A DNA stretch of 64,000 nucleotides, from the NCBI RefSeq assembly GCF_038443705.2, contig NZ_CP151764.2, forward strand, positions 62,001 through 126,000. The letters are read 5' to 3'. The position numbers and the translations under genes were made by a program. Positions 1 through 64,000 of the stretch are shown here, piece by piece; the first letter of the stretch is position 1, and every line of letters begins with the position of its first letter. The DNA is from Yoonia sp. SS1-5 (GTDB taxonomy: Bacteria > Pseudomonadota > Alphaproteobacteria > Rhodobacterales > Rhodobacteraceae). The notes beneath the pieces are model-generated. The model saw only the letters and a list, made by a program, of their open reading frames with translations. It made no database searches and was not told the DNA's origin.

Positions 1-414
1 GAATGCGAAGTCGAAGCTTTCGATAGTACCAACCATGTTGCCATCGTCGAGCAGCTCAAGGTGGCCTGCCACCATGATGGGTTCTGGCTCGCCACCAGCC
101 AGAGGAACAACCGCCCATTCACCGTCACGCAGGCTATCATTGCGGACAGCGTTCATACGCCAGGTCTTGTTGTTCTTGTCGGTCAGCGTGATCGAGAAGT
201 ATTCGGCCTGGCTGCGCTCACTGATGGCGCGCCACATAGCACCCACACGCATCATCGTGCCACGCGGCGTGCGGAACTCGACATGGTAGTCGGGATGGTT
301 GTCTTTTTGCTTGTAGGGATTGGGCACGACCTGCAGACCTGCGATGTCGAAGGTCAGGGTTGAGAGTGTCAGGTTGAAACCAGTTGCGTTTTCGATGAGT
401 TTGCCATTCAGCAT
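1..414 (-). CDS. DUF736-like protein, partial (3' end beyond window)
   Basis: A reverse-strand reading frame opens with ATG at 414 and stays open to base 1, so the C-terminus lies outside the window; 138 codons are visible. An AAAGGA Shine-Dalgarno sits just upstream of the ATG. The N-terminal pattern (VVPNPYK, then a PDYHVEF-like strand, GAMWRA, EYFSITLTD and a later NAVRND) resembles DUF736, a small family typical of alphaproteobacterial plasmids and integrative conjugative elements, whose function is unknown. It lies upstream, on the same strand, of nothing else visible; the next gene in the same direction is the GHKL ATPase at 525-2210, transcribed towards it. The family call is from pattern memory, so it could be another small mobilome protein. 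Confidence 0.55.
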   Translation of the reverse strand, partial: MLNGKLIENATGFNLTLSTLTFDIAGLQVVPNPYKQKDNHPDYHVEFRTPRGTMMRVGAMWRAISERSQAEYFSITLTDKNNKTWRMNAVRNDSLRDGEWAVVPLAGGEPEPIMVAGHLELLDDGNMVGTIESFDFAF

Positions 415-469
415 GAGTTCAGTCCTTTGTCTGAGGGTTTCTGCTGCGCGCATTGCGCCAGCTCTTTCT

Positions 470-516
470 GATCCCGTCTGGGATCACTCACTCATCACCC
501 TTGGGGCGAAGCCCCA
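470..516. other. Two adjacent short hairpins between mobilome genes
   Basis: Between the ATPase stop and the DUF736-like start there are two perfect inverted repeats: GATCCC/GGGATC with a 4-base loop (470-485), and TGGGGC/GCCCCA with a GAA loop (502-516). The second is followed on the plus strand by TTTCTCTTT, which is terminator-like for plus-strand transcription. Both flanking genes are on the minus strand, so its role may be to block antisense transcription or to set the mRNA end after processing. Confidence 0.4.
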
Positions 517-524
517 TTTCTCTT

Positions 525-2210
525 TCACGCTGTCGCAGGCTCCCCTGCGCTGCGGGCGAAGGCCGTTTCCAACCCGTCGATCTGCACCTCTGATCCTTTG
601 ATCCGGATCGCGATGTCTGACGTGGTCTTGAGGATCCACCACAATTCGCGCCGGATCACCCGCTCCACCTGATGCAGGTGGACCTCTTCCAGCGTGGAGA
701 GATACCGGATCACCTCATCTTCGGCTTCATCGGTGAACCACTGGAGCTGGGCGTCATACGAACCCGCGTCCGCATCGTAACAGGGTGCAAAAAGGGCGTT
801 GGTGAAGAAGGTGACGAGATCATTGTGCGTTGCGGGCGACGTGGGCGTCAGGCACAGGACGGCCTCATCGATGAGGGTTGCGTCTGCCTCGGCAAAGAGG
901 ATGAGATCGGTTTCCGCCTCCCAAGGGGCGATATCGCGACCACTTTGGAGTTTGCCCGTGACCAGCAGACGATCTGGGCGTTCGATGATGGGCGGCGCGC
1001 CACCAACCGAATATACGGTCTGTGTCTCGCCAATTGCGAGGGCATAGCCCGTGACCTCGAGAACGGGCAAAGCATCATACCAATCGTATCCAACGAAGGC
1101 CGGTTGCGGATCAAAGACCGATGCGCCCTGCCCGGTCGCCGCAAGGGCGCGGGCGAAGTTCTGTTCGTCCACCGCCGCCTCGGCTCCCGCGAATACCATG
1201 GCGTCGTCAGACAAGGGCATCAGCTCGGTGTAGATGTTAGAATCCGGGTCAGCATGTGCCGGCGAAAACTGACGCAGGCGGGCCATGGCGGGCAGTAGCT
1301 CGATGCCAAGCGCTTTGGCCTTTTGGTGATCTTCGAACCGCAAAGAATGCTGGCCTTGGTCCTTCAGCATCCGAAAGTAGATGCGCATGATCTCCTGCTG
1401 GAGATCGACCAGGAATGCGTTGCGCACAACGTCTTTGCGTGCCGGCAGAACAAGCTGCAGGGCAGCGCAGCTCTGCACATCGATCACGGCGTGGAAGCTC
1501 ACGTGATTGACTTGCGAGAGATGCGGCAGGGGCACGGTCAACGTCACGCCGTGGAAATTGGCATTAGAATGGTGGTGGTGGTACTTAGGGTCGCGGTCTC
1601 GATAGACGCCGATCCGAATGCCTTTCCACTCTTCGATATGCGCAGCGCCATCGAGGTAATCCTCACGGTCGACGGGATGCCCGTCGAGCAAAACAGGGAT
1701 GAGGGCGTAGCGGGCGGCGGTGCGCGCAGCTGCTGCGACATTCTCAGATGGCAACTGGGCGAAGATGACGGTCACGCCGGTCTCATCACGGGCGATCTCT
1801 TTGCAGGTGATGGGCACGTCGCCAGAAAGCGCTGTGGGAGCGATGTCCAACACATAGGCAGTCTGCGTGCCGCGCTTTTGGGCGATGACACGGGCGTGTC
1901 GGCCCGCAAGGGCGAAGAAGCCCATGCCGGCCGGATCTTCATTGGCCTGCATGTCATGGGTCCAATCACTTGCGCCGAGGGTTAGCAGCGATTGAGGGTC
2001 AGCCAAACCGGGCCCGTTGTCGCGAAACTGGATAGCCGCCCCAAGATCAGGATCATCAATCGTATCAATTGCGACCTCGGTTGCGCCGGATCGCCGGGCA
2101 TTTTGCAAAAGCTCGGCAATGATATCGTCGATGCTGGCGTTGAAGAGACGGGTGACTTTTTGAAGGGCGGTGTCAGAAACACGCGCCATCAGGGTTTGGG
2201 CGTCGGACAT
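525..2210 (-). CDS. GHKL (HSP90/MutL-like) ATPase protein
   Basis: 561 residues. The first ~110 residues carry a GHKL ATP-binding fold: an N-box around ELLQNA (residues ~34-39), a DNGPGL G1 box at ~62-67 and a GMGFFAL G2 box at ~95. The remainder shows no domain I can name. Proteins with this layout sit in plasmid and ICE backbones of Rhodobacterales and rhizobia next to DUF736-like genes, which matches its neighbour here. The family suggests an ATP-driven conformational clamp, possibly in DNA transfer, replication or defence; the sequence alone does not settle which. It starts with ATG at 2210 and ends in TGA at 525. Confidence 0.7.
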   Translation of the reverse strand: MSDAQTLMARVSDTALQKVTRLFNASIDDIIAELLQNARRSGATEVAIDTIDDPDLGAAIQFRDNGPGLADPQSLLTLGASDWTHDMQANEDPAGMGFFALAGRHARVIAQKRGTQTAYVLDIAPTALSGDVPITCKEIARDETGVTVIFAQLPSENVAAAARTAARYALIPVLLDGHPVDREDYLDGAAHIEEWKGIRIGVYRDRDPKYHHHHSNANFHGVTLTVPLPHLSQVNHVSFHAVIDVQSCAALQLVLPARKDVVRNAFLVDLQQEIMRIYFRMLKDQGQHSLRFEDHQKAKALGIELLPAMARLRQFSPAHADPDSNIYTELMPLSDDAMVFAGAEAAVDEQNFARALAATGQGASVFDPQPAFVGYDWYDALPVLEVTGYALAIGETQTVYSVGGAPPIIERPDRLLVTGKLQSGRDIAPWEAETDLILFAEADATLIDEAVLCLTPTSPATHNDLVTFFTNALFAPCYDADAGSYDAQLQWFTDEAEDEVIRYLSTLEEVHLHQVERVIRRELWWILKTTSDIAIRIKGSEVQIDGLETAFARSAGEPATA

Positions 2211-2374
2211 GGGGTTTCACTCCAGGGTCAGGTTAGGAACCCCTTCCGGGCCGGAAGGCCTTTTCCGCTCCCGCAGGGGTTTCCCCCTGCCCCGCTGCCG
2301 ACTGTCTCTTTTGGCCCGCCGGTTGCGCCAATCACAAAGGGCAAACACCCGCGCGGGCGACCGGGCGATGTCAT

Positions 2375-2647
2375 CTAGCCGGGGGCGCAATCAAGACGCT
2401 GGTGTTGGAATAAGGCGAAGCCGATGACCCAGCCAGCGAGCTGGGCGAGGTCGCGGCTGCCGTTCACCACCGCATGATGGACTAGGGCGATCGTCAGGAG
2501 ATCGCCATCAAAGATGAAGCACCCCGTCAGGTATGCGCGTGCCTGCCAAACCTGACGTTTCAGGTGCGCACGGACAGCGATGAACATCAAAAATACTGCG
2601 AGCCAGCCCATGGCTTCACTGTAATGCTGAAGGCCACCGTTTGTCAT
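2375..2647 (-). CDS. Small membrane protein, unknown function
   Basis: A 90-residue reverse-strand frame with two clear hydrophobic helices (GWLAVFLMFIAV near residue 14 and a second around LAGWVIGFALF near residue 69), plus a weaker hydrophobic stretch around residue 45. It lies upstream of the GHKL ATPase in the same direction with a ~165 bp gap. I do not recognise a family. Codon use is compatible with a gene, but the length makes a chance frame possible. It could be a small accessory membrane protein of the mobile element. Confidence 0.4.
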   Translation of the reverse strand: MTNGGLQHYSEAMGWLAVFLMFIAVRAHLKRQVWQARAYLTGCFIFDGDLLTIALVHHAVVNGSRDLAQLAGWVIGFALFQHQRLDCAPG

Positions 2648-2805
2648 CCATCACGGAGACAGCAGATTGAAGAAAGCAATCTGGTGATTGGGCAAGGTTT
2701 CAAAGCACTCTCGAAGCCAACCGCAGTCGCGAAAATCAAAAGAAAAATCTGCAATTCACATCAGAGCATATTTGCTAAATCCAGAAACCAGATACCCTTG
2801 TGACT

Positions 2806-5800
2806 CTATCGTTTTTCACGTGCTCCGAGACTTTCCTGGATGAGCGAGATTTCTTTTTCCAAGTGCGAGCCGGAATAGGCAATAGACGTCTCGTGACGAG
2901 CATAAGGTCCGTCGCGGTCAGCACTGAGCCAATTGTAGGAACCGATGCAAAGTTGATCGGCACCAACAATGAATATCTTGCTGTGAAGCTGGCGCACCTC
3001 ATGAAGTGTGACACCGACACGGGTCAGTGTGTCTCTTGCGGCCTCTAACTGGGTCTGTCCATTTCCAGCATCTTTCTGGTTCAGGAGCGGATCAACAAAG
3101 ACGTCGATATGTGCGCCGTGTGAAACTGCGTTCTGGAAAGCATCCAGCAAACCAACACGCTTTAACGTGCGGGCAACAATCCACGGGCTCACAATGGTGT
3201 ACTCACGTGCAGGCGACGCCAGAGCTTCAAGCATGAACTGGTCATGGTTTTTGGCGTCGCGCAGTGTCGTGAAACTCTGAACAGAGACCTGTAGATCAGC
3301 GCGAGCCTGGGGTGCGAATTTGAGTTCCCTGCCCTCTGACGAAAAGAGGAGGTCTCCCAGAACTGCGCGCGGCGTTCCAAGGGCGGCTGAAGAAAGAACA
3401 TCCATATCCCCAAAGACGAGAAAGCTGTCTTTGGCACGGGAAACGGTGACGTTGAGCATACTTGGGCTCATATCAATGAAGCCGCCGTCGGCATGTTTGG
3501 AATAGACGGGTGAGAACATGATGATGGGTCGCTCCGCACCCTGGAGGGAATGAACAGTGCCAATCGTTATGCGTCGATCGATCCCACGGTCCGCACAAGC
3601 ACGTTTTAATTCCTGCACTTGCCTCCCAAAAGGCGTAACCAAGCCGACAATATCTTCAAGTTTTTCGCCGTAATGACTTTCCAGCTTGTCTCGGTTGGCG
3701 AACAGCCAATCTGCAATGGTCGCCGCCTCTGTCGCGTTAGCGCAGCTTCCACCATATCGAACCGCAAGCCCGTCAATATGGATGTATCCCATCGGTGGAA
3801 GCACGCCATCTTTGGGTGCCGCACCACGAACAGGTTGCAGCGACCCTTGGTAGCAAAGCGTGTTGCTGAAATTGATGATTTCATCGTAGCAGCGACGATG
3901 CTCGAACAGATAGAGACCCCGTTCCAGGTCAGGGAAGGGCGCATAGGCGCAAGCTTGCTGGGCCATCCGCATGACATTCCCGTCAAGGCTTCGCATTCCA
4001 GCTTCCGACAACATGGTAAGATCAGTCTCGGAATGATCCTCATCCAAAATCTGGTTCCTCTGTAGGTTGCCAATGTCGACTGCCTCAGAGAGGTCAGCCA
4101 CGGGTTCTAGCTGTTGGGTGTCCCCAATAACGAGAGCACGTTTGGCAAGTGCGAAGGATGGGAGTGCGACTTCGGGTGAGACCTGACCCGCTTCGTCCAC
4201 GATCAGCAGATCGATAGATCCATAAAGGTAACTCGACGTCCAATTCCCACCGGTCTTGAAACCATATTTCAACTTGCTCGGCAGACTGGCGAAAGTAGAG
4301 ACAGCGCAAGGTGTCAACATCATCCGTCGTCGCCACCGTGGCTCGAGCCTCTTGCGACCGGATTTTTTGTGCGAGGTTGTGATGTCCTTCAGGTCTTCAG
4401 CCATCGAAAGCAACCAACGCGCCTCCCAATAATGGGTGGCCAACCGGAATAGACGAAAACGCGCGTTGCAGTCAGCAAAGGCATCTACATTTTTGGGCGT
4501 TGGCAATTGGTCTGCTGGGAAGTCCAGGTTCTCAACCGCGCTTTGCCAATCTCGCTTTGCTTTTTCGAGATCGGCTGTCGCAGTCTTTGCGTCTTTGAAC
4601 GCTTGTTCAGCGGCTTTCTCTGCCTTGCCGGCTGTGTCCACAGCTTTTTGAATTGCGGTGCCGATGTCGAAAATTGACCTCGCATCACCGAGAGCAAGCG
4701 AACATCCTATAGCGTCGAGCGCGACCCGTGCTCTCGCCATCCGTTTGCGGGCGACAGGTGGCAGAAAGCCAAAGAGACCCAGGAATAGGGATTCATCTGC
4801 TTGATGCTTATGCCAGCTGGTTTCCCAATTCTTGTACTGTTCAGATGTCGCTTGGGCGGCCTGCGCCTCTTGCTCAAGCTCTGACAGTGCCACGACCGGG
4901 TTGTCACCGAGCAAACGCGACACTTTTGCAGTTGTCTGCTCAACAAAAGCGCGCGCGCGTTCGGCACGCGTGAGGTTTGAAACCTCTTTGACAATTTCCT
5001 GGTGGAGGAGCCGAACGATCTCTTCCAGATCTGCTTCATCATGTCCCGGAAAAGCGTCGCGCCCGGCTGCTAGAAAAGCCTCCTGCGCTTTTGCGAAACC
5101 TTCCTCGGTCTCGAGGTCCCTAAAAAATCGGTCAGTCTGGTACCGATGCGCGACCTTGGCTTCTAGCGTTTTTGAGGGAAGATAGAGCCCGTAGCTTTTG
5201 AGTTGTGGGATCCAACGTCCCGCAAAGGGTCCCTCCCCCGTCGAGAAATTCTCACCGAAGGCGTCGATGATGTTGGTCACCGCCTGATTATTTGTCGATG
5301 CAGCGACAATAACGGGCGGTTCGGTTTGGTCGTGTGCGGCGCGCACCCAAGCGTCAGCGATGACCGACAGCAGCAACGTTGTTTTGCCTGTGCCGGGAGG
5401 TCCATTTACGGCGAGAACATCACCCGTTTTGCTTCTCGATACGTAAGACAGGCTCTGCCGCTGACGTGCCGCCAATGGGAATTCGTTACTGGAATGACCA
5501 AGGCGATTGATGAAGTTTGCTTCCGTCTCGGTGGAAAGTGGCAGGTCTTCACCTGTCGGGAAAGCCAACTGATCGAGCAGCGGCATCTCCGGCTCTTCGC
5601 GCAGAACGGCATCGTATAGCCCTATGACGTGGCCGATGCTCGATGAGGCCGTTCCAGCGCGCTTTAGGAAGCCGACACCGGTTGAGATATAGCTGTTGTC
5701 GTTTGCAGGCCATTCAGGGGCGACGGCATCGAGGATCGCGCGGCAGTGCTTGAGATACTGCGCCCACAAAGGGGAGTTTTCGTCTGGAGAGAATGGCGAC

Positions 5801-6225
5801 GCTGCATAGAAAGCATCAAAGTCATCCATGCTGCCAAGGGCGTATTCAACACCGGGCAGCGGTGTCAGTAGGTCTCGCGCAATCACGTTATTTGATGGGC
5901 GTATTGTCCCATCTCGGTCGATGGTTGCAGCTGTTACGACGGGCGCAACAAGATCCGGAAACCCGTCCGAGATCGTCGCTCCATGAGATGTCTTTCTGGC
6001 TGTGACCATTGGCCAGAGCTGAACCGCCGTGACTTTGACATCAGCCTCTTCGCGTCTGAAAACCTCCGCAACTTGGTTCTTGGGTAAGATGCCCGTTGCC
6101 AGTGTCTCTTTTGAGAGCTCGATGAAGTCCTTGCGATCGCTATTTCTAAAGCGGCCATTGCCCAATGCACTGTCCGCGAGGGATGAGCGCCAATAGCTCA
6201 ATGCATTTTGAAGATTTTGTTTCAT
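2806..6225 (-). CDS. SF1 helicase-PLD nuclease fusion, Mokosh type II (MkoC)-like
   Basis: About 1,139 residues from ATG at 6225; a TTG three codons upstream is the alternative start. Domains in order: an N-terminal region of ~250 residues; a DNA2/NAM7/Upf1-like SF1 helicase with Walker A GPPGTGKTT (residues ~275-283) and Walker B VDEAGQ (~676); a long charged insertion with heptad-like stretches between them (~350-600); the helicase C-terminal motif HSLQGAERP (~890); and a C-terminal phospholipase-D-type domain with HSK...GSYNW (~1080-1098). Helicase plus PLD nuclease in one chain is the published architecture of type II Mokosh antiphage defence. The Asp normally found four residues after the HxK Lys is Gly here. 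The gene stands alone among mobile elements. Standalone activity is inferred, not shown. Confidence 0.7.
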   Translation of the reverse strand: MKQNLQNALSYWRSSLADSALGNGRFRNSDRKDFIELSKETLATGILPKNQVAEVFRREEADVKVTAVQLWPMVTARKTSHGATISDGFPDLVAPVVTAATIDRDGTIRPSNNVIARDLLTPLPGVEYALGSMDDFDAFYAASPFSPDENSPLWAQYLKHCRAILDAVAPEWPANDNSYISTGVGFLKRAGTASSSIGHVIGLYDAVLREEPEMPLLDQLAFPTGEDLPLSTETEANFINRLGHSSNEFPLAARQRQSLSYVSRSKTGDVLAVNGPPGTGKTTLLLSVIADAWVRAAHDQTEPPVIVAASTNNQAVTNIIDAFGENFSTGEGPFAGRWIPQLKSYGLYLPSKTLEAKVAHRYQTDRFFRDLETEEGFAKAQEAFLAAGRDAFPGHDEADLEEIVRLLHQEIVKEVSNLTRAERARAFVEQTTAKVSRLLGDNPVVALSELEQEAQAAQATSEQYKNWETSWHKHQADESLFLGLFGFLPPVARKRMARARVALDAIGCSLALGDARSIFDIGTAIQKAVDTAGKAEKAAEQAFKDAKTATADLEKAKRDWQSAVENLDFPADQLPTPKNVDAFADCNARFRLFRLATHYWEARWLLSMAEDLKDITTSHKKSGRKRLEPRWRRRMMLTPCAVSTFASLPSKLKYGFKTGGNWTSSYLYGSIDLLIVDEAGQVSPEVALPSFALAKRALVIGDTQQLEPVADLSEAVDIGNLQRNQILDEDHSETDLTMLSEAGMRSLDGNVMRMAQQACAYAPFPDLERGLYLFEHRRCYDEIINFSNTLCYQGSLQPVRGAAPKDGVLPPMGYIHIDGLAVRYGGSCANATEAATIADWLFANRDKLESHYGEKLEDIVGLVTPFGRQVQELKRACADRGIDRRITIGTVHSLQGAERPIIMFSPVYSKHADGGFIDMSPSMLNVTVSRAKDSFLVFGDMDVLSSAALGTPRAVLGDLLFSSEGRELKFAPQARADLQVSVQSFTTLRDAKNHDQFMLEALASPAREYTIVSPWIVARTLKRVGLLDAFQNAVSHGAHIDVFVDPLLNQKDAGNGQTQLEAARDTLTRVGVTLHEVRQLHSKIFIVGADQLCIGSYNWLSADRDGPYARHETSIAYSGSHLEKEISLIQESLGAREKR

Positions 6226-6395
6226 CGTGCTCAATCATTTTCGCCCAGCACAGCAAAGATGCCGGCCAAACTAAGTTTTTTTCAATACAACCATAGGCAT
6301 AAACTGGTTTGCATCGGACGGATATAGGTAGTTCACAGATCGCTTTGGTCGGTGTTAGGCTTTGATCAGTATTTTAGTATTGATTGGGGACCACT

Positions 6396-7496
6396 ATGAG
6401 AATTGCGACTTGCCTTATTGCACTGCTGTCGATTTCAGCACCCGCGAGTGCCGATGTTCTAACCATTGTTTCGTTCAACGTCGAAAATCTCTTCGACACT
6501 GAAAATGATCCCGGTAATCCGCGTGATGATACATACCTTCCGCTTACGGTGAAGCAAGTCAACCAGGCCGCCCATGATGCGGAGTGCGAGGTACATAACG
6601 GCCCGAGCGGTTTCTACTCGGATCAGTGCAAAACCCTTGATTGGAGCGATGCAGTTTATTCACAAAAGCTGGATCGTCTTGGTGAAACCATTCTTGCAAT
6701 GGGCGCACTTCCGGAAGTTATCATCGTCCCAGAGACAGAAAACGCACGGGTGCTTGAAGATCTCGTTTCACAGACTTTGCCGGGATCAGGATACCGTGTT
6801 GTCCAACTTGACACGAGTGACGAACCTGAGAGCCGCGGCATCGATGTTGGTCTCCTGACGACGTTGCCTGCTGCGGGCGCACCAACGGCCCATGTCATCG
6901 ACTTTGACCGCGACGAAGAGACTTGCGGCAAGACGCGCGACATTCTTCAAGTGCCGCTTGAGCTTCCTGATGGTGAAACCCTGCATGTTTTTGGTGTGCA
7001 TTTCCCATCAGGAGGCAACCCCTACCGATGCCGCATTCGTGCGATGAACAACCTCAACACGCTTGTTGCCGGATTACCTGTGGGCTCTCTGTCAATTGCG
7101 GCCGGAGATTTCAATGTGAATTGCAATGAAGGCCCCACCGACAGCTTCTCAAGGTTGCTACGCATCGGAAACTGGTATGCATCACCTTTGGTGCGTTCGG
7201 GTTGCGAGGCGCCTGGATCCAGCAAGTTTGTCGACCGGTTTGTGAACAACTGGAACACTTGGTCGTTCCTTGACATGATACTTGTCTCTTCAACCCTGAG
7301 CCCGTCTCAGCCAAGCGACAAGAACTGGTTTGCTGATCTTGGCAGCTTTAGCTCAATGGTCGTGACTTCCGAACAAATCATGGTCGATGAAGATAACAGA
7401 GGATTTATTGAACCGAGGCGCTTTGACCCCACCACCGGGCGCGGGGTGAGTGATCATTTCCCTGTTGTCATGCGACTGATTTCTCGGCGCGATTGA
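6396..7496 (+). CDS. Secreted endonuclease/exonuclease/phosphatase-family protein
   Basis: 366 residues from ATG at 6396, preceded by a GGGGA ribosome site; a TTG four codons upstream is less likely. Residues 1-20 form a Sec signal peptide ending ASA/D. The mature chain has the EEP fold signatures in order: SFNVENLFDTEND (~25-37), ETEN (~115), GVHFPSGG (~195), AGDFNVN (~233) and a C-terminal SDHFPVV, supplying the Asn, Glu, His and Asp metal and catalytic residues of DNase-I-like enzymes. It probably acts in the periplasm or outside the cell as a nuclease or phosphodiesterase. It is divergent from the helicase-PLD gene across a 170-bp spacer. Several Cys residues suggest disulfides. The substrate cannot be told from sequence. 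Confidence 0.75.
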   Translation: MRIATCLIALLSISAPASADVLTIVSFNVENLFDTENDPGNPRDDTYLPLTVKQVNQAAHDAECEVHNGPSGFYSDQCKTLDWSDAVYSQKLDRLGETILAMGALPEVIIVPETENARVLEDLVSQTLPGSGYRVVQLDTSDEPESRGIDVGLLTTLPAAGAPTAHVIDFDRDEETCGKTRDILQVPLELPDGETLHVFGVHFPSGGNPYRCRIRAMNNLNTLVAGLPVGSLSIAAGDFNVNCNEGPTDSFSRLLRIGNWYASPLVRSGCEAPGSSKFVDRFVNNWNTWSFLDMILVSSTLSPSQPSDKNWFADLGSFSSMVVTSEQIMVDEDNRGFIEPRRFDPTTGRGVSDHFPVVMRLISRRD

Positions 7497-7591
7497 AGCT
7501 ATCTGGCATCCAGTAGCGATGCCGGGGATGAGTATCGATCTCAATTGAAGATCGATAGGCTCAATCATGCAAATTACTAACATATGCTTGC

Positions 7592-7610
7592 ACACTAACC
7601 ATGTTAGTGT
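7592..7610. promoter_or_regulatory. Palindromic operator at the start of the wHTH/NTase operon
   Basis: A perfect inverted repeat, ACACTAAC, CAT spacer, GTTAGTGT, sits immediately upstream of the wHTH gene and overlaps an in-frame ATG at 7601. Further half-sites (ACTAAC at ~7576, GTTAGC at ~7610, ATGTTAG at ~7625) crowd the same 60 bp. This is the arrangement expected of an autoregulated toxin-antitoxin-like operon; the binding protein is inferred to be the product of the downstream gene. Confidence 0.55.
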
Positions 7611-7624
7611 TAGCGTGCAAAACC

Positions 7625-8671
7625 ATGTTAGATAGCAACAATGCGAAATCCAAAGATCTGAGCAATCGGCTGAGGAATTACCTTCAAGCTGTGCTTCATA
7701 TTCGCACCGATCTCGAACCATGGAAGAGCAAAGACAAGCTCCCCATGTTTCTAGCGAAGGCGTTTAATTTCTACGAAGCAGACCTGCTTTCCACACCTTG
7801 TCTTTTTGTCGTTGTGCCCAAAGGCAGCGAACTTACCCCCTCCGAGCTTGAGAAGCGGCATGCCAACCTCCGCAAATATATCGATGACGTCATCGTCTTT
7901 GTCTTCGAAGCCATGTCATCGCATGTGCGCGCCAGACTCATCGAAAAAGCCCTTCCCTTTGTTGTGCCTGACAACCAACTCTACATTCCAGCTCTTGGGA
8001 TGGATCTGCGTGAGTATTTCAGGTCCAAAATGCCCACTTCGTCAGAAAGCCTGTCCCCGGCAGCGCAGGTCGTGCTGTTCCGACATTTGCTGATACCGAA
8101 CCAAGACACCTGGACACCGAGCAATCTCGCAAAGAAACTTCGCTATTCTGCCATGACCGTTGGCAGGGCCTTTGACGAGTTAAGTGCCAACAAGCTTGCA
8201 TCCGTCGAACCGCTTGGTCGGAGCAAGCTCCTTGTGTTTAGCCTGCCGCCGGACGAGATTTTTGAAACGGCCCGACCGTTGCTCCGGTCTCCTGTCAAAT
8301 CGATCCACTTCTTTCGTCCCAAAGATATGCCCGTGGGATATTACGGAACGACTTTGCCGCAGACTTTTGCCGCCGGTGGCGAAAGTGCTCTCGCTGAGCG
8401 CTCTATGCTGAACCCTCCCAGCCGACCGCATTTCGCTGTCGGACCCAAAGACTGGAAGTCCTTTCAAGCGGGTGAGTTTGGTGAAGAGGTCGACGACTTC
8501 GAAGAGGCCGGTTACGGCGTCGATGTTTGGCGATATGATCCAGATATTGTCACAGGGAACAACCAAGCTGATCCGCTGTCGCTCTTCATGCAGTTCCAAG
8601 CCCATGAAGACGAGCGCGTCGCAGAGGCGGCAGCCCAACTGATGGAGAATGTGCGTTGGTACCGGGGATAG
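7625..8671 (+). CDS. Winged-helix protein, putative AbiEi-like antitoxin/regulator
   Basis: 348 residues if started at ATG 7625 (the ATG at 7601, inside the palindrome, would add eight residues). Neither start has a clear Shine-Dalgarno. A helix-turn-helix region of winged-helix/MarR type is visible at about residues 150-190 (WTPSNLAKKLRYSAMTVGRA, then a wing with SKLLVFSLP); the flanking regions are not recognised. Its stop overlaps the start of the nucleotidyltransferase gene by ~16 bp, so the two are translationally coupled. A DNA-binding partner ahead of a GG-type nucleotidyltransferase is the AbiEi/AbiEii (type IV toxin-antitoxin) layout. The exact family is uncertain. Confidence 0.55.
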   Translation: MLDSNNAKSKDLSNRLRNYLQAVLHIRTDLEPWKSKDKLPMFLAKAFNFYEADLLSTPCLFVVVPKGSELTPSELEKRHANLRKYIDDVIVFVFEAMSSHVRARLIEKALPFVVPDNQLYIPALGMDLREYFRSKMPTSSESLSPAAQVVLFRHLLIPNQDTWTPSNLAKKLRYSAMTVGRAFDELSANKLASVEPLGRSKLLVFSLPPDEIFETARPLLRSPVKSIHFFRPKDMPVGYYGTTLPQTFAAGGESALAERSMLNPPSRPHFAVGPKDWKSFQAGEFGEEVDDFEEAGYGVDVWRYDPDIVTGNNQADPLSLFMQFQAHEDERVAEAAAQLMENVRWYRG

Positions 8672-9198
8672 AGAAGTTTCGGGAGCATTTTGCTGGACAT
8701 GAAGACAGCTACGCCTTGATCGGCGGTGCTGCCTGCGCCCTGATCTTTGAGGAAGTTGGTTTGGAATTTCGCGCCACGCGCGATGTTGACATGGTACTGT
8801 GCGTTGAAGTTGTCGATCCGTCCTTCGGAACCGCACTCAAAGGGTTCCTGGATGCAGGCCAATATGAAGCTCGGGAACGCGGAGCAGAAAGGCGGGAGTT
8901 CTACCGGTTCCACAAGCCAAAAGACACAAGCTATCCCGAAATGTTGGAGCTCTTCTCGAGCCCTGAGGCGGGCGTTGACCTCGAAGTCGGAGATGAGCTA
9001 GCGACTGTCGCCGTATCGGATGACATGCTCAGCCTATCGGCAATTTTGCTCGACAAAGACTACTATGACGCGCTCATCACCTCACGCCGTGCGGTCGATG
9101 GGATACATGTGCTTGATGAACGCCTGCTGATCCCGTTCAAAGCCCGGGCGTTCGTCGATCTCACACGCAGGCGCGCTGAAGGAGACACCAAGATAAAG

Positions 9199-10378
9199 TG
9201 TAAAACTTCAGACTTGATCTGACGGACATCTCAGCTTGCGACGCTGAGAACGGGTTGCGCACTGTCCGATTGGTCGTGCGTTTTGATCGTCTTCTCGACA
9301 GCGATGTGTAGCGTTTCGCGGAAGGTCTGCATAGGTGTTTTGCCATAGCAGTGACGTCCCGAATGTGGCCGCTGTTCGTTGTACTTTGCCAGCCACGCAT
9401 CCAGATCGGCCTGCAACTCTTCGACTGACCGATACAGTTTCTTGCGGAATGCGATGTCGTAGAACTCATCCTTGATGGTGCGATGGAACCGCTCGCAGAT
9501 GCCGTTTGTTTGCGGAGAATTGGCCTTGGTTCGGGTGTGGTCCACGTCCTCGACGGCCAGATAAAGCTGGTAGGCGTGGTTCTCGACCTTGCCACAGTAT
9601 TCCGTGCCCCGGTCTGTCAGGACGCGCAGCAGGCTGATCTCATGCTCTGCAAAGAACGGGATCACGCGGTCGTTCAGCAAGTCGGCCGCGGTGATTGCCG
9701 TCTTTTCAGTGTAGAGCTTGCAGATCGCCACGCGGGCATAGGTATCGACAAAGGTCTGTTGATAAATGCGTCCGACGCCCTTCATTGTGCCCACATAATA
9801 GGTGTCCTGGCTGCCCAGATAGCCAGGGTGGTGGCTCTCGATCTCGCCATGGGCTTCTTTCTTGGCCTTGGCTTTTTCCAGCGCGGCCAACTGATCCTCG
9901 GTGAGCAAGATACCCTCTTGGGCGGCACGGGCCTCCAGGGCCTTGAGGCGCTTTTTCATGGTTTCCAGATCATTACGCAGCCAGATCGACCGGACGCCCG
10001 ACGATGACACCATGATGCCTTTCTGCTGCAGCTCCCACGACGCCCGTTTCTGACCCAGAGCCGGGTTGTCGATGGCCAGTTCGATGACCGCCTTCTCGAC
10101 ATGTTCTGGCACGCGGTTTTTCATCACCGGCTTGCGGCGGCTGAGATCCATCAGGGCTTCTTCGCCACCCTGATCGTAAAGTTCTCTGAACCGGTAAAAG
10201 CTGTCCCGCGAATAACCCATCACTTTGCAGGCCTGCGACACGCTTCCGAGCTGTTTGGCCAGTTCCAACAGCCCCAGCTTCGGCTTGATGATCTTCTCTT
10301 GAATACTTGTCATTGATCGACACTCCTTGATTGCGCTCCAGAAGAGCAGAAATGTCAGATCAAGTCGTGTGTTTTACA
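9199..10378 (-). mobile_element. IS481-family insertion sequence, complete
   Basis: 1,180 bp bounded by imperfect inverted repeats starting TGTAAAAC at both ends, with ACTTGATCTGAC shared a few bases further in (9199-~9224 and ~10353-10378). It is flanked by identical 7-bp direct repeats GATAAAG (9192-9198 and 10379-10385). It contains one transposase gene on the minus strand. Termini beginning TGT and this transposase type fit IS481. It interrupts the nucleotidyltransferase gene. Confidence 0.9.
9231..10313 (-). CDS. IS481-family transposase (rve/DDE integrase fold)
   Basis: 360 residues. An N-terminal helix-turn-helix (LAKQLGSVSQACKVMGYSRD) and a second HTH-like region around residue 75-110 precede an rve integrase core with FVDTYARVAI, LTDRGTEYCG and a final ERFHRTIKDEFYDIAF supplying the catalytic acidic residues. 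The C-terminus has the usual NEQRPHSG motif. It fills the IS and appears intact, so the element may still move. Confidence 0.9.
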   Translation of the reverse strand: MTSIQEKIIKPKLGLLELAKQLGSVSQACKVMGYSRDSFYRFRELYDQGGEEALMDLSRRKPVMKNRVPEHVEKAVIELAIDNPALGQKRASWELQQKGIMVSSSGVRSIWLRNDLETMKKRLKALEARAAQEGILLTEDQLAALEKAKAKKEAHGEIESHHPGYLGSQDTYYVGTMKGVGRIYQQTFVDTYARVAICKLYTEKTAITAADLLNDRVIPFFAEHEISLLRVLTDRGTEYCGKVENHAYQLYLAVEDVDHTRTKANSPQTNGICERFHRTIKDEFYDIAFRKKLYRSVEELQADLDAWLAKYNEQRPHSGRHCYGKTPMQTFRETLHIAVEKTIKTHDQSDSAQPVLSVAS

Positions 10379-10659
10379 GATAAAGGGTAGTGATATCGCG
10401 AAGCATCGCCGTGATGTCTTTCGACTGCTACAGCTTCTCAATCGCGAGGAAACGGTTGTCGTCAACGAAGCCTTGAAAGATGATCTGCGCGCTTATCGTG
10501 ACATCTTGATGGATGATGAGACCTTTCATCCGCCGGATTTCGGTGTCGCAATTGAGCGCAGTGAAGGCTTTGAGCTTCTGTCTGCACTTTACGTCTTGTG
10601 AGGGAGACCCGTTTTCCTGGCGAGAATTGGTTCAAACTCGGGATCGCAACCTACCATCT

Positions 10660-11241
10660 TCATTGGCTGACAAAATCGTTCGCCGTGCCTTGGACACCGC
10701 GAATGCGCTCATTACGATCAACTTCTGCCGGGCTGATGGGATCAGTTCCATCCCACTCGTCCAGCAACGTGCGCAGTTCGTCGGGAAATTCAAGATCATA
10801 GGTTTCACCCATGTAGAAGTAAACGCGCGCAATATCGCCTCGAACGTCCTCCCGTGGTTCGGTGATGCGAAGATCGCTGTCGGTTTCGAAGTCACACGAT
10901 CCAAAGAGGCGCTCCTCTCCAGGTACAATCGCATATGTCAGATTGCTCCGGACATTGTTGAGTTCTCCAATGGCAGGCGTAAGATTCACAAGGTCGTTGT
11001 GTGCGCGCTTGAAACGGTCGTCGTTTTTGAGACAGCATTCTCGCGCACTTCCACACGCCTCGTCCTTTTCCCAGCATGAGGGCCCCGGATGGAAATGGGC
11101 GATCCAGAATGCTGGCAGAATGTGCTCCGCTTCGGTGCGTTTCGCACGATCATTGTCGTTGACAGGAACATAGTCACACGCCGCCCGGTCAAAGGTCCGT
11201 TGTTCGAGATCAACCGGGCAGCCGCAATAGAAGGTCTCTGT
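10660..11241 (-). pseudogene. Endonuclease I (EndA/NucM) gene, 5' end lost to transposon
   Basis: The remaining ~194 codons match endonuclease I: TFYCGC at the present N-terminus, AEHILPAFW with the His metal ligand, HNDLVNLTPAIGELNNVRSN with the His/Asn active-site region, then RGDIARVYFYM and a final RNERIRGVQG. In the family a signal peptide and about 30-45 residues precede TFYCGC; here that part is replaced exactly at the inverted repeat of the Tni transposon (11242). A GTG inside the transposon end (11247) could in principle start translation, but no signal peptide would be made, so the product would not be exported. The ends are convergent with the nucleotidyltransferase gene. Confidence 0.8.
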
Positions 11242-11298
11242 TGTCACTGTACCCTAATTAATCAGAATCTGCAGATTGGACGCATTTTCGACGGTTTC

Positions 11299-11313
11299 TG
11301 TACCCCTAATTAC
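11299..11313 (+). repeat. Internal transposase-binding-like repeat, tniQ end
   Basis: The sequence CTGTACCCCTAATTA is a near copy of the terminal CTGTACCCTAATTA, lying about 50 bp inside the left end. Repeats of this sort are binding sites for the TnsB/TniA transposase in related elements; the function here is inferred. Confidence 0.6.
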
Positions 11314-11335
11314 AATATATCCACAGGGCTCTGCG

Positions 11336-12322
11336 TCAGTGGCTGACACAGCTTTGGCTTTTCCAGATTGTATCGGCTCGTACCAGAAGCGCCTGACGAT
11401 CTGCATCGGGCCCAAGCTCAGAGATCGCCTGTCGAGCAGCCTGCAAGGCACCTTCGGACGCAACTGGTCGGTACGCTGCTTTCGTTTCTTTCTTTGGCGC
11501 AGGCTCTGCTTTCTGTAGGCGTGGAAGACGCCTCTCGATATCCTCTGAAAGCGTGAGCACCCGCGCGATCACCCGTCTGTGCAAAGGAAAGGCACGGCGT
11601 AGTTCCCAGAATGCCTTGTCGTTTCCGCAAAGTAGGATTGCCGCGCCCAACAACGGACGGGTTGTACACACATCGATTGCTGCGAGTGCCTCTGATCTTT
11701 GCAACTGACACCGAGACGCGAACGAGGCGGGATATTCCAAACCTAGTATCTTCAGAACAGCCAACGTGCGGCTGATCCGGCGCATGCGCTTGAGATCGTT
11801 GGCATCGACCGCGGTCTTCAGCACTGCCGCGCCACGAGCAGCGCGGAGGCGCAGCCTGTCTGATAGGCCATCTGACGGATGCCTCGCCACAAGTGGTCGA
11901 CCACAGTTTTCGCAAGTCAACGACCAGGCAAAGCGCCAGTGCCGTAAGATCACTCCCGGCGTCTGATCTCTGCAGCTTTCGCAAATCTGGAAGTCGTCAG
12001 ACGATACGCATTGAATGGGTAAATGCGTCGTGTCCGGAAGAGTCATTGCCTCAATCTCATCCCGGGTCTGTTGAACTGCTGAGCAAAAGCGAGCCCAGTT
12101 CACCTGTCTGAGATCTTTCATACGCTCCGGCACCCTACTCTGCCCCAATCCGAGATAGCCGCAGAAGTCCTCGACAGAACAATGATTGGCTTGGGCCAAT
12201 CGTCTGATCCAGCTCGGGAGCAGTTCGTCGCGCACCTGCACCGGACGACGCGGCAAAGGTTTGAGGATCACCCGAACTCCGCCATGGGCTGACGCGGAAT
12301 GCTCCAGGCGTGCTTTGCCCAT
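11336..12322 (-). CDS. tniQ: TniQ/TnsD-like transposition targeting protein
   Basis: 328 residues. The N-terminal TniQ domain shows DELLPSWIRRLA (~32-43); a zinc-binding region follows with CESCRD (~114) and, after the typical W..W spacing, CENCGRP (~137). The C-terminal half is helical with no clear motif. In Tn7-like and Tn402-like elements TniQ helps choose the target and bridges to the AAA regulator TniB. It overlaps tniB by 55 bp in a different frame, so the operon order is tniA-tniB-tniQ. Confidence 0.85.
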   Translation of the reverse strand: MGKARLEHSASAHGGVRVILKPLPRRPVQVRDELLPSWIRRLAQANHCSVEDFCGYLGLGQSRVPERMKDLRQVNWARFCSAVQQTRDEIEAMTLPDTTHLPIQCVSSDDFQICESCRDQTPGVILRHWRFAWSLTCENCGRPLVARHPSDGLSDRLRLRAARGAAVLKTAVDANDLKRMRRISRTLAVLKILGLEYPASFASRCQLQRSEALAAIDVCTTRPLLGAAILLCGNDKAFWELRRAFPLHRRVIARVLTLSEDIERRLPRLQKAEPAPKKETKAAYRPVASEGALQAARQAISELGPDADRQALLVRADTIWKSQSCVSH

Positions 12323-13137
12323 ATTGGCTGCCAGGACTGAACCGCCTCGTCAGTGATCCGTTCGTCACCCTTCTCGATTGCTTCAATGGCCAAAGACTTG
12401 ACCATGATAAACACGCGCGAGGTGACACCCCCGGTCACTTTCAGGATTGTCCGAAGTGAAGCGACCGTCAGACCCGACCTTTGCTCGAGCGCCATCGCCG
12501 CAATCAGCGTCTGGATCAGCCGAGAGAACTCCACGTCATCCTCCCACAGCGGTAAGTAGTGCTCGTCCAACCGACGGGCCAGTTGGTCGTCTCCTCGAAC
12601 TGCCTCCAGGGCTTCGTTGACACCGAAGACGACAAGCGAGGCACAGAGATCGTTGGTCAAAAAGCGCAGCATGTTCAGGAACCGGCGTTGCTCCCGGTAG
12701 CTCCCGGCAAGCAGGTTGTGCACTTCGTCGATCATCAGCATCTTCAGGTCCATGTCGCGAAGATGACTGAGCGCACGAACTTCGAGCTCGGAGACGGTGT
12801 GACGCCCCCACATCGGCGCTCCGATCGTCGATAGGATATGCTGATAGAACCGGCGCTCGTCCGGGGCTGGTGGCGCCTGAACCAGCAGGATGGGGGTCTT
12901 CGTGATGCCCAGATCTGCGTTGTACTGCGTCGGATACTTGCTGGCCATGCGCTTGGCGATCATGGTCTTACCGATACCGGAGCTTCCATAGACCATAAGG
13001 CCGGGCATCCGGCTCTGCTGAGGCATTTCCATCAGGGACGCCAATCGGTTGAGGACAATCGTGGCACGGTCGAATGCGATCCAGTGATCGCTGCGGATGC
13101 GGTCAACTCTTTCTTCTGGGGTCATCAAACTCTTCAA
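12268..13137 (-). CDS. tniB: TniB AAA+ transposition regulator
   Basis: 289 residues. An AAA+ ATPase: Walker A GSSGIGKT (~52-59), Walker B LKMLMIDEVHN (~128-138), and an arginine-rich sensor region LARRLDEHYLPLW further on. In the family it forms ATP-dependent filaments that carry target-site choice from TniQ to the TniA transposase. The start at 13137 overlaps the tniA stop by ~35 bp; an internal ATG at 13125 (MTPEERVD) is an equally good start. Confidence 0.88.
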   Translation of the reverse strand: MKSLMTPEERVDRIRSDHWIAFDRATIVLNRLASLMEMPQQSRMPGLMVYGSSGIGKTMIAKRMASKYPTQYNADLGITKTPILLVQAPPAPDERRFYQHILSTIGAPMWGRHTVSELEVRALSHLRDMDLKMLMIDEVHNLLAGSYREQRRFLNMLRFLTNDLCASLVVFGVNEALEAVRGDDQLARRLDEHYLPLWEDDVEFSRLIQTLIAAMALEQRSGLTVASLRTILKVTGGVTSRVFIMVKSLAIEAIEKGDERITDEAVQSWQPIWAKHAWSIPRQPMAEFG

Positions 13138-14731
13138 TCGGATAAGTGGGGAGATCTGGGTTGCCAGTGTCGATGGCGAACATTTCTCGGGACGGATCGC
13201 GGCGCGGCTGGTGCTTGGGAAGCCGCGTTTCGCGTTCGCTCTCGAGACGGGCGGTCCTCGTCTTCTGCCGTGCCGCCTCGGCCAGACGTCTTTGCGCGTC
13301 GATCACCTGGAATAAGGCTTTCTCATTGATCCGACCGCCATGCTTTTCCTGCCATTCTTTCCGCGCCCGCCGACTTTCCCAAAGCGATATCCGTGGGTGG
13401 CTCAGATCCCGATACCGCGCCGGGATCATGCGGCCATCATCGACTAGGACCCAGACCTGCGACAGGTCCCTCGGGTCATACTTGACATGTACCTTGCCGC
13501 TGGCCCGTCCGACCAACGACGCAAAGGTATCACTCCAATAGTGCACACCAAAGAGCGTGATGCCTGTGCGCCCGAGTTGGCGCTGCTCGGAGGGCAAGAA
13601 GCTTGTCCGGAAGGCTTCGGCGTCGACGACCTGCCGTCCCGCGGTGTCTCCACCCAAGTCAGCCCAGGCAGCAAGCGGGGTCCGCCCGAGTGCCTCGTGA
13701 CGCGTATTGTGATAGCGGCAAATTTCCAGATGAAGCCAGTCTTGGAACTCGGCCAGGGTCAGCGCGGCATGTTTCTCGCTGTCGTAATCGCCCTTCTCGG
13801 CCGCCGAAGATTGTGTGGTTCCGGGCAGCACATGAACAGCCCCCATGGCCGTTCCGATCAAACGTTCAATGTGACCACCGAAGTGTGTTGCGCCAGGCGG
13901 GCGGTATTCGACGGCGATGCCCCAATCTTCGCAGGCTGAGGAGAAAGCCTCGCTATGGAACTCCTGGGCGTTGTCGACATGGATCGCCTTCGGGATACCG
14001 GACGTCGGCCAAGTCAGCTCTTCCAGCGTCCCGGGAACGTGGATTGATTTCTGACGCACGCAGTGATCGAGGCACAAGGCGATCGACAAGACAGATGGTG
14101 CATCGTAGCTGACAAAGACCCCAAGAACGATCCGGGTCGCGACATCGATCGCCACCGTCAGATAGGGACGCGCAAGTGGCCGCCGATCCATGTGATCGAC
14201 CAAAATGATGTCGGCCAAGGTGTGATCGATCTGAACGACATCCAGCGGCGTTCCGACCGCAAGTCGGCCCGGACGTGCCGCAAAGGTCTTGTTCGCCTCC
14301 TTTGTGCCACGGCGCTTGCGCGTAACCTCTTTCTCATCCATGGCATCAAGCCGGGCCTTTACCGTTTTACGTGTTGGGGGCCGAAAACCTTTAGCCTCGC
14401 ACTCTGATCGGATCTCTCGCCAAATGCGCAGAAAGCTGGAGCGCTCGCGCACTAGATAGTAACGCCGCAGGCGCTCATCGATGAGCTCTTCAACTTCTTG
14501 CGCGATCCGTCTTGATCCCGGCTTCGGCCCGCGACTACCAAGCTCCAATGCCGCGGCCCGCCCATCGTTCTCGCGCAAACGGCGGTAAAGCGACCAGGTG
14601 TGACTTTTCGCCAAACCCAGTTCCCACGCAGCATCTCCGATTGCGGCGCTGATCGGCTCACCCCTCTTTTCGAACTCCAGGATCGGACGGAGGACCGAAG
14701 CTCGATGTTTTGCAAGACGCTCACTGACCAC
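13103..14731 (-). CDS. tniA: TniA DDE transposase (Mu/TnsB-like)
   Basis: An rve-type transposase of about 542 residues from GTG at 14731, which has an AGGGGA site in front. The frame is open up to 14869, but that stretch is made of the 20-bp end repeats and is unlikely to be coding. The catalytic core shows VQIDHTLADI (first Asp), AIHVDNAQEFHS (second Asp) and GGHIERLIGTAM (Glu). A C-terminal Mu-type beta-barrel region with HYWSD and KYDPRDLSQV follows. It cuts and joins the transposon ends, guided by TniB and TniQ. Confidence 0.85.
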   Translation of the reverse strand: MVSERLAKHRASVLRPILEFEKRGEPISAAIGDAAWELGLAKSHTWSLYRRLRENDGRAAALELGSRGPKPGSRRIAQEVEELIDERLRRYYLVRERSSFLRIWREIRSECEAKGFRPPTRKTVKARLDAMDEKEVTRKRRGTKEANKTFAARPGRLAVGTPLDVVQIDHTLADIILVDHMDRRPLARPYLTVAIDVATRIVLGVFVSYDAPSVLSIALCLDHCVRQKSIHVPGTLEELTWPTSGIPKAIHVDNAQEFHSEAFSSACEDWGIAVEYRPPGATHFGGHIERLIGTAMGAVHVLPGTTQSSAAEKGDYDSEKHAALTLAEFQDWLHLEICRYHNTRHEALGRTPLAAWADLGGDTAGRQVVDAEAFRTSFLPSEQRQLGRTGITLFGVHYWSDTFASLVGRASGKVHVKYDPRDLSQVWVLVDDGRMIPARYRDLSHPRISLWESRRARKEWQEKHGGRINEKALFQVIDAQRRLAEAARQKTRTARLESERETRLPKHQPRRDPSREMFAIDTGNPDLPTYPIEEFDDPRRKS

Positions 14732-14780
14732 GCCAATCCCCTGCCCCAACTGGTCAGCACTTATCCACAGAACTGACTGT

Positions 14781-14840
14781 ATGCTAATTAAGGGTGCAGT
14801 ATGGTAATTAAAGGTACAATATGAAAAATAAGGATACAAC
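14781..14840 (+). repeat. Three head-to-tail 20-bp repeats at the tniA end
   Basis: Three consecutive 20-bp units (14781-14800, 14801-14820, 14821-14840) each start ATG and share TAATTAA(A/G)GGTACA with a few changes. With the terminal copy at 14874-14901 they form an ordered array like the TnsB-binding sites of Tn7-like right ends. The tniA promoter and start must lie within or just downstream of this array, so transposase may repress itself. Confidence 0.7.
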
Positions 14841-14901
14841 GCGCCGCTGAAAACAAACGATAATTTCAAGCGTGATTCTGATTAATTAGGGTACAGTGAC
14901 A

Positions 14902-15407
14902 CCAGTGGTTCGCACCGAAATCCGCGGTGCCGTCACAAACAGCAAATGGCTGTGCTGCTAGAATCGTTTTTCTAAGTATCAGCATCGCATTGGGATTATT
15001 TGGCAAAACTCTTGATCAAACGCACGCCGACAATTCAGATATTGCCGCGATGCATCTGGCCAACAACATCACCCAACACCGAAACAAATAACAAAAATCA
15101 AACAACTCTATGCAGAATTGCAAACTGGCCCATAAAAGCGACGTTCAGCAAGTCTCTTCATCCAGCAGGGAAATCGTAGGATGAAGTTTTTGGGTGGCGC
15201 TTGGAGTGCAAGCGATGGCATAATCACTGATGAAAGTGTCACTGTCAGTGATGATCGTACAATAGGCCGCTTCTTCTTTTATTGGCTTGCTCGGGACTAC
15301 CCGATCGTGGTTTTGTCTGGGTTCAGTCGCATCAGCCTTGGAAAAGTTGCACAGGTTCGTGCACCCTTCCCAAGGCCGGCCTTTAGATATTTCAATCGAC
15401 TTGGGCT
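14902..15407. other. Spacer with no convincing gene
   Basis: Between the transposon end and the peroxiredoxin gene there is about 500 bp with only weak frames. A 76-codon forward frame at 15181-15411 lacks a good ribosome site and resembles nothing I know. A plus-strand frame ending with TAA near 15090 has the look of a gene's 3' remnant (hydrophobic stretch, then a polar tail) but is unidentified. A short minus-strand frame from ATG 14985 runs into the transposon and is in phase with the endonuclease I remnant on the far side. The base composition is AT-richer than in neighbouring genes. Confidence 0.4.
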
Positions 15408-15941
15408 CTAGACGCCAAAGCTCCCCGTAACAGGGAACGGCTCCGTCTGGCCCTTAACAAACTTCAAGCCCCGGACCAGCCATTCAACGCCTGGTCGCAG
15501 GAACGGCACATTTGCGATGTCGATCATTTTCACATGACCGGTTTCGTTCACAACAAACATACCCGGTTCCGCAAAAGGCCGCTCAACCGGCATCCGGTCA
15601 TTGGGTGGCGTTATATATAGCCCCAGCGCCTGCATATCTGGGATGCTCAGATCGTAGCCCACGTCGAAATCCGGGGCGACCTCACCTATTTGTTCCGCCG
15701 CCAGATCGTGCGCATCCGCAGACACAGCCACCAGATCAATCCCAATTTCATTCAGTTCAGGCAGGATAGCATTGAGGTCTTTCAGATAACCGGTACAAAC
15801 TGGGCAATGCTTGCCACGATACACAATAACCAATTGCCAATCATGACCGTTTCTTCCCTTGCCAAGCCTGAGCATACCACCCCCCAATTGGGGAACTTCA
15901 ACATCAGGGAACTTCGCCCCGGGGTGCATTTTTGGTGACAT
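15408..15941 (-). CDS. Peroxiredoxin-like (AhpC/TSA family) protein
   Basis: 177 residues from ATG at 15941 with AAGGAG upstream. A thioredoxin-fold redoxin domain: VIVYRGKHCPVCTGYL (~38-53) carries the peroxidatic-type CPVC, followed by LVAVSADA and an FVVNETGHVKMID strand. It likely reduces peroxides or thiol disulfides in the cytoplasm. It is divergent from a TetR gene across a 69-bp gap holding a perfect palindrome, so that regulator probably controls it. The CxxC arrangement is closer to thioredoxin-like peroxiredoxins than to classical 2-Cys AhpC. Confidence 0.8.
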   Translation of the reverse strand: MSPKMHPGAKFPDVEVPQLGGGMLRLGKGRNGHDWQLVIVYRGKHCPVCTGYLKDLNAILPELNEIGIDLVAVSADAHDLAAEQIGEVAPDFDVGYDLSIPDMQALGLYITPPNDRMPVERPFAEPGMFVVNETGHVKMIDIANVPFLRPGVEWLVRGLKFVKGQTEPFPVTGSFGV

Positions 15942-15958
15942 TCGTATTGCTCCTTGCT

Positions 15959-15982
15959 TTTTTATATCGAACGATATAAAAA
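15959..15982. promoter_or_regulatory. TetR operator between peroxiredoxin and tetR
   Basis: A perfect inverted repeat of 11-bp arms (TTTTTATATCG and its complement) around an AA centre lies between the two divergent starts. Size and position are typical for a TetR-family dimer site that would control both genes. Confidence 0.65.
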
Positions 15983-16010
15983 TATGAAGTGATCAGTCAA
16001 GAGGTATGGT

Positions 16011-16619
16011 ATGAGCGATACAAAAAGAATGGGTCGCCCCCGCAGTTTTGACACGGACGAAGCCTTGATGGCGGCGATGAATGTCTTTTGGACAAAGGGG
16101 TATGATGGTGCCTCGATGAAGGATCTGACGCGGGCCATGGGGATCAGCGGGCCAAGCCTGTATTCGGCCTTTGGCGACAAACGTGAATTATACCTCAAAA
16201 CCATAGATCGCTACGCTGATGTGGATGCCTGTGAGCCCATCGTCGCGTTTGAGACTGAGCCCGACATTACAAAGGCTGTGCGTGGTTTTCTGACCAGCGT
16301 GATCACTTATTCAACGGACACCGAACATGGCGCACGGGGGTGTTTTCTGGCATCAAGTGTATCCACCAGCGTCGGAGAAGTTGAAGGGGTCGCCGAACGG
16401 ATGGAGGATGCAATCAACGCAACGGATCTGCGCCTTGCATCCCGGTTTGACATAGAGAAAGAAAAAGGCGTCTTGCCGCACGAATTTCCATCAAAGATAC
16501 GCGGAAGGTTGATGTATGACATGCGACAGGGGTTTGTGTTTCGGGGTCGTGCTGGATGGTCCAGCGAGATCATGATGCAAGACGTCGAAGACCGCGTTCG
16601 ACTTATTCTGATGTTCTAA
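16011..16619 (+). CDS. TetR/AcrR-family transcriptional regulator
   Basis: 202 residues from ATG at 16011 with an AGAGG site. The N-terminal HTH runs from about residue 14 to 60 (TDEALMAAMNVFWTKGYDGAS, then LTRAMGISGPSLYSAFGDKREL). The C-terminal ligand domain is all-helical with a Cys at HGARGCFL. It is divergent from the peroxiredoxin gene; the palindrome between them is the likely operator. The inducer is unknown, though an oxidant or electrophile would suit the partner gene. Confidence 0.85.
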   Translation: MSDTKRMGRPRSFDTDEALMAAMNVFWTKGYDGASMKDLTRAMGISGPSLYSAFGDKRELYLKTIDRYADVDACEPIVAFETEPDITKAVRGFLTSVITYSTDTEHGARGCFLASSVSTSVGEVEGVAERMEDAINATDLRLASRFDIEKEKGVLPHEFPSKIRGRLMYDMRQGFVFRGRAGWSSEIMMQDVEDRVRLILMF

Positions 16620-16776
16620 AGTCAAGGTCTCAATCCCTTCCAAGTACCCACCGATATTCTCAGCTCTAAGCGCCGCTGGCACGAAACAGTTAGTAGTGCC
16701 TGACCAAGTGGTGTGTTATTCGCTAAGCTGGTATAAGAAATCCTAGTGGTCACAAGGTATTGGAGGGCTTTATGCC

Positions 16777-17520
16777 ATGAGAACTGTCGACAAGGCGTTC
16801 ACTGTTCTTAATCAGTTTTCCCTTTCCAACAAGGAAATCGGGCTGAGCGAAATGGCACGCATGACCGGCTTGGACAAAGCGGCGACGCGCCGGATTTTTG
16901 TCGCATTGATGAAGCACGGCTTTATCGAACAAGCTCCGGAAACCAAACGTTACATGCTCGGACACGGCTTCCTGCGCCTTGCACGGATCAGAGAGGCGAC
17001 CGTGCCTGTTAGCCAGATCGCAAAGAACGTGGTCACTTGGCTGGTAGGCCAGACGAATGAAACCGTCCACGTCAGCGTCCCCGGCCCGCAGGGCATGACG
17101 ACCATAGCGCATGAACTGCCCAATCGCGGTCGCGTGGTGAATATCATCCCCGCACAGATATTGAACTATCACGCGACAGCGTCAGGGCTCGTTTTTCTCG
17201 CCTTCGCGACCGAAGAGACAGCAGAGCGCATCCTGTCATTGAAGCGGGAGAAAATCACGCCAGAAACCATAACATCAAAGACGGACCTAAAACGGCAGGC
17301 AGAACAGTTTCGGAGCCAAGGGTATTCGCAGACACGGAACACATTCGAAGGTGATGTCGCCAGCATCGCGATGCCGTTTTTTAGTGAACCGGGTGATCCG
17401 ACAGGGTCTATCGCCATTGCATTGCCAACATCAGAAATGACCCCGGCGCGTTGCGAGATCCTCATTCCACAACTCAAAGAAGCGGTCAGGCAGATCGAAC
17501 TGGCATTGACCGGCCTTTGA
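16777..17520 (+). CDS. IclR-family transcriptional regulator
   Basis: 247 residues from ATG at 16777 with GGAGGG upstream. Residues 1-65 form the IclR winged helix (VDKAFTVLNQFS, then LSEMARMTGLDKAATRRIFVAL); the C-terminal effector domain has the family pattern LVGQTNETVHVSV, NYHATASGLVFLAF and a final SIAMPFF. It is convergent with the aldehyde dehydrogenase/TctABC operon (12-bp gap). IclR proteins commonly control neighbouring catabolic genes, so its target may be that operon or the divergent aminotransferase operon; this is inferred from position. Confidence 0.88.
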   Translation: MRTVDKAFTVLNQFSLSNKEIGLSEMARMTGLDKAATRRIFVALMKHGFIEQAPETKRYMLGHGFLRLARIREATVPVSQIAKNVVTWLVGQTNETVHVSVPGPQGMTTIAHELPNRGRVVNIIPAQILNYHATASGLVFLAFATEETAERILSLKREKITPETITSKTDLKRQAEQFRSQGYSQTRNTFEGDVASIAMPFFSEPGDPTGSIAIALPTSEMTPARCEILIPQLKEAVRQIELALTGL

Positions 17521-17532
17521 TGGTTGAACGCG

Positions 17533-19020
17533 TTACAGTTTGATCCACGCCGTTTTAAGATCGACATATTTGTCAAAGGCATGAAGCGACTTGTCATGCC
17601 CGTTCCCTGATTGTTTGACACCGCCCATTGGCACGGTCACATCGGGCCCGCCGTATGTGTTGACGTGCACAACACCGGTGCGCATCTCACGCACCATACG
17701 GTGCGCACGCGACAGATCTGCGGTCCAGACGCCGCCAGCCAAACCGAAATCAGTGCAATTGGCCTGACGGATCGCCTCCGCTTCATCCGCAAAGGCAGTG
17801 ACTGCAAGAACCGGGCCAAACACTTCTTTCTGCACAACTGCATGTTCTGGCTTTGCATCCGTGATGATGGTGGGTTCCATGTAGAACCCGCCAGTGTCTT
17901 CCAGAATACGCTTGCCGCCGTGAACGACGTTCCCGCCTTCTCCTTGTGCCGCTTCGACAAAGGCAAGGTTCTGCGCCAACTGCGTGGCGTTGTTAATCGC
18001 GCCCGCATGGGTGGAAAGATCAAGCGGATCACCCACGTTCATCGCTGCCGCCGCTTTCGCCAAGGCGCTGACGAATTCGTCGTGAATGCTCTGTTCGACC
18101 AGCAGCCGTGAGCCTGCGACACAGACCTGCCCTGAATTGCGGAATATCCCGGCGGCGCTGACAGCGGCTGCTTCCTCAAGGTTTTTGGCATCTGCGAAGA
18201 CGATGTTGGCAGACTTGCCGCCCAGTTCGAGGTAGCAGCGTTTCATGTTTGAGGCGGCAGAGGCTTGCAACAGCCGCCGACCCGTGGTGCCTGATCCGGT
18301 GAAGGCGATCACATCGACATCCATAGAGGTGGACAGCGCCTCACCAACGATCTTGCCTTCGCCCGTCACCACATTCAAAACGCCGGGCGGGATGCCCGCC
18401 TCCAATCCCAGTTCTGCCATGCGGATCAGGGACAAGGATGCAGTCTCGGACGGTTTCAGGACAACTGAATTCCCGGCGGCCAGGGCGGGGCCCAGCTTCC
18501 ATGCGCCGATCATCAACGGGAAATTCCACGGGATGATGGCCGCGACGACGCCAATGGCTTCGCGGTGAATCAGACCCAGCGTATCATCAGACGTTGGTGC
18601 GATCTCACCATAGATTTTGTCGATAGCTTCGGCATAATAGCGGATGGTTCCAATGGCAGAGCCGGGTTCAGCGCGTAGGGCCATGCTGATCTCTGTCCCG
18701 TTGTTGCGCACCCCCAGAACGGCAAGCGCCAAGGCCTCTGCTTCCATCAGATCGGCCCATTTCAGCATGATCTTTTTGCGCGCAGCGGGGGGCATCCCGC
18801 GCCAGCGCTTGTCTTCAAAGGCGCGGCGTGCGGCGGCAATGGCGCGCTCGGTGTCTTCGACAGTTCCCGCTGCCGTTGTTGTCAGGACAGTGCCATCAAG
18901 CGGCGAGATTACGTCATCTGTCTTGCCCGAAACACTTGGCACACTTTGCCCGTCGATCAACAGCCCACGCGGGGTCAGTGCCGTGTTGCGCAATGCGTCG
19001 ATCTTTGCTTGGTCTGCCAT
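17533..19020 (-). CDS. NAD(P)-dependent aldehyde dehydrogenase
   Basis: 495 residues from ATG at 19020, chosen because AGGTAA precedes it and the family begins there; the frame stays open 32 codons further up. All catalytic landmarks are present: IIPWNFPLM with Asn166, LELGGKS with Glu265 and SGQVC with Cys300. It resembles the betaine-aldehyde/gamma-aminobutyraldehyde dehydrogenase group. It follows tctCBA on the same strand with a 4-bp gap, so it belongs to the transport operon. It probably oxidises the aldehyde made by the class III aminotransferase at 22245-23597 to the acid. The exact aldehyde is unknown. Confidence 0.9.
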   Translation of the reverse strand: MADQAKIDALRNTALTPRGLLIDGQSVPSVSGKTDDVISPLDGTVLTTTAAGTVEDTERAIAAARRAFEDKRWRGMPPAARKKIMLKWADLMEAEALALAVLGVRNNGTEISMALRAEPGSAIGTIRYYAEAIDKIYGEIAPTSDDTLGLIHREAIGVVAAIIPWNFPLMIGAWKLGPALAAGNSVVLKPSETASLSLIRMAELGLEAGIPPGVLNVVTGEGKIVGEALSTSMDVDVIAFTGSGTTGRRLLQASAASNMKRCYLELGGKSANIVFADAKNLEEAAAVSAAGIFRNSGQVCVAGSRLLVEQSIHDEFVSALAKAAAAMNVGDPLDLSTHAGAINNATQLAQNLAFVEAAQGEGGNVVHGGKRILEDTGGFYMEPTIITDAKPEHAVVQKEVFGPVLAVTAFADEAEAIRQANCTDFGLAGGVWTADLSRAHRMVREMRTGVVHVNTYGGPDVTVPMGGVKQSGNGHDKSLHAFDKYVDLKTAWIKL

Positions 19021-19024
19021 TGGA

Positions 19025-20545
19025 TTACCTTTGCTGCGTATCGTGAAGTTCGTGATCGATATCTGCCTCGGCCAGACGCACCTTGTGCTCTTTTCGCAAG
19101 GTTCTGAAATGCGCAAGGATCACCAGAACGATCAAGACGGCTAAGATTGCTGCAATGGGCCGTTCCACAAAATCAAGGGGCGTTTTGACCCGGATCATGG
19201 CCGAGCGCAGTTTGACCTCCATGATCCCGCCCAAAACCATGCCAAGGACAATTGGAACCACTGGCAAATTCAGGCGTTTTAGGATCAGGCCCAACACACC
19301 AAAGCCCGACGCAATGGCGCAATCCACTACAGAGTTGCGCAATGAATACACGCCCACAAAACCCAGCGTCAAAATGACCATGCCCAGAAAGCGGGTCGGG
19401 ATCTGGATCACTTTGGTCAGCAGGTTGGTGGAAAAGATCAGGAAGACGATCACGATCACATTCAATAGCAGCATTGCGATATAGAGCGCATAAACAAAAT
19501 CAAGCTGGTTCTGGAACAGCTGCGGACCGGGGATGACGTTGTGAACATAAAACACCGAAAGCATCATCGCAGTCAGTGCTTCGCCGGGAATACCCAATGC
19601 CAAGAGCGGGATCATCGCAGCCGCAGGAACCGCATTGTTCGCAGCCTCCGAAGCTACCAATCCTTCGGGCGACCCTTTGCCAAACAACTCCGGCGATTTG
19701 GATGTCTTACGCGCATAGGTGTAGGAAAGGAATTGCGCGGTGAATTCCCCCACACCCGGGATCATACCCATCAGAACACCAAAACCACCCGCGGCTGTCG
19801 CAATGCGTTTGAACAGCCAGATTTCCTTGAGCGCGCCAAAGATGCTACCCAGGACAGGCTGCGGTTTGGGCGCTGAATCTTTGTCCGTCAGCAGCAGGAA
19901 GGCTTGGCTTAGCGCGAAAAGCCCCAGCACCACCACGATCAGATCAAAGCCACCCGTCAGCCAAGTCTGCTCAAACGTCATTCGCTGGTTGTACTTTACA
20001 TCCAATCCAACGGTGTTGAGCAACAACCCGAAGGCGGCCAGCATACCAGCGGCAAAAACCTGACCCCGGTGGGCCAGAACAACCAGAACAATGCCTAACA
20101 GCGCTGCCAAGAAAATCTCGCGGCTTCCGAAATGAGGCGCAATCAACGCCAGCAGCGGCGACAGCAGGATCAGACACAAAATACCGAAAACACCGCCCCA
20201 GAAGGACGCGGAGTAGGCCAATGCCAAGGCGCGCTGTGCCTTTCCTTCTTGGGTCATTGGATAGCCATCATAGGTCGTCAGGGCGTTGACCGCTGTGCCT
20301 GGCGTATTGATCAAAATCGCAGGCAGCGCGCCGCCATACATTGATGATCCGTAAATGCCCAAGAGCATCGTCAGGCCGACAATGGGATCAAGCGAAAACG
20401 TGGCGGGCAGCAAGATGGCAATCGCGACGGCAGCACCAACGCCGGGAATCGCGCCAATCACAACCCCCCCGATTGAGCCAATGAACAGGGCGACCAACAC
20501 ATCCCATCGCATCAAGAGTTCCGCACCGGCGAATACAGTTTCCAT
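19025..20545 (-). CDS. tctA: TTT transporter large permease, TctA family
   Basis: 506 residues with about 11-12 membrane segments. The TctA signature GAIPGVGAAVAIAILLP (~27-43) is present, as are YGGALPAILINTPGT and the second internal repeat GMIPGVGEFTAQF. It forms the large membrane subunit of a secondary tripartite tricarboxylate transporter that works with a periplasmic TctC receptor. It is co-transcribed with tctB (11-bp gap) and the aldehyde dehydrogenase. The substrate is set by the TctC partner and need not be citrate. Confidence 0.92.
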   Translation of the reverse strand: METVFAGAELLMRWDVLVALFIGSIGGVVIGAIPGVGAAVAIAILLPATFSLDPIVGLTMLLGIYGSSMYGGALPAILINTPGTAVNALTTYDGYPMTQEGKAQRALALAYSASFWGGVFGILCLILLSPLLALIAPHFGSREIFLAALLGIVLVVLAHRGQVFAAGMLAAFGLLLNTVGLDVKYNQRMTFEQTWLTGGFDLIVVVLGLFALSQAFLLLTDKDSAPKPQPVLGSIFGALKEIWLFKRIATAAGGFGVLMGMIPGVGEFTAQFLSYTYARKTSKSPELFGKGSPEGLVASEAANNAVPAAAMIPLLALGIPGEALTAMMLSVFYVHNVIPGPQLFQNQLDFVYALYIAMLLLNVIVIVFLIFSTNLLTKVIQIPTRFLGMVILTLGFVGVYSLRNSVVDCAIASGFGVLGLILKRLNLPVVPIVLGMVLGGIMEVKLRSAMIRVKTPLDFVERPIAAILAVLIVLVILAHFRTLRKEHKVRLAEADIDHELHDTQQR

Positions 20546-20556
20546 AACCTGTGATC

Positions 20557-21096
20557 CTAAAAGTAAGTCAGCATGAAAGAACGTAACGCCGTCGGCAGCA
20601 GCTCATAGGCGGCACCGCCAGGCACTTTCACCTGAAGAAATGTCTTGAAAATCAGAACAACGACGCATCCGAACATTGCCGCAGACAAGAGCATCTTGGC
20701 GCTGCGATAACCAAGTCGGAACGTCAGAATGACGGCAAACAGAACAGTTGACGGCAAATAGCCAAGTTGCGGCACCGTCAAAACGTAGACCATGAACCAG
20801 CCTGCGTACTCGACCGATCTCAACCAGAACCACATCTCCTTCCAGCGGCCCTCCAAGGCCGGGGAAACCAATGCAGAAATAAGGTGAAGAACGGCAAAAA
20901 ATGCCATCGCAATCACCGCCGCATAGGGCCAAAAGGCGGGTTGCGCGAACAGCTTGGTGTTGCTGGCCCAAGTGTTCTGGTTTGGTAGACTAAGCAGCAA
21001 CAGAAGACTGAATATCAAGAAAGCGATACTGAAATAGAGATCGCCTGGCCGCCGATACCTCTTAAAAAGGTCCTGTAGCGTTTTCGCTTTGATCAT
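20557..21096 (-). CDS. tctB: TTT transporter small permease, TctB family
   Basis: About 179 residues with four predicted membrane helices, as usual for TctB. I chose ATG 21096 (MIKAKTLQ) because GGAAGG precedes it; the ATG at 21126 lies at the edge of the stem-loop that follows tctC. It partners tctA in the membrane. It is poorly conserved by sequence, so the call rests on size, topology and its place between tctC and tctA. Confidence 0.82.
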   Translation of the reverse strand: MIKAKTLQDLFKRYRRPGDLYFSIAFLIFSLLLLLSLPNQNTWASNTKLFAQPAFWPYAAVIAMAFFAVLHLISALVSPALEGRWKEMWFWLRSVEYAGWFMVYVLTVPQLGYLPSTVLFAVILTFRLGYRSAKMLLSAAMFGCVVVLIFKTFLQVKVPGGAAYELLPTALRSFMLTYF

Positions 21097-21123
21097 CTGC
21101 ACCTTCCAATACGCGATGACTTG

Positions 21124-21153
21124 CAAAAGGCGGGACTTTTTGCCCGCCTTTTG
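21124..21153 (-). terminator. Intercistronic stem-loop after tctC
   Basis: A perfect 11-bp inverted repeat (CAAAAGGCGGG at 21124-21134 and its complement at 21143-21153) lies between the tctC stop and the tctB start. It could partly terminate transcription or protect the tctC message so that the binding protein exceeds the permease. Confidence 0.65.
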
Positions 21154-21180
21154 CCGAACTTATTGGTTCAAATTTGCAGG

Positions 21181-22116
21181 TTATTCGAGCATCGCGTTGA
21201 TCTTGCCCAACGCAATTCCGTCAGCTTCGATCTGCTTTACCGTATCTGCGGCATCCTGCCAGTAAACCAATGCGCCTGTCTCTGCCATGTACGTCTTGGC
21301 ACGCTCAGATGTCATGGTTTCTTTTGCCACGGCGATGATCTTCTCACGCACATCAGCAGGCGTATCCTTGTGCACGAACAAACCATTCCACAAAGACAGC
21401 GCCAGTGAAGGATCGATTTCACCAACAGTAGGCGTATCCGGGGTCAGGCCAATGCGCTCCCCGCCGATGGATGCCAGTACCTTAACATCACCCAGGCACG
21501 GCAGAATGGATTGGATGGTCGTGTTCATTACGTCAACGTCACCAGATGCCAGCGTGTTGCAATCCAGAAGGTCAAAAGCCGCGTCAGCAGCGAATGCAAA
21601 CCCCTTTTGCTTTGCCAGTGCGAATGTCACCTTTGTTGGAATCAAAGGCGCGCCGTAGTGACCCAGAGCGACGTCGTTGCTTTTGGCGTATTCCGCCAGC
21701 TCATCAACAGAATCATAGGGCGCATTACCGCCCGCGACGATCACAAACGGATACGTAAGGAACGCACCGAGTGGCTCAAAAGGGTTCGGGTTCAGCTCTG
21801 GGATGCCGATATTTGGGCCGATCACAGGAACCGCAAGAATGAATGAACCGACCGTGTAGCCATCAGCGGGCGCTTTGGCGACTTCAACCGCGCCGGGGAA
21901 TGGGCCACCGCCGCCACCGGGCTTGTTCACCACGGCCGCTGGAACGCCGTACTTGGCCTGAAAATCGTCCGCAATCATGCGCGTCAGCACATCTTCGGAA
22001 TCACCAGGAGGCCAGGGAACAACAAACTCAACTGGTTTTTCCGGATATTCAGCCGCGGCAACGCCCGGCAAGACAGCCATCAGCGAAGCCACGCCGGCCA
22101 ATAGTACTTTCTTCAT
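21181..22116 (-). CDS. tctC: TTT transporter substrate-binding protein, TctC family
   Basis: 311 residues. Residues 1-22 are a Sec signal peptide (VLPGVAAAEYP). The mature protein starts with YPEKPVEFVVPWPPG, the typical TctC/Bug opening, and carries NKPGGGGG (~65-72), a ligand-loop hallmark. Three Cys residues in the second half are unusual in number for the family. It is the first gene of the operon tctC-tctB-tctA-aldehyde dehydrogenase, and divergent from the aminotransferase operon across 128 bp, which suggests shared control. Bug-type receptors bind carboxylates; here perhaps the zwitterionic substrate of the neighbouring catabolic genes. Confidence 0.9.
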   Translation of the reverse strand: MKKVLLAGVASLMAVLPGVAAAEYPEKPVEFVVPWPPGDSEDVLTRMIADDFQAKYGVPAAVVNKPGGGGGPFPGAVEVAKAPADGYTVGSFILAVPVIGPNIGIPELNPNPFEPLGAFLTYPFVIVAGGNAPYDSVDELAEYAKSNDVALGHYGAPLIPTKVTFALAKQKGFAFAADAAFDLLDCNTLASGDVDVMNTTIQSILPCLGDVKVLASIGGERIGLTPDTPTVGEIDPSLALSLWNGLFVHKDTPADVREKIIAVAKETMTSERAKTYMAETGALVYWQDAADTVKQIEADGIALGKINAMLE

Positions 22117-22244
22117 TTTTTTCTCCCCTGCATATCGGTGCGTTATTCACACCGTTGGTGAAATTTAGTTTGACGTAAAATCCAACATCTGTCAACATTC
22201 TTGAAATCAACCTGTAGATGACATTCCCGAGAAAGGACCGCCCC

Positions 22245-23597
22245 ATGAAAGACGACAACTTTCTGAAGGAAAACAATGCACGGCACATGTGGCACCCGAT
22301 GACCCACCCTGCCGACAGTTTGACCAACCCGCCAAAGATCATCACCGGCGGCTCCGGGGTGCGCATTGTGGATGTTGACGGGAACGAAACCATCGATGCT
22401 GTAGGTGGGCTGTGGAACGTCAATCTGGGCTATTCATGCGCGCCAGTGAAAGAAGCCATCGCTGGTCAGCTTGAGCAGCTTCCATACTACTCAACCTTCC
22501 GCGGCACCTCCAATGATGCGGTGATTGAACTCAGCTTTATGCTGCGAGAGTTCTTTGCCCCTGACGGGCTGAGCCGTGCGTTCTTTACCTCTGGCGGCTC
22601 GGACGGGATAGAGATCGCGTTGCGCCTTGCGCGCCAGTACCACAAAGTGCGGGGAGAAGCGGGTCGGACGAAATACCTAAGCCTGAAAAAGGGATATCAC
22701 GGCACCCATACCGGAGGTGCCTCGGTAAACGGCAACCCGAACTTCAGAACGCAATATGAACCGCTGTTGCCGGGCTGCTTTCATATTCCCGCACCATATA
22801 CATACCGCAATCCGTTTAATGAGACAGACCCCGAAAAGTTAGCGCAGCTTTGTCTGGCTGCCCTTGAAGACGAGATTAACTTCCAAGGGGCCAGTACAAT
22901 TGCCGCTTTCATTATGGAGCCCGTGTTGGGCGCGGGCGGTGTGATCCCGCCGCATGCCAGCTTTATGCCCGGCGTGCGTGATATTTGTGATCGCAACGGT
23001 ATTTTGCTGATTGCCGACGAAGTGATCACCGCCTACGGCAGAACGGGATCTTGGTCCGGTTCGCGCCACTGGGGTGTTCAGCCCGACTTTTCCGTCACAG
23101 CCAAGGCCATCACCAATGGCTACTTCCCTTTTGGTGCGGTGATGATCGCCGATCATGTTGCGGAGACATTTGAGAACGACGAAACGGGCAAGGCAAATGT
23201 CGCCTCTGGCTACACCTATTCAGGGCACCCGGTCGGCGCAGCGGCGGCAATCGCCTGTCTGAAAGAAACCCAGCGGCTAAAGGTAAACGACAACGCAGCC
23301 GCGCGTGGTGCTGAAATGATGGCCGGACTGGAGGCATTGAAAGCCAAACACGACATTGTCGGCGACGTGCGCGGTGGCGAAGGCCTGATGAACGCCCTCG
23401 AGCTGGTTTCAGACCGCGCCACCAAAAAGCCCCTAGATGCGGCGCGCACCAAGACGGTGTTCGACACGGCCCATGCAAATGGCGTGATGGTGCGCGTTTC
23501 TGGCCCCAACCTGATCCTGTCGCCTCCGCTTGTTGTGACCCAGCAGGACGTGGCCGATATCCTCTCAGCGCTGGACAAAGGATTGGCAGCAGCATGA
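22245..23597 (+). CDS. Class III (omega-amino acid:pyruvate-type) aminotransferase
   Basis: 450 residues from ATG at 22245 with GAAAGGA upstream. A fold-type I PLP enzyme: FTSGGSDGIEIALRLA (phosphate cup), KKGYHGTHTGG, IAAFIMEPVLGAGGV, LIADEVITAYGRTG with the cofactor Asp, and the Schiff-base Lys in TAKAITNGYFP (~residue 289). Family members move amino groups from beta-alanine, GABA, taurine or polyamines to pyruvate. It leads a four-gene operon and overlaps the next gene by 4 bp (ATGA). Its aldehyde product could be taken by the neighbouring aldehyde dehydrogenase. Confidence 0.9.
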   Translation: MKDDNFLKENNARHMWHPMTHPADSLTNPPKIITGGSGVRIVDVDGNETIDAVGGLWNVNLGYSCAPVKEAIAGQLEQLPYYSTFRGTSNDAVIELSFMLREFFAPDGLSRAFFTSGGSDGIEIALRLARQYHKVRGEAGRTKYLSLKKGYHGTHTGGASVNGNPNFRTQYEPLLPGCFHIPAPYTYRNPFNETDPEKLAQLCLAALEDEINFQGASTIAAFIMEPVLGAGGVIPPHASFMPGVRDICDRNGILLIADEVITAYGRTGSWSGSRHWGVQPDFSVTAKAITNGYFPFGAVMIADHVAETFENDETGKANVASGYTYSGHPVGAAAAIACLKETQRLKVNDNAAARGAEMMAGLEALKAKHDIVGDVRGGEGLMNALELVSDRATKKPLDAARTKTVFDTAHANGVMVRVSGPNLILSPPLVVTQQDVADILSALDKGLAAA

Positions 23598-26059
23598 CCA
23601 AACAACTCCCTTCCTCGGCTCCAGTTGTTATCATCGGGGGTGGCATCATCGGCATGTCGACGCTCTACCACCTAGCGCACCGCGGGGTGTCTGCTGTTTT
23701 GGTCGAACGACGCAAGATTGCCAGTGGAACCACCTGGCATGCGGCAGGTATTGTCGGGCAATTGCGTGACAGCACGGCGCAAACGGAATTAGGCAAATAC
23801 ACCGCCCGTCTGTTCCGTGATCTGGAAGAAGAAACCGGGCAAGGCACGGGGTACAAGCAAAACGGCACGATCAATATCTCGCTTAGCAATGTGCGTCATG
23901 AACAGCTGTTGCGCACACATGATCACGCCGCGCGCATGGGTATCCCCAGCAAGATGCTGTCACCCGAAGAGGTCAAAGAACAATGGCCCGCGCTGGTCAT
24001 CGACGATGTACAGTCTGGCTTCTTTGTGCCGTCCAATGGGCAGGTGAACCCACTGGATGTCACGATAGCATTGTCCAAAGGCGCCCGCCAAAAAGGCGCG
24101 CAGGTGTTTGAAGAAACGCGAGTTGAACGCTTGGAAATTCGCGATGGCAAAGTTGTGGGTGTTGTCACCGATCAAGGCACCATTGCCACCGAACAAGTGC
24201 TGATCGCTGGTGGCATGTGGTCACATCTGTTCGCCAAATCCCATGGGATCACGGTGCCCCTTCATGCGGCAGAGCATTTTTACGTTGTCACAGAACCTGT
24301 GGAAGGTCTGCCTTCTACGCAACCCATACTCAACATCATGGAAGAGCGGAACTATTGGAAAGAGGACGCAGGTAAAATCCTGATTGGCGGGTTTGAGGCG
24401 CAGGGCAAGGCCTGGGCACAGGACGGCATTCCCGAGGATTTCGAATTTGATGAACTGCCTTTTGACATGGACCATGTCGAGGAAGACCTGATGCGCATGT
24501 TCGCGCGCATGCCCTCGCTTGAAACCATGGGCATTCAGACGTTTTTCAACGGTCCCGAAAGTTTCACACCTGATGGCCGCCCATATTTGGGCCCCGCCGC
24601 CGAGGTGAAGGGCGTGTTTCTCGCCACCGGCATGAACTCCAACGGTATTCTAAATTCTGGCGGAACGGGCCTGACGATGGCCGAATGGCTCATAGAGGGT
24701 ATGCCCTCACGTTCCATGGCCCCGCTGCTGGCTGTGCGCGCGCATCCATTTCAGGCCAACACGCGGTACAATCAGGACCGAGCTGCGGAAAGCGTGGGCT
24801 TTCACTACGGCATTTCATGGGCCGGGCGGCAGGTTCATTCCGGGCGCGGCGTGCGGCGCGTGCCCTTGCACCGCGCGTTCAAAGATGCAGGTGCCGTGAT
24901 GGCAGAACGCATTGGCTGGGAAGTGCCAATGTACTTTGATGCAGACAATCCGCAGTGGTCCGATACGCCGTCATTACGCTGGAAACCCTGGTCCGAGCAG
25001 GTCAAGGCCGAGTGTCTGGCAGCACGGGATGCAGCTGTGTTGCTGGATCAATCCATGTATGCGAAAATCCTTGTGCAGGGGCCCGATGCCGCTCGTGCGC
25101 TGAACCATGTGTGCGGCGCACAGATGGATGTCGATGTGGGCATTTCTGTCTATTCGCAGTTCTTGAACGTGAACGGCGGGATTGAAGCGGATGTCACAGT
25201 GACCCGCATCGCACCGCAGTCCTTTATGGTGGTCACGGGCCATCCTAGCCAGATGCGCGACCAATTCTGGTTGAAATCCAACGCCGATCCGTCGTGGAAC
25301 TTTGAGGTTTTCGATGCAACTTCGGCCTATTGCCTATTGACGTTGCACGGTCCCAAATCACGCGAAATTCTCCAATCTCTCAGCAATGACGACCTATCCA
25401 ACGAGGCGTTTGCGTTCGGGGCCGCCCGCGAAATTGACGTCGCTCATGCGCGTGGTTGGGTGATCCGGCGCTCCTTTCTTGGAGAGTTGGGTTACGAGAT
25501 GATGTTCCCGACGGAATTCACCGAAGGTGTATACGAGGCGCTGCTCGACGCAGGCGCGCCTCACGGCCTGCGCCACATGGGCATGTTCGCGATGAACGCC
25601 TGTCGCATCGAAAAGGGCTTTCGTCATTTCGGCCATGACATTGCCGAAGATGACACGCCGTATGAGACAGGTCTGGGCTTTGCGGTCAAGCTGGACAAAG
25701 ACGACGACTTTCTTGGCAAAGCACGGCTGGCCCAGCAAAAAGCCGAGGAAGGTCCCGCGTACAAACACCGCATGGTGTCGATCAAAGTGCCGGGCCTGAC
25801 TGCCGAAGAAGGCCCCTATCTGATCCACAACGAACCCATCTGGAAAGACGGGGAGATCGTGGGCCATGTGACGTCAGGCGATTGGGGTTTCCGTCTGGAA
25901 GCGATGGTCGGACTTGCAACAATCGAAAAACAGGGCGGCGCGGCTAAGGCCTGGATCGACGAAGGCGGGTTCGAGGTGCAGATCGCGGGCAAGATGTACG
26001 CAATCGAAGCACAGCTTGGCCCGTTCTATGACCCCAAAGGCCAGATTATGCGCAGCTAA
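23594..26059 (+). CDS. FAD/GcvT-domain amine demethylase (dimethylglycine/sarcosine dehydrogenase-like)
   Basis: 821 residues. The N-terminal half is a DAO-type FAD domain: VVIIGGGIIGMSTLYHLA (~11-28) and SGTTWHAAG, where His49 matches the residue that holds FAD covalently in dimethylglycine and sarcosine dehydrogenases. The C-terminal ~400 residues form the FAO_M/GcvT aminomethyltransferase module (LDQSMYAKILVQGPDA, then LTLHGPKSREIL and a final PLKD-like barrel), which passes the methyl carbon to tetrahydrofolate. It should oxidatively remove N-methyl groups from a secondary or tertiary amine. It is translationally coupled to the aminotransferase. The substrate cannot be fixed from sequence. 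Confidence 0.88.
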   Translation: MTKQLPSSAPVVIIGGGIIGMSTLYHLAHRGVSAVLVERRKIASGTTWHAAGIVGQLRDSTAQTELGKYTARLFRDLEEETGQGTGYKQNGTINISLSNVRHEQLLRTHDHAARMGIPSKMLSPEEVKEQWPALVIDDVQSGFFVPSNGQVNPLDVTIALSKGARQKGAQVFEETRVERLEIRDGKVVGVVTDQGTIATEQVLIAGGMWSHLFAKSHGITVPLHAAEHFYVVTEPVEGLPSTQPILNIMEERNYWKEDAGKILIGGFEAQGKAWAQDGIPEDFEFDELPFDMDHVEEDLMRMFARMPSLETMGIQTFFNGPESFTPDGRPYLGPAAEVKGVFLATGMNSNGILNSGGTGLTMAEWLIEGMPSRSMAPLLAVRAHPFQANTRYNQDRAAESVGFHYGISWAGRQVHSGRGVRRVPLHRAFKDAGAVMAERIGWEVPMYFDADNPQWSDTPSLRWKPWSEQVKAECLAARDAAVLLDQSMYAKILVQGPDAARALNHVCGAQMDVDVGISVYSQFLNVNGGIEADVTVTRIAPQSFMVVTGHPSQMRDQFWLKSNADPSWNFEVFDATSAYCLLTLHGPKSREILQSLSNDDLSNEAFAFGAAREIDVAHARGWVIRRSFLGELGYEMMFPTEFTEGVYEALLDAGAPHGLRHMGMFAMNACRIEKGFRHFGHDIAEDDTPYETGLGFAVKLDKDDDFLGKARLAQQKAEEGPAYKHRMVSIKVPGLTAEEGPYLIHNEPIWKDGEIVGHVTSGDWGFRLEAMVGLATIEKQGGAAKAWIDEGGFEVQIAGKMYAIEAQLGPFYDPKGQIMRS

Positions 26060-26079
26060 AGCGCTTCGGGAGGAAAGAC

Positions 26080-27318
26080 ATGACTGACAAAACCATTTTG
26101 GTCGTTGGCACATACGACACCAAGAATGATGAGCTAGAATACATGGCCGACCGCATCCGCGCTATGGGCGGTGGTGTGATGAGCATGGACATCTCTGTGT
26201 TGGGTGACCCTGAACGGGCAACTGACATCTCCAAACATCAGGTGGCCGACGCAGGCGGGCAGACCATTCAGGCCTTGATTGATCAAGGCGAAGAAAGTGT
26301 CGCTATGCAAGCCATGGCTGATGGCGCAAGTGCGTTGGCCCGATCTTTGCAAGCAACAGGCAAATTCGACGGCGTGGTAATCCTTGGTGGGTCGATGGGC
26401 ACGGATGCGGCGCTGGATATCTGTCAGGCCTTGCCCTTGGGCGTGCCGAAATACGTAGTCTCTACCGTGGCTTTTTCACCGATCATCCCGGCTGACCGCT
26501 TGTCGGCGGACATCCAGATGATCCTTTGGGCGGGCGGGCTTTATGGCTTGAACCCGGTGTGCAAAGCGTCCTTGTCCCAAGCCGCAGGTGCCGTGTTGGG
26601 TGCCGCGCGTGCGGTGGAAATACCAAGCAACGAACGCCCTTTGGTTGGCATGACTTCACTCGGCTCGTCCTGCCTAAAATACATGAAACTGTTGAAAGGC
26701 CCTTTGGAGGAACGCGGCTTTGATGTTGCTATCTTCCATGCAACCGGCATGGGCGGCATGGCTTATGAAAGCATCGCGCGCAGTGGTGGGTTCGCCTGTG
26801 TGATGGACTTTGCCTTGCCCGAGTTGGGCAACTTATTGGCTGGATCGGTGATCAACGGTGGCGAAGACCGCATGTTGAACGCAGGTGCCGCAGGCATCCC
26901 GCAAATCGTGGCTCCGGGCTGTCTCGACCTGATTGATTTTGCCGGATGGCAGGATATCCCCGACCGCTACAAAGACCGCCCGTTCCACCCCCACAACCGC
27001 CTGATCGTGTCGTCCGGTCTGAATGCCGAAGAACGCAGGGAAACCGCGCGCGAAGTGGCGAAACGTTTGAAAGCATCCGCCACGCCCGCCCATGTGATCC
27101 TGACGAACAAGGGCATTGAAGAATGGGACAAGGAAGGTGGTCCTGCCCATGACCCCGACGCCTTTGCCGAATTCTGCGACGAGATGCGCCGCGTCATGAC
27201 TGACCCCATCACGTTCACTGAACTGGACTGCCACATCAACAATCAGGCCTTCGCCGACAAGGCGCTGGAGATTTTCGATGCGTGGATCGCGGATGGCACA
27301 ATCAAGACGGAGACCTGA
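26080..27318 (+). CDS. UPF0261/Tm-1-like protein
   Basis: 412 residues, AGGAAAG ribosome site before ATG 26080. It opens with ILVVGTYDTKNDELEYMADRI and has LGGSMGTDAALDICQ, GMTSLGSS and HATGMGGMAYE, the pattern of UPF0261, which shares the ATP-binding fold of the tomato antiviral protein Tm-1. The biochemical role is not known in bacteria. It often sits in catabolic operons, as here, between the GcvT-type demethylase and the flavoprotein (spacings of 20 and 3 bp). It may activate or rearrange a pathway intermediate; that is speculation. Confidence 0.85.
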   Translation: MTDKTILVVGTYDTKNDELEYMADRIRAMGGGVMSMDISVLGDPERATDISKHQVADAGGQTIQALIDQGEESVAMQAMADGASALARSLQATGKFDGVVILGGSMGTDAALDICQALPLGVPKYVVSTVAFSPIIPADRLSADIQMILWAGGLYGLNPVCKASLSQAAGAVLGAARAVEIPSNERPLVGMTSLGSSCLKYMKLLKGPLEERGFDVAIFHATGMGGMAYESIARSGGFACVMDFALPELGNLLAGSVINGGEDRMLNAGAAGIPQIVAPGCLDLIDFAGWQDIPDRYKDRPFHPHNRLIVSSGLNAEERRETAREVAKRLKASATPAHVILTNKGIEEWDKEGGPAHDPDAFAEFCDEMRRVMTDPITFTELDCHINNQAFADKALEIFDAWIADGTIKTET

Positions 27319-27321
27319 GAC

Positions 27322-29373
27322 ATGAGAGACCCGCGCTACGATATCCTGTTTGAACCGGTAAAAATCGGGCCAATCACGGCCCCGAACCGTTTTTTCTCAG
27401 TCCCCCATGCGACGGGTCATAACCCGCTGATGCCAAACGGCTCTATCGGGATGCGCGAGATGAAGGCCGAAGGTGGCTGGGGCGTTGTGTCGATGCAATT
27501 GGCCGAGATTGATCCGACCTCCGACATCTCGAACCTCCCGATTGAGAAATTCTGGGACGATACGGATGTGAAATCCCATGCGCTACTTGTAGAGCGGATC
27601 AAGAAACACGGGAGCCTGACTGCAATTGAGCTGGCCCATACCGGCATTCGCGCGCGCAACATGGATACGGGCACGCCCGTGCTTGGGCCTTCGTCCATGC
27701 GTATCTTAAAGCCGCAAAACCCGATCCAGTCCAAGGCGATGGACAAGCAAGACATCAAGGATTTCCGCGAAAGCCACAAACGTGCCGTGCACCGCGCCAA
27801 ACAGGCGGGCTATGACATGGTCTATGTATATGCCGCCCATGATGCTGCACTTGTCTGGCACTTCCTCAACCCGATGTACAACCACCGCACAGATGAATAC
27901 GGCGGATCGTTTGAGAACCGCCTGCGCCTGCTGCGCGAGGTTCTGCACGACACGATGGAAGCCGCCGCAGGGGATGTGGCCGTTGCCGTGCGCATCCCAG
28001 CACATGATTTTAAGGAAGGCAGCCCGCTGACCTATGACAACGAAGCACGCGCCGTGATCGAAAGCCTCGCCGACGTGCCGGACCTGTGGGACGTGAACGT
28101 CGCAGGCTGGCCCCGTGATAGTGGCACCTCGCGGTTTGACGACGAGGGACATCAGGAAAAATACACTGGCTACGTCAAGCAAATCACGTCAAAGCCCGTG
28201 GTGGGCGTGGGGCGCTATACCTCTGTCGATGCGATGGTCGGGCTGGTCAAGAAAGGTGTGTTCGATCTGATCGGGGCATCTCGTCCTTCGATTGCCGATC
28301 CGTTTCTACCAAACAAGGTCAAAGAAGGCCGCATCGACGATATCCGTGAATGCATCGGCTGCAATGTCTGCGTGTCCTCGGATGCTTACTCCGTGCCGTT
28401 GATGTGTACGCAAAACCCGACGATTTCGCAGGAATGGCGGCGCGGCTGGCACCCCGAGAATATCCCTGCAGCACCAAGGGCCGAAAACACATTGATCATC
28501 GGCTCCGGCCCTGCGGGTCTGGAATGTGCGTTGACGCTTGCGAAAGCAGGGCACACCGTCACCATTGCGGAAAAAGACGCAGAGTTTGGTGGACGGGTGC
28601 GCCATGAAAGCGCGCTGAAAGGGCTGGCGGCCTGGGGCCGTGTCAAAGACTACCGGCTCTATCAATTGCAGCAGATGGGCAATGTTTCTCTCTACGCCGA
28701 AAGTGAAATCGCGCCGGGCGATGTGGCGGATTTTGAGGCGGACAACATCATCGTCGCAACCGGGTCCAAGTGGTGCAACAGCGGTGCGGGTGCCACGACG
28801 TTCAGCGCGATTGATGGCTTTGCAGAGCATGCGATCACGCCAGACGACGTCATGGCAGGTGCAGAAATCAACGGGCCGGTCGTGATCTATGATGATGATC
28901 ATTACTACATGGGCAATGTATTGGCCGCGCATCTGGCCTCACTTGGACATGAGGTGCATTTGGTTTGCCCCCTGCCCTCAATTGCGGAATGGATGGGGTA
29001 TACGTTAGAAAGCCCGCGTGTTCTGGACCAGATGGTTGAGCTTGGCGTGCACATGCATCCCAACACCACCGTGAAGTCATGGACCGGATCAGCATTGAAA
29101 GTCACCCGCAGTGACAGCGGTACTGACATGTCGGATATTGCTGGCGGTACGTTGATCAGCGTCGGTGTCCGCAACCCCTCAGACGGACTGTTGACTGCGC
29201 TCAAGGATATGTCGGAACTGGCGGACAAAGTCAGCGGCATCGGTGATTGTCTGGCCCCCGGCATCATTCAGGCGGCAGTGTTCTCGGGTCATGCCGAAGC
29301 GCGCAAACGGATCGGTGACGAGCCGAAAAACGGCATCTACAAACGCGAAACGCCGGTGCTGTTTCCTCGGTAA
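27322..29373 (+). CDS. Trimethylamine-dehydrogenase-like FMN/[4Fe-4S]/FAD oxidoreductase
   Basis: 683 residues. An old-yellow-enzyme-type TIM barrel (1-~340) is followed by a [4Fe-4S] motif CIGCNVC...C (Cys344, 347, 350, 362; CX2CX2CX11C) and an NAD/FAD-binding half beginning TLIIGSGPAGLECALTLA. This is the layout of trimethylamine dehydrogenase, dimethylglycine dehydrogenase DgcA and 2,4-dienoyl-CoA reductase; the CIGCNVC spacing is closest to the first. Position 30, a Cys carrying covalent FMN in trimethylamine dehydrogenase, is Ala in PHATGHN, so FMN should be non-covalent. It probably oxidises an N-methylated intermediate. It is the last gene of the forward operon. Confidence 0.85.
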   Translation: MRDPRYDILFEPVKIGPITAPNRFFSVPHATGHNPLMPNGSIGMREMKAEGGWGVVSMQLAEIDPTSDISNLPIEKFWDDTDVKSHALLVERIKKHGSLTAIELAHTGIRARNMDTGTPVLGPSSMRILKPQNPIQSKAMDKQDIKDFRESHKRAVHRAKQAGYDMVYVYAAHDAALVWHFLNPMYNHRTDEYGGSFENRLRLLREVLHDTMEAAAGDVAVAVRIPAHDFKEGSPLTYDNEARAVIESLADVPDLWDVNVAGWPRDSGTSRFDDEGHQEKYTGYVKQITSKPVVGVGRYTSVDAMVGLVKKGVFDLIGASRPSIADPFLPNKVKEGRIDDIRECIGCNVCVSSDAYSVPLMCTQNPTISQEWRRGWHPENIPAAPRAENTLIIGSGPAGLECALTLAKAGHTVTIAEKDAEFGGRVRHESALKGLAAWGRVKDYRLYQLQQMGNVSLYAESEIAPGDVADFEADNIIVATGSKWCNSGAGATTFSAIDGFAEHAITPDDVMAGAEINGPVVIYDDDHYYMGNVLAAHLASLGHEVHLVCPLPSIAEWMGYTLESPRVLDQMVELGVHMHPNTTVKSWTGSALKVTRSDSGTDMSDIAGGTLISVGVRNPSDGLLTALKDMSELADKVSGIGDCLAPGIIQAAVFSGHAEARKRIGDEPKNGIYKRETPVLFPR

Positions 29374-29380
29374 GGCCGTC

Positions 29381-30418
29381 TCAGGCTTTCCGTCGCGCGA
29401 TGGCATCCGCCAAAACACAAAGCAGCTCCCAAAGCATGGTTGATGCGACGAGGGCTGTATTTCCGGTCTGATCAAACGGCGGTGATACTTCAACCACGTC
29501 ACCGCCAGCAAGGTTCAATCCTTGAAGGCCACGCAACAGCTTTTGAACATCGCGCGGTTGCAGCCCGCCGACTTCCGGCGTGCCTGTTCCCGGCGCAAAC
29601 GCGGGATCGATGCTGTCGATGTCAAAAGACACATAAGTGGGGCCATCGCCGACGATCCTGCGCGCCTCAGCCAGAACCGCATCAAGGCCCATTTCATAGA
29701 CTTCTTCGATGTGGATCACGCGCATCCCGCTGTCATAGGAAAAATCCCAATGCGGCTCTGCGCGGCCACGGATCCCAATCTGCACTGTACGCTCGGGGTC
29801 CAGCACCCCCGCAAGGGCTGCGTTGCGAAATGGGCCACCGTGATGAAAACGTGAGCCGTTGAAAGGACCGCCGGTGTCGGCATGGGCATCGATATGGATC
29901 ATGCCAACCGGCGCGTCACGCCCCACCGCTTTCAAGATCGGATAGCTGATTGAATGATCGCCCCCTATAGAGAGCGGCATCACTCCGGCATCAATGACTG
30001 TGTGAAAGAAAGCCTCAATCTCTTGCGTGGCTTTGTCCAAATCATAGGTACTGGCGATGGGTACATCCCCGCAATCGGCAAAGCGTGCAATTGCAGCCGG
30101 GATGATACCACTGACATGGTGCTTGGGTCCGGCAGCCAAGACAGACAATTCGCGCACTTGCTGGGGACCAAAGCGCGTCCCCGGCCGGTTGGTCACGGCC
30201 AGATCGAAGGGCACGCCAATAAGCGCGATATCCAACCACTCAAACCCGGCCTGCAAGGGCGCGCGCAGGAAGGATGAAATGCCGGCATAGGGGGCAACGT
30301 GTTCGCGCTTGTCCCCACCATGCGCGCCGCCGCTGTCCAGAAATGCCTGCAAGGCCTTGTCGTTCAGATCGGTTTTTGCTGCCAACGCCCGCAGATGTTC
30401 AAGTTTGCTATTGGCCAT
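29381..30418 (-). CDS. Ureohydrolase (agmatinase/guanidino-acid hydrolase family)
   Basis: 345 residues. The Mn-binding motifs of the arginase superfamily are intact: GGDHSI (~150), MIHIDAHADTGG with its Asp and His ligands (~170), and SFDIDSIDPAFAPGTGTPE (~255). It hydrolyses a guanidino group to urea plus an amine. The ~60-residue N-terminal extension (ERVAPYAGISSFLRAP-like) is typical of guanidinobutyrase/guanidinopropionase rather than short arginases. It lies 66 bp after the Rieske gene in one operon, which links guanidino cleavage with N-demethylation or hydroxylation. The name agmatinase alone would be over-specific. Confidence 0.88.
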   Translation of the reverse strand: MANSKLEHLRALAAKTDLNDKALQAFLDSGGAHGGDKREHVAPYAGISSFLRAPLQAGFEWLDIALIGVPFDLAVTNRPGTRFGPQQVRELSVLAAGPKHHVSGIIPAAIARFADCGDVPIASTYDLDKATQEIEAFFHTVIDAGVMPLSIGGDHSISYPILKAVGRDAPVGMIHIDAHADTGGPFNGSRFHHGGPFRNAALAGVLDPERTVQIGIRGRAEPHWDFSYDSGMRVIHIEEVYEMGLDAVLAEARRIVGDGPTYVSFDIDSIDPAFAPGTGTPEVGGLQPRDVQKLLRGLQGLNLAGGDVVEVSPPFDQTGNTALVASTMLWELLCVLADAIARRKA

Positions 30419-30484
30419 TGTTCACCCTTGAGACGGAACCACCATCTTGGCGCAATCATGCCCAAAGTTCCGTCTTGGGTAAAT

Positions 30485-31704
30485 TCAAATCAGCCCGCGC
30501 TGCTCAAGATACCATTTCCCGAACTCTGCGATCCACACCTCGCGGTCGGACAACACGCCGGGCCGATATCCTCGAGAGGCCACGCCAAGCTGATTGTTTT
30601 CTGTAATGGTTTTATCTTCCTTCAGCGTCGTATCCCAAAGATGCATCAAGGTTTGCGGATCATAATCCGTCCCTTCCTCCGCATCGGGGGCCACCAACCA
30701 GATCGCCTCGACCGTTGTTTCCTGCGTATCTTTGGGGATGAACAGGAAAATGACCGCATGGTCGTTGTTGACCAGGACAGTGGAAAGCGGAGAGAATACG
30801 CAGCCCGTTTGCCCGCCGTCGAATTCAGCTAAGTCGCCCATCAAAGGTGCAATCGGCTGGCCATCCATGCTTTCGGTAAGCGCGCCCTTGGCGATAGGCA
30901 ACCTGTTGGCGGCCTGAAAATACGCCGATGTGGCATCATCATGGAACATCCCAGTCGGATAGCCTTTTGCCTCAGCTTCCGCCTCCCACTCAGCAAGCCA
31001 CTTGCGATGATCCGCCATTTCAGGATCATCCGAGCGGTCGACCGCACCAAAGGCAAGCAGCTTCATTTTGTCATGTACCTGACAATAGCTGGGATGCGCG
31101 GTTGAACAGTGGTAGCATTCGAAAAAGTTATCAACGACCAGCTTCCAGTTTGCATTGGTCGGATAGGTTTTGCGGGCGGCAACCTTGGTCTGGGCAAGCC
31201 CCTGCCCGTGCATCAGAGGGGCAAATCGCTGCGTAAAGGTGGTGAAATCTGGCGCGTCCATCTCAGCCGCGAAGTTGACAAAAATCAGACCCTCAAAAAC
31301 ACCCACGTTGATTGGCAGCAGGCCATTTGCGCTTTTGTCAAAGCCTTCTGGCATGGAGGCGGCGGCGCGCAGCTGACCATCAAGATCATAGCTCCACGAA
31401 TGGTAGGGACATGTGAACAGACGTTTGTAGCCCTCGTTTTCAAGACAAACCCGCGATCCACGATGACGACAGGCATTGTGAAACGCCTTGACCTCACCTT
31501 CTTTGTTTCGGGTCACAATGACGCTTTCGTTCCCGATCGCGTACAGAAAGAAGTCACCGGCATTGGGAATTTGTGAAATATGTCCGGTCAAAAACCATTG
31601 AGATTTGAGAAGCCAATCCAAATCGTCCCGAAAAACCTCTTCAGAGACATAAAGCTCTGCCGGAAGCGACGTGCCGTAGGCCCAGGTTGAAACTGTATCT
31701 TTCA
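30485..31704 (-). CDS. Rieske non-heme iron oxygenase, quaternary-amine demethylase-like
   Basis: 406 residues from ATG at 31704 (GAAGGAG-like site); the open frame further up has no homology. The Rieske cluster is Cys79-x-His81 ... Cys99-x-x-His102. The catalytic domain shows NWKLVVDNFFECYHCSTAHP with the bridging Asp and iron-binding His pair. It most resembles the glycine-betaine/stachydrine/carnitine oxygenase group, which cleave C-N bonds or demethylate quaternary amines. No reductase partner is encoded nearby. It is divergent from a TetR gene with two palindromic operators in between and is co-transcribed with the ureohydrolase. Confidence 0.87.
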
Positions 31705-31739
31705 TCGCAAGCTCCTTCTCAATATGTTCATTCCGTGAT

Positions 31740-31787
31740 ACATACCGCGAGGTCGGTATGTCAATAGATACATACCACGTGGTATGT
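31740..31787. promoter_or_regulatory. Two TetR operators between Rieske gene and tetR
   Basis: Site 1 is ACATACCG, six bases, CGGTATGT (31740-31761). Site 2 is the perfect 18-bp palindrome ACATACCACGTGGTATGT (31770-31787). Their shared half-site ACATACC and close spacing fit cooperative binding of the adjacent TetR regulator, controlling both directions. Confidence 0.75.
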
Positions 31788-31798
31788 AGGGGCACATC

Positions 31799-32338
31799 AT
31801 GGCGAAGCAAAAATACAACCGTGCCGACATGTTGCAAACGGCGCGTGACATTATTCGTGAAAAGGGTGCCGCAAAGTTGACCATACAGGAGGTCGCCACA
31901 CGCATCGGCGCGACAAAGGGTGCGATCCTGCATTGGTATCCCAGCAAACTGGCGTTGATAGATGCGGTGGTAAGCTCACAAATTGATGACTGGGACGCCA
32001 GATATGATGAAAACGCGTCCCGGGACCCCTCACCAAACGCGGCGCTGTTGACGTACCTCAAGACCTGGGAAGAACATTATGAAGAGCAAGCATCATATGC
32101 TGAAGCGGTTCTTTTGTTACTGGCCGAGGAACCCGACAGATTGGCGTCAGTGCGCGAAGCCTACTCTCGTTATTCCCGGCCCTACCTTAAGCAAGCCGAT
32201 CATAACTTTGACCCGCTTCTTCTTTGGTTGGCATGCGAGGGTCTGGAAGCCCTGAGGCTACTGAAACTCCTTGAGGTTTCTCCCAAATTGCGCACCAAGA
32301 TCTACGCAGAGATCAGATCAAGGGCAACATCGCTCTGA
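31799..32338 (+). CDS. TetR-family regulator of the Rieske/ureohydrolase operon
   Basis: 179 residues from ATG at 31799 (TAGGGG upstream). HTH at residues ~10-55: MLQTARDIIREKGAAKLTIQ, then VATRIGATKGAILHWYPSK. The C-terminus is a helical ligand domain, short for the family, with DUF-like PLLLWLACEGLEALRLL. Its gene faces the Rieske gene across two palindromes, so it very likely represses that operon and itself until the substrate appears. Confidence 0.85.
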   Translation: MAKQKYNRADMLQTARDIIREKGAAKLTIQEVATRIGATKGAILHWYPSKLALIDAVVSSQIDDWDARYDENASRDPSPNAALLTYLKTWEEHYEEQASYAEAVLLLLAEEPDRLASVREAYSRYSRPYLKQADHNFDPLLLWLACEGLEALRLLKLLEVSPKLRTKIYAEIRSRATSL

Positions 32339-32696
32339 AGGTCCGTCGCTATTTTCACCAACATGATCCTCCCCCACTGAATTGGTCCGAACCCAGAAAC
32401 TCGTCGGCTGACGAGTCGGCGCTCACACCCGTCGAAGGCAGTATTATCAGGATTGGAGAACCCATTCGATCCAATGCGACTTCGTAGTTCGTTCCGCTAC
32501 CTGCCGCACTTGTCTCCGAATAGATTTCAAAACCCAGTAACTCGTCTATATTCGCCGAATCTAGGAACTTCCGTGTCAATCCGTTTTGCAAAAATGAAAT
32601 GGGGACAATGTTGCCAGGACGGTGGCAGGGGGCGGATTGAGCTATGGGTGTATTTCAATTTCGAACAAGCAGGAGAATCAATGCCATCCCCATAAC
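32339..32696. other. Spacer without a recognised gene
   Basis: About 360 bp between the TetR stop and the ornithine cyclodeaminase stop. A 78-codon reverse frame (32355-32591) and an 80-codon forward frame (32453-32695) exist, but neither has a ribosome site or known motifs. The forms GAATTGGTCCGAACCC near 32380 and the low-complexity Ser/Gly-rich reverse frame suggest degraded mobile DNA. It separates the catabolic island from the arginine-type module. Confidence 0.35.
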
Positions 32697-33761
32697 CTAT
32701 TCAACGTTGGATTCAGGCTTGGCCCGCTGGAACATGCCGAACAAGTCGCGCGGATCGTCCGGGTCGGCGATCATGTCGAGCCGGGTGAAAAAGGGCGTGC
32801 CCTTGATAGCCTTGGCAACATAGCGCAGGGCGCTGAAATCCTCGATCGCAAAGCCTACGCTGTCGAACAGGGTGATCTGCCGATCATCGCTGCGGCCCAT
32901 GGCCTCGCCCGTGATGACCTGCCAGAGTTCGGTCACAGCATGATCCGGATCAAGCTGCTGAATCTCGCCTTCGATCCGCGTCTGGGGCGGGTATTCGACA
33001 AAGATCGACGACCGCAGCAGGATGTCGCGGTGCAGTTCCGTCTTACCTGGGCAATCCCCACCAATGGCGTTGATGTGCACGCCTGCGCCCACCATGTTGT
33101 CAGTCAGGATCGTGACGTTTTGCTTGTCTGCGGTGCAGGTGGTGACGATTTGCGCGCCCTCGATGGCTTCCTCGCTCGATCGGCATTGCACGACCGCCAG
33201 CCCGCTTTGTGTCAGGTTCGCGGCGCAGCGGGCGGTGGCCGAGGCGTCAATGTCGTAAAGCCGCACGGTATCGATGCCACACACCGCCTTGAAGGCAAGG
33301 CACTGGAATTCTGACTGCGCGCCATTGCCGATCATCGCCATGGTTCGCGCGACCTTTGGCATCAGGTGTTTCGCCGCCATGGCGCTTGTCGCTGCCGTGC
33401 GCAGCGCTGTCAGCAAAGTCATTTCACTCAGCAAATTCGGATAACCAGAATCCACATCCGCCAGCAGACCGAAGGCAGTGACCGTCTGCAGCCCCTCGGC
33501 GGTGTTTTTGGGGTGGCCGTTGACATATTTGAACCCATAGGTCTGCCCGTCCGACGTCGGCATAAGCTCGATCACACCTACATCAGAATGCGAGGCGACG
33601 CGGGGTGTCTTATCGAACAGCGGCCAGCGGCGGAAATCAGCTTCGATCTCGGCGGCGAGGTCGGTCAGCACCTTTTCGATGCCAATGTGATGGACAAGAC
33701 CCATCATGTGTTCGACCGACACGAAGGGAACGTAGGCACGTTTTGACGGCAGGGGGGACAT
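32697..33761 (-). CDS. Ornithine cyclodeaminase
   Basis: 354 residues, the length of true ornithine cyclodeaminases rather than the shorter mu-crystallin group. The NAD-binding site is at AMIGNGAQSEFQCLAF (~142-157), with the catalytic Asp region at HINAIGGDCPGKTELH (~228) and the long-form ending DSVGFAIEDFSALRYV. It converts L-ornithine to L-proline and ammonia. It follows the CtlX-like gene by 25 bp on the same strand, so the pair would turn arginine-family compounds into proline. Confidence 0.88.
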   Translation of the reverse strand: MSPLPSKRAYVPFVSVEHMMGLVHHIGIEKVLTDLAAEIEADFRRWPLFDKTPRVASHSDVGVIELMPTSDGQTYGFKYVNGHPKNTAEGLQTVTAFGLLADVDSGYPNLLSEMTLLTALRTAATSAMAAKHLMPKVARTMAMIGNGAQSEFQCLAFKAVCGIDTVRLYDIDASATARCAANLTQSGLAVVQCRSSEEAIEGAQIVTTCTADKQNVTILTDNMVGAGVHINAIGGDCPGKTELHRDILLRSSIFVEYPPQTRIEGEIQQLDPDHAVTELWQVITGEAMGRSDDRQITLFDSVGFAIEDFSALRYVAKAIKGTPFFTRLDMIADPDDPRDLFGMFQRAKPESNVE

Positions 33762-33786
33762 GACGAAATCCTCAGGCGGTTTGGGG

Positions 33787-34710
33787 TTAGCGGGCGCTCA
33801 GATGCAACCCGGCGATCATGCAGCGGACAGAGCCGCCGGCGTGTTCGATGGTGGGAATGTCCAGGGGCAGCAGCGTTACATGACGTTCCAGCGTAGCGCG
33901 TTGACCGACATCCAGGGACTGCAGCCCGCGCGACGACAGCGCAAGCAAGAGCCCATCGAGGCCCTGCAATTCGATGGCGTTGCCAGCGAAATCGGCGATT
34001 TGGTCGTGGCTCAGCTCAACAATGTCACGCTCGCCCTGGCGAAGGCGTTCGCCCACCTCATGGCGGCGCGATGCGTCTGGAATGCAGTCCAGCCCGATCA
34101 GTGCGAAATCAGTGCCGATGCACATCAGCACGTTGGTATGGTAGATGGGCGCACCGCGCATATCGACCGCGTCAAAGACCACCGGTTCATAGTTGAAATG
34201 CGTGCAGAAGCGTTCCAACAAGATTTCGCTGGTGCGTTTCGACCGCGCGGCGTATGCGACGCGTTCCAAATGGTCGATGACCATGGCGCCTGTGCCTTCG
34301 AGGTACAAGTTGTCCTGTTCCAATCCTGAATAGTCAATGATGTCCTGCACGCGGTAATCGCGTTTTAGCATCTCCAGCACATCGTGCCGCCGTTCGGCCC
34401 GACGGTTCAGGGAATGCATCGGGTAGACAGCGACATGCCCGCCGGAATGCGTGGAAAACCAGTTGTTTGGAAAAACGGAATCGGGCGTGGCGGTGCCTTC
34501 GTCCTCGAACATATGGACGCGGACACCGGCAGCTTGCAGCGAATTTGCGGCGCGGGTTACTTCGACATGGGCGGCACTGGCCATAGCTGCGGCATCGCCG
34601 TTGGCACTGGTCTGGAAATGGTTGTCCTGGGCGGTTTGCGCGTTTGGAGTGAAGTGATGTGGCCGGATCATGACCACCGAGGTTGGTGCCTGAAGCGAGG
34701 ATCGGGGCAT
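33787..34710 (-). CDS. CtlX-like pentein (amidinotransferase/dimethylargininase fold) hydrolase
   Basis: 307 residues. The guanidino-modifying pentein motifs are in place: SVFPNNWFS (~77-85), LEGTGAMVID (~137-146) with its Glu and Asp, APIYHTNVLM with the catalytic His (~187), and a C-terminal GGSVRCMI with the nucleophile Cys (~298). The family includes CtlX and dimethylargininase and releases ammonia, methylamine or urea-type products from guanidino/ureido groups. With ornithine cyclodeaminase and a polar amino acid ABC transporter nearby, an arginine, citrulline or methylarginine substrate is likely. It is divergent from lrp. Confidence 0.87.
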   Translation of the reverse strand: MPRSSLQAPTSVVMIRPHHFTPNAQTAQDNHFQTSANGDAAAMASAAHVEVTRAANSLQAAGVRVHMFEDEGTATPDSVFPNNWFSTHSGGHVAVYPMHSLNRRAERRHDVLEMLKRDYRVQDIIDYSGLEQDNLYLEGTGAMVIDHLERVAYAARSKRTSEILLERFCTHFNYEPVVFDAVDMRGAPIYHTNVLMCIGTDFALIGLDCIPDASRRHEVGERLRQGERDIVELSHDQIADFAGNAIELQGLDGLLLALSSRGLQSLDVGQRATLERHVTLLPLDIPTIEHAGGSVRCMIAGLHLSAR

Positions 34711-34839
34711 ATGGCAAGGGCTTCCTGTGCGTAACTTTGCCCAAGGACTATGGCAACGCCCTGACGAACTGCAGTGCCAACTTGTACTATTTGTAATGTA
34801 TAATTGCGCATACTGCTTAGTTCAATTATAAGATATGTC

Positions 34840-35265
34840 ATGCTCGTTTATGATGATCTCGACCGGAAGCTGATTGCGCTGCTTCGCGAAGACGGGCGTG
34901 CGCCGGTCTCTAAGTTGGCAGCTATACTGGGCGTGTCTCGGGCGACCGTGCAAGCGCGGATCGACCGGCTGTTGGACAGCGGCGCGGTGCTGGGCTTCAC
35001 GATCCGCGCGCGCGAAGACAGTGGGCCGGAGGCTGTCCGGGCGATCATGATGATTGAGGTCTCAGGCCAGTCGACCACGCAGGTGATCCGCAGCCTGCGC
35101 GGGATCCCTGCGCTGCGACAGTTGCATTCCACCAACGGCAACTGGGATCTAGTTGCTCAGCTTAGTGCCGAAAGCTTGACAGACTTTGACCGCGTCCTGC
35201 GCGAGGTGCGTGGCATTCCTGGCATCACTAATAGCGAAACCTCGATTCTGCTGAGCTCGGTCTAG
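34840..35265 (+). CDS. Lrp/AsnC-family regulator
   Basis: 141 residues from ATG at 34840; a further-upstream frame start at 34804 lacks a site. The N-terminal HTH (LDRKLIALLREDGRAPVSKL, then LGVSRATVQARIDRLL) is followed by a RAM ligand domain with MMIEVSGQST and a C-terminal TNSETSILLSS. Lrp-type regulators next to ornithine cyclodeaminase genes respond to arginine or ornithine. It is divergent from the CtlX-like gene over a 129-bp AT-rich spacer that should hold the shared control sites. Confidence 0.88.
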   Translation: MLVYDDLDRKLIALLREDGRAPVSKLAAILGVSRATVQARIDRLLDSGAVLGFTIRAREDSGPEAVRAIMMIEVSGQSTTQVIRSLRGIPALRQLHSTNGNWDLVAQLSAESLTDFDRVLREVRGIPGITNSETSILLSSV

Positions 35266-35311
35266 GCGGCCCACGATGTGTTCGAGAGGCACAAGAGGCA
35301 TACGAGCAAGA

Positions 35312-36220
35312 TCAGACAGCAGCGGGGGCATTTGAATTTTCTCTGTGGTTCAAGGCCATCAGGATGCCGGAGGTCAGGATCACCGCGATCCCTGCCCAGG
35401 CAAGAGGATTGGTTGGCGTACCCCAGAGTAGAAACGCCCAGAGGCTTGCGAAGATCAGGAACGAATACTCAAAAACAGCGACTACAGCCGGGTTTCCGAT
35501 CCTGTAGGCTTGGGCGATTAGCGTGACGGCAACAACAGCGCCGACAGCCTGAAACAGGGTCAGCCAAAGAAAGCGCGGGCTCGGTTGAGACCAGGGTGCC
35601 GTGATGAAGGTATCGCCAGGCCAAAACGTGACCACGATCAGCATGACCAGACCGGCCGCGCCGATGGTCGCGAAGATCCCGATCGCCAGCGCAATTGCGC
35701 TTTCGTCGCTGCACCAGTGACGGGTGAGCATCATGCCCAAGCCGTAGAAAAGCCCGGCTGCCAGCGGCATCAGGGACAATGCTGTCAGGTTGCCGAAGTC
35801 AGGCTGCAACAACATCAGCGCCCCTGCAAAGCCGATCACCACCGCAAAGGTCCCCATCCCGCCGATCTTTTGACGGAACAAGACAACCGATAGCAGCACT
35901 ACCCATAGCGGCGCACTGAAGAGGCCAGCGCCCGCCTGTGATACGGGCAAGGCGCCAAGCGAGGCGAAATAGATCAACAACCCAACTGACACCGCGAGGC
36001 TGCGAACCGCCAGCCGAGGCACATTGACCGGGCGGATCACACGCCCCGACATCCGTGCGGCTATGAGCAGCAGCGGGATGGCAAACACGGTACGAAACAC
36101 CTGAAATTGCCATAGTCCAGCCTCTTGGCTAACCACGCCGACGAAATTGTCGATGAAGCTGAGGATGGCGGAGGCTGCCAGCGCCAGCCCAACTGCCATC
36201 ATTGTCTTGTCAGGCAGCAT
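35312..36220 (-). CDS. DMT-superfamily (EamA) transporter
   Basis: About 302 residues with ten predicted membrane helices arranged as two EamA repeats. I chose ATG 36220 (MLPDKTMMAV), which overlaps the preceding gene by 11 bp; starts at 36259 and 36202 are possible. EamA proteins export or import amino acids and other metabolites. It is the last gene of the operon that runs from the ABC ATPase through the isochorismatase-like hydrolase, so it may export a product of that pathway. Confidence 0.82.
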   Translation of the reverse strand: MLPDKTMMAVGLALAASAILSFIDNFVGVVSQEAGLWQFQVFRTVFAIPLLLIAARMSGRVIRPVNVPRLAVRSLAVSVGLLIYFASLGALPVSQAGAGLFSAPLWVVLLSVVLFRQKIGGMGTFAVVIGFAGALMLLQPDFGNLTALSLMPLAAGLFYGLGMMLTRHWCSDESAIALAIGIFATIGAAGLVMLIVVTFWPGDTFITAPWSQPSPRFLWLTLFQAVGAVVAVTLIAQAYRIGNPAVVAVFEYSFLIFASLWAFLLWGTPTNPLAWAGIAVILTSGILMALNHRENSNAPAAV

Positions 36221-36845
36221 GGTTCGCAGCTTGGTTCTGCATCGCGTCCAGAACCTCATCGAGTGCGCGCACGGCGCCGTGTTGGAGATACTCTACCGCA
36301 TTGAGCGAAGCCTGATGCGCCGCGAGACTGGATCCGGCGACGCAATCCTCTATCACCCGGCAGAAATAATCGCCTTGGTGGGCGTCGACGAAGGTGTAAT
36401 GCACACAGACATCCGTCAACCCGCCAACCAGGATCAGGGTTTCAGCTTTCAGCCCCTTCAGCAGGATTTCCAGGTCGGTGCCGTAAAAAGCCGAATAGCG
36501 GCGTTTGGAAATGCGGTAGTCATCCGGACGCATGCCCAGCTCTTCTTCAGCGAAGTCCGTCAGCGGGTTGCTGTCGAGGCAATGCACATCCTCGTCGCCG
36601 TCGGTTTCGCGTCCCATGTCGATCAGGTTGGCGCGGTGGATTTCCTGTATGAAGATCACGGGTATGCCGACTTCGCGCGCCTTGTCGATGGCAACCTTTG
36701 AGCGCGCCATCCGCTCGGCATAGTCTGGCATGTGGGCGATGGCGCGTTTTTCATCGGGGATGGGCGCAAAGGTCGATTTCTGGATGTCGATGACGATCAA
36801 GGCTGCGCGACCTTCGATCAAATCGCGTTTTTTGGAGGTGGCCAT
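36210..36845 (-). CDS. Isochorismatase-like cysteine hydrolase
   Basis: 211 residues from ATG at 36845 with AAAGG upstream. A cysteine-hydrolase fold: ALIVIDIQKSTF with the catalytic Asp (~15-26), a middle Lys region near SKRRYSAFYGTD, and LVGGLTDVCVHYTFVDA with the nucleophile Cys (~153). Family members hydrolyse amides such as N-carbamoyl compounds, nicotinamide or biuret. The position after an amino acid ABC transporter and near a CtlX-like enzyme hints at an N-carbamoyl or ureido substrate, but this is inference. Confidence 0.83.
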   Translation of the reverse strand: MATSKKRDLIEGRAALIVIDIQKSTFAPIPDEKRAIAHMPDYAERMARSKVAIDKAREVGIPVIFIQEIHRANLIDMGRETDGDEDVHCLDSNPLTDFAEEELGMRPDDYRISKRRYSAFYGTDLEILLKGLKAETLILVGGLTDVCVHYTFVDAHQGDYFCRVIEDCVAGSSLAAHQASLNAVEYLQHGAVRALDEVLDAMQNQAANHAA

Positions 36846-36899
36846 GGGAATACCTTTCGATTTGTGTGAGTTCATGTGAATGTTTCGCTGTGCGCCAGG

Positions 36900-37685
36900 T
36901 CAGGCTGGCGCCGCGACTTTTGACGGCTTGGTCTCAATGCGCGGGCGCAAGTGGCCGAGAAATCGCTTTTCGGCCAGCTTGAACAGGATAGAGATCAGGA
37001 AGACGATGGCCATATAGAAGACCATCGCAGTCAGGAAGCCCTCGTATGCCAAGTAATAGCGCCCGTTCAACCATCGCCCGACACCCAAGAGATCCTGAAG
37101 GGTCACCGTACTTGCGATGACCGACCCGTGCAGGGTGAAGATGACCTCATTCGAATAGGCCGGGAGCGCACGGCGGAAGGCATTTGGCAGGACCACCAGC
37201 CGCATCCGCGTAAAGGACGACATGCCGCAGGCTTTGGCAGCCTCGATTTCGCCGCGGGGCGTGGTTTCGATGGCACCACGTAGAAATTCCGTCGTATAGG
37301 CGGCGGTATTGAGCGTGAAGGCGATCATCACGCACCACCAGGGGCTGGACAGGATCGGGTCCCATAGGAAACTGGTACGGACGGCCTCAAACTGACCTAG
37401 GCCGAAATAGAACAGGTAGACCTGCACCAGAAGAGGTGTTCCGCAAAATATGTAGGTGTAGATCCGGATCGCCGGGCTGAAGAATGGTTTACGATTGGCT
37501 CGCGCGATGGCCAGTGGCACAGCGATCAATCCGCCCACCAGAAGCGCCAGGAACGTCAGTTGCAGCGTCACCAGCGCACCTTCAAAAAACCGGCCGATAT
37601 TGTCGTAGATCAGCAGGAAGTTGATCGGCGAGACGTTTTCGCTGATATGTGTTAGGTATTCGAGGAAGGTCCGTTCGGGCTCCAT
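36900..37685 (-). CDS. Polar amino acid ABC transporter permease (HisM type)
   Basis: 261 residues with five or six membrane helices and the ABC-permease EAA loop RGEIEAAKACGMSSFTRMRLV (~155-170), preceded by a helix typical of HisM/ArtM. It pairs with the HisQ-type permease just upstream (3-bp gap) to form the membrane channel. The operon also contains the binding protein and ATPase. Confidence 0.88.
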   Translation of the reverse strand: MEPERTFLEYLTHISENVSPINFLLIYDNIGRFFEGALVTLQLTFLALLVGGLIAVPLAIARANRKPFFSPAIRIYTYIFCGTPLLVQVYLFYFGLGQFEAVRTSFLWDPILSSPWWCVMIAFTLNTAAYTTEFLRGAIETTPRGEIEAAKACGMSSFTRMRLVVLPNAFRRALPAYSNEVIFTLHGSVIASTVTLQDLLGVGRWLNGRYYLAYEGFLTAMVFYMAIVFLISILFKLAEKRFLGHLRPRIETKPSKVAAPA

Positions 37686-37688
37686 GGC

Positions 37689-38378
37689 TCAGGCCCTTCT
37701 CACGCCAGCGGAGTATCTGCGGTCTATCCAGCGCAGGATCAGGTCCGACACTCCGGTGATGATCAGATAGATCACCAGCACCGCAATCATGAAGGTGAAA
37801 AGCTGATGGGTGGACCGGCCCGCCGAAAACGCGTTCCACACCAGATCATGCAGTCCGATGACCGACACCAGCGCGGTGGATTTGACCAAAACCAGCCAGT
37901 TGTTTGTAAAACTTGGCAACGCAAAGCGCACCATCTGCGGCCAAGTCACGATACGGAAGATCTGCCCCGGCGACATGCCAATGGCTTTGCCTGCCTCGAT
38001 CTGGCCGGTTGGAATGGCGAGGATCGCGCCGCGGAAGGTCTCGGTCATGTAGGCGCCGAAAATAAAGCCCAACGTCAGCGTCCCGGCAACGAACTGGTTG
38101 ATCTCGACATAGCCCCAAAGTCCGGTCAAGCCACCGAGTTGGCTCACCAAGGTCTGACCGCCAAAGAAGATCAGCATCATCAACACCAGATCGGGCACGC
38201 TGCGCACAAAGGTCGTGTAGATATTGCCGGCACGCCGGATACCGCGCAGGTGGGACAGCTTTGCAAAGGCACCCATCAGCCCAAGGACGACCGAAAGAAG
38301 CAAAGACAGAACGGCCAGCGAAATTGTGACAATCGTGCCTTCGATCAAGATCTGTCGGTATTCGATTATCACGTCCAT
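37689..38378 (-). CDS. Polar amino acid ABC transporter permease (HisQ type)
   Basis: 229 residues, five membrane helices, EAA loop PTGQIEAGKAIGMSPGQIFRI (~122-140). It resembles the HisQ/OccQ/ArtQ permeases for arginine, ornithine, histidine or octopine. It is separated from the binding-protein gene by 68 bp holding a perfect stem-loop and sits 3 bp from the HisM-type gene. Confidence 0.88.
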   Translation of the reverse strand: MDVIIEYRQILIEGTIVTISLAVLSLLLSVVLGLMGAFAKLSHLRGIRRAGNIYTTFVRSVPDLVLMMLIFFGGQTLVSQLGGLTGLWGYVEINQFVAGTLTLGFIFGAYMTETFRGAILAIPTGQIEAGKAIGMSPGQIFRIVTWPQMVRFALPSFTNNWLVLVKSTALVSVIGLHDLVWNAFSAGRSTHQLFTFMIAVLVIYLIITGVSDLILRWIDRRYSAGVRRA

Positions 38379-38410
38379 GGGTTCAGTCCGTCATCCGGCG
38401 AAAAGAGAGT

Positions 38411-38435
38411 GGCAGGGACCGGAACGGCCCCTGCC
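38411..38435 (-). terminator. Intercistronic stem-loop after the binding-protein gene
   Basis: GGCAGGG (38411-38417) pairs with CCCTGCC (38429-38435), with an inner CCG/CGG pair in the loop; read on the minus strand it is followed by a pyrimidine-rich CTCTCTTTT. It lies between the binding protein and the HisQ gene, as in the other uptake operons of the window. Confidence 0.65.
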
Positions 38436-38446
38436 CTTATGCGATG

Positions 38447-39217
38447 TTATTTGCCGTAGATGTCGACGTCGAAATACTTGTCGTTGATCGCGGCGTAGGT
38501 GCCGTCGGCGCGGATCGCCTCGATGGCCGCGGTCAGCTCGCCTGCAAGTGGGTCGCCTTTGCGCACGGCAATACCGGTGCCTTCGCCAAGGCATTCAGGA
38601 TCATCGACGTTCTCACCGAGGAAAGCAAAGCCCTCGCCCTGAGGCGTATTCAAAAAGCCATCAATGGCCTGCAGCGTATTGTTGAGCTGCATGTCCAAGC
38701 GACCTGCCACGAGATCAGCAAAAACGTCCTCTTGTGTGTTGTAAAGTCGCAGGTCAGCGTCCGGAAAAGCCTTCTCGACATGACATTGCAGGGTGGTGCC
38801 GCGCAGGACGCCGATCTTGACCCCATTGGTGCCTTCGACGGTCATATCAAATTCTGCGCCTTCACGGGCAATGAAGCGAGACGGCGTGTCATAATACTTC
38901 GCGGTGAAATCCACCTGCTTCTTACGGTCTTCGGTGATCGACATGGAGGCGACGATGGCATCATATTTGCGCGCCTGCAGGGCCGGGATCATCCCGTCCC
39001 ATTCCTGTTCAACCAGTTCGCATTCACGCTCGAGCTGCGCGCAAAGCGCCAGCGCTATATCGATGTCGAATCCCGAAAGCGTACCATCGGCTTCCTTCAT
39101 CGAAAATGGGGGATAGGCACCTTCGACACCGATGCGAAGCGTGTCTGCCGCCGCAGCGCCCCCGATGAATGTCATCGCGCAGGCGACTGTTGCGAGGAGT
39201 GTTTTCTTGAAGCTCAT
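38447..39217 (-). CDS. Periplasmic amino acid binding protein (HisJ/ArgT-like)
   Basis: 256 residues. Signal peptide 1-23 (FIGGAAAADT). The mature chain has the SBP-bac-3 pattern LRIGVEGAYPPFSMKEADG, GFDIDIALALC and WDGMIPALQARKYDAIVASMSIT with the ligand carboxylate-binding Arg region. Extra Cys residues (four in the mature part) may form the HisJ-type disulfide. It should bind a basic or polar amino acid such as arginine, ornithine or citrulline, which fits the adjacent ornithine cyclodeaminase and CtlX-like genes. Confidence 0.88.
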   Translation of the reverse strand: MSFKKTLLATVACAMTFIGGAAAADTLRIGVEGAYPPFSMKEADGTLSGFDIDIALALCAQLERECELVEQEWDGMIPALQARKYDAIVASMSITEDRKKQVDFTAKYYDTPSRFIAREGAEFDMTVEGTNGVKIGVLRGTTLQCHVEKAFPDADLRLYNTQEDVFADLVAGRLDMQLNNTLQAIDGFLNTPQGEGFAFLGENVDDPECLGEGTGIAVRKGDPLAGELTAAIEAIRADGTYAAINDKYFDVDIYGK

Positions 39218-39261
39218 TTTTTGATTTCCCTTATTTGGACTGAGTTGAAAGGACCTCCCGG

Positions 39262-40056
39262 TTAGTGCCGGGTGTTCGAGAGGAACTCTTTGAAACGTGT
39301 CGATTTCGGGTCAGTGAACATCTGGTCCGGGTGACCCTGTTCTTCGATCAAACCCTGGTGAAGGAAGATCACCTCTGACGAGACATCTCGTGCAAAGGCC
39401 ATCTCGTGCGTCACCACAACCATGGTGCGTCCCTCTTCGGCCAGCGACCGGATGACTTTCAGCACTTCACCCACCAGCTCCGGATCCAGCGCCGAGGTCG
39501 GTTCGTCAAACAGCATCACATCCGGTTCCATTGCCAGAGCGCGGGCAATTGCCGCGCGTTGCTGCTGACCGCCGGAAATATGTGCCGGGAAGTAATCGCG
39601 TCGCTCGTACATGCCGACGCGTTCGAGCACTTTGTGGGCTTTTTCAGTGGCCTCGGAGCGGGACTTTTTCAAGACATGCATTGGCCCGGCAATGACGTTT
39701 TCCAGCACTGTCATGTGTGACCAGAGATTGAACGACTGAAAAACCATCGCGAGCCGGGCGCGAATGCGCTCGACCTGGCGGGCATCTGACGGCTTGAACA
39801 CGCCATGACGGTCCGTCGTCATCTTGATCTCTTCGCCATGCACTCTGATTACCCCGGAATTCGGCGTCTCAAGCAGGTTGATGCAGCGCAGAAACGTGCT
39901 TTTTCCTGATCCCGAAGATCCCAAGAGAGAGATCACATCTCCCTGACAAGCGCGGAGCGATACACCCTTAAGTACTTCCAACGCGCCAAAGGACTTGTGC
40001 AGATCGGTGACCACAAGCGAGGCATCGGCGGAAGAAGGAGTGGTGATATCAAGCAT
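39262..40056 (-). CDS. Polar amino acid ABC transporter ATPase (HisP/GlnQ type)
   Basis: About 264 residues from ATG at 40056, the usual length for HisP; a frame start at 40125 would add 23 residues of low similarity. Walker [12 protein letters not shown]-loop [11 protein letters not shown], signature [14 protein letters not shown], Walker [14 protein letters not shown] and the switch His in VVTHEMAFA are all present. It powers the HisQ/HisM channel and is first in its operon, divergent from a LysR gene. Confidence 0.9.
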
Positions 40057-40133
40057 ATGGCGTCCGTCTGGTGTTGGTGTTTTCTGAGGGATGGTAGCCG
40101 TCCGCCGAGGTTTCGAAAAACGCATATAACTTG

Positions 40134-40164
40134 CCCTCAGCGAAGCTTTTTGCTACGCTGAGGG
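40134..40164. promoter_or_regulatory. Long inverted repeat in the ABC/LysR divergent region
   Basis: Arms of 13 bp with one mismatch (40134-40146 CCCTCAGCGAAGC; 40152-40164) flank a T5 centre and end one base before the lysR ATG. It could be the regulator's operator for both directions or a transcript hairpin at the lysR 5' end. Confidence 0.55.
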
Positions 40165-40165
40165 A

Positions 40166-41059
40166 ATGGGAAACACGCTCCGACATATGAATGCACTGCC
40201 TGTCTTCGAGGCAGCTGCACGGCATTCGAGCTTTGCCAAAGCCGGGGCCGAGCTGAACGTCAGCCACAGCGTCATCAGTCAGCACATCCGTAATCTTGAA
40301 CACTGGCTCGGCACTGAGTTGTTCGTTCGCCGCGGCAATCGCGTGGAGTTGAGCGATGACGGGCGTGCCTTGCTGCCGCAGATTGCAAGCGGGCTGCAGA
40401 TCCTCACTGACGCTTGCGAAACCGTGTTGCGAAAAACCCAAGCGGGCACGGTGGTTGTCAGCGCAGAGCCGGCGTTTGCCTCACTCTGGCTGCGGAAGCG
40501 GATCACGGAGTTCTGCGAACTTTTCCCGAGGGTTGAAATCGACCTGCGTCCGGCGTGGACACCCGCCCAGATCGGCGAAGGTCATGCAGATATGATCATT
40601 CACTTCGAAACCCGGATTCCCAAACGCGGAGTGGAACGGGACAACCTATTCCCGATTGACGGCTATCCCGCGGCAACACCGGACATACGCGATGCGCTGC
40701 CATTGGCGGGGTCCGCCATCGACTGGCAGCGCGCCGTGCTGGTGCACGACAATGGCAAGGAGACCTGGCACAAGTGGTATGCGGCGCACGAACCCGCAAG
40801 CGAGGGCTGGCGCAAGGGGCGCATTCATTCGGACCTGTCACTCGCAATCGATGCGGCGGTGGACGGCGAAGGCGTCATCCTTGCCGATGACATACTATGC
40901 CATCGCGAGATTTCTTCGGGTCAGTTGGTGCGTCTGGATGATCGCTCGGTTCGGTGCATCTGGTATCAGATCGCAATACCTAGAGGCACTTCAAAGTCTA
41001 GTGCGTCAGCGCTTTTTAGAGACTGGTTAGTAGACCAGACCCAGAACCTTCGCGATTGA
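40166..41059 (+). CDS. LysR-family regulator (GcvA-like)
   Basis: 297 residues from ATG at 40166; ATG 40187 is a plausible alternative. N-terminal HTH: PVFEAAARHSSFAKAGAELN, then SHSVISQHIRNLEHWLGTELF. The effector domain has the GcvA-group features VVVSAEPAFASLWL and a late DDILCHREISSGQLVRL. It is divergent from the ABC transporter operon, so it probably controls amino acid uptake and the downstream hydrolase and exporter. Confidence 0.87.
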   Translation: MGNTLRHMNALPVFEAAARHSSFAKAGAELNVSHSVISQHIRNLEHWLGTELFVRRGNRVELSDDGRALLPQIASGLQILTDACETVLRKTQAGTVVVSAEPAFASLWLRKRITEFCELFPRVEIDLRPAWTPAQIGEGHADMIIHFETRIPKRGVERDNLFPIDGYPAATPDIRDALPLAGSAIDWQRAVLVHDNGKETWHKWYAAHEPASEGWRKGRIHSDLSLAIDAAVDGEGVILADDILCHREISSGQLVRLDDRSVRCIWYQIAIPRGTSKSSASALFRDWLVDQTQNLRD

Positions 41060-41468
41060 AACTGTGACGCGGGTAGAATCGGTGCCGTTATCGCAAACTG
41101 AACGTCTACACGTCAAACGTGGCCTGAGTGATTTCCGGCTGAGCGAACGCGTCAGGGCAATTTTCCGGCTACGATAACATGAAATAGTCGTTGCCGCGAA
41201 TTAGGATAAGAAAGGACATCCGTGATGCCAGCGGCCAAGGTCTCGAATGCGCACAACCTTGATCAATCGCGACGTTCCGTGTTTTGGTTGCTCGTCCGAC
41301 AGAAAACAGAAGTCCAGAGTGCGGAGAGGCTGGGTGGAAATTGGCTGTGATTGCACATCAGCATGGGGTTTTGGTATTGGACGCGTGTTTTGCTGATTGA
41401 TCATTTTTAATCGTTCAGATTTGGAACGAATGGCGTTCCTGACCAAATCTGCCGGCGTTGAGACGCTG
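41060..41468. other. Degraded spacer, no clear gene
   Basis: About 400 bp after the LysR stop. An 81-codon reverse frame (41201-41446) contains LRTLDFCFLSDEQ, faintly like the rve core of IS3-type transposases, but too weak to call. The stretch leads into the IS1182-like remnant, so the interval is best read as decayed insertion-sequence DNA. Confidence 0.35.
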
Positions 41469-41710
41469 TTATTTGGCCAAGCTACAGCCGTTCAGACCCT
41501 CATCGCGGCGATCTTTTCTGTTCGTGCATTTATCCTTGAGCCCGCAGCCGTTGCAGTTGCTCGACTGGTACGACCCGTTCGTTTTGCCGTCTTGCTGGTC
41601 CATGAACCGATAGATCAGCAGTTGGCCCCCCGAGAAGATGTAAGCCTCAGCCTCTGCATACTGTCCTCCTTCGACGATTCTGTCGGCACATTTCTTGTCT
41701 TTCGTTGATG
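41469..41710 (-). pseudogene. IS1182-family transposase remnant
   Basis: The minus-strand frame ending at 41469 contains EAYIFSGGQLLIYRF, then SSNCNGCGLKDKCTNRKDRR. This matches the cysteine-rich zinc-ribbon linker (YxCPxGxxL ... CxxCxLKxxCT) of IS1182-type transposases, like CATCALKDQCT in the intact copy at 60.3-61.7 kb. Only this internal piece of about 80 codons remains; no terminal repeats or start region are seen. The sequence differs from the intact copy, so it came from another element. Confidence 0.6.
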
Positions 41711-41964
41711 TAGGTTCTTTTGACCTGTGTGGGCAAATGGTTGGCAATGATAACTGACCCTTATCGCAACTTCCAGTTTGCGAACTTTGCTGCCATTGAC
41801 ATAACCTACACGAACGACGGCTTTGGGCGCATTGCAACACCAGTGAAAGACAGCAATTGTGGGGAGCGCTCGTTCGCAGCGGGCGCAATTTGCGGACCTT
41901 GCGAATTGGGCCGCTGTATCATCTCTCTACCTTCGCTCAAGGAAGTACCCTGCAAGGTCGTCAT

Positions 41965-42789
41965 TTAGGAGAGCTCTTTTGAGCGATGCTTTGCTGCGTC
42001 AAGGGCTTTGGTGACGAGCTGGTCGAGTGCTTGTTTGCGGCCAAACTCGGCTAAACCCGCAGCGGTGGTCCCGTTTGGGCTGGTGACCGCCTCTCGAAGA
42101 CGGCCGGGATCGGCGCAGTCTTCCAGCAATCGGCCTGCTGCTGACACTGTACCAACCGCAAGAGTTTGGGCGGTTTCTGCTTCGATGCCTAACTCGACCC
42201 CCGCCGCTATCATCGCTTCACACATAGCAAAGATATAGGCGGGCCCACTTCCCGACAGGGCAGTCACCGCATGCATTTGATCTTCATCTGTCAGCCAGCA
42301 AAAACTGCCGATGGAGTTAAAGAGCTGTTCGACAAGAGTTTTGCCGGACTGTGGGGCATCCTCGTGTGCATAGCCCGCGCTGACGCAAAATCCGACTTGT
42401 GCGCCGATGTTTGGCATCACCCGCATCACCGATGCCGGACCGCTTAGGTGGCGTTCGATATCGACAATTTGGATGCCCGCAGCAACCGACACAACAACCG
42501 TATCGCTTGCACATCCGTCTGGCAGTGCTTCAAGCGCCGAAGGAATGATATGCGGTTTGGTTGCCAGGACGATCACGTCGGCTTCCAAGCCAGGTGGTAG
42601 GTCTTCGGCAGTTGTATATCGAGTAAGTTGGTTCTTGCCTGAGGATTGCTTCGAAATCGCTCCTGCGTCATGTGGGTCCACAACATGAAACTCGTGGCTT
42701 TCGCCCAAATTGCGCAGCCATCCGTTCAGCATCGCTTGCCCCATTCGGCCGGCGCCGACCAAGACGACTTTGGTTGTTTGATGAACCAT
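41965..42789 (-). CDS. proC: Pyrroline-5-carboxylate reductase family protein
   Basis: 274-275 residues (ATG 42789 or 42792; the second overlaps the flavoprotein stop by 4 bp). A Rossmann site KVVLVGAGRMGQAMLNGWL opens the chain, and the family's C-terminal signature AVTALSGSGPAYIFAMCEAM and VTSPNGTTAAGLAEF are intact. It reduces 1-pyrroline-5-carboxylate to proline with NAD(P)H. It is coupled to the D-amino-acid-oxidase-like gene, so it likely acts in catabolism of a proline analogue rather than in routine proline synthesis. Confidence 0.9.
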   Translation of the reverse strand: MVHQTTKVVLVGAGRMGQAMLNGWLRNLGESHEFHVVDPHDAGAISKQSSGKNQLTRYTTAEDLPPGLEADVIVLATKPHIIPSALEALPDGCASDTVVVSVAAGIQIVDIERHLSGPASVMRVMPNIGAQVGFCVSAGYAHEDAPQSGKTLVEQLFNSIGSFCWLTDEDQMHAVTALSGSGPAYIFAMCEAMIAAGVELGIEAETAQTLAVGTVSAAGRLLEDCADPGRLREAVTSPNGTTAAGLAEFGRKQALDQLVTKALDAAKHRSKELS

Positions 42790-44168
42790 CAAAGTACCCC
42801 TTTTGAGCTATCACGGAGCTTTTGCATCAACGTCGGATTTTGATACCGTTCCAGCGAGAAATCATCGCTGTACGCAGGCTTGCTGGCACCTGCGACCCAA
42901 GCAGCGGCCAGTTCTCCGCCCGCGCACGCTGCCATTGTTCCAAAGCCTGAATGCCCACAATTCATGAAGGCTCCCTCGATGCCCAACGGGCCGATGAGGG
43001 GCCAGTTCTCTTCAGTCATCGTGTACCAGCCGCCGTAGTGGCGCAAATTGCGCGGGAGTTGCCCGCAATAGGCCTTCAGCGACGGGTTCAGCTGTGCCGC
43101 GCCGCGCAATACGATCTCAGGGAAGTTATCGTCCAACGGTGGTTCCCACGTGGCCTCGGCTGGACTTTCGTTATACGCCCAACCCAGCTTGACCCAGGTC
43201 CCGTTATCACCTCCGTCCGGCCTGCAGTGAATTGCGCCGGGCATATCACCCGCCAACCAACGGAAGTCAGGATCTGCCTGAAGCAGATCACGTTCTTCCT
43301 GTGACCAGTCAATTCTCTGACCGTCAAGATCGATTGAAAATGGCAACGCGCGCGGGACGGCCTTCTCACGGTCTTCAAAAGCGATTTTCTGCTGGAAGGT
43401 ATTATAGATCGGCAATGCAATCCCAAGCATGTTGGCAATACGTCCAGCGAACGGACCCGCCGCATTGACGATCTTGTCTGCTTGAAGGATTTGTGTGCCA
43501 TCGCTCGTCGCAACCTCAAGGGTAAAACCATCTTTTTGGGTTATGTCTTCGACCGATCCTGTGACGCGCTTCATCCGCGCATTTTTGAGGTCTTCAAGCA
43601 TGTGCATGCCAAGTTGCTGCCCACTGATGTCCCCGCCGCGCCTGATGTGAATGACTGTTTCGATGTCGCCACTATAAGACGGAAACATCGACTGAATGAG
43701 AGCCTGATTCTGCAAGATGTCCACGCCAATGGGGGCGGTTTCCCAATTCGGCACGTGGGGCGGCTGATAAAGGCTGTTACGGGCTGAATTGTGGTAGCGG
43801 ATCAGTTGATCTGCGCTTTCGCCCAAACCGTCATGCAACTGTTGCACAAGGTCGCCAATCTCTTTGCGCCGCGTCGCCAGTGCATATCCGCGCCTGTTCA
43901 TATTGATCCGATTGCCGCTTGAGCTGGCGATACCTTCCAGAAGGTCAATGCTACGGTTTGTAAAGGCAACCATTGATGGGTGCGGCCACCAGTTGCGGTA
44001 GTTCTCGCCCGATTGCGCTGACGTGAACGCCATCGGTTGACTGCTGTCGATCAGCACAATCTCGGAAAAATTGTGGTTCTTGGCCAGGTAGTAAGCAGTC
44101 GAAATGCCGATGATCCCTGCACCGATGACGGCAATTTTCGTCGCTTCATGTGATGTAGTTTTTGTCAT
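42789..44168 (-). CDS. FAD-dependent amino acid oxidase/dehydrogenase (DAO family)
   Basis: About 459 residues from ATG 44168 (MTKTTSHEA); ATG 44186 adds six residues. Upstream coding to 44504 is the antisense of the GntR gene and is not used. The FAD site is AVIGAGIIGISTAYYLAKN (~12-30); a DAO C-terminal pattern GWYTMTEENWPLIGPLGIEG and GHSGFGTMAACAGGELAA is clear. It should oxidise a secondary or D-amino acid to an imine. It heads a two-gene operon with proC and is divergent from gntR across a palindrome-rich 85-bp region. Confidence 0.85.
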   Translation of the reverse strand: MTKTTSHEATKIAVIGAGIIGISTAYYLAKNHNFSEIVLIDSSQPMAFTSAQSGENYRNWWPHPSMVAFTNRSIDLLEGIASSSGNRINMNRRGYALATRRKEIGDLVQQLHDGLGESADQLIRYHNSARNSLYQPPHVPNWETAPIGVDILQNQALIQSMFPSYSGDIETVIHIRRGGDISGQQLGMHMLEDLKNARMKRVTGSVEDITQKDGFTLEVATSDGTQILQADKIVNAAGPFAGRIANMLGIALPIYNTFQQKIAFEDREKAVPRALPFSIDLDGQRIDWSQEERDLLQADPDFRWLAGDMPGAIHCRPDGGDNGTWVKLGWAYNESPAEATWEPPLDDNFPEIVLRGAAQLNPSLKAYCGQLPRNLRHYGGWYTMTEENWPLIGPLGIEGAFMNCGHSGFGTMAACAGGELAAAWVAGASKPAYSDDFSLERYQNPTLMQKLRDSSKGVL

Positions 44169-44192
44169 GGCTTCAGCTTTTTGCATACTTGT

Positions 44193-44230
44193 TGTCGACA
44201 AAAGTAAATATTGCATGCAATATGTCGACA
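44193..44230. promoter_or_regulatory. Triple-palindrome operator region for GntR
   Basis: Two identical palindromes TGTCGACA (44193-44200 and 44223-44230), 30 bp apart, flank a perfect 16-bp palindrome ATATTGCATGCAATAT (44208-44223). The layout between two divergent starts suits a FadR-type GntR dimer of dimers that represses both the flavoprotein/proC operon and the forward operon. Confidence 0.65.
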
Positions 44231-44253
44231 GTATCGAAAGGACGCAACTGCGA

Positions 44254-44988
44254 ATGCCAACCAAATTCCAACGTGGTACTGCAACAGCCGAAATCTGCGA
44301 GGTCATTCGGCGCGAAATCCTGACGCTCGATATGGAGCCGGGTGCACCGCTCGACGAAACGACCCTATCCAATCGGTTCAACGTCTCGCGCTCTCCGATC
44401 CGCGAAGTTCTGAGCCGTCTGGCCGCTGAGGGACTTGTTGAAACCGTGCCAAACCGAGGCGCTATTGTTGCTCCGATTGACCTGCAAAACTTCTCAAGCT
44501 TCATCGAAGCCCTTGATTTGCAGCAGCGCTATGCCACCCGTTTGGCCGCGCGTTACAGAACAGCGGCTGACCTTGTTCGGCTCAATGAACTTGCGGACGT
44601 TTACAGTGCGGCAGTAAGAGATCTCGATCATTTTGCGATTTTGCAGTCAAACTATGATTTTCACAAAGCCATCGGGGAAATCGGGCGTAACCCATACGTG
44701 TCGCGTCACTATAGCCAGCTGTTGTCGGAAGCCCGCAGACTTTTGCATATCCACATTCGCTTTCTCGAAGCCACCCAACGAGAAGACAAGCTGGCCGACC
44801 AGCACGACGATTTCATCGACGCCATTGAGACACAGGATGTCGCTGCCGCCGACAAGGTCGCCCATGAACACACCTTCCAGTTTCATGATCGTTTCCTCAA
44901 AGCGATGCGTTACGAGGCTGATGACGCGTTCTCAATTGACGTAGCGGCGGGTCTGGCTTCCCGGAAATCCTTGAAAATCGTCGGATGA
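44254..44988 (+). CDS. GntR-family regulator (FadR subgroup)
   Basis: 244 residues from ATG 44254 with AAAGGA ahead. N-terminal winged helix: REILTLDMEPGAPLDETTLS, then NRFNVSRSPIREVLSRLAAEGLV; the C-terminal FCD domain supplies metal-site His residues (DFHKAIGEIGRNPYV, LEATQREDKLADQHDDF, HEHTFQFHDRF). It is first in the operon with the enolase-superfamily enzyme (4-bp ATGA overlap) and transporter genes, and probably senses a pathway carboxylate. Confidence 0.9.
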   Translation: MPTKFQRGTATAEICEVIRREILTLDMEPGAPLDETTLSNRFNVSRSPIREVLSRLAAEGLVETVPNRGAIVAPIDLQNFSSFIEALDLQQRYATRLAARYRTAADLVRLNELADVYSAAVRDLDHFAILQSNYDFHKAIGEIGRNPYVSRHYSQLLSEARRLLHIHIRFLEATQREDKLADQHDDFIDAIETQDVAAADKVAHEHTFQFHDRFLKAMRYEADDAFSIDVAAGLASRKSLKIVG

Positions 44989-46130
44989 GCGTGATCACAG
45001 ACATACGCATCCACACTCATTGCAACGATCTGAGCGGTAAATTCTGGAACCCGGCGATCCGTTGGACGTATAAATACGCGGTCTTTGTCGAGATCGAAGA
45101 TGATCAGGGCCGTGTGGGGCTTGGTGAATGCTGGTGCTTTGATGCGGCCCCCGACACCTTGTGTGCTTTTCTGCGGACCGAAGTCATACCTGCCTTCTTG
45201 GGGCAGGAAGTTGCCGCAGTTGAAGAGATATCCGCCAGCCTGACCCGTCGCGCGACTTTGACTGCGCGGCATGGCATTTTGGCCTCTGCCTTGTCCGGGA
45301 TCGATATCGCCGCCCATGACGTGCAGGCACAGGCGCAAAACCAGCCAATCTGGAAGATGCTTGATATTGCGGGGTCAGGCGTTGTTTCGCTTTACGCCAG
45401 CGGCGGGCTTTACGGCAGGAACAAGGGGATGGCTGATCTTGGATCAGAGCTCGCGGACATGGCGCGGTCCGGGTTTTCCATCGTCAAGATGAAGATCGGC
45501 GGCCTGACCGTCGAAGACGATCTTGCGCGGGTTCATCATGTGCTTGATGTCCTCCCCGTCGAAACGCGGCTGGTGATTGATGCCGTGTACAGCCTGACCC
45601 CGGACGACGCCCTCAGGGTCTACGACGCCCTTCCCCATGACCGGGTCGAAGCGTTTCAATCGCCGACGCCTGCAGACGACATCACCGGCATGGCGCGCTT
45701 GGTCCGCGCAGGCGTGCCTGTCATGGCGACCGAGGCAGAGTACCGACACGAACTGCACGCCAAGCTAATTGAAGACCGTGCCGTCACGTTGCTGCAAACC
45801 GCGCCTGTGGCCTGCGGCGGCTTTACCCGGCTTCATGAGATGGCCGACATGGTGCGCGGCACAGATGTTCGCCTGTCGCTTGAGGTGTCCTCAACAGCCG
45901 TCGCCTTGATGGCTGCATGCCAGTTTGCCGCCGCTTGTGACGTCGTGGCCCACGTCGAATACCACCACTTGCATCAGGTCTTTTTTGACCAATTGCCGTG
46001 GCTGAACTCAAAGTTCGCACCACAGATGCCGCTCCCGGTTACTCCGGGTCTTGGTATCACCCTCCCGGAAAATGAGGTCGAGCTCGTTTTCAACACCTCT
46101 AACCCACCCAAAGAAGGTGCGGTTGCCTAG
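44985..46130 (+). CDS. Enolase-superfamily (mandelate racemase/muconate lactonizing) enzyme
   Basis: 381 residues. The capping domain (1-~120) is followed by a TIM barrel with KMKIGG (~162-167, the KxK general base motif), the metal ligands in VIDAVYS (~190), EAFQSP (~215) and MATEAE (~240). The superfamily abstracts an alpha proton next to a carboxylate; members include racemases, epimerases and sugar-acid or cis-3-hydroxyproline dehydratases. Its neighbours (an OCD-family gene, proC, a DAO flavoprotein, an amino acid ABC transporter) point to an amino or imino acid substrate. Exact reaction unknown. Confidence 0.85.
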   Translation: MSVITDIRIHTHCNDLSGKFWNPAIRWTYKYAVFVEIEDDQGRVGLGECWCFDAAPDTLCAFLRTEVIPAFLGQEVAAVEEISASLTRRATLTARHGILASALSGIDIAAHDVQAQAQNQPIWKMLDIAGSGVVSLYASGGLYGRNKGMADLGSELADMARSGFSIVKMKIGGLTVEDDLARVHHVLDVLPVETRLVIDAVYSLTPDDALRVYDALPHDRVEAFQSPTPADDITGMARLVRAGVPVMATEAEYRHELHAKLIEDRAVTLLQTAPVACGGFTRLHEMADMVRGTDVRLSLEVSSTAVALMAACQFAAACDVVAHVEYHHLHQVFFDQLPWLNSKFAPQMPLPVTPGLGITLPENEVELVFNTSNPPKEGAVA

Positions 46131-46157
46131 CAAATCATCAAACCAACGGAGAAAGAC

Positions 46158-47192
46158 ATGACTTCAACACTCAAAACACTGATCGCATCCTCTGCGATTG
46201 CCCTCATGGGCGCGTCTGGCGCAATAGCGCAGGATGAAGGCGTGCTCGGCGCCATCAAAGAGCGCGACAGTCTGCTTTGCACAGGCCACAATGGTTCCTA
46301 CCTCGGCTTTGCTGAAGTAGACGCGCAAGGCGCATGGCAGGGCTTTGACATCGAAATGTGCCGCGCACTGGCTACTGCCATCACCGGCAGCCCCGACAAG
46401 CTGCAAATCATCCCCGTCAGCTGGGCGCAGCGTTTCCCGTCCCTGCAATCAGGCGACATCGACGTGATCATCAAGGTCACAGGCTGGACCATGACCCGCG
46501 ACACTGAACTGGGCCTGACCTATTCGCGGCCCTATTTCGTCGGTCCGTTCTACACGATGACGCGCAAGGATCTGGGTGCGACCTCCATCGAGGATCTGGC
46601 AGGCGGCGTGTTCTGCGCACAGGCCGGCACAACAGTTGAGCGTATTCTGGTCGACTATATGGACACACGCGGGCTGGAATATGAAATCCTCGCCTTCGAG
46701 AAGCCCGAAGAGCTGCGCGGCGCGATCTATAACGAGCGTTGCGATGCGGTGCCGGGCTTTGGCCCCTTCTTGTCTGCGACACGTGTCGAAGCGCCTGACC
46801 CGGATGCCTTCGTCATCCTTGAGGATGTGATGGCGCTTGAACCTGAAGGCATCGTCGTCCGCGAAGGCGAAGATGCCTTGATGGACGTGATCAACTGGAT
46901 GGTCACAGTGCTGCTGCTGGCCGAGCAGGAAGGCATCACGATGGCCAACGTCGATGAGATGAAAGCCAACCCGCCATCCGCCACGGTTGAGCGGATGCTG
47001 GGTGCCACGCCCGGTGTCGGCGCGCGTCTGGGTCTGTCGGATGACTGGGCCTACAACGTGATCAAGACTGTTGGCAACTATGGCGAGATTTATGACCGCA
47101 CCATCGGCAAGGACTCTCGCTATCAGCTGCCGCGCGGCTTGAACAACCTGTGGAGCAATGGCGGCGTGATGTACCCGCTCGTGCTTGACTAA
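46158..47192 (+). CDS. General L-amino acid ABC binding protein, AapJ-like
   Basis: 344 residues, length typical of AapJ. Signal peptide 1-24 (GASGAIAQDE). The mature chain has LLCTGHNGSYLGFAEVDAQG, GFDIEMCRALATAI and VSWAQRFPSLQSGDIDVI. It is followed by a stem-loop and then aapQ, aapM and aapP equivalents. AapJ proteins bind a broad range of L-amino acids; in this context a specialised imino acid or betaine is possible. Confidence 0.88.
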   Translation: MTSTLKTLIASSAIALMGASGAIAQDEGVLGAIKERDSLLCTGHNGSYLGFAEVDAQGAWQGFDIEMCRALATAITGSPDKLQIIPVSWAQRFPSLQSGDIDVIIKVTGWTMTRDTELGLTYSRPYFVGPFYTMTRKDLGATSIEDLAGGVFCAQAGTTVERILVDYMDTRGLEYEILAFEKPEELRGAIYNERCDAVPGFGPFLSATRVEAPDPDAFVILEDVMALEPEGIVVREGEDALMDVINWMVTVLLLAEQEGITMANVDEMKANPPSATVERMLGATPGVGARLGLSDDWAYNVIKTVGNYGEIYDRTIGKDSRYQLPRGLNNLWSNGGVMYPLVLD

Positions 47193-47203
47193 ATCATACC
47201 AAA

Positions 47204-47229
47204 GCAGGGCGCGCTTGAGTGCGCCCTGC
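47204..47229 (+). terminator. Intercistronic stem-loop after aapJ-like gene
   Basis: A perfect 9-bp stem GCAGGGCGC (47204-47212) with its complement at 47221-47229 and an 8-base loop sits between the binding protein stop and the permease start; it is not followed by a T-run, so partial termination or 3'-end protection is more likely than full termination. Confidence 0.65.
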
Positions 47230-47250
47230 AACTTTCACGGGGGACACGTC

Positions 47251-48387
47251 ATGTCGGCACTTCTTCGGTCGCGCGCATTCAAGCGCGGTGCGATACAAAT
47301 TGGTTTTCTGGTTTTACTTGTCGGCTTGATCATCGCAGCCGCTGTTGTGGGCCGGACGAACATACTCTCACAGGGCATGGCCACGGGGTTCGGGTTTCTG
47401 GAGCAGACAACCGGCTGGACGCTCAGCTTTTCCGTCATTGAGATTGGCCCCCGCTCGACCTACACGCGGATGCTGTTGGCAGGTATTCTCAACACGCTTG
47501 CGGTGGGGTTGCTGACACTGGTGTTGGCTAGCCTGCTCGGCCTGATCATCGCGCTGATGCGGGTGTCCACGAACACTCCCATGAAGATCGTCGGCGGCAC
47601 CTATATCGAACTTTTCCGCAACGTGCCTGTCATCTTGCAGGTGCTGTTCTGGTACGCGCTACTTACCCACACACCCAGCCCACGCAATGCGATCAACTTT
47701 GGCGACATCGCCTTTTTCTCCAACCGGGGACTGACATTGCCCGTGCCCGCGCTCAGCGGCTGGGACGTCATTCTGCTCGCGCTTGGCGTCGTGGCTCTGA
47801 GCGTTGCCTTCCGCAAGCTGGCTTACCGATTTGATTTCCGCCAGCGCGTGTTTGGCTGCATCGCCGCCTTTGTGGCGCTCTTCTCTATCCTGATCCTGAC
47901 GGGCCGCGCGCCGGATATGCCGCTGATCTCGGTGCCGGAACTCAAAGGCCTTCGCTTTGTCGGTGGCTTTACCCTCAAGCCGGAATTTACCGCGCTGCTG
48001 ATCGGTCTGGTCCTGTTTGGCGCCTCCTACATCGGGGAAATCATCCGCGGCGGTTTGCTGTCAGTGGATAAAGGCAAGCTGGAGGCGGGTGCCGCCCTTG
48101 GCCTGTCCCATTCCCAGGTGAACCGCTTTATCCGCATCCCGCTTGCCTTCCGCGCGATGCTGCCTGCGCTGTCTAACCAGTACGTCTGGCTGATGAAGGG
48201 CACAACCGTGGGCATCGTGATCGGCTATCCCGATTACTTCGCCGTGGTGTCGACCTCGATTAACCAGAGCGGTCAGACGCTTGAGCTGCTTGCGTTGCTG
48301 ATGATCGGCTTTGTCATCATCAACTATTCGCTTGGTTTTGCCATGAACGTGCTGAACGAGCGCCTGAAACTTAAGGGGAGGAACTGA
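47251..48387 (+). CDS. AapQ-like ABC permease
   Basis: 378 residues from ATG 47251 with GGGGGA upstream. Around eight hydrophobic segments, with a large periplasmic insertion (residues ~60-90 and ~140-190) that marks AapQ against shorter HisQ types, and an EAA loop KGKLEAGAALGLSHSQVNRF (~285-304). It forms the channel with the following AapM-like protein. Confidence 0.86.
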   Translation: MSALLRSRAFKRGAIQIGFLVLLVGLIIAAAVVGRTNILSQGMATGFGFLEQTTGWTLSFSVIEIGPRSTYTRMLLAGILNTLAVGLLTLVLASLLGLIIALMRVSTNTPMKIVGGTYIELFRNVPVILQVLFWYALLTHTPSPRNAINFGDIAFFSNRGLTLPVPALSGWDVILLALGVVALSVAFRKLAYRFDFRQRVFGCIAAFVALFSILILTGRAPDMPLISVPELKGLRFVGGFTLKPEFTALLIGLVLFGASYIGEIIRGGLLSVDKGKLEAGAALGLSHSQVNRFIRIPLAFRAMLPALSNQYVWLMKGTTVGIVIGYPDYFAVVSTSINQSGQTLELLALLMIGFVIINYSLGFAMNVLNERLKLKGRN

Positions 48388-48389
48388 TC

Positions 48390-49472
48390 ATGGCTATTGA
48401 GGCGTCTCTCCCGCCAGCCGCGCAGACTGGCATTGCCGCGTGGCTGCGCAAGCACTTCTTTTCCACATGGTACGATGCGATCCTGTCGCTGGTTTTTCTG
48501 GCCCTGATTTTCTGGGTGGTCAGCGGCATCTGGTCTTGGGGCCTGCGCGATGCGATCTGGTCTGTCGAAGATCGCGAGGCCTGTGGCCATGGCGCAGGTG
48601 CCTGCTGGGCCGTGATCCAGGACCGCCATCGGCTGATCCTGTTTGGCCTTTATCCTTACGAGGAACACTGGCGTTCCACTCTGGCGTGCCTGGCAGTCAT
48701 CATGACAATGATCCTGTCCTGTGTGCCGCTGTTCTGGACCGTCTGGCGCTTACCGATCCTGTGGATCGTGGGCTTTGGCACTTTCGTTCTGCTGATGCGC
48801 GGCGGGTTCGCGGGGCTGCCGCTGGTCACAACCGAGCAATGGGGCGGGCTGTCGCTGACGATCTTCATTTTCTCGGCGGTCTTTGTTCTTGGCATGCCGC
48901 TGGCGGTGACTCTCGCCTTTGCGCGCCGCTCCTCCCTGCCGGTGATAGCCAAAGCGACAGGCATCTTCATTGATGTCTTCCGCTCCCTGCCATTGCTGAC
49001 GATCCTGTTTGCTGCTGCCGTCGTGGTGCCGCTGGTGCTGCCCGACTGGTTGCAGGGTGACAAGCTGGGTCGCGTCATCATCGGCTTTGCACTTTTCTTT
49101 GCCGCCTATCAGGCAGAGATCATCCGCGCTGGACTGCAATCCATTCCTGATGGACAGGTGGAAGCGGCGGTATCGCTCAACATGCCGTTCTGGTCACAGG
49201 TCGTTGATATCCAACTGCCGCAGGCGTTTCGCAACACCCTGCCTTCCACGATCAACCAGGCGGTGATCACGTTCAAGGAAACCTCGATCGTGACCATCAT
49301 CGGCTTTTTTGAGGTCATGGCATCGGGCAACGCGGTTGTCGGCACCGGCGAATGGGGCCAGCAATATGTCGAGGTATATCTGTTCCTCGCCTTCATCTAT
49401 TTCATCTTTGTCTTTGGCCTGTCGCGCTACGGTGCTTGGCTTGAAACCCGCATGAGGCTTGGTCATGGCTGA
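48390..49472 (+). CDS. AapM-like ABC permease
   Basis: 360 residues, about eight membrane helices. An early cytoplasmic stretch, a Cys-containing periplasmic loop (REACGHGAGACWAV) and the C-terminal EAA loop DGQVEAAVSLNMPFWSQVV (~250) fit AapM. It follows the AapQ-like gene by 2 bp and overlaps the ATPase gene by 8 bp. Confidence 0.86.
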   Translation: MAIEASLPPAAQTGIAAWLRKHFFSTWYDAILSLVFLALIFWVVSGIWSWGLRDAIWSVEDREACGHGAGACWAVIQDRHRLILFGLYPYEEHWRSTLACLAVIMTMILSCVPLFWTVWRLPILWIVGFGTFVLLMRGGFAGLPLVTTEQWGGLSLTIFIFSAVFVLGMPLAVTLAFARRSSLPVIAKATGIFIDVFRSLPLLTILFAAAVVVPLVLPDWLQGDKLGRVIIGFALFFAAYQAEIIRAGLQSIPDGQVEAAVSLNMPFWSQVVDIQLPQAFRNTLPSTINQAVITFKETSIVTIIGFFEVMASGNAVVGTGEWGQQYVEVYLFLAFIYFIFVFGLSRYGAWLETRMRLGHG

Positions 49473-50202
49473 ACACGCAATCTCGTTTGGAAAGCTGAAC
49501 AAATACTACGGGGACCACCACGCGTTACGCGATGTGTCGCTGGATGTTGAATACGGCGAAACGCTGGTAATCTGCGGCCCGTCTGGCAGCGGCAAATCCA
49601 CCCTGATTCGCTGTGTAAACGGGTTGGAGACCTACGCAGACGGGTCGCTCTCAGTGCTTGGACACGCAGTTGGTGATGATGAGCGCGAGCTTGAAGCGGT
49701 ACGCAAGCGCGTCGGCATGGTGTTTCAGAATTTCAATCTGTTCCCGCATCTGACGATCCTTGAAAACTGCGTCCTGCCGCAAATTCGCGGCATCGGGCGC
49801 GCCCGCGCCGAGGCAAGCGAGGTGGCGATGGCGCAGCTAAGCCGCATGCAAGTGGGCGAGCATGCCGAGAAGTTTCCTGATCAGATATCGGGCGGGCAGA
49901 AACAGCGTGTGGCGCTTGCGCGTTCGTTGTCGTTGAACCCGGACATCATGCTTTTTGACGAACCCACCTCGGCGCTTGATCCTGAAATGATCGCCGAAGT
50001 GCTGGACGTGATGCAGGAACTCACACGCGGCAACATGACCATCATCTGTGTCACCCATGAAATGGGGTTCGCGCGCGCGGTGGCGGACAAGGTGATCTTG
50101 ATGGCGGACGGTGCGATTGTGGAACAAGGCGATCCCGAACAGATGTTCACCGCCCCCAAACACCCGATCACGCAAGACTTCATGAAAGCCGTCAAAGCGT
50201 GA
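49465..50202 (+). CDS. AapP-like ABC ATPase
   Basis: 245 residues from ATG 49465. Walker A CGPSGSGKSTL, Q-loop FQNFNLFPHLT, signature SGGQKQRVALARSL, Walker [14 protein letters not shown] and VTHEMGFA are complete. It supplies energy to the AapQ/AapM channel. The stop overlaps the GTG start of the next gene by 4 bp. Confidence 0.9.
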   Translation: MAEHAISFGKLNKYYGDHHALRDVSLDVEYGETLVICGPSGSGKSTLIRCVNGLETYADGSLSVLGHAVGDDERELEAVRKRVGMVFQNFNLFPHLTILENCVLPQIRGIGRARAEASEVAMAQLSRMQVGEHAEKFPDQISGGQKQRVALARSLSLNPDIMLFDEPTSALDPEMIAEVLDVMQELTRGNMTIICVTHEMGFARAVADKVILMADGAIVEQGDPEQMFTAPKHPITQDFMKAVKA

Positions 50203-51137
50203 CACCCCCACCGTATCTGACGAAGGCTGACCTGCCCTCGGCACCGGACTGGCCCATGCTGGTTACCGCCCTTGAGGCGGGTCACAAGGCGCCGCGCGCC
50301 GAAGTCACGGACGTGTTTCTGGGCCCGCCCGAACGCACATTGCTAAGCCGCGCAGCGCGCATCCCCGGCATGGGGTCTGGCGTCAAATCTGTGACCGTCT
50401 TGCCCGAAAACGCGGACCGCAACCTGCCGACGATTCAAGGCGCGATGCTGGTCTTTGACGATGAAACCGGGCGTCATATGGCGACGCTCGACAGCGCGCT
50501 GGTGACAAACCTCAAGACGGTGGCGGACTCGCTGCTAGGGGCGAAACTGCTGGCACGTCCCGACAGCCGCCGCTTGCTGATCGTGGGTGCAGGCAGCGTG
50601 GCGAAAACACTGGCCGGGGCATATCCGATCCTGTTCCCTGGGCTTGAGCGCATCGAGGTATGGAACCGCTCGACGGACAAGGCCGAAGCACTTGCGCAAA
50701 AGCTATCGGGCAATCCCGTTCCCGTCACCGCCGTTTCTGATCTGCAAACCGCCGTGCAACATGCCGACATCATCTCCACAGCCACCTTGGCCCGCGCGCC
50801 TGTGGTGCTGGGCGATTGGCTACAACCGGGCGCGCATCTGGACCTGATCGGCGCCTTCAGCGCGGACATGCGCGAAGTGGACGACACCGCGCTCAAACGC
50901 GCCCGCCTGTTCGTAGACAGCCGCGACACAACGCTCCATCATATTGGAGAACTGAAAATCCCGCTCGCAGAAGGCGTGATCAAGTCCAAAGACATCCTTG
51001 CCGATCTCTACGATCTGGCGGGCGGCACACCGGGGCGCATCGCCCCTTCAGACATCACCTTATTCAAAAACGGTGGGGGCGCGCATCTGGATCTGATGAC
51101 CGCCTTTGCCCTCGTGGAAAGCGCAGGAACACCATGA
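50199..51137 (+). CDS. OCD/mu-crystallin-family imine reductase
   Basis: 312 residues, GTG start at 50199 coupled to the ATPase stop. The short-form OCD/mu-crystallin layout: KSVTVLPENADRNLPT, the NAD(P) site LLIVGAGSVAKTLAGAY (~128-144), and a late IGAFSADMREVDD. This group includes delta-1-pyrroline-2-carboxylate reductase, ketimine reductases and alanine dehydrogenases. In one operon with an enolase-superfamily enzyme it could reduce a cyclic imine to proline or an analogue. It is not a true ornithine cyclodeaminase by length. Confidence 0.85.
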   Translation: MTPPPYLTKADLPSAPDWPMLVTALEAGHKAPRAEVTDVFLGPPERTLLSRAARIPGMGSGVKSVTVLPENADRNLPTIQGAMLVFDDETGRHMATLDSALVTNLKTVADSLLGAKLLARPDSRRLLIVGAGSVAKTLAGAYPILFPGLERIEVWNRSTDKAEALAQKLSGNPVPVTAVSDLQTAVQHADIISTATLARAPVVLGDWLQPGAHLDLIGAFSADMREVDDTALKRARLFVDSRDTTLHHIGELKIPLAEGVIKSKDILADLYDLAGGTPGRIAPSDITLFKNGGGAHLDLMTAFALVESAGTP

Positions 51138-52054
51138 CAACAGACAGCCACAGCACGCACACCGCAAGCGAAGATGCGCGCAACCGCGACATCAAGATCT
51201 ACGTGAACGGCGACATCGTGCACCGGGACGATGCCAAAGTGTCGGTATATGACAGCGGCTTTATGCTGGGCGATGGCATGTGGGAGGGCATGCGGCTTTA
51301 CAACGGGACATGGGCGTTCTTCGACGAACACATGGACCGGTTTTTCAACTCCTGCAAAGCGGTGGCGATTGATGTTGGCATGGACAAGGCAGGCATTGCC
51401 GAGGCGATGCGCAAAACAGCCCAAGCCAACGATATGACAACAGACGTCCATTGCCGGCTGATGCTGACACGCGGGGTCAAGATTAAGCCGTTCCAACACC
51501 CTGGCCTATCCCAAAGCGGCTCGACGCTGGTCATCATCATGGAACATTCCAAGCCCGCCCCCGCCCTGCAATCCAAAGGTATCCGACTGGCCACCGTGCC
51601 GCAAGTGCGCGGTCTGCCAATGACGCAGGACGCCAAGTACAACAGCCATTCGAAACTCAACTGCGTTATTGCCTGCCTTCAGGCCGAACAGGCTGGTGCC
51701 GATGAGGCGCTGATGCTCGACCCGCTTGGTTTCGTGAACACGACCAACGCCTGCAACTTTTTCATCGTGCGCCGGGGCGAGGTCTGGACCTCCACCGGGG
51801 ACTACTGCATGAACGGTGTGACCCGTCAAAAGGTGATTGATTTGTGCCAGGCCAATGACATCCCGGTGTTTGAAAAGAACTATTCGCTTTACGAAGCCTA
51901 TGGCGCAGATGAAGCGTTCTTGACCGGCACTTTCGGGGCACAAACACCGGTGGCCGAGATCGATGGCAAGGCCATCGGCACCGGTGAGCGCCCAATGACC
52001 GAACGTATTCGCGCACTCTACAAAGATCTCATTGATGAAGAGGTTTCGCGCTGA
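51134..52054 (+). CDS. Class IV aminotransferase (D-amino acid/branched-chain type)
   Basis: 306 residues from ATG 51134, overlapping the previous stop (ATGA). A fold-type IV PLP enzyme: VSVYDSGFMLGDGMWEGM (~38-55), the Schiff-base Lys in DAKYNSHSKLNCV, and the pair GFVNTTNACNFF and GVTRQKVIDLC. It moves amino groups between amino acids and keto acids; the leading GDGMWEG form suggests a D-amino acid-type or related specificity. It is the last complete gene of the operon before a sulfatase remnant. Confidence 0.86.
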   Translation: MTTDSHSTHTASEDARNRDIKIYVNGDIVHRDDAKVSVYDSGFMLGDGMWEGMRLYNGTWAFFDEHMDRFFNSCKAVAIDVGMDKAGIAEAMRKTAQANDMTTDVHCRLMLTRGVKIKPFQHPGLSQSGSTLVIIMEHSKPAPALQSKGIRLATVPQVRGLPMTQDAKYNSHSKLNCVIACLQAEQAGADEALMLDPLGFVNTTNACNFFIVRRGEVWTSTGDYCMNGVTRQKVIDLCQANDIPVFEKNYSLYEAYGADEAFLTGTFGAQTPVAEIDGKAIGTGERPMTERIRALYKDLIDEEVSR

Positions 52055-52055
52055 G

Positions 52056-52253
52056 ATGACGCAGCCCAACATCCTGCTGTTCATGATCGATCAACGGACG
52101 CCCTGCGTCCTGAACGCAAAAAGCGGCACGGTTTGGACAGCGCCCAATATTGATGCCCTCGCGGCGGGCGCCTCGAACTTGCGGGCAATCCCCGCGAATT
52201 TGCGCTGTTCAACGTCGCAATTGATAGCAAGCTGCGACACTGTGGTCTGGTAA
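52056..52253 (+). pseudogene. Truncated sulfatase N-terminus
   Basis: A 65-codon frame opening MTQPNILLFMIDQRTP, then TAPNIDALAAGAS, matches the N-terminal strand and first metal Asp of sulfatases (compare MTSPNILFIQVDQ and HAPNLDRLAETG of the intact gene at 56353). Similarity ends after about 40 residues, before the CxPxR active-site motif, and the rest is unrelated intergenic sequence. It starts one base after the aminotransferase stop, so it was the next gene of that operon and has been deleted. Confidence 0.7.
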
Positions 52254-52338
52254 GACTTTTGGTGACCGATAACAGATCAATGGGCAGGTCGTCGACAAAG
52301 GGCGAATTCGCTGGGTTTACGCTTCTGCTTGTTTTGGC

Positions 52339-53271
52339 CTATTTTTTATAGAGGTGATGAATCAATGGTCTCTCAGGCATTTCCCTAAACTGCGACTCGA
52401 CCCAATTGCTGAACATACATGCGCGGGCGTGATCGGGACGTTGGTACAAATAGTAATAATCTCGTTGTAGCGGGGTAATTGTCGCTAACGATTTCAACGA
52501 TCCATCTGCAAGAAAGGTGTCGACCAAGGGGCGGCCAGCCAATGCGATGCCCTGTCCTTCGATCGCGGCCTGTAGCATGTTGATATAAGTATTCACTGAC
52601 ACGCCTGATCGTTCTTCCGGCGAGCTGAGTCCGCGCTGGGAAAACCAATACTCCCAACGGGCTTCGCGGCGATACCGGCCAGACAGAAACAGCAGCCTTT
52701 CTCGGCGCAGGTCTTGTGCGCTTTTTAATTGAGTACGTGCCGCATAGCGGGGACTGTAGACAGGAAAGATCGTCTCTAGAAAAAGGGGGCTCCATCCCGC
52801 CCCGGTTTGCGCAGCAGGGCTGTAGCGCACCGCAACATCGATGTTTTCGGCTTCAATATCAATGTAACGGTCCGAAACAACGAGATTGATCTCTATGTCA
52901 GGATGGAGTGCACCAAAATCGATCAAGCGCGGCATAAGCCAGTATGTCGCGAACGCGGAAGTGACTGTGACGGAAATCCTTGGGTCCGATACGTCGGCCC
53001 TCTGTCGCGCCAAGGCTGCGGCAACCGCAGCCAGAGCAGGGTTCACATTTTTGGCGAAGGCATCCCCCGTCTGAGTAAGCGTAACTGTACGGTGATTGCG
53101 CGCAAACAGCTTTTGGCCAAGAGCCTCTTCCAGCTCCGCGATCTGGCGGCTCACCGCAACGCGGGAAATGCCAAGTTCCAACGCGGCTTGCGTAAAGTTT
53201 GCCGTACGTGAAGCGGATTGAAAAGTCACAAGGTGCCGCAGTAAATGAACGTCTTTTCGTAGGTTTGCCAT
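52339..53271 (-). CDS. LysR-family regulator, divergent from proX
   Basis: 310 residues from ATG 53271 (MANLRKDVHLL); the frame extends 12 codons up without support. HTH at ~15-70 (FTQAALELGISRVAVSRQIAELEEALG). The effector domain resembles the GcvA/BetI-choline type with VTVTSAFATYWLMPRL. It is divergent from the proXVW-sulfatase operon over 102 bp and is its likely regulator, perhaps responding to choline or choline-O-sulfate. Confidence 0.86.
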   Translation of the reverse strand: MANLRKDVHLLRHLVTFQSASRTANFTQAALELGISRVAVSRQIAELEEALGQKLFARNHRTVTLTQTGDAFAKNVNPALAAVAAALARQRADVSDPRISVTVTSAFATYWLMPRLIDFGALHPDIEINLVVSDRYIDIEAENIDVAVRYSPAAQTGAGWSPLFLETIFPVYSPRYAARTQLKSAQDLRRERLLFLSGRYRREARWEYWFSQRGLSSPEERSGVSVNTYINMLQAAIEGQGIALAGRPLVDTFLADGSLKSLATITPLQRDYYYLYQRPDHARACMFSNWVESQFREMPERPLIHHLYKK

Positions 53272-53373
53272 ATAGCATTGGTTAACATAGGCGTACGATA
53301 TCAGCAACTATACGCCACCTGTGAAACGGGTAGGGTTTGCTAAGAGTTCGAGTTCACACATCAGGGGAGAGAT

Positions 53374-54333
53374 ATGATGCTTCGACTAACACTCACATCC
53401 ACCGTAGCCGCGATTGCCTTGGCAGGAAGCGCATTCGCGCAGGACATGCCGGGCAAGGGCGTCACCGTGGAGCCGATCAAAGGATCACCCGCCAATGCTT
53501 GGTTCCAGCACATGGTGGTTCAGCTTGGACTGGAGGCTTTGGGCTACAAGATCGAAGAGACCCGCGAGGCCGACTTCCCGGCGCTGCATTTGGCCGTTGC
53601 CTCGGGCGATGCGTCCTACACGGTCAATCACTGGCAGCCGCTGCACAATGAATTCTACGACAAATCGGGCGGCGACGACACGATGGTGCGCAACCATGCC
53701 GTCATCACCGGCGCGGGCCAGGGCTATTACATCGACAAGACCACGGCAGAGACCAACGGCATCAACAATCTGGGTCAGCTTGCCGATCCGGCGATTGCGG
53801 CCCTGTTTGACACCGACGGCGACGGAAAGGCCAACCTGTCTGGCTGCAATCCGGGCTGGGGCTGCGAGCTGAAGATCGAAGCGCATCTCGACACGTATGA
53901 GCTGCGCGACGCGGTGCAGCACGATCAGGGCAGCTATTTCGCGATCATGGCCGACACCATCACCCGCTACAACGAAGGCGCGCCGATCCTGTATTACACG
54001 TGGACACCCAACTGGATCAGCGACGTGTTGGTGCCGGGCAAAGATGTTGTGCAAATCGGAGTGCCATCGGACGGCGCTGATATGGACCCCGGCTTTGCGG
54101 TCAATGACGTCTATGTCGTGGCCAACAAGGAATTCATGGAAGCCAATCCGGCGGCCGCTGCATTCCTGAGCACCGTGGAAATTCCGATCTCTGCCGTGAA
54201 TGCCGCGCAGATCAAACTGCGTGACGGCGAAGACACCGTCGAAGATTTCCGCCGCCACGCCGAAGACTGGGTTGCAGCCAACCAAGACCAGTTTGACGCA
54301 TGGGTTGCCGCGGCTGCGGCGGCTGCCAACTAG
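53374..54333 (+). CDS. Glycine betaine/choline-type ABC binding protein, ProX-like
   Basis: 319 residues (ATG 53374 with GGGGAGA ahead; the next codon is also ATG). Signal peptide 1-22 (ALAGSAFAQD). The mature chain has the ProX/OpuAC pattern VTVEPIKGSPANAWFQHMVV, VNHWQPLHNEFYD, a DTDGDGKANLSGCNPGWGCE loop and a late YYTWTPNWISDVL, which supply aromatic cage residues for a quaternary ammonium ligand. With the sulfatase downstream, choline-O-sulfate is a likely ligand. Confidence 0.9.
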   Translation: MMLRLTLTSTVAAIALAGSAFAQDMPGKGVTVEPIKGSPANAWFQHMVVQLGLEALGYKIEETREADFPALHLAVASGDASYTVNHWQPLHNEFYDKSGGDDTMVRNHAVITGAGQGYYIDKTTAETNGINNLGQLADPAIAALFDTDGDGKANLSGCNPGWGCELKIEAHLDTYELRDAVQHDQGSYFAIMADTITRYNEGAPILYYTWTPNWISDVLVPGKDVVQIGVPSDGADMDPGFAVNDVYVVANKEFMEANPAAAAFLSTVEIPISAVNAAQIKLRDGEDTVEDFRRHAEDWVAANQDQFDAWVAAAAAAAN

Positions 54334-54348
54334 ACCTCCCTGCAACTC

Positions 54349-54380
54349 AGGGGCATCGCTGAGCCGGTGCCCCTTTTCTT
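54349..54380 (+). terminator. Rho-independent-like stem-loop after proX
   Basis: AGGGGCATCG (54349-54358) pairs with CGGTGCCCCT (54365-54374) with one wobble and is followed by TTTCTT. It sits between proX and proV, so readthrough must be partial. Confidence 0.75.
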
Positions 54381-54397
54381 AACAAGACAGGGACCAC

Positions 54398-55417
54398 ATG
54401 CCTGACGTCGAAATTGAGTGCCGCAACCTTTGGAAAATCTACGGGAGCCGCGAAAAGGAAGCCTTGAAGGCGGTACAGGCGGAGGGTCTTTCGAAGGACG
54501 AGATTCGCGATCGCTACGACTGCGTCCTGGGCGTGCGAGATGCCAGCTTCAGCGTCAACAGGGGTGAGATTTTCTGCATCATGGGGCTGTCGGGATCCGG
54601 CAAATCCACGCTAGTCCGCCACATCAACCGTTTGATTGAGCCGACGACGGGCGAGATTCACGTCGCAGGACAGCGCGTCGATACGATGGGCGAGGTGCGG
54701 CTGCGCCAGTTGCGTGCTGAGGCGATCGGCATGGTCTTTCAGCACATGGCGCTTTGGCCGCATCGGACGCTGGCCGAAAATGTGGGCTTTGGTCTTGAAG
54801 TCCGCGACGTCCCCTTGCCTAAACGCCGTCAAGCCGCGATCGAGGCTTTGGCGGCCATGGATCTGCAAGGCTGGGAAGACCATTATCCCGACCAGTTGTC
54901 CGGCGGCATGCAGCAACGCGTGGGGCTTGCCCGCGCCTTGGCCGCTGATCCTGACATTTTGCTGATGGATGAGCCGTTTTCGGCGCTCGACCCGCTCATC
55001 CGGAGGCAATTGCAGGACCAGTTTCTGGAGCTATCCAAGAAGGTCAAAAAGACCACCGTGTTCATTACCCATGATCTCGATGAGGCGATCCGCATGGGCG
55101 ACAAGATCGCCATCATGAATGACGGGGTGATCGTGCAGATCGGCACACCTGAGCAGATCGTGACAAACCCCAAAGACGCTTACGTGGCAGAATTTGTCAA
55201 AGGCATCAGCCGGGTCAATCTGGTGCGTGCGCAGACCATCATGGCACTGCTGGACGGCCAAAGCCCGACGCCCAAGACCGTGCCACTGGGCAGCGAGCTG
55301 GGCGAAATCATGGATCATTTCATGACCGATCAAAGCCCCGTGACCGTGCTGGGCGCGGATGGTGCTGCGGTCGGGATTATCACCATCACAGACGCGCTGC
55401 GCGCCTTGCGAGGATAG
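54398..55417 (+). CDS. proV: Glycine betaine-type ABC ATPase, ProV-like
   Basis: 339 residues. Before the ABC core there is the ProV-type insertion VQAEGLSKDEIRDRYDCVLGV. Walker A GLSGSGKSTL, signature LSGGMQQRVGLARAL, Walker B DILLMDEPFSALDP and the ITHDLDEAIRMGD switch are complete; a C-terminal CBS-like module (SPVTVLGADGAAVGIITITDA) follows. It drives quaternary ammonium import with ProX and ProW and may sense ionic strength through the CBS region. Confidence 0.91.
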   Translation: MPDVEIECRNLWKIYGSREKEALKAVQAEGLSKDEIRDRYDCVLGVRDASFSVNRGEIFCIMGLSGSGKSTLVRHINRLIEPTTGEIHVAGQRVDTMGEVRLRQLRAEAIGMVFQHMALWPHRTLAENVGFGLEVRDVPLPKRRQAAIEALAAMDLQGWEDHYPDQLSGGMQQRVGLARALAADPDILLMDEPFSALDPLIRRQLQDQFLELSKKVKKTTVFITHDLDEAIRMGDKIAIMNDGVIVQIGTPEQIVTNPKDAYVAEFVKGISRVNLVRAQTIMALLDGQSPTPKTVPLGSELGEIMDHFMTDQSPVTVLGADGAAVGIITITDALRALRG

Positions 55418-55427
55418 GAGAGACCAA

Positions 55428-56345
55428 ATGGATCTTTGGGACATCTTTGACACCGAATGGGTGCCGGTAGGCGCTTGGGTCGAAACCGCGCTGCAATGGG
55501 TCGTCGACAATTTCCGCTTTGTCTTTCAGGCTATCAAGGTGCCATTCGACATCGTTCTGACAGGCCTTGAGGATGGACTGACCGGCGCGCCGGACCTTTT
55601 GATGCTGGCAATCATCGTGCTCATTGGCTGGCAGGCGGGCGGGCGCAAACTGGCGGTTGTCACGGCAGCCTCGATGATCGCCATTGGGCTGATGGGCGCG
55701 TGGGAAGAAAGCATGGTCACACTGTCCATCGTGCTGACTTGCGTCATATTCTGTTCGCTGATCGGCATCCCGCTAGGCATTATGGCTGCGCGCAATGATC
55801 GGTTCTGGACGGTCCTTCGACCCATACTGGATCTGATGCAGACGATCCCGTCCTTTGTCTACCTGGTCCCGATTGTGATGCTGTTTTCCATCGGCAACGT
55901 GTCCGGCGTGATCGTCACCTTCATTTACGCGCTCCCGCCCGTCGTGCGGCTGACCAATCTGGGCATCCGTCAAGTGCGCGAAGACATGGTCGAGGCCGCC
56001 CGCGCTTTCGGGGCGAGCAAGCGGCAGGTGCTTCATAAGGTCGAATTGCCGCTTGCCATGCCCACCATCATGGCAGGCGTGAACCAGACGATCATGATGG
56101 CGCTGTCGATGGTAGTGGTGGCCTCGATGATATCGGTGACTGGTTTGGGCCAGATGGTGCTGCGCGGTATAGGGCGGCTCGATATGGGGATCGCCACGGT
56201 TGGAGGCCTCGGCATCGTGTTTCTGGCCATCGTCATTGACCGGATCAGCCAAAGCTTTGGCACCTCTGCGCGCGATCGTGGGCACCGCAAATGGTACGAG
56301 ACAGGCCCAATAGGCGCATTGCGCAAACTTGTCGGCAAAGGATAG
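55428..56345 (+). CDS. proW: Glycine betaine-type ABC permease, ProW-like
   Basis: 305 residues from ATG 55428 with GGAGAG ahead. Seven or so membrane helices; the BPD motif is VREDMVEAARAFGASKRQVLHKVELP (~182-207), preceded by DLMQTIPSFVYLVPIVMLF. It forms the homodimeric channel of the ProXVW uptake system. The start codon is 10 bp after the proV stop; the gene ends 7 bp before the sulfatase start. Confidence 0.9.
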   Translation: MDLWDIFDTEWVPVGAWVETALQWVVDNFRFVFQAIKVPFDIVLTGLEDGLTGAPDLLMLAIIVLIGWQAGGRKLAVVTAASMIAIGLMGAWEESMVTLSIVLTCVIFCSLIGIPLGIMAARNDRFWTVLRPILDLMQTIPSFVYLVPIVMLFSIGNVSGVIVTFIYALPPVVRLTNLGIRQVREDMVEAARAFGASKRQVLHKVELPLAMPTIMAGVNQTIMMALSMVVVASMISVTGLGQMVLRGIGRLDMGIATVGGLGIVFLAIVIDRISQSFGTSARDRGHRKWYETGPIGALRKLVGKG

Positions 56346-56352
56346 AGCGTCC

Positions 56353-57870
56353 ATGACATCCCCCAACATCCTGTTCATTCAGGTCGACCAGCTGACCGCC
56401 GCCTCCCTGCGCGCCTACGGCGACACGGTTTGCCACGCGCCCAACCTTGACCGGCTGGCCGAAACCGGCACCGTGTTCGAAACGGCCTATTGCAACTTCC
56501 CGCTTTGCGCGCCCTCGCGGTTTTCAATGGCGGCGGGGCAGTTATGTTCGACCATCGGGGCCTATGACAACGCCGCCGAGATGCCCGCATCCATACCCAC
56601 CTACGCGCATTACCTGCGGGTGGCGGGCTACCAGACGGCGCTGTCGGGTAAGATGCACTTCATCGGCCCCGATCAGTATCACGGGTTCGAAAAGCGCCTG
56701 ACCCCCGACCTCTACCCGGCTGATTTCAGCTGGGTGCCGAATTGGGGCGATGAGGGCGAACGCGACACCAATGATGAACGCTCCGTGCTGATCTCCGGCG
56801 TTTGCGAGCGCTCCGTGCAGATCGACTTTGACGAGATGGTCACAGCGCAAGCAAACCAGCATCTATATAACATCGCCCGCTCCGACGACACGCGGCCCTT
56901 CTTTCTACAGGTGTCCTACACCCACCCGCATGAGCCCTATCTGTGCCGCAAGGAATATTGGGACCTCTATGAAGGCGTCGACATTCCAATGCCCGCCGTT
57001 CCGGCTCTTTCGGCCAATGAACATGACGCCCATGCGCGCCGCCTGCTGGCCGATTTCAAGATGCTCGAAATGCGGTTCGCGGATGCCGACATCGCCCGCG
57101 CGCGCCGTGCCTATTATGGCTCCATCAGCTATATCGACGCGATGATCGGCACGTTGCTTAAGACACTCGATGCAATTGGCAAAACCGACAAGACCGCGAT
57201 CATCTTCACCTCCGATCACGGCGAAATGCTGGGCGAACGTGGGATGTGGTTCAAAAAGCATTTCTACGAACACGCGTTGCAGGTGCCCTTGCTGATGAAA
57301 CTGCCTGGCCAGGCACCTGGGCGGGTCACAACACCTGCCTCACTGGTTGATCTTCTGCCGACATTCATGGGGATTGCAAATGACTCCGGCTGGCAAAGCG
57401 ACGTCGAGCGTCTGGAAGGCCATGATCTGACCCAAACCCTGGGCAGCGCGCCAGAACCCGACAGGCCCGTCTACGCCGAATATCTGGCCGAAGCCACAAC
57501 CACACCAATCCTGATGATCCGGCAGGGTGACTATAAATTCATCTATTCGCGCGTTGATCCCGTGCTGCTGTTCAACCTCAAGACCGACCCGGATGAGCGC
57601 AACAATATCGCAGGTGATCCCGCGCAGGCCGAACGGGTCGCGTCGTTCAAGAAGTGGATCGAAGAGAAATGGGATATCGCCCGCCTGAGCGCCGAAATCA
57701 TCAAAAGCCAAAAGCGCCGCCGCCTGATCGTAGACGGACATAAAGACGGCCCCAAACCGCGCTGGAACCACGCCGAAGAGGCCACAGACGAGGTCATCTG
57801 GTATCGCGGCGATGGCGGCTACAACGAATGGGCGTTCTCATTCCTGCCGGTGAAAATGGGCACGAGTTGA
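56353..57870 (+). CDS. betC: Type I sulfatase, choline-sulfatase (BetC)-like
   Basis: 505 residues, the length of BetC. The active-site motif is C52-A-P-S-R56, where the Cys becomes formylglycine; metal-site Asp residues lie in QVDQ (~10-13) and IIFTSDHGEMLGERGMW (~288). The C-terminal half ends with the choline-sulfatase-type SQKRRRLIVDGHKDG and FSFLPVKMG. It should hydrolyse choline-O-sulfate to choline and sulfate in the cytoplasm after ProXVW import. No betA or betB is seen next to it. Confidence 0.86.
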   Translation: MTSPNILFIQVDQLTAASLRAYGDTVCHAPNLDRLAETGTVFETAYCNFPLCAPSRFSMAAGQLCSTIGAYDNAAEMPASIPTYAHYLRVAGYQTALSGKMHFIGPDQYHGFEKRLTPDLYPADFSWVPNWGDEGERDTNDERSVLISGVCERSVQIDFDEMVTAQANQHLYNIARSDDTRPFFLQVSYTHPHEPYLCRKEYWDLYEGVDIPMPAVPALSANEHDAHARRLLADFKMLEMRFADADIARARRAYYGSISYIDAMIGTLLKTLDAIGKTDKTAIIFTSDHGEMLGERGMWFKKHFYEHALQVPLLMKLPGQAPGRVTTPASLVDLLPTFMGIANDSGWQSDVERLEGHDLTQTLGSAPEPDRPVYAEYLAEATTTPILMIRQGDYKFIYSRVDPVLLFNLKTDPDERNNIAGDPAQAERVASFKKWIEEKWDIARLSAEIIKSQKRRRLIVDGHKDGPKPRWNHAEEATDEVIWYRGDGGYNEWAFSFLPVKMGTS

Positions 57871-57913
57871 ACCGGCACTCAACTTTGGCACAGTATTACG
57901 AAGCCAAGACACT

Positions 57914-58090
57914 TCAACCGGTTGACGCCTTGCCGCGCCAAAGAATGAACAAGCCGGATAAGACAATCAACTCGGACCCTAGCACCATCACAGAGCTCAG
58001 CTGTTCGCTGAACAGCACAACACCAAGCGTGGCTCCAAAGAGTAACCTCGTATATCTGAACGGCGTCACCGCAGATACTTTAATATCAAT
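57914..58090 (-). pseudogene. C-terminal remnant of a DMT (EamA) transporter
   Basis: The minus-strand frame ending at 57914 reads TPFRYTRLLFGATLGVVLFS, then VMVLGSELIVLSGLFILWRG, a clear match to the last two helices of EamA transporters. The similarity stops near 58090; further upstream the frame is unrelated. The rest was lost, probably when the recombinase-bearing DNA at 58.2-59.2 kb arrived. Confidence 0.65.
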
Positions 58091-58231
58091 GGTGCATCGC
58101 TTTCTATACTTGGTGCCGCGAATGGCTGTTTGATAATTTTGGGTCCCATTATCGTTACCGCATTTAGGACCCGATTTCGACGATTCCGAAGACCGTGATG
58201 AACTGCTTGAACACCTCAACAGGAGTTCAGC

Positions 58232-59170
58232 ATGCCCCATCTCGATCACACCGCCTTCGTCAATTCCCGCCGGGATGAACGCAGCCTCGGCCACCACACG
58301 CTTCGAGCCTACGCCCAGGATCTGCGCACCTTCGCGCGCTTCACCAAAGCGCGCCACCTCAGCGACCCGCTATCAAAAGACGACATCCTCGCTTACCACC
58401 GCCACTTGCGCGATGAATTGGGCGCCAAGCCAACGACCATCGAACGGCGACTCGTCACCCTCAAGACGTACTTTGCCTGGCGTGCGGATCGTAACAGCGC
58501 CCTGCCCTCCCCGTTCGCGGACGTCCGCATCTCCGTAAAGATCCCGCGACGCCTGCCGCGCCCAATCGATCGCGACACGCTAAAGGAGGTCCTCCAATAC
58601 GAAGACATTCCATTGGCCGCTCGGTCAAAGGCGGGCGCGGACGACGCGAAACTGACCTCACAGAATGCCGTCACCCTCCTGATCATCAAACTGTTGATCG
58701 TGACGGGAATCCGCATCAGCGAACTAACAAATCTGAAGGTCCGTGACGTCTCGTCGGACGGTGGTCAGATCCTCGTGCTCGGTAAGGGTAGTAAAGAGCG
58801 GATCGTCTTCGTGCCGAACCGTGAGCTGCAGGAGGAGTTTCAACAATTCTGCGAGGTGCGTTCTAGAGACGGCAGCATCGCATCGCCATTGTTCCTCAAC
58901 ACGGTGGGGCGTCGACTCCGCGCGGCCACCTTCCGAAAGCGACTTCGGGCGCTGTCTAAGCGCCTCGGCATCGAACCCCACCTGACCCCACACCGGTTCC
59001 GGCATTCAGCAGCGACGCTGCTGATCGAAGAGGGTATCGACATTCGGATGGTGCAGGCGCTCCTCGGGCATGCAAACCTTAAGACAACGGAAATATATGT
59101 GCGGGTTTCGAACCATGCGTTACGGCGAGCGTTGGAGCGGGTCGACGTGCTTGGCGAATTGCGGCAGTAA
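58232..59170 (+). CDS. Tyrosine recombinase/integrase (XerC/D-like)
   Basis: 312 residues. An N-terminal SAM-like domain (SLGHHTLRAYAQDLRTFARF) is followed by the catalytic core with Arg in VTGIRISELTNL (~160), HRFRHSAATLL (~252-262) carrying the His-x-x-Arg, and LGHANLKTTEIYVRV (~280-294) with the final His and Tyr. The length fits small XerC/D-like integrases. It lies beside a DMT remnant and a repeat-rich spacer, so it may be the integrase of a lost island rather than the chromosomal dimer-resolution enzyme. Confidence 0.87.
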   Translation: MPHLDHTAFVNSRRDERSLGHHTLRAYAQDLRTFARFTKARHLSDPLSKDDILAYHRHLRDELGAKPTTIERRLVTLKTYFAWRADRNSALPSPFADVRISVKIPRRLPRPIDRDTLKEVLQYEDIPLAARSKAGADDAKLTSQNAVTLLIIKLLIVTGIRISELTNLKVRDVSSDGGQILVLGKGSKERIVFVPNRELQEEFQQFCEVRSRDGSIASPLFLNTVGRRLRAATFRKRLRALSKRLGIEPHLTPHRFRHSAATLLIEEGIDIRMVQALLGHANLKTTEIYVRVSNHALRRALERVDVLGELRQ

Positions 59171-59378
59171 CAGCACTGAGCTGCCTTTCACCGACCGATC
59201 AAGTTGCTGCGGCGCGGCCCGCCGAACCTTCCGTTCGCTGTATGCGCTAAATCTCTGGAGTGGTGAACTCACAGTTTGCGGACATTGCTGCCGTTTACTA
59301 GTCCTATCATAAGGTCGGCTTTCGGCGGCGTGCTTGCGCCCATCGCCGTGGGTAGGCGCATGGCAAACCCAGAAACTG

Positions 59379-60068
59379 CTACTCCAAGGTGGCCTCTATT
59401 TCCCTAATCATGGTTTGGCGTACAAAACGGTTTGGAAATTCTACCACCCCTTCCGCTTTAAATATCTGAAGAACAAACTCCTGGTTGAGGTTTGGCTTGA
59501 AAAAATACGGTGATGCAGTGAGTCTGGACATCGAAATCTGCCTTATTTCTAAAGCATTGTGGATAAAGAAAGTGCCAGCCGGTGTGCGAGTGAAAGCGTT
59601 ATATCGAGTGAAGTCTTGGAGTGGTAAATTGTCAGCCCAGCTTTGGATTCCTTCATTCCAATCAGTAACGGATCGCCCGCTCGCAAATGTGCCTTCTTCC
59701 TCCGCAATTAGCAGCATCCGCTCACCAGTAGGTGAGTGGAAAAATTCTGCGATATCAGAAAGATGCGCGGCTCCGTAGTGTTCAGAAATAGTCTCGGCAA
59801 CTAGGGTTTCTTGTTGATCGATTATTTCTTGAACCGCCTCGGCAGGTATCATGTCTCGAAAGCGCGCTTCATCGACCACTTGGATATCTTTGGCCCGTAG
59901 TTCTTCTTCATACTCGTAGGCAACATTTAGACGGCCTGAGTTGCGTGCCGGGGACCAAAAAGCATCGTCGAGAAAATGAGACATGAAGAAATCAATGTCT
60001 TCTCCAGCGTCCGCATACAAAGGATTCGTTATGAACAACAGAAAAAATACTACGGTCGATTTCAACAT
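59379..60068 (-). CDS. Secreted/periplasmic protein, DUF2059-like
   Basis: 229 residues from ATG 60068, preceded by GGA at a fair distance. Residues 1-20 form a signal peptide (STVVFFLLFITNPLYADA). The mature protein is helical and acidic; SDIAEFFHSPTGERMLL near residue 112 resembles the DUF2059 core, and no catalytic motif is evident. It stands alone between the recombinase and an IS1182 element. The family assignment is tentative. Confidence 0.55.
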   Translation of the reverse strand: MLKSTVVFFLLFITNPLYADAGEDIDFFMSHFLDDAFWSPARNSGRLNVAYEYEEELRAKDIQVVDEARFRDMIPAEAVQEIIDQQETLVAETISEHYGAAHLSDIAEFFHSPTGERMLLIAEEEGTFASGRSVTDWNEGIQSWADNLPLQDFTRYNAFTRTPAGTFFIHNALEIRQISMSRLTASPYFFKPNLNQEFVLQIFKAEGVVEFPNRFVRQTMIREIEATLE

Positions 60069-60245
60069 ATTTGGTCCATTGAGCGAAAGGTGAACAAACC
60101 TCGATCGGAACAATCTAGTTTTTTTGGGCTCAGCCAAGTTGGCACAGTTGTCGAATATCACCGTGAAGACAGTGAGGCCAAAAGTCGAGCTCTTGTTGCT
60201 ACAAGCTGCCGTTGGTACGTGGTGCAGCATTGGTGATTTTGGGCT

Positions 60246-61771
60246 GATTGTGTTGAAAAACTCGGCTTGAGAGGTGCCTTCGCTTGCGGATTTAGTTTGG
60301 CCAGCGTTGATCTTACGCCATCGCCGGGCCTGCTGGGCGCAGCTTTGCAAGCTTCCGGAGGTTTTGGGCGGTTGCTGCGAGAAGGAACTCGTCTTTTACG
60401 CCGTTTGGTCCACGAAGGCGCAGGCGGTCGAGCCGCATGATCTTCTTGAGGTGTGCAAAGAGCATTTCGACCTTTTTTCGTCGCCTGCTTGCATCGGTAT
60501 AGGCGTCGGTTTTGGCAATTTGGCGTGCTTTGTTGCGAGCTGCCTCATGAACATGTCTTGAGACGATGCGGGCGTCTTGGTTTGGGGTGCATTGGTCCTT
60601 GAGGGCGCAAGTCGCGCAGTGTGTTTTGCTCGCGTAGTAGCGCTTGATGCCATCCTTGCTGACGCCTGTCCGTGCGGTGCGCATCTTTCGCCAATATTTC
60701 TTGAGGGGATTGCCGCCAGGACATGTGTACTCATCAGTTTTCTGATCATAGCTGAAGTCGAGGTTTGAGAACGAACCATCTTTGCGATCCGATCTATCGA
60801 TGACAGGAATGTGCGGGTCGATGTTCTGGTTCACCAGCCACCCCAGCATGTCGCCGGACCCGTAAGCGGTATCAGCGGCCAAACGATCAGGAAACAGGTC
60901 GAACCGATCTCGCGTGCGCGTCAGCATGGTGCGTGTCGCACCAACCTCGGCTTGGCGGATGGCACGAGAGGCTTCCACATCAAGGATGATCGCATGGTCG
61001 GTGTCGATCAGGTAGTTGGTCGAATAGGCAAAGAATGCTGGCCCTTTCAACGCACCCGTCCACTGGCTGGCTGGGTCAGAGAAAGACATGAACTTTGGTG
61101 TCACATCACTGGCCGCACCAAATGCGGTGTCATCCAAGGTCTCCAGATACTCCCGCACGGCCCTTGGCACGACCGCCGGATCAATCTTTGCCGTTTCCCA
61201 TTCTGCCTTTGGTGCCGAGTACTGCTTGTTCGCATCGGCCTGGATTATGCTGGCATCCGTCGCAAAGGTCTCGCCGCCAACCAAGCCCTCTGCCATGCAA
61301 CGCGCCACGACGGTCTCAAACAGATGCCGGAACAGATCGCTGTCACGGAACCGTCCATGTCGGTTTTTGGAAAAGGTCGAATGATCCGGGATCGGATCTG
61401 AGAGATCGAGCTTGCAAAACCAGCGGTAGGCGAGGTTCAGATGGACCTCTTCGCATAAGCGGCGTTCTGATCGGATGCCAAAGCAATATCCCACCAATAG
61501 CATTCGGATCATTAGTTCGGGGTCGATCGAAGGACGTCCAGTATGACTATAGAAATCCGCTAAATGAACACGAATTTTGCTCAGATCCGTGAACCGATCA
61601 ATCGCCCGCAATAGGTGATCCGGCGGGATGTGATCCTCAAGCGAGAACTCATAGAACAATGCTGCTTGCGCTTCCTGCTTTGGTCCCATCATCGCGATAA
61701 ATCCTCTGCATCAATGAAGAGATTGAATCAGGGTGCAGCACCCTAAACAAGCAGAGTTTTTCAACACAATC
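60246..61771 (-). mobile_element. IS1182-family insertion sequence, complete
   Basis: 1,526 bp with near-perfect terminal inverted repeats, GATTGTGTTGAAAAACTC at both ends followed by (G/T)GCTTG, and flanking 4-bp direct repeats GGCT (60242-60245 and 61772-61775). It holds one intact transposase gene on the minus strand. The insertion separates the DUF2059-like gene from the FRG gene. Confidence 0.88.
60313..61692 (-). CDS. IS1182-family transposase
   Basis: 459 residues. An N-terminal DUF772-type domain (DHLLRAIDRFTDLS, then GRPSIDPELMIRMLLVGYCF) is followed by the DDE core with FATDASIIQADAN, LAADTAYGSGDML and the final Glu near VEMLFAHLKKI, plus the zinc-ribbon CATCALKDQCT. All parts are intact, so the element may be active. 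Confidence 0.9.
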   Translation of the reverse strand: MMGPKQEAQAALFYEFSLEDHIPPDHLLRAIDRFTDLSKIRVHLADFYSHTGRPSIDPELMIRMLLVGYCFGIRSERRLCEEVHLNLAYRWFCKLDLSDPIPDHSTFSKNRHGRFRDSDLFRHLFETVVARCMAEGLVGGETFATDASIIQADANKQYSAPKAEWETAKIDPAVVPRAVREYLETLDDTAFGAASDVTPKFMSFSDPASQWTGALKGPAFFAYSTNYLIDTDHAIILDVEASRAIRQAEVGATRTMLTRTRDRFDLFPDRLAADTAYGSGDMLGWLVNQNIDPHIPVIDRSDRKDGSFSNLDFSYDQKTDEYTCPGGNPLKKYWRKMRTARTGVSKDGIKRYYASKTHCATCALKDQCTPNQDARIVSRHVHEAARNKARQIAKTDAYTDASRRRKKVEMLFAHLKKIMRLDRLRLRGPNGVKDEFLLAATAQNLRKLAKLRPAGPAMA

Positions 61772-61793
61772 GGCTCATAGCTGTCTTCGGAGA

Positions 61794-61925
61794 ATGCGCA
61801 GCATCCAAGCCTATGCCGTGAAACCGAGCATCGAGTACGGCCCATACCGGACGCCCGACATCTGGCTCAATTGCTGCGGATGCAACCCCTATTCCGGCCA
61901 TTCGCTGCGCAAGAAAAACGAGTAA
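61794..61925 (+). CDS. Short unidentified frame next to the IS1182 end
   Basis: A 43-codon frame (MRSIQAYAVKPS, then WLNCCGCNPYSGHSLRKK) starts 23 bp after the IS end. The frame is also open back into the target duplication, so it may be the C-terminal tail of a gene cut by the insertion. The CCGC cluster and basic tail have no match I recognise. Weakly supported. Confidence 0.25.
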   Translation: MRSIQAYAVKPSIEYGPYRTPDIWLNCCGCNPYSGHSLRKKNE

Positions 61926-62040
61926 TGTCTCGTGGAGAAGAGCCCGTAGAGTTTACTCTGACCTAGACTTTCTGCTGCTGAATTGGTGTGATGTCGGAGC
62001 ACTTCGCCACAAAAGCACTTGATTGAAAGCTTAGTCAAAC

Positions 62041-63018
62041 TTGGTCAAAGTCCATACTCAGATTGCTGGCAAAGACCTTGATGCTCGCCGGTTTTTGGCA
62101 CTTCTGCGACCATCAAACAGTTTTTGGTGGCCCAATAGGAACTACTTGGGTTCGCTGCCTTGGGCCTTCAGAGGCGTAGCAGACGCAAATTACGGTCTTC
62201 TCCCGAGCGGATTAAGGCCTATCGATGCAACAAGCTCGAAGCCAGCGGAACGGTATAGATCTTACCTTTTTGATCGAGTGTATGCTCTATTTGGGCAATA
62301 CTTGGAAAGCTCCGACGACTTCTCGGACATGTACACGCCCTGGACGATGCAGGATTTGTGGCACGTTTTCGTCTGCGAAGGCGTAGCACAGTTCGTAAAT
62401 CGAGCCAGCGAGCTCGGGCTTCTAGACATGGAACGTGTTCCCACTGTCTTTAGTCCGAGCTTTTCTATTCGCGAGAGTGATCCCTGGGGGCGTCCTGAAC
62501 ACAACGGACCACCGGCTTCGTTTGAGACTTCCGTATGGGCCTTGGCCCAACATCATGGCATTCCGACCTACTTTCTTGACTGGACAAGTAATCCGATTGT
62601 AGCTGCGTACTTCGCAACCTTGAATTGGAAGTCTGACAACCCCACCGACATTGCGGTTTGGGCATTTAATGAGCACAAGTATGTCAAATCTATTGGAAGG
62701 CTTCCTTGGCGTGTTTTTGGCGACGGCACTATTAGACCGGGCCACGTGCACAACAAATATCTGGGTGCGCAAAGTGGTTTGTTCACTCAGATTTCGACGA
62801 GCTACGATGAAACTCTTAAACGTTGGATCGACGCGGATTCACTGACAGAACGGGGATTTGGACAAATCTCAAATCAATTCGTTAAGAAAGTGGTACTTAA
62901 GGCAAAGCACGTTCCAGAGTTTTCGGCATTGCTGAAGCGAGAAGGCATATCTCAATCGACATACATGCCTACTTTAGACAACGTCGCGTCTGAGGTGTTT
63001 AACAGCCGACATAGTTGA
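62041..63018 (+). CDS. FRG-domain protein
   Basis: 325 residues, TTG start (an in-frame TAG lies two codons upstream, so no earlier start is possible). The FRG signature is clear: WAFRGVADANYGLLPSGLRP (~41-60), a middle LAQHHGIPTYFLDWTSNPIVAAYFA (~168-192) and the downstream NKYLGAQSGLFTQ. FRG domains occur in phage-defence and toxin-like proteins and in standalone form; their activity is unclear. It lies by mobile elements with no obvious partner. Lower GC and codon use differ from the metabolic genes, suggesting recent arrival. Confidence 0.85.
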   Translation: MVKVHTQIAGKDLDARRFLALLRPSNSFWWPNRNYLGSLPWAFRGVADANYGLLPSGLRPIDATSSKPAERYRSYLFDRVYALFGQYLESSDDFSDMYTPWTMQDLWHVFVCEGVAQFVNRASELGLLDMERVPTVFSPSFSIRESDPWGRPEHNGPPASFETSVWALAQHHGIPTYFLDWTSNPIVAAYFATLNWKSDNPTDIAVWAFNEHKYVKSIGRLPWRVFGDGTIRPGHVHNKYLGAQSGLFTQISTSYDETLKRWIDADSLTERGFGQISNQFVKKVVLKAKHVPEFSALLKREGISQSTYMPTLDNVASEVFNSRHS

Positions 63019-63135
63019 CCGGCCCTTACCAGACATTGAGCAATGTCTCCGAATGCTGCGGCCGCAGTCCGCATTGTCGACATTCGCCGCAGCCGCAAAA
63101 TCAGGTGGTAGGCGAACCCACAATTTAGCGGGACA

Positions 63136-63172
63136 AAGCCGACGTTGACTAACTATGGACGAACGTCGGCTT
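63136..63172 (-). terminator. Stem-loop at the end of the small membrane protein gene
   Basis: A perfect 11-bp inverted repeat (AAGCCGACGTT at 63136-63146; complement at 63162-63172) overlaps the stop codon of the reverse gene at 63153 and ends in TTT on the minus strand. It probably stops transcription from both the reverse gene and the FRG gene side. Confidence 0.65.
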
Positions 63173-63701
63173 CAGAAAGACGTGTCCAGCTAAACCCCAC
63201 CAGAAGCGTCAGCAGCACAGCTACGGTTGTTAAAGCGGATTTAAGAATTGTGGCTGTGCTGGTGGCATAAACCAGTGGAACGGAAACCTCGGGCCAGCTC
63301 CAAATCATGGCCACGATACCAAGATTTTCGACATAATCGAACAGAGCAGCACCAACCGAAAGGGCAATGCCAAAGCGGACAAGCTTTCTGTTTGACATGC
63401 GTTGCCCAAACCAGCAGATCGTGGCGACCAAAGCCAAGGTGAGCATGGCTGGATAAAGTGTGTCCAAAGCGATCTGGCGACTGAGATAATACGCGCGCCC
63501 TTCCACTCCCAACGCTTCAAGAAGCGTCGCCGCCTCTGTGGAGCCATAGCCGAAAGGACGCATGTCGAAGGGGACGTGCCCTGAGACCGCTTCGATATGG
63601 GCGAGCGTGACATTGATCATCAGCAAATAGATTGATGCACCTATCAGTCCTGAGCCAACCGCAATTGTTCCAATATGCTTTGACAAGATTCTGTTCGTCA
63701 T
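63153..63701 (-). CDS. Small four-helix membrane protein
   Basis: 182 residues from ATG 63701 with AAGGAG at the right distance; the open frame continues upstream without homology. Four hydrophobic helices (~8-28, ~80-100, ~107-128, ~150-172) and short loops with HVPFDMRPFGYG between the first two. I do not recognise the family; the pattern is like small DUF-type inner membrane proteins. It is divergent from a Crp-type gene across 78 bp, which may control it. Confidence 0.6.
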   Translation of the reverse strand: MTNRILSKHIGTIAVGSGLIGASIYLLMINVTLAHIEAVSGHVPFDMRPFGYGSTEAATLLEALGVEGRAYYLSRQIALDTLYPAMLTLALVATICWFGQRMSNRKLVRFGIALSVGAALFDYVENLGIVAMIWSWPEVSVPLVYATSTATILKSALTTVAVLLTLLVGFSWTRLSEADVRP

Positions 63702-63779
63702 TTTGTAAACTCCTTGAACTGTGCCAAACATGCCCTCAGACGAAGTCACCCGCATTATCATTTGATAAGGCACGCCAAG

Positions 63780-64000
63780 ATGGATTTACGGACGTTTCTG
63801 ATGCAGTCACCTGACCTGTCAGATATGGCTTGCGCAGACGATTTTGCGTCTGATTGGAAACGAAAGCGTTTGAACAAGGGGTTGCACCTTACTCGGCAGG
63901 AACAACCCGAAACAGACGAATTCGTTCTTTTGGAAGGGTGCTTGGTGAGCAGTATTTGCGACCAAGACGGCAAAGAAGTTAGCGTCGGGTTTTATGTGGG
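63780..64000 (+). CDS. Crp/Fnr-family regulator, partial (3' end beyond window)
   Basis: The frame opens with ATG 63780 (MDLRTFLMQSPDLSD; ATG 63801 is an alternative) and is open to the window end, 73 codons. The start of a cyclic-nucleotide-binding-type beta roll is visible: FVLLEGCLVSSICDQDGKEVSVGFYVG. The HTH lies outside. It is divergent from the small membrane protein and may regulate it. Confidence 0.65.
   Translation, partial: MDLRTFLMQSPDLSDMACADDFASDWKRKRLNKGLHLTRQEQPETDEFVLLEGCLVSSICDQDGKEVSVGFYV

Follow-up and report, generated by a model that had tools for sequence, protein, structure and literature searches.

A candidate module for the catabolism of N-methylated 4-hydroxyphenethylamines, present in two copies on one replicon of Yoonia sp. 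SS1-5

The window, a 64,000-nucleotide stretch of contig NZ_CP151764.2 of Yoonia sp. SS1-5, carries between positions 16777 and 32338 a set of catabolic genes that form two units, not one. A core (16777-29373) encodes an IclR regulator, an aldehyde dehydrogenase (ALDH), a tripartite tricarboxylate transporter (TTT; TctABC), a class III aminotransferase, a dimethylglycine dehydrogenase (DMGDH)-like demethylase, a UPF0261 protein and an enzyme similar to trimethylamine dehydrogenase (TMADH) and histamine dehydrogenase. It is followed by a TetR-Rieske-ureohydrolase unit (29381-32338). On balance, we favor the view that the core, one of two copies on the replicon, is a catabolic module leading from an N-methylated 4-hydroxyphenethylamine (hordenine, N-methyltyramine or a closely related compound) to homogentisate. 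Each gene type named in the earlier note is present as an uninterrupted open reading frame:

16705..16744, forward strand: weak operator-like candidate 5' of the IclR gene (score 9.6)
16777..17520, forward strand: IclR-family regulator (family match)
17533..19020, reverse strand: aldehyde dehydrogenase, PuuC-like but under the PuuC cut-off (family match; start codon placed with the help of homologues and the end of the TctA gene)
19025..20545, reverse strand: TctA, large membrane subunit of the tripartite tricarboxylate transporter (gene order and recurrence with TctB and TctC)
20557..21126, reverse strand: TctB, small membrane subunit (family match)
21181..22116, reverse strand: TctC, periplasmic binding protein (family match)
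22132..22171, forward strand: operator-like palindrome, presumably of the IclR type, in the promoter region between the divergent TctC and aminotransferase genes (score 30.6)
22218..23597, forward strand: class III aminotransferase, PRK07481 subfamily (family match and PDB relative)
23594..26059, forward strand: FAD and GcvT-domain N-methyl amine dehydrogenase, DMGDH-like (domains, PDB relative and TWHAAG motif)
26080..27318, forward strand: UPF0261 protein (family, Foldseek and profile match)
27322..29373, forward strand: TMADH/histamine dehydrogenase/HisD-like FMN-4Fe4S amine dehydrogenase (domains, PDB relatives and motifs)
29381..30418, reverse strand: ureohydrolase, guanidinopropionase/guanidinobutyrase type (Arginase domain and PDB relatives)
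30485..31705, reverse strand: Rieske oxygenase, quaternary-amine group (Rieske and Ring_hydroxyl_A domains, PDB relative)
31739..31787, no strand assigned: two palindromes (TACATACC...GGTATGT), presumed TetR operators, between the Rieske and TetR genes
31799..32338, forward strand: TetR-family regulator, transcribed away from the Rieske gene (family)

The proteins match the families or domains IclR, Aldedh, TctB, TctC, Aminotran_3, DAO+GCV_T+GCV_T_C, UPF0261, Oxidored_FMN+Pyr_redox_2, Arginase and Rieske+Ring_hydroxyl_A, and five of them have relatives in the PDB. For P0017, no relative in the PDB reached E 1e-5. TctA has no NCBIfam match and was recognized by gene order and recurrence, and together with TctB and TctC it makes up a tripartite tricarboxylate transporter. 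The aminotransferase scores 718 bits against PRK07481 (cut-off 575).

In the DMGDH-like protein, the DAO, GCV_T and GCV_T_C domains occur together with TWHAAG at position 47, which we take to be the covalent-FAD histidine motif, and this combination places it in the family. It aligns with human DMGDH (5l46; 410 bits) across residues 7-780, falls slightly below the FAO_M cut-off (25.5 vs 27) and reaches no NCBIfam cut-off among the 25 families listed. The TMADH-like protein has an FMN barrel, 4Fe-4S cysteines (CxxCxxC...C) and Tyr170/His173/Asp266, presumably the amine-oxidation residues, and thus belongs to the TMADH/histamine dehydrogenase family. TMADH proper has Cys30 for covalent FMN and an aromatic bowl of Tyr60, Trp264 and Trp355. 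In TMADH numbering, the proteins of this type (n = 28) are distinct from TMADH proper, with Ala at 30 in all 28 and Leu at 60 in 23; position 354 is Asp in 14, Glu in 13 and Trp in one, and only Trp263 of the bowl is kept (27 of 28). The top solved relative is HisD of nicotine catabolism (6-hydroxypseudooxynicotine amine oxidase, 6l6j; 45% identity), which acts on an arylalkyl N-methylamine, although, within error, TMADH matches equally well by fold and histamine dehydrogenase by sequence score. The PDB titles give arylalkylamines as substrates of both HisD and histamine dehydrogenase. No further gene of nicotine catabolism was recognized.

The core recurs, more or less complete, in at least 54 GTDB loci in which a DMGDH-like gene has core neighbors; thus, the grouping of these genes exceeds chance. 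The loci were found by six exact peptide patterns, which favor close relatives and make the count a minimum, and in several cases the contig breaks off next to the core. One of the loci (L011) belongs to Ruegeria sp. HKCCD8929. The UPF0261, TMADH-like, ALDH and aminotransferase genes occur together in only 13 of the 54 loci, nine of which also have TctA and TctC; the class III aminotransferase is found in 24 and the ALDH in 29. Genes for EtfA, EtfB, FolD, ETF-QO and acetoacetate-CoA ligase are present in seven loci each and PurU in eight, the ETF, ETF-QO, FolD and PurU genes being additions in rhizobial versions of the core. A HAD protein is encoded in 12 loci and in the second Yoonia copy. 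Conservation as a gene set, on which the earlier note had made its proposal depend, therefore holds for the core (54 loci) and fails for the window-type Rieske oxygenase (one locus, L003) and the ureohydrolase (none).

The second copy (copy 2) lies on the same 336-kb replicon and is followed by genes for an acetoacetate CoA-transferase (ScoAB) and by hmgA, fumarylacetoacetase (FAH), MBL and monooxygenase genes; its surroundings also include EtfBA, an IclR paralogue (IclR2) and TMADH2. A flavin monooxygenase gene lies beside hmgA; the best PDB matches of the monooxygenase are polyketide-type oxygenases and uninformative. The window copy itself has neither hmgA nor another ring-cleavage gene nearby, and the nearest hmgA on the replicon is the one beside copy 2, at a distance of about 166 kb along the contig. 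We compared hmgA with one control family, hutH, in genomes representing 45 of the 54 loci (all except L017-L021, L040, L042, L044 and L052); in two of the 45 no DMGDH-like match attained E 1e-250. The distance between hmgA and the core is at most 20 kb in 12 genomes, or in 13 counting one cut fragment; these 13 fall into six groups by record title and include eight rhizobia. By contrast, hutH lies within 20 kb in none of the 45. In G153, a hutH paralogue scoring under the cut-off is located about 35 kb away. Homoprotocatechuate genes adjoin the core in three loci (HpaD in three of the 54, HpaG-like in three, HpaE in two), and nothing above the HpaD cut-off was found in the strain's own genome. 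Thus, the neighbors of the core point to an aromatic product that enters homogentisate or homoprotocatechuate degradation, and an aromatic substrate is suggested by these neighbors, by the gene order of copy 2 and by the UPF0261 relative bound to acetovanillone described below.

The two copies also share a promoter palindrome, scored with a matrix that was built from seven other loci but whose definition was guided by the window site. The sites at the two core promoters are the two best on the whole replicon (40.4 and 30.6; the highest score in 20 shuffles was 20.2). Those 5' of IclR2 (20.1) and TMADH2 (16.0) score no higher than the best shuffled sequence, and the site 5' of the window's IclR gene is not established since its score is within the shuffle range. 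The IclR protein is the predicted ligand of the core palindrome. Its nearest NCBIfam model is PcaR/PcaU/PobR (115 bits, below the cut-off of 285), and its paralogue (69% identity) is encoded directly 3' of the hmg genes. One IclR protein could control both copies through the common palindrome.

In the proposed pathway, TctABC would import the N-methylated phenolic amine. Carboxylates are the best-known substrates of TTT importers, and an amine is a poor fit. The DMGDH-like enzyme would take off an N-methyl group and release it as methylene-tetrahydrofolate; the TMADH/HisD-like enzyme would oxidize the next C-N bond, yielding formaldehyde from a methyl group or methylamine plus the aldehyde. 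Both could use ETF as electron acceptor. The class III aminotransferase would convert the freed primary amine to 4-hydroxyphenylacetaldehyde and the ALDH would oxidize this to 4-hydroxyphenylacetate, which the flavin monooxygenase and HmgA/FAH encoded beside copy 2 could take via homogentisate to fumarate and acetoacetate. This scheme draws support from copy 2, the hmgA and Hpa neighbors, the folate and ETF genes, the UPF0261 ligand, the HisD fold match and the palindrome. Against it stand the window copy's distance from hmgA, the 33 of 45 genomes without hmgA within 20 kb (some contigs end, five genomes have no hmgA match at all, and two are those in which the DMGDH-like match fell short), the incomplete cores, and the presence in 16 of the 54 loci of a kinase gene paired with a phospho-lyase gene, which hordenine would not require. 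The earlier suggestion of a catabolic island, with import, FAD/GcvT and FMN-dependent N-methyl removal, transamination and aldehyde oxidation, is supported for the core; the ETF, ETF-QO, FolD and PurU genes added in rhizobia fit the N-methyl removal.

The UPF0261 protein belongs to its family by profile (603 bits against PRK02399.1-4, cut-off 556) and by fold. The family is still labelled uncharacterized and includes the tomato Tm-1 resistance protein. By both Foldseek and profile, the protein is closest to Saro_1862 of Novosphingobium (9mpy), solved with the phenolic ligand acetovanillone; motifs are common to both in the alignment, although identity is 29-30%, the fold match (rmsd 8.5, TM 0.57) is looser than that to Tm-1, and the protein described here would be coupled to amine demethylation. 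Saro_1862 is perhaps MarK, an aromatic-monomer kinase; MarK is mentioned in PMC13101465, and Saro_1862 does not appear in PMC11837543. HpeHI is an ATP-grasp/swivel dikinase according to PMC12167813, in which the word UPF0261 does not occur. The UPF0261 protein probably binds, and may phosphorylate, a phenol hydroxyl. It is conceivable, though somewhat unlikely, that it acts as a kinase on the 4-hydroxyl with the HAD protein as phosphatase, so that N-demethylation and deamination would proceed on aryl-phosphate intermediates before the homogentisate pathway, a route that would be undescribed.

The substrate could instead be an N-methylated aromatic amino acid or the corresponding betaine (e.g., N-methyltyrosine or tyrosine betaine), imported by the TTT system and processed by a decarboxylase or a general aromatic transaminase encoded elsewhere. 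N-methyl alpha-amino acids are known substrates of DMGDH-like enzymes, the carboxylate-type importer would suit such a compound, homogentisate neighbors would be equally expected, and the L049 cluster contains a PLP decarboxylase. However, the recurring class III aminotransferase and ALDH and the monooxygenase beside hmgA suit a phenethylamine better, as do the arylalkylamine substrates of HisD and histamine dehydrogenase, and we consider the amino acid reading unlikely. A methylated beta-hydroxy amine, either phenolic (synephrine-type) or a choline-derived methylethanolamine, could be converted to an aldehyde by the kinase and phospho-lyase, the latter being nearest to 5g4i and to human ethanolamine-phosphate phospho-lyase (6tor). 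Yet this pair, which occurs in Leisingera-type loci, is missing from 38 of the 54 loci, a search of the window's replicon did not reveal it, and the choline variant leaves the hmgA and HpaD neighbors unexplained, which makes such a substrate rather improbable; with its limited occurrence, the pair was also rejected as an essential part of the module. Finally, the core could be a general amine module that lies near hmgA by incidental clustering on catabolic replicons. The many genomes without a nearby hmgA and the use of one control family leave some room for this, but it is very unlikely given the absence of hutH, the spread over six groups, the different enzymes encoded by the acetoacetate-activating genes in copy 2 and in rhizobia, and the phenolic ligand of the UPF0261 relative.

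Least probable of all is the earlier reading in which three operons form one route for an omega-amino-acid betaine or N-methylated guanidino acid. In its favor, all genes are adjacent in the window, the Rieske gene again lies beside the core in L003, the aminotransferase and ALDH also suit beta-alanine-type products, and the nearest PDB sequence to the ureohydrolase is the 3-guanidinopropionase GpuA (3nip, 333 bits), ahead of the guanidinobutyrase GbuA (270 bits). Against this reading stand the rarity of the Rieske and ureohydrolase genes beside the core, their absence from copy 2 and a different operator type: the core's palindrome was not found at these genes, which have the TetR-type palindromes instead, one of them also present in L003. 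The ring-cleavage neighbors are aromatic, belonging to homogentisate and homoprotocatechuate rather than betaine or guanidino acid degradation. The TetR-Rieske-ureohydrolase unit is thus a separate unit attached to this copy, outside the conserved core. Its ureohydrolase belongs to the family by its Arginase domain and GGDH, DAHAD and DIDSIDP metal-ligand motifs, and its Rieske protein contains CxH...CxxH (we take these to be the ureohydrolase and Rieske motifs, respectively); a pattern scan for the facial triad gave no match. Proximity to GpuA makes 3-guanidinopropionate hydrolysis a candidate activity, and the Rieske enzyme may add a quaternary amine to the substrates degraded. A relative of the ureohydrolase lies near a TctC-like gene in L082. 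Among other candidates, beta-alanine betaine and homarine (N-methylpicolinate, suggested by PMC13390433) were rejected, the former leaving the ring-cleavage neighbors and the latter, as a source of picolinate, hmgA unexplained. Choline via sulfatases showed no consistent association; of the four C20 sulfatases, that of L005 shares 65% identity with the choline-sulfatase-like gene of the window, and the others 27-40% in pieces.

The homogentisate branch of 4-hydroxyphenylacetate and tyramine catabolism is an established pathway, and its HmgA, FAH, flavin monooxygenase, ALDH and acetoacetate activation are also encoded around copy 2 and in other genomes. The core differs in adding N-demethylating enzymes, ETF and folate genes, UPF0261 and a TTT importer, and in that a transaminase would remove the amine. 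Glycine betaine and dimethylglycine are degraded by GbcAB and by DgcAB or DMGDH, and the island has in common with that route a DMGDH-like FAD/GcvT enzyme, a TMADH-like enzyme and a nearby Rieske oxygenase. However, the latter is far below the GbcA equivalog cut-off (298 vs 670 bits), and the aminotransferase, ALDH, UPF0261 and ring-cleavage neighbors are foreign to it. GpuA and GbuA are the nearest solved relatives of the ureohydrolase, which retains the active-site motifs but does not recur with the core. In open-licence PMC literature we found neither a pathway with exactly this gene set, in agreement with the earlier note, nor a gene cluster for bacterial breakdown of N-methylated phenethylamine alkaloids. 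The set, with two copies on one replicon, is apparently undescribed. If the proposed pathway is correct, it would assign genes to the bacterial breakdown of these alkaloids, connect the degradation of methylated amines with that of aromatic compounds in Rhodobacteraceae and rhizobia, and provide a testable role for UPF0261.

The catabolic core of the window (16777–29373), which carries genes for an IclR regulator, an aldehyde dehydrogenase (ALDH), a TctABC importer, a class III aminotransferase (AT3) and DMGDH-like, UPF0261 and TMADH-like proteins, is most plausibly a route that N-demethylates and deaminates an N-methylated 4-hydroxyphenethylamine and leads into homogentisate. The reading frames and protein families named in the earlier note were borne out by ORF reading and by family and PDB matches. 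The genome comprises two contigs (4.47 Mb in total); the window spans C1:62001–126000, and since C1 (335,732 bases) is far smaller than C2 (4.13 Mb), the finding is located on the smaller replicon. DMGDH relatives at E ≤ 1e-280 occur in 3 of 295 family genomes, including this one, and no close core was found in G339, which is assigned to this genus as well (best DMGDH match 44%). In the portion of the open-licence PMC literature covered, no description of such a gene cluster was found.

With the DMGDH-like protein as query against GTDB contigs, 54 core loci were identified; these were annotated using the window's proteins and the counts were then redone. UPF0261 is encoded in 53 loci, fragments included (the sole exception is L054), TctA and an IclR-like protein (≥35% identity across half its length) in 39 each, TctC in 36, the TMADH-like protein in 35, ALDH in 29 and AT3 in 24. 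UPF0261, TMADH, ALDH and AT3 occur jointly in 13 loci, nine of which also have TctA and TctC. Gene order and strand differ among loci.

The earlier note had joined this core to the adjacent ureohydrolase and Rieske oxygenase genes (in the unit 29381–32338, which also has a TetR gene) as one candidate island for a methylated amine or guanidino acid. The core genes do recur together, in more or less complete sets, but the window-type Rieske protein was found in a single core locus (L003, 78%), immediately after TMADH with no ureohydrolase in between, and the ureohydrolase in none of the 54. Of 295 family genomes, five encode a Rieske relative, this one among them (the other four at 42–43%), and nearer public relatives reach 81–83%; on this evidence the Rieske gene is at most a clade-specific accessory. 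One such relative (P0145) and a UPF0261 relative (P0023) lie on contigs of 9499 bases each, and their genes may thus adjoin each other. At E ≤ 1e-90, a ureohydrolase relative is encoded in 15 of 149 family genomes, including this one; among the other 14, only G062 exceeds 58% identity (77%). The G062 gene (L082, G062:C6) has a TctC-like gene close by, 63% identical to the window TctC, and no close core is present in that genome.

A palindrome around CACCA-n-TGGTG is common to the TctC-upstream regions of eight loci. The scoring matrix was built from seven non-window sites picked with the window's in view, hence the window score (30.6 at 22132; next window site 15.0; maximum in five shuffles 13.9) is not blind. 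Across the whole replicon, the top site was the TctC promoter of a second core copy (40.4), not seen beforehand, followed by the window's (30.6), IclR2 (20.1) and TMADH2 (16.0), the last two being paralogues beside copy 2. Twenty block shuffles of the replicon gave a maximum of 20.2, so only the two TctC-promoter sites stand clear. The Rieske/TetR region scored −3.1 and the region upstream of the ureohydrolase −4.9. TetR-like palindromes occur at 31739 and 31769 in the window, and one is present in L003. In Leisingera (L085), a site scoring 19.4 with an eight-site matrix precedes a TMADH2 orthologue (71% identity); this orthologue adjoins the core (L007/L085), and the palindrome ahead of it is near-perfect and matches the operator type of the core.

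Copy 2 (C1:229.8–265 kb) was reached via the UPF0261 protein P0070, which is encoded on a contig of 335,732 bases. Identity between copies is 93% for AT3, 92% for DMGDH, 90% for TctA, 88% for TMADH, 84% for ALDH and TctC, 82% for UPF0261, 75% for TctB and 69% for IclR. Copy 2 includes EtfBA (67 and 72% to rhizobial EtfBA), and relatives of the Rieske and ureohydrolase proteins were not seen in this region.

Genes accompanying copy 2
Immediately ahead of AT3: HAD-family gene
Immediately behind TMADH: 3-oxoacid CoA-transferase pair
Next: AraC-type regulator, nearest FeaR (158 bits, below the cut-off of 199)
Next: nitrilase-family gene, PPOX-type flavoprotein gene, ABC importer genes
Next: HmgA, FAH, MBL-fold protein, PRK08132-type flavin monooxygenase
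Last: IclR2, sulfatase-family gene, TMADH2

Here hmgA lies 13.0 kb from the core, one more case besides those listed below. FAH is split into two ORFs (L078:11854–13224; C1 255853–257223) and may be interrupted or missequenced; another hmg cluster, with full-length FAH, is present on the chromosome.

We compared the positions of HmgA (TIGR01015) and DMGDH in the 45 core genomes. HmgA is encoded in 40 (39 above cut-off), and in 12 of the 45 it lies within 20 kb of DMGDH.

Distance from hmgA to DMGDH (kb)
G152 14.4; G160 5.9; G165 18.4; G172 8.6
G173 10.9; G174 14.0; G175 10.9; G176 10.3
G178 8.8; G183 14.0; G184 14.0; G187 8.0

G188 has a cut hmgA fragment, below cut-off, at 14.0 kb. Counting it, 8 of 13 near-hmgA genomes are titled Rhizobium or Rhizobiales, and the remaining five loci (L006, L014, L024, L037, L049) have five different record titles. 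The gene is farther away in G179 (53 kb) and G153 (1.7 Mb). G165 has hmgA and FAH, with neither the monooxygenase nor the MBL gene seen. The control gene hutH, above cut-off in 32 of the 45 genomes, was within 20 kb of the core in none.

Other aromatic-degradation genes also accompany the core. Between the Tct/ALDH genes and DMGDH, L049 encodes HpaE (757 bits, cut-off 638) and HpaD (411 bits, cut-off 321), together with a PLP decarboxylase and an HpaG-like protein that falls below its cut-off; HpaD and HpaG-like relatives are likewise found in L009 and L037. Seven rhizobial loci additionally encode EtfA, EtfB, FolD, PurU (also in L014), ETF-QO and acetoacetate-CoA ligase (in L035, 972 bits against a cut-off of 521). 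ETF and folate genes suit N-demethylation via TMADH- and DMGDH-type enzymes, and an acetoacetate ligase or CoA-transferase suits the end of the homogentisate pathway.

Other genes in the window
13103–14869: integrase/transposase-like ORF left of the island, judged by eye from its translation; possible trace of a mobile element
32697–34710: ornithine cyclodeaminase (PRK07589, 576 bits against a cut-off of 350) and the citrulline hydrolase CtlX (408 bits against 334), adjoining EamA, isochorismatase and ABC transporter genes; likely a separate arginine/citrulline unit
41965–52054: P5C-reductase-like, DAO, MR/MLE enolase-superfamily, ABC importer, second ornithine cyclodeaminase and class IV aminotransferase genes; possibly a further unit of betaine or proline type
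53374–57870: OpuAC-type ABC transporter genes, then a sulfatase (65% identity to one in core locus L005), choline-sulfatase-like by context

Three points chiefly fail to fit the phenethylamine reading: the class of the importer, the incomplete gene sets at many loci and the lack of ring genes next to the window copy. For this route, the simplest substrate fits would be hordenine and N-methyltyramine, and synephrine-type amines would suit the 16 core loci that also encode a kinase and a phospho-lyase.
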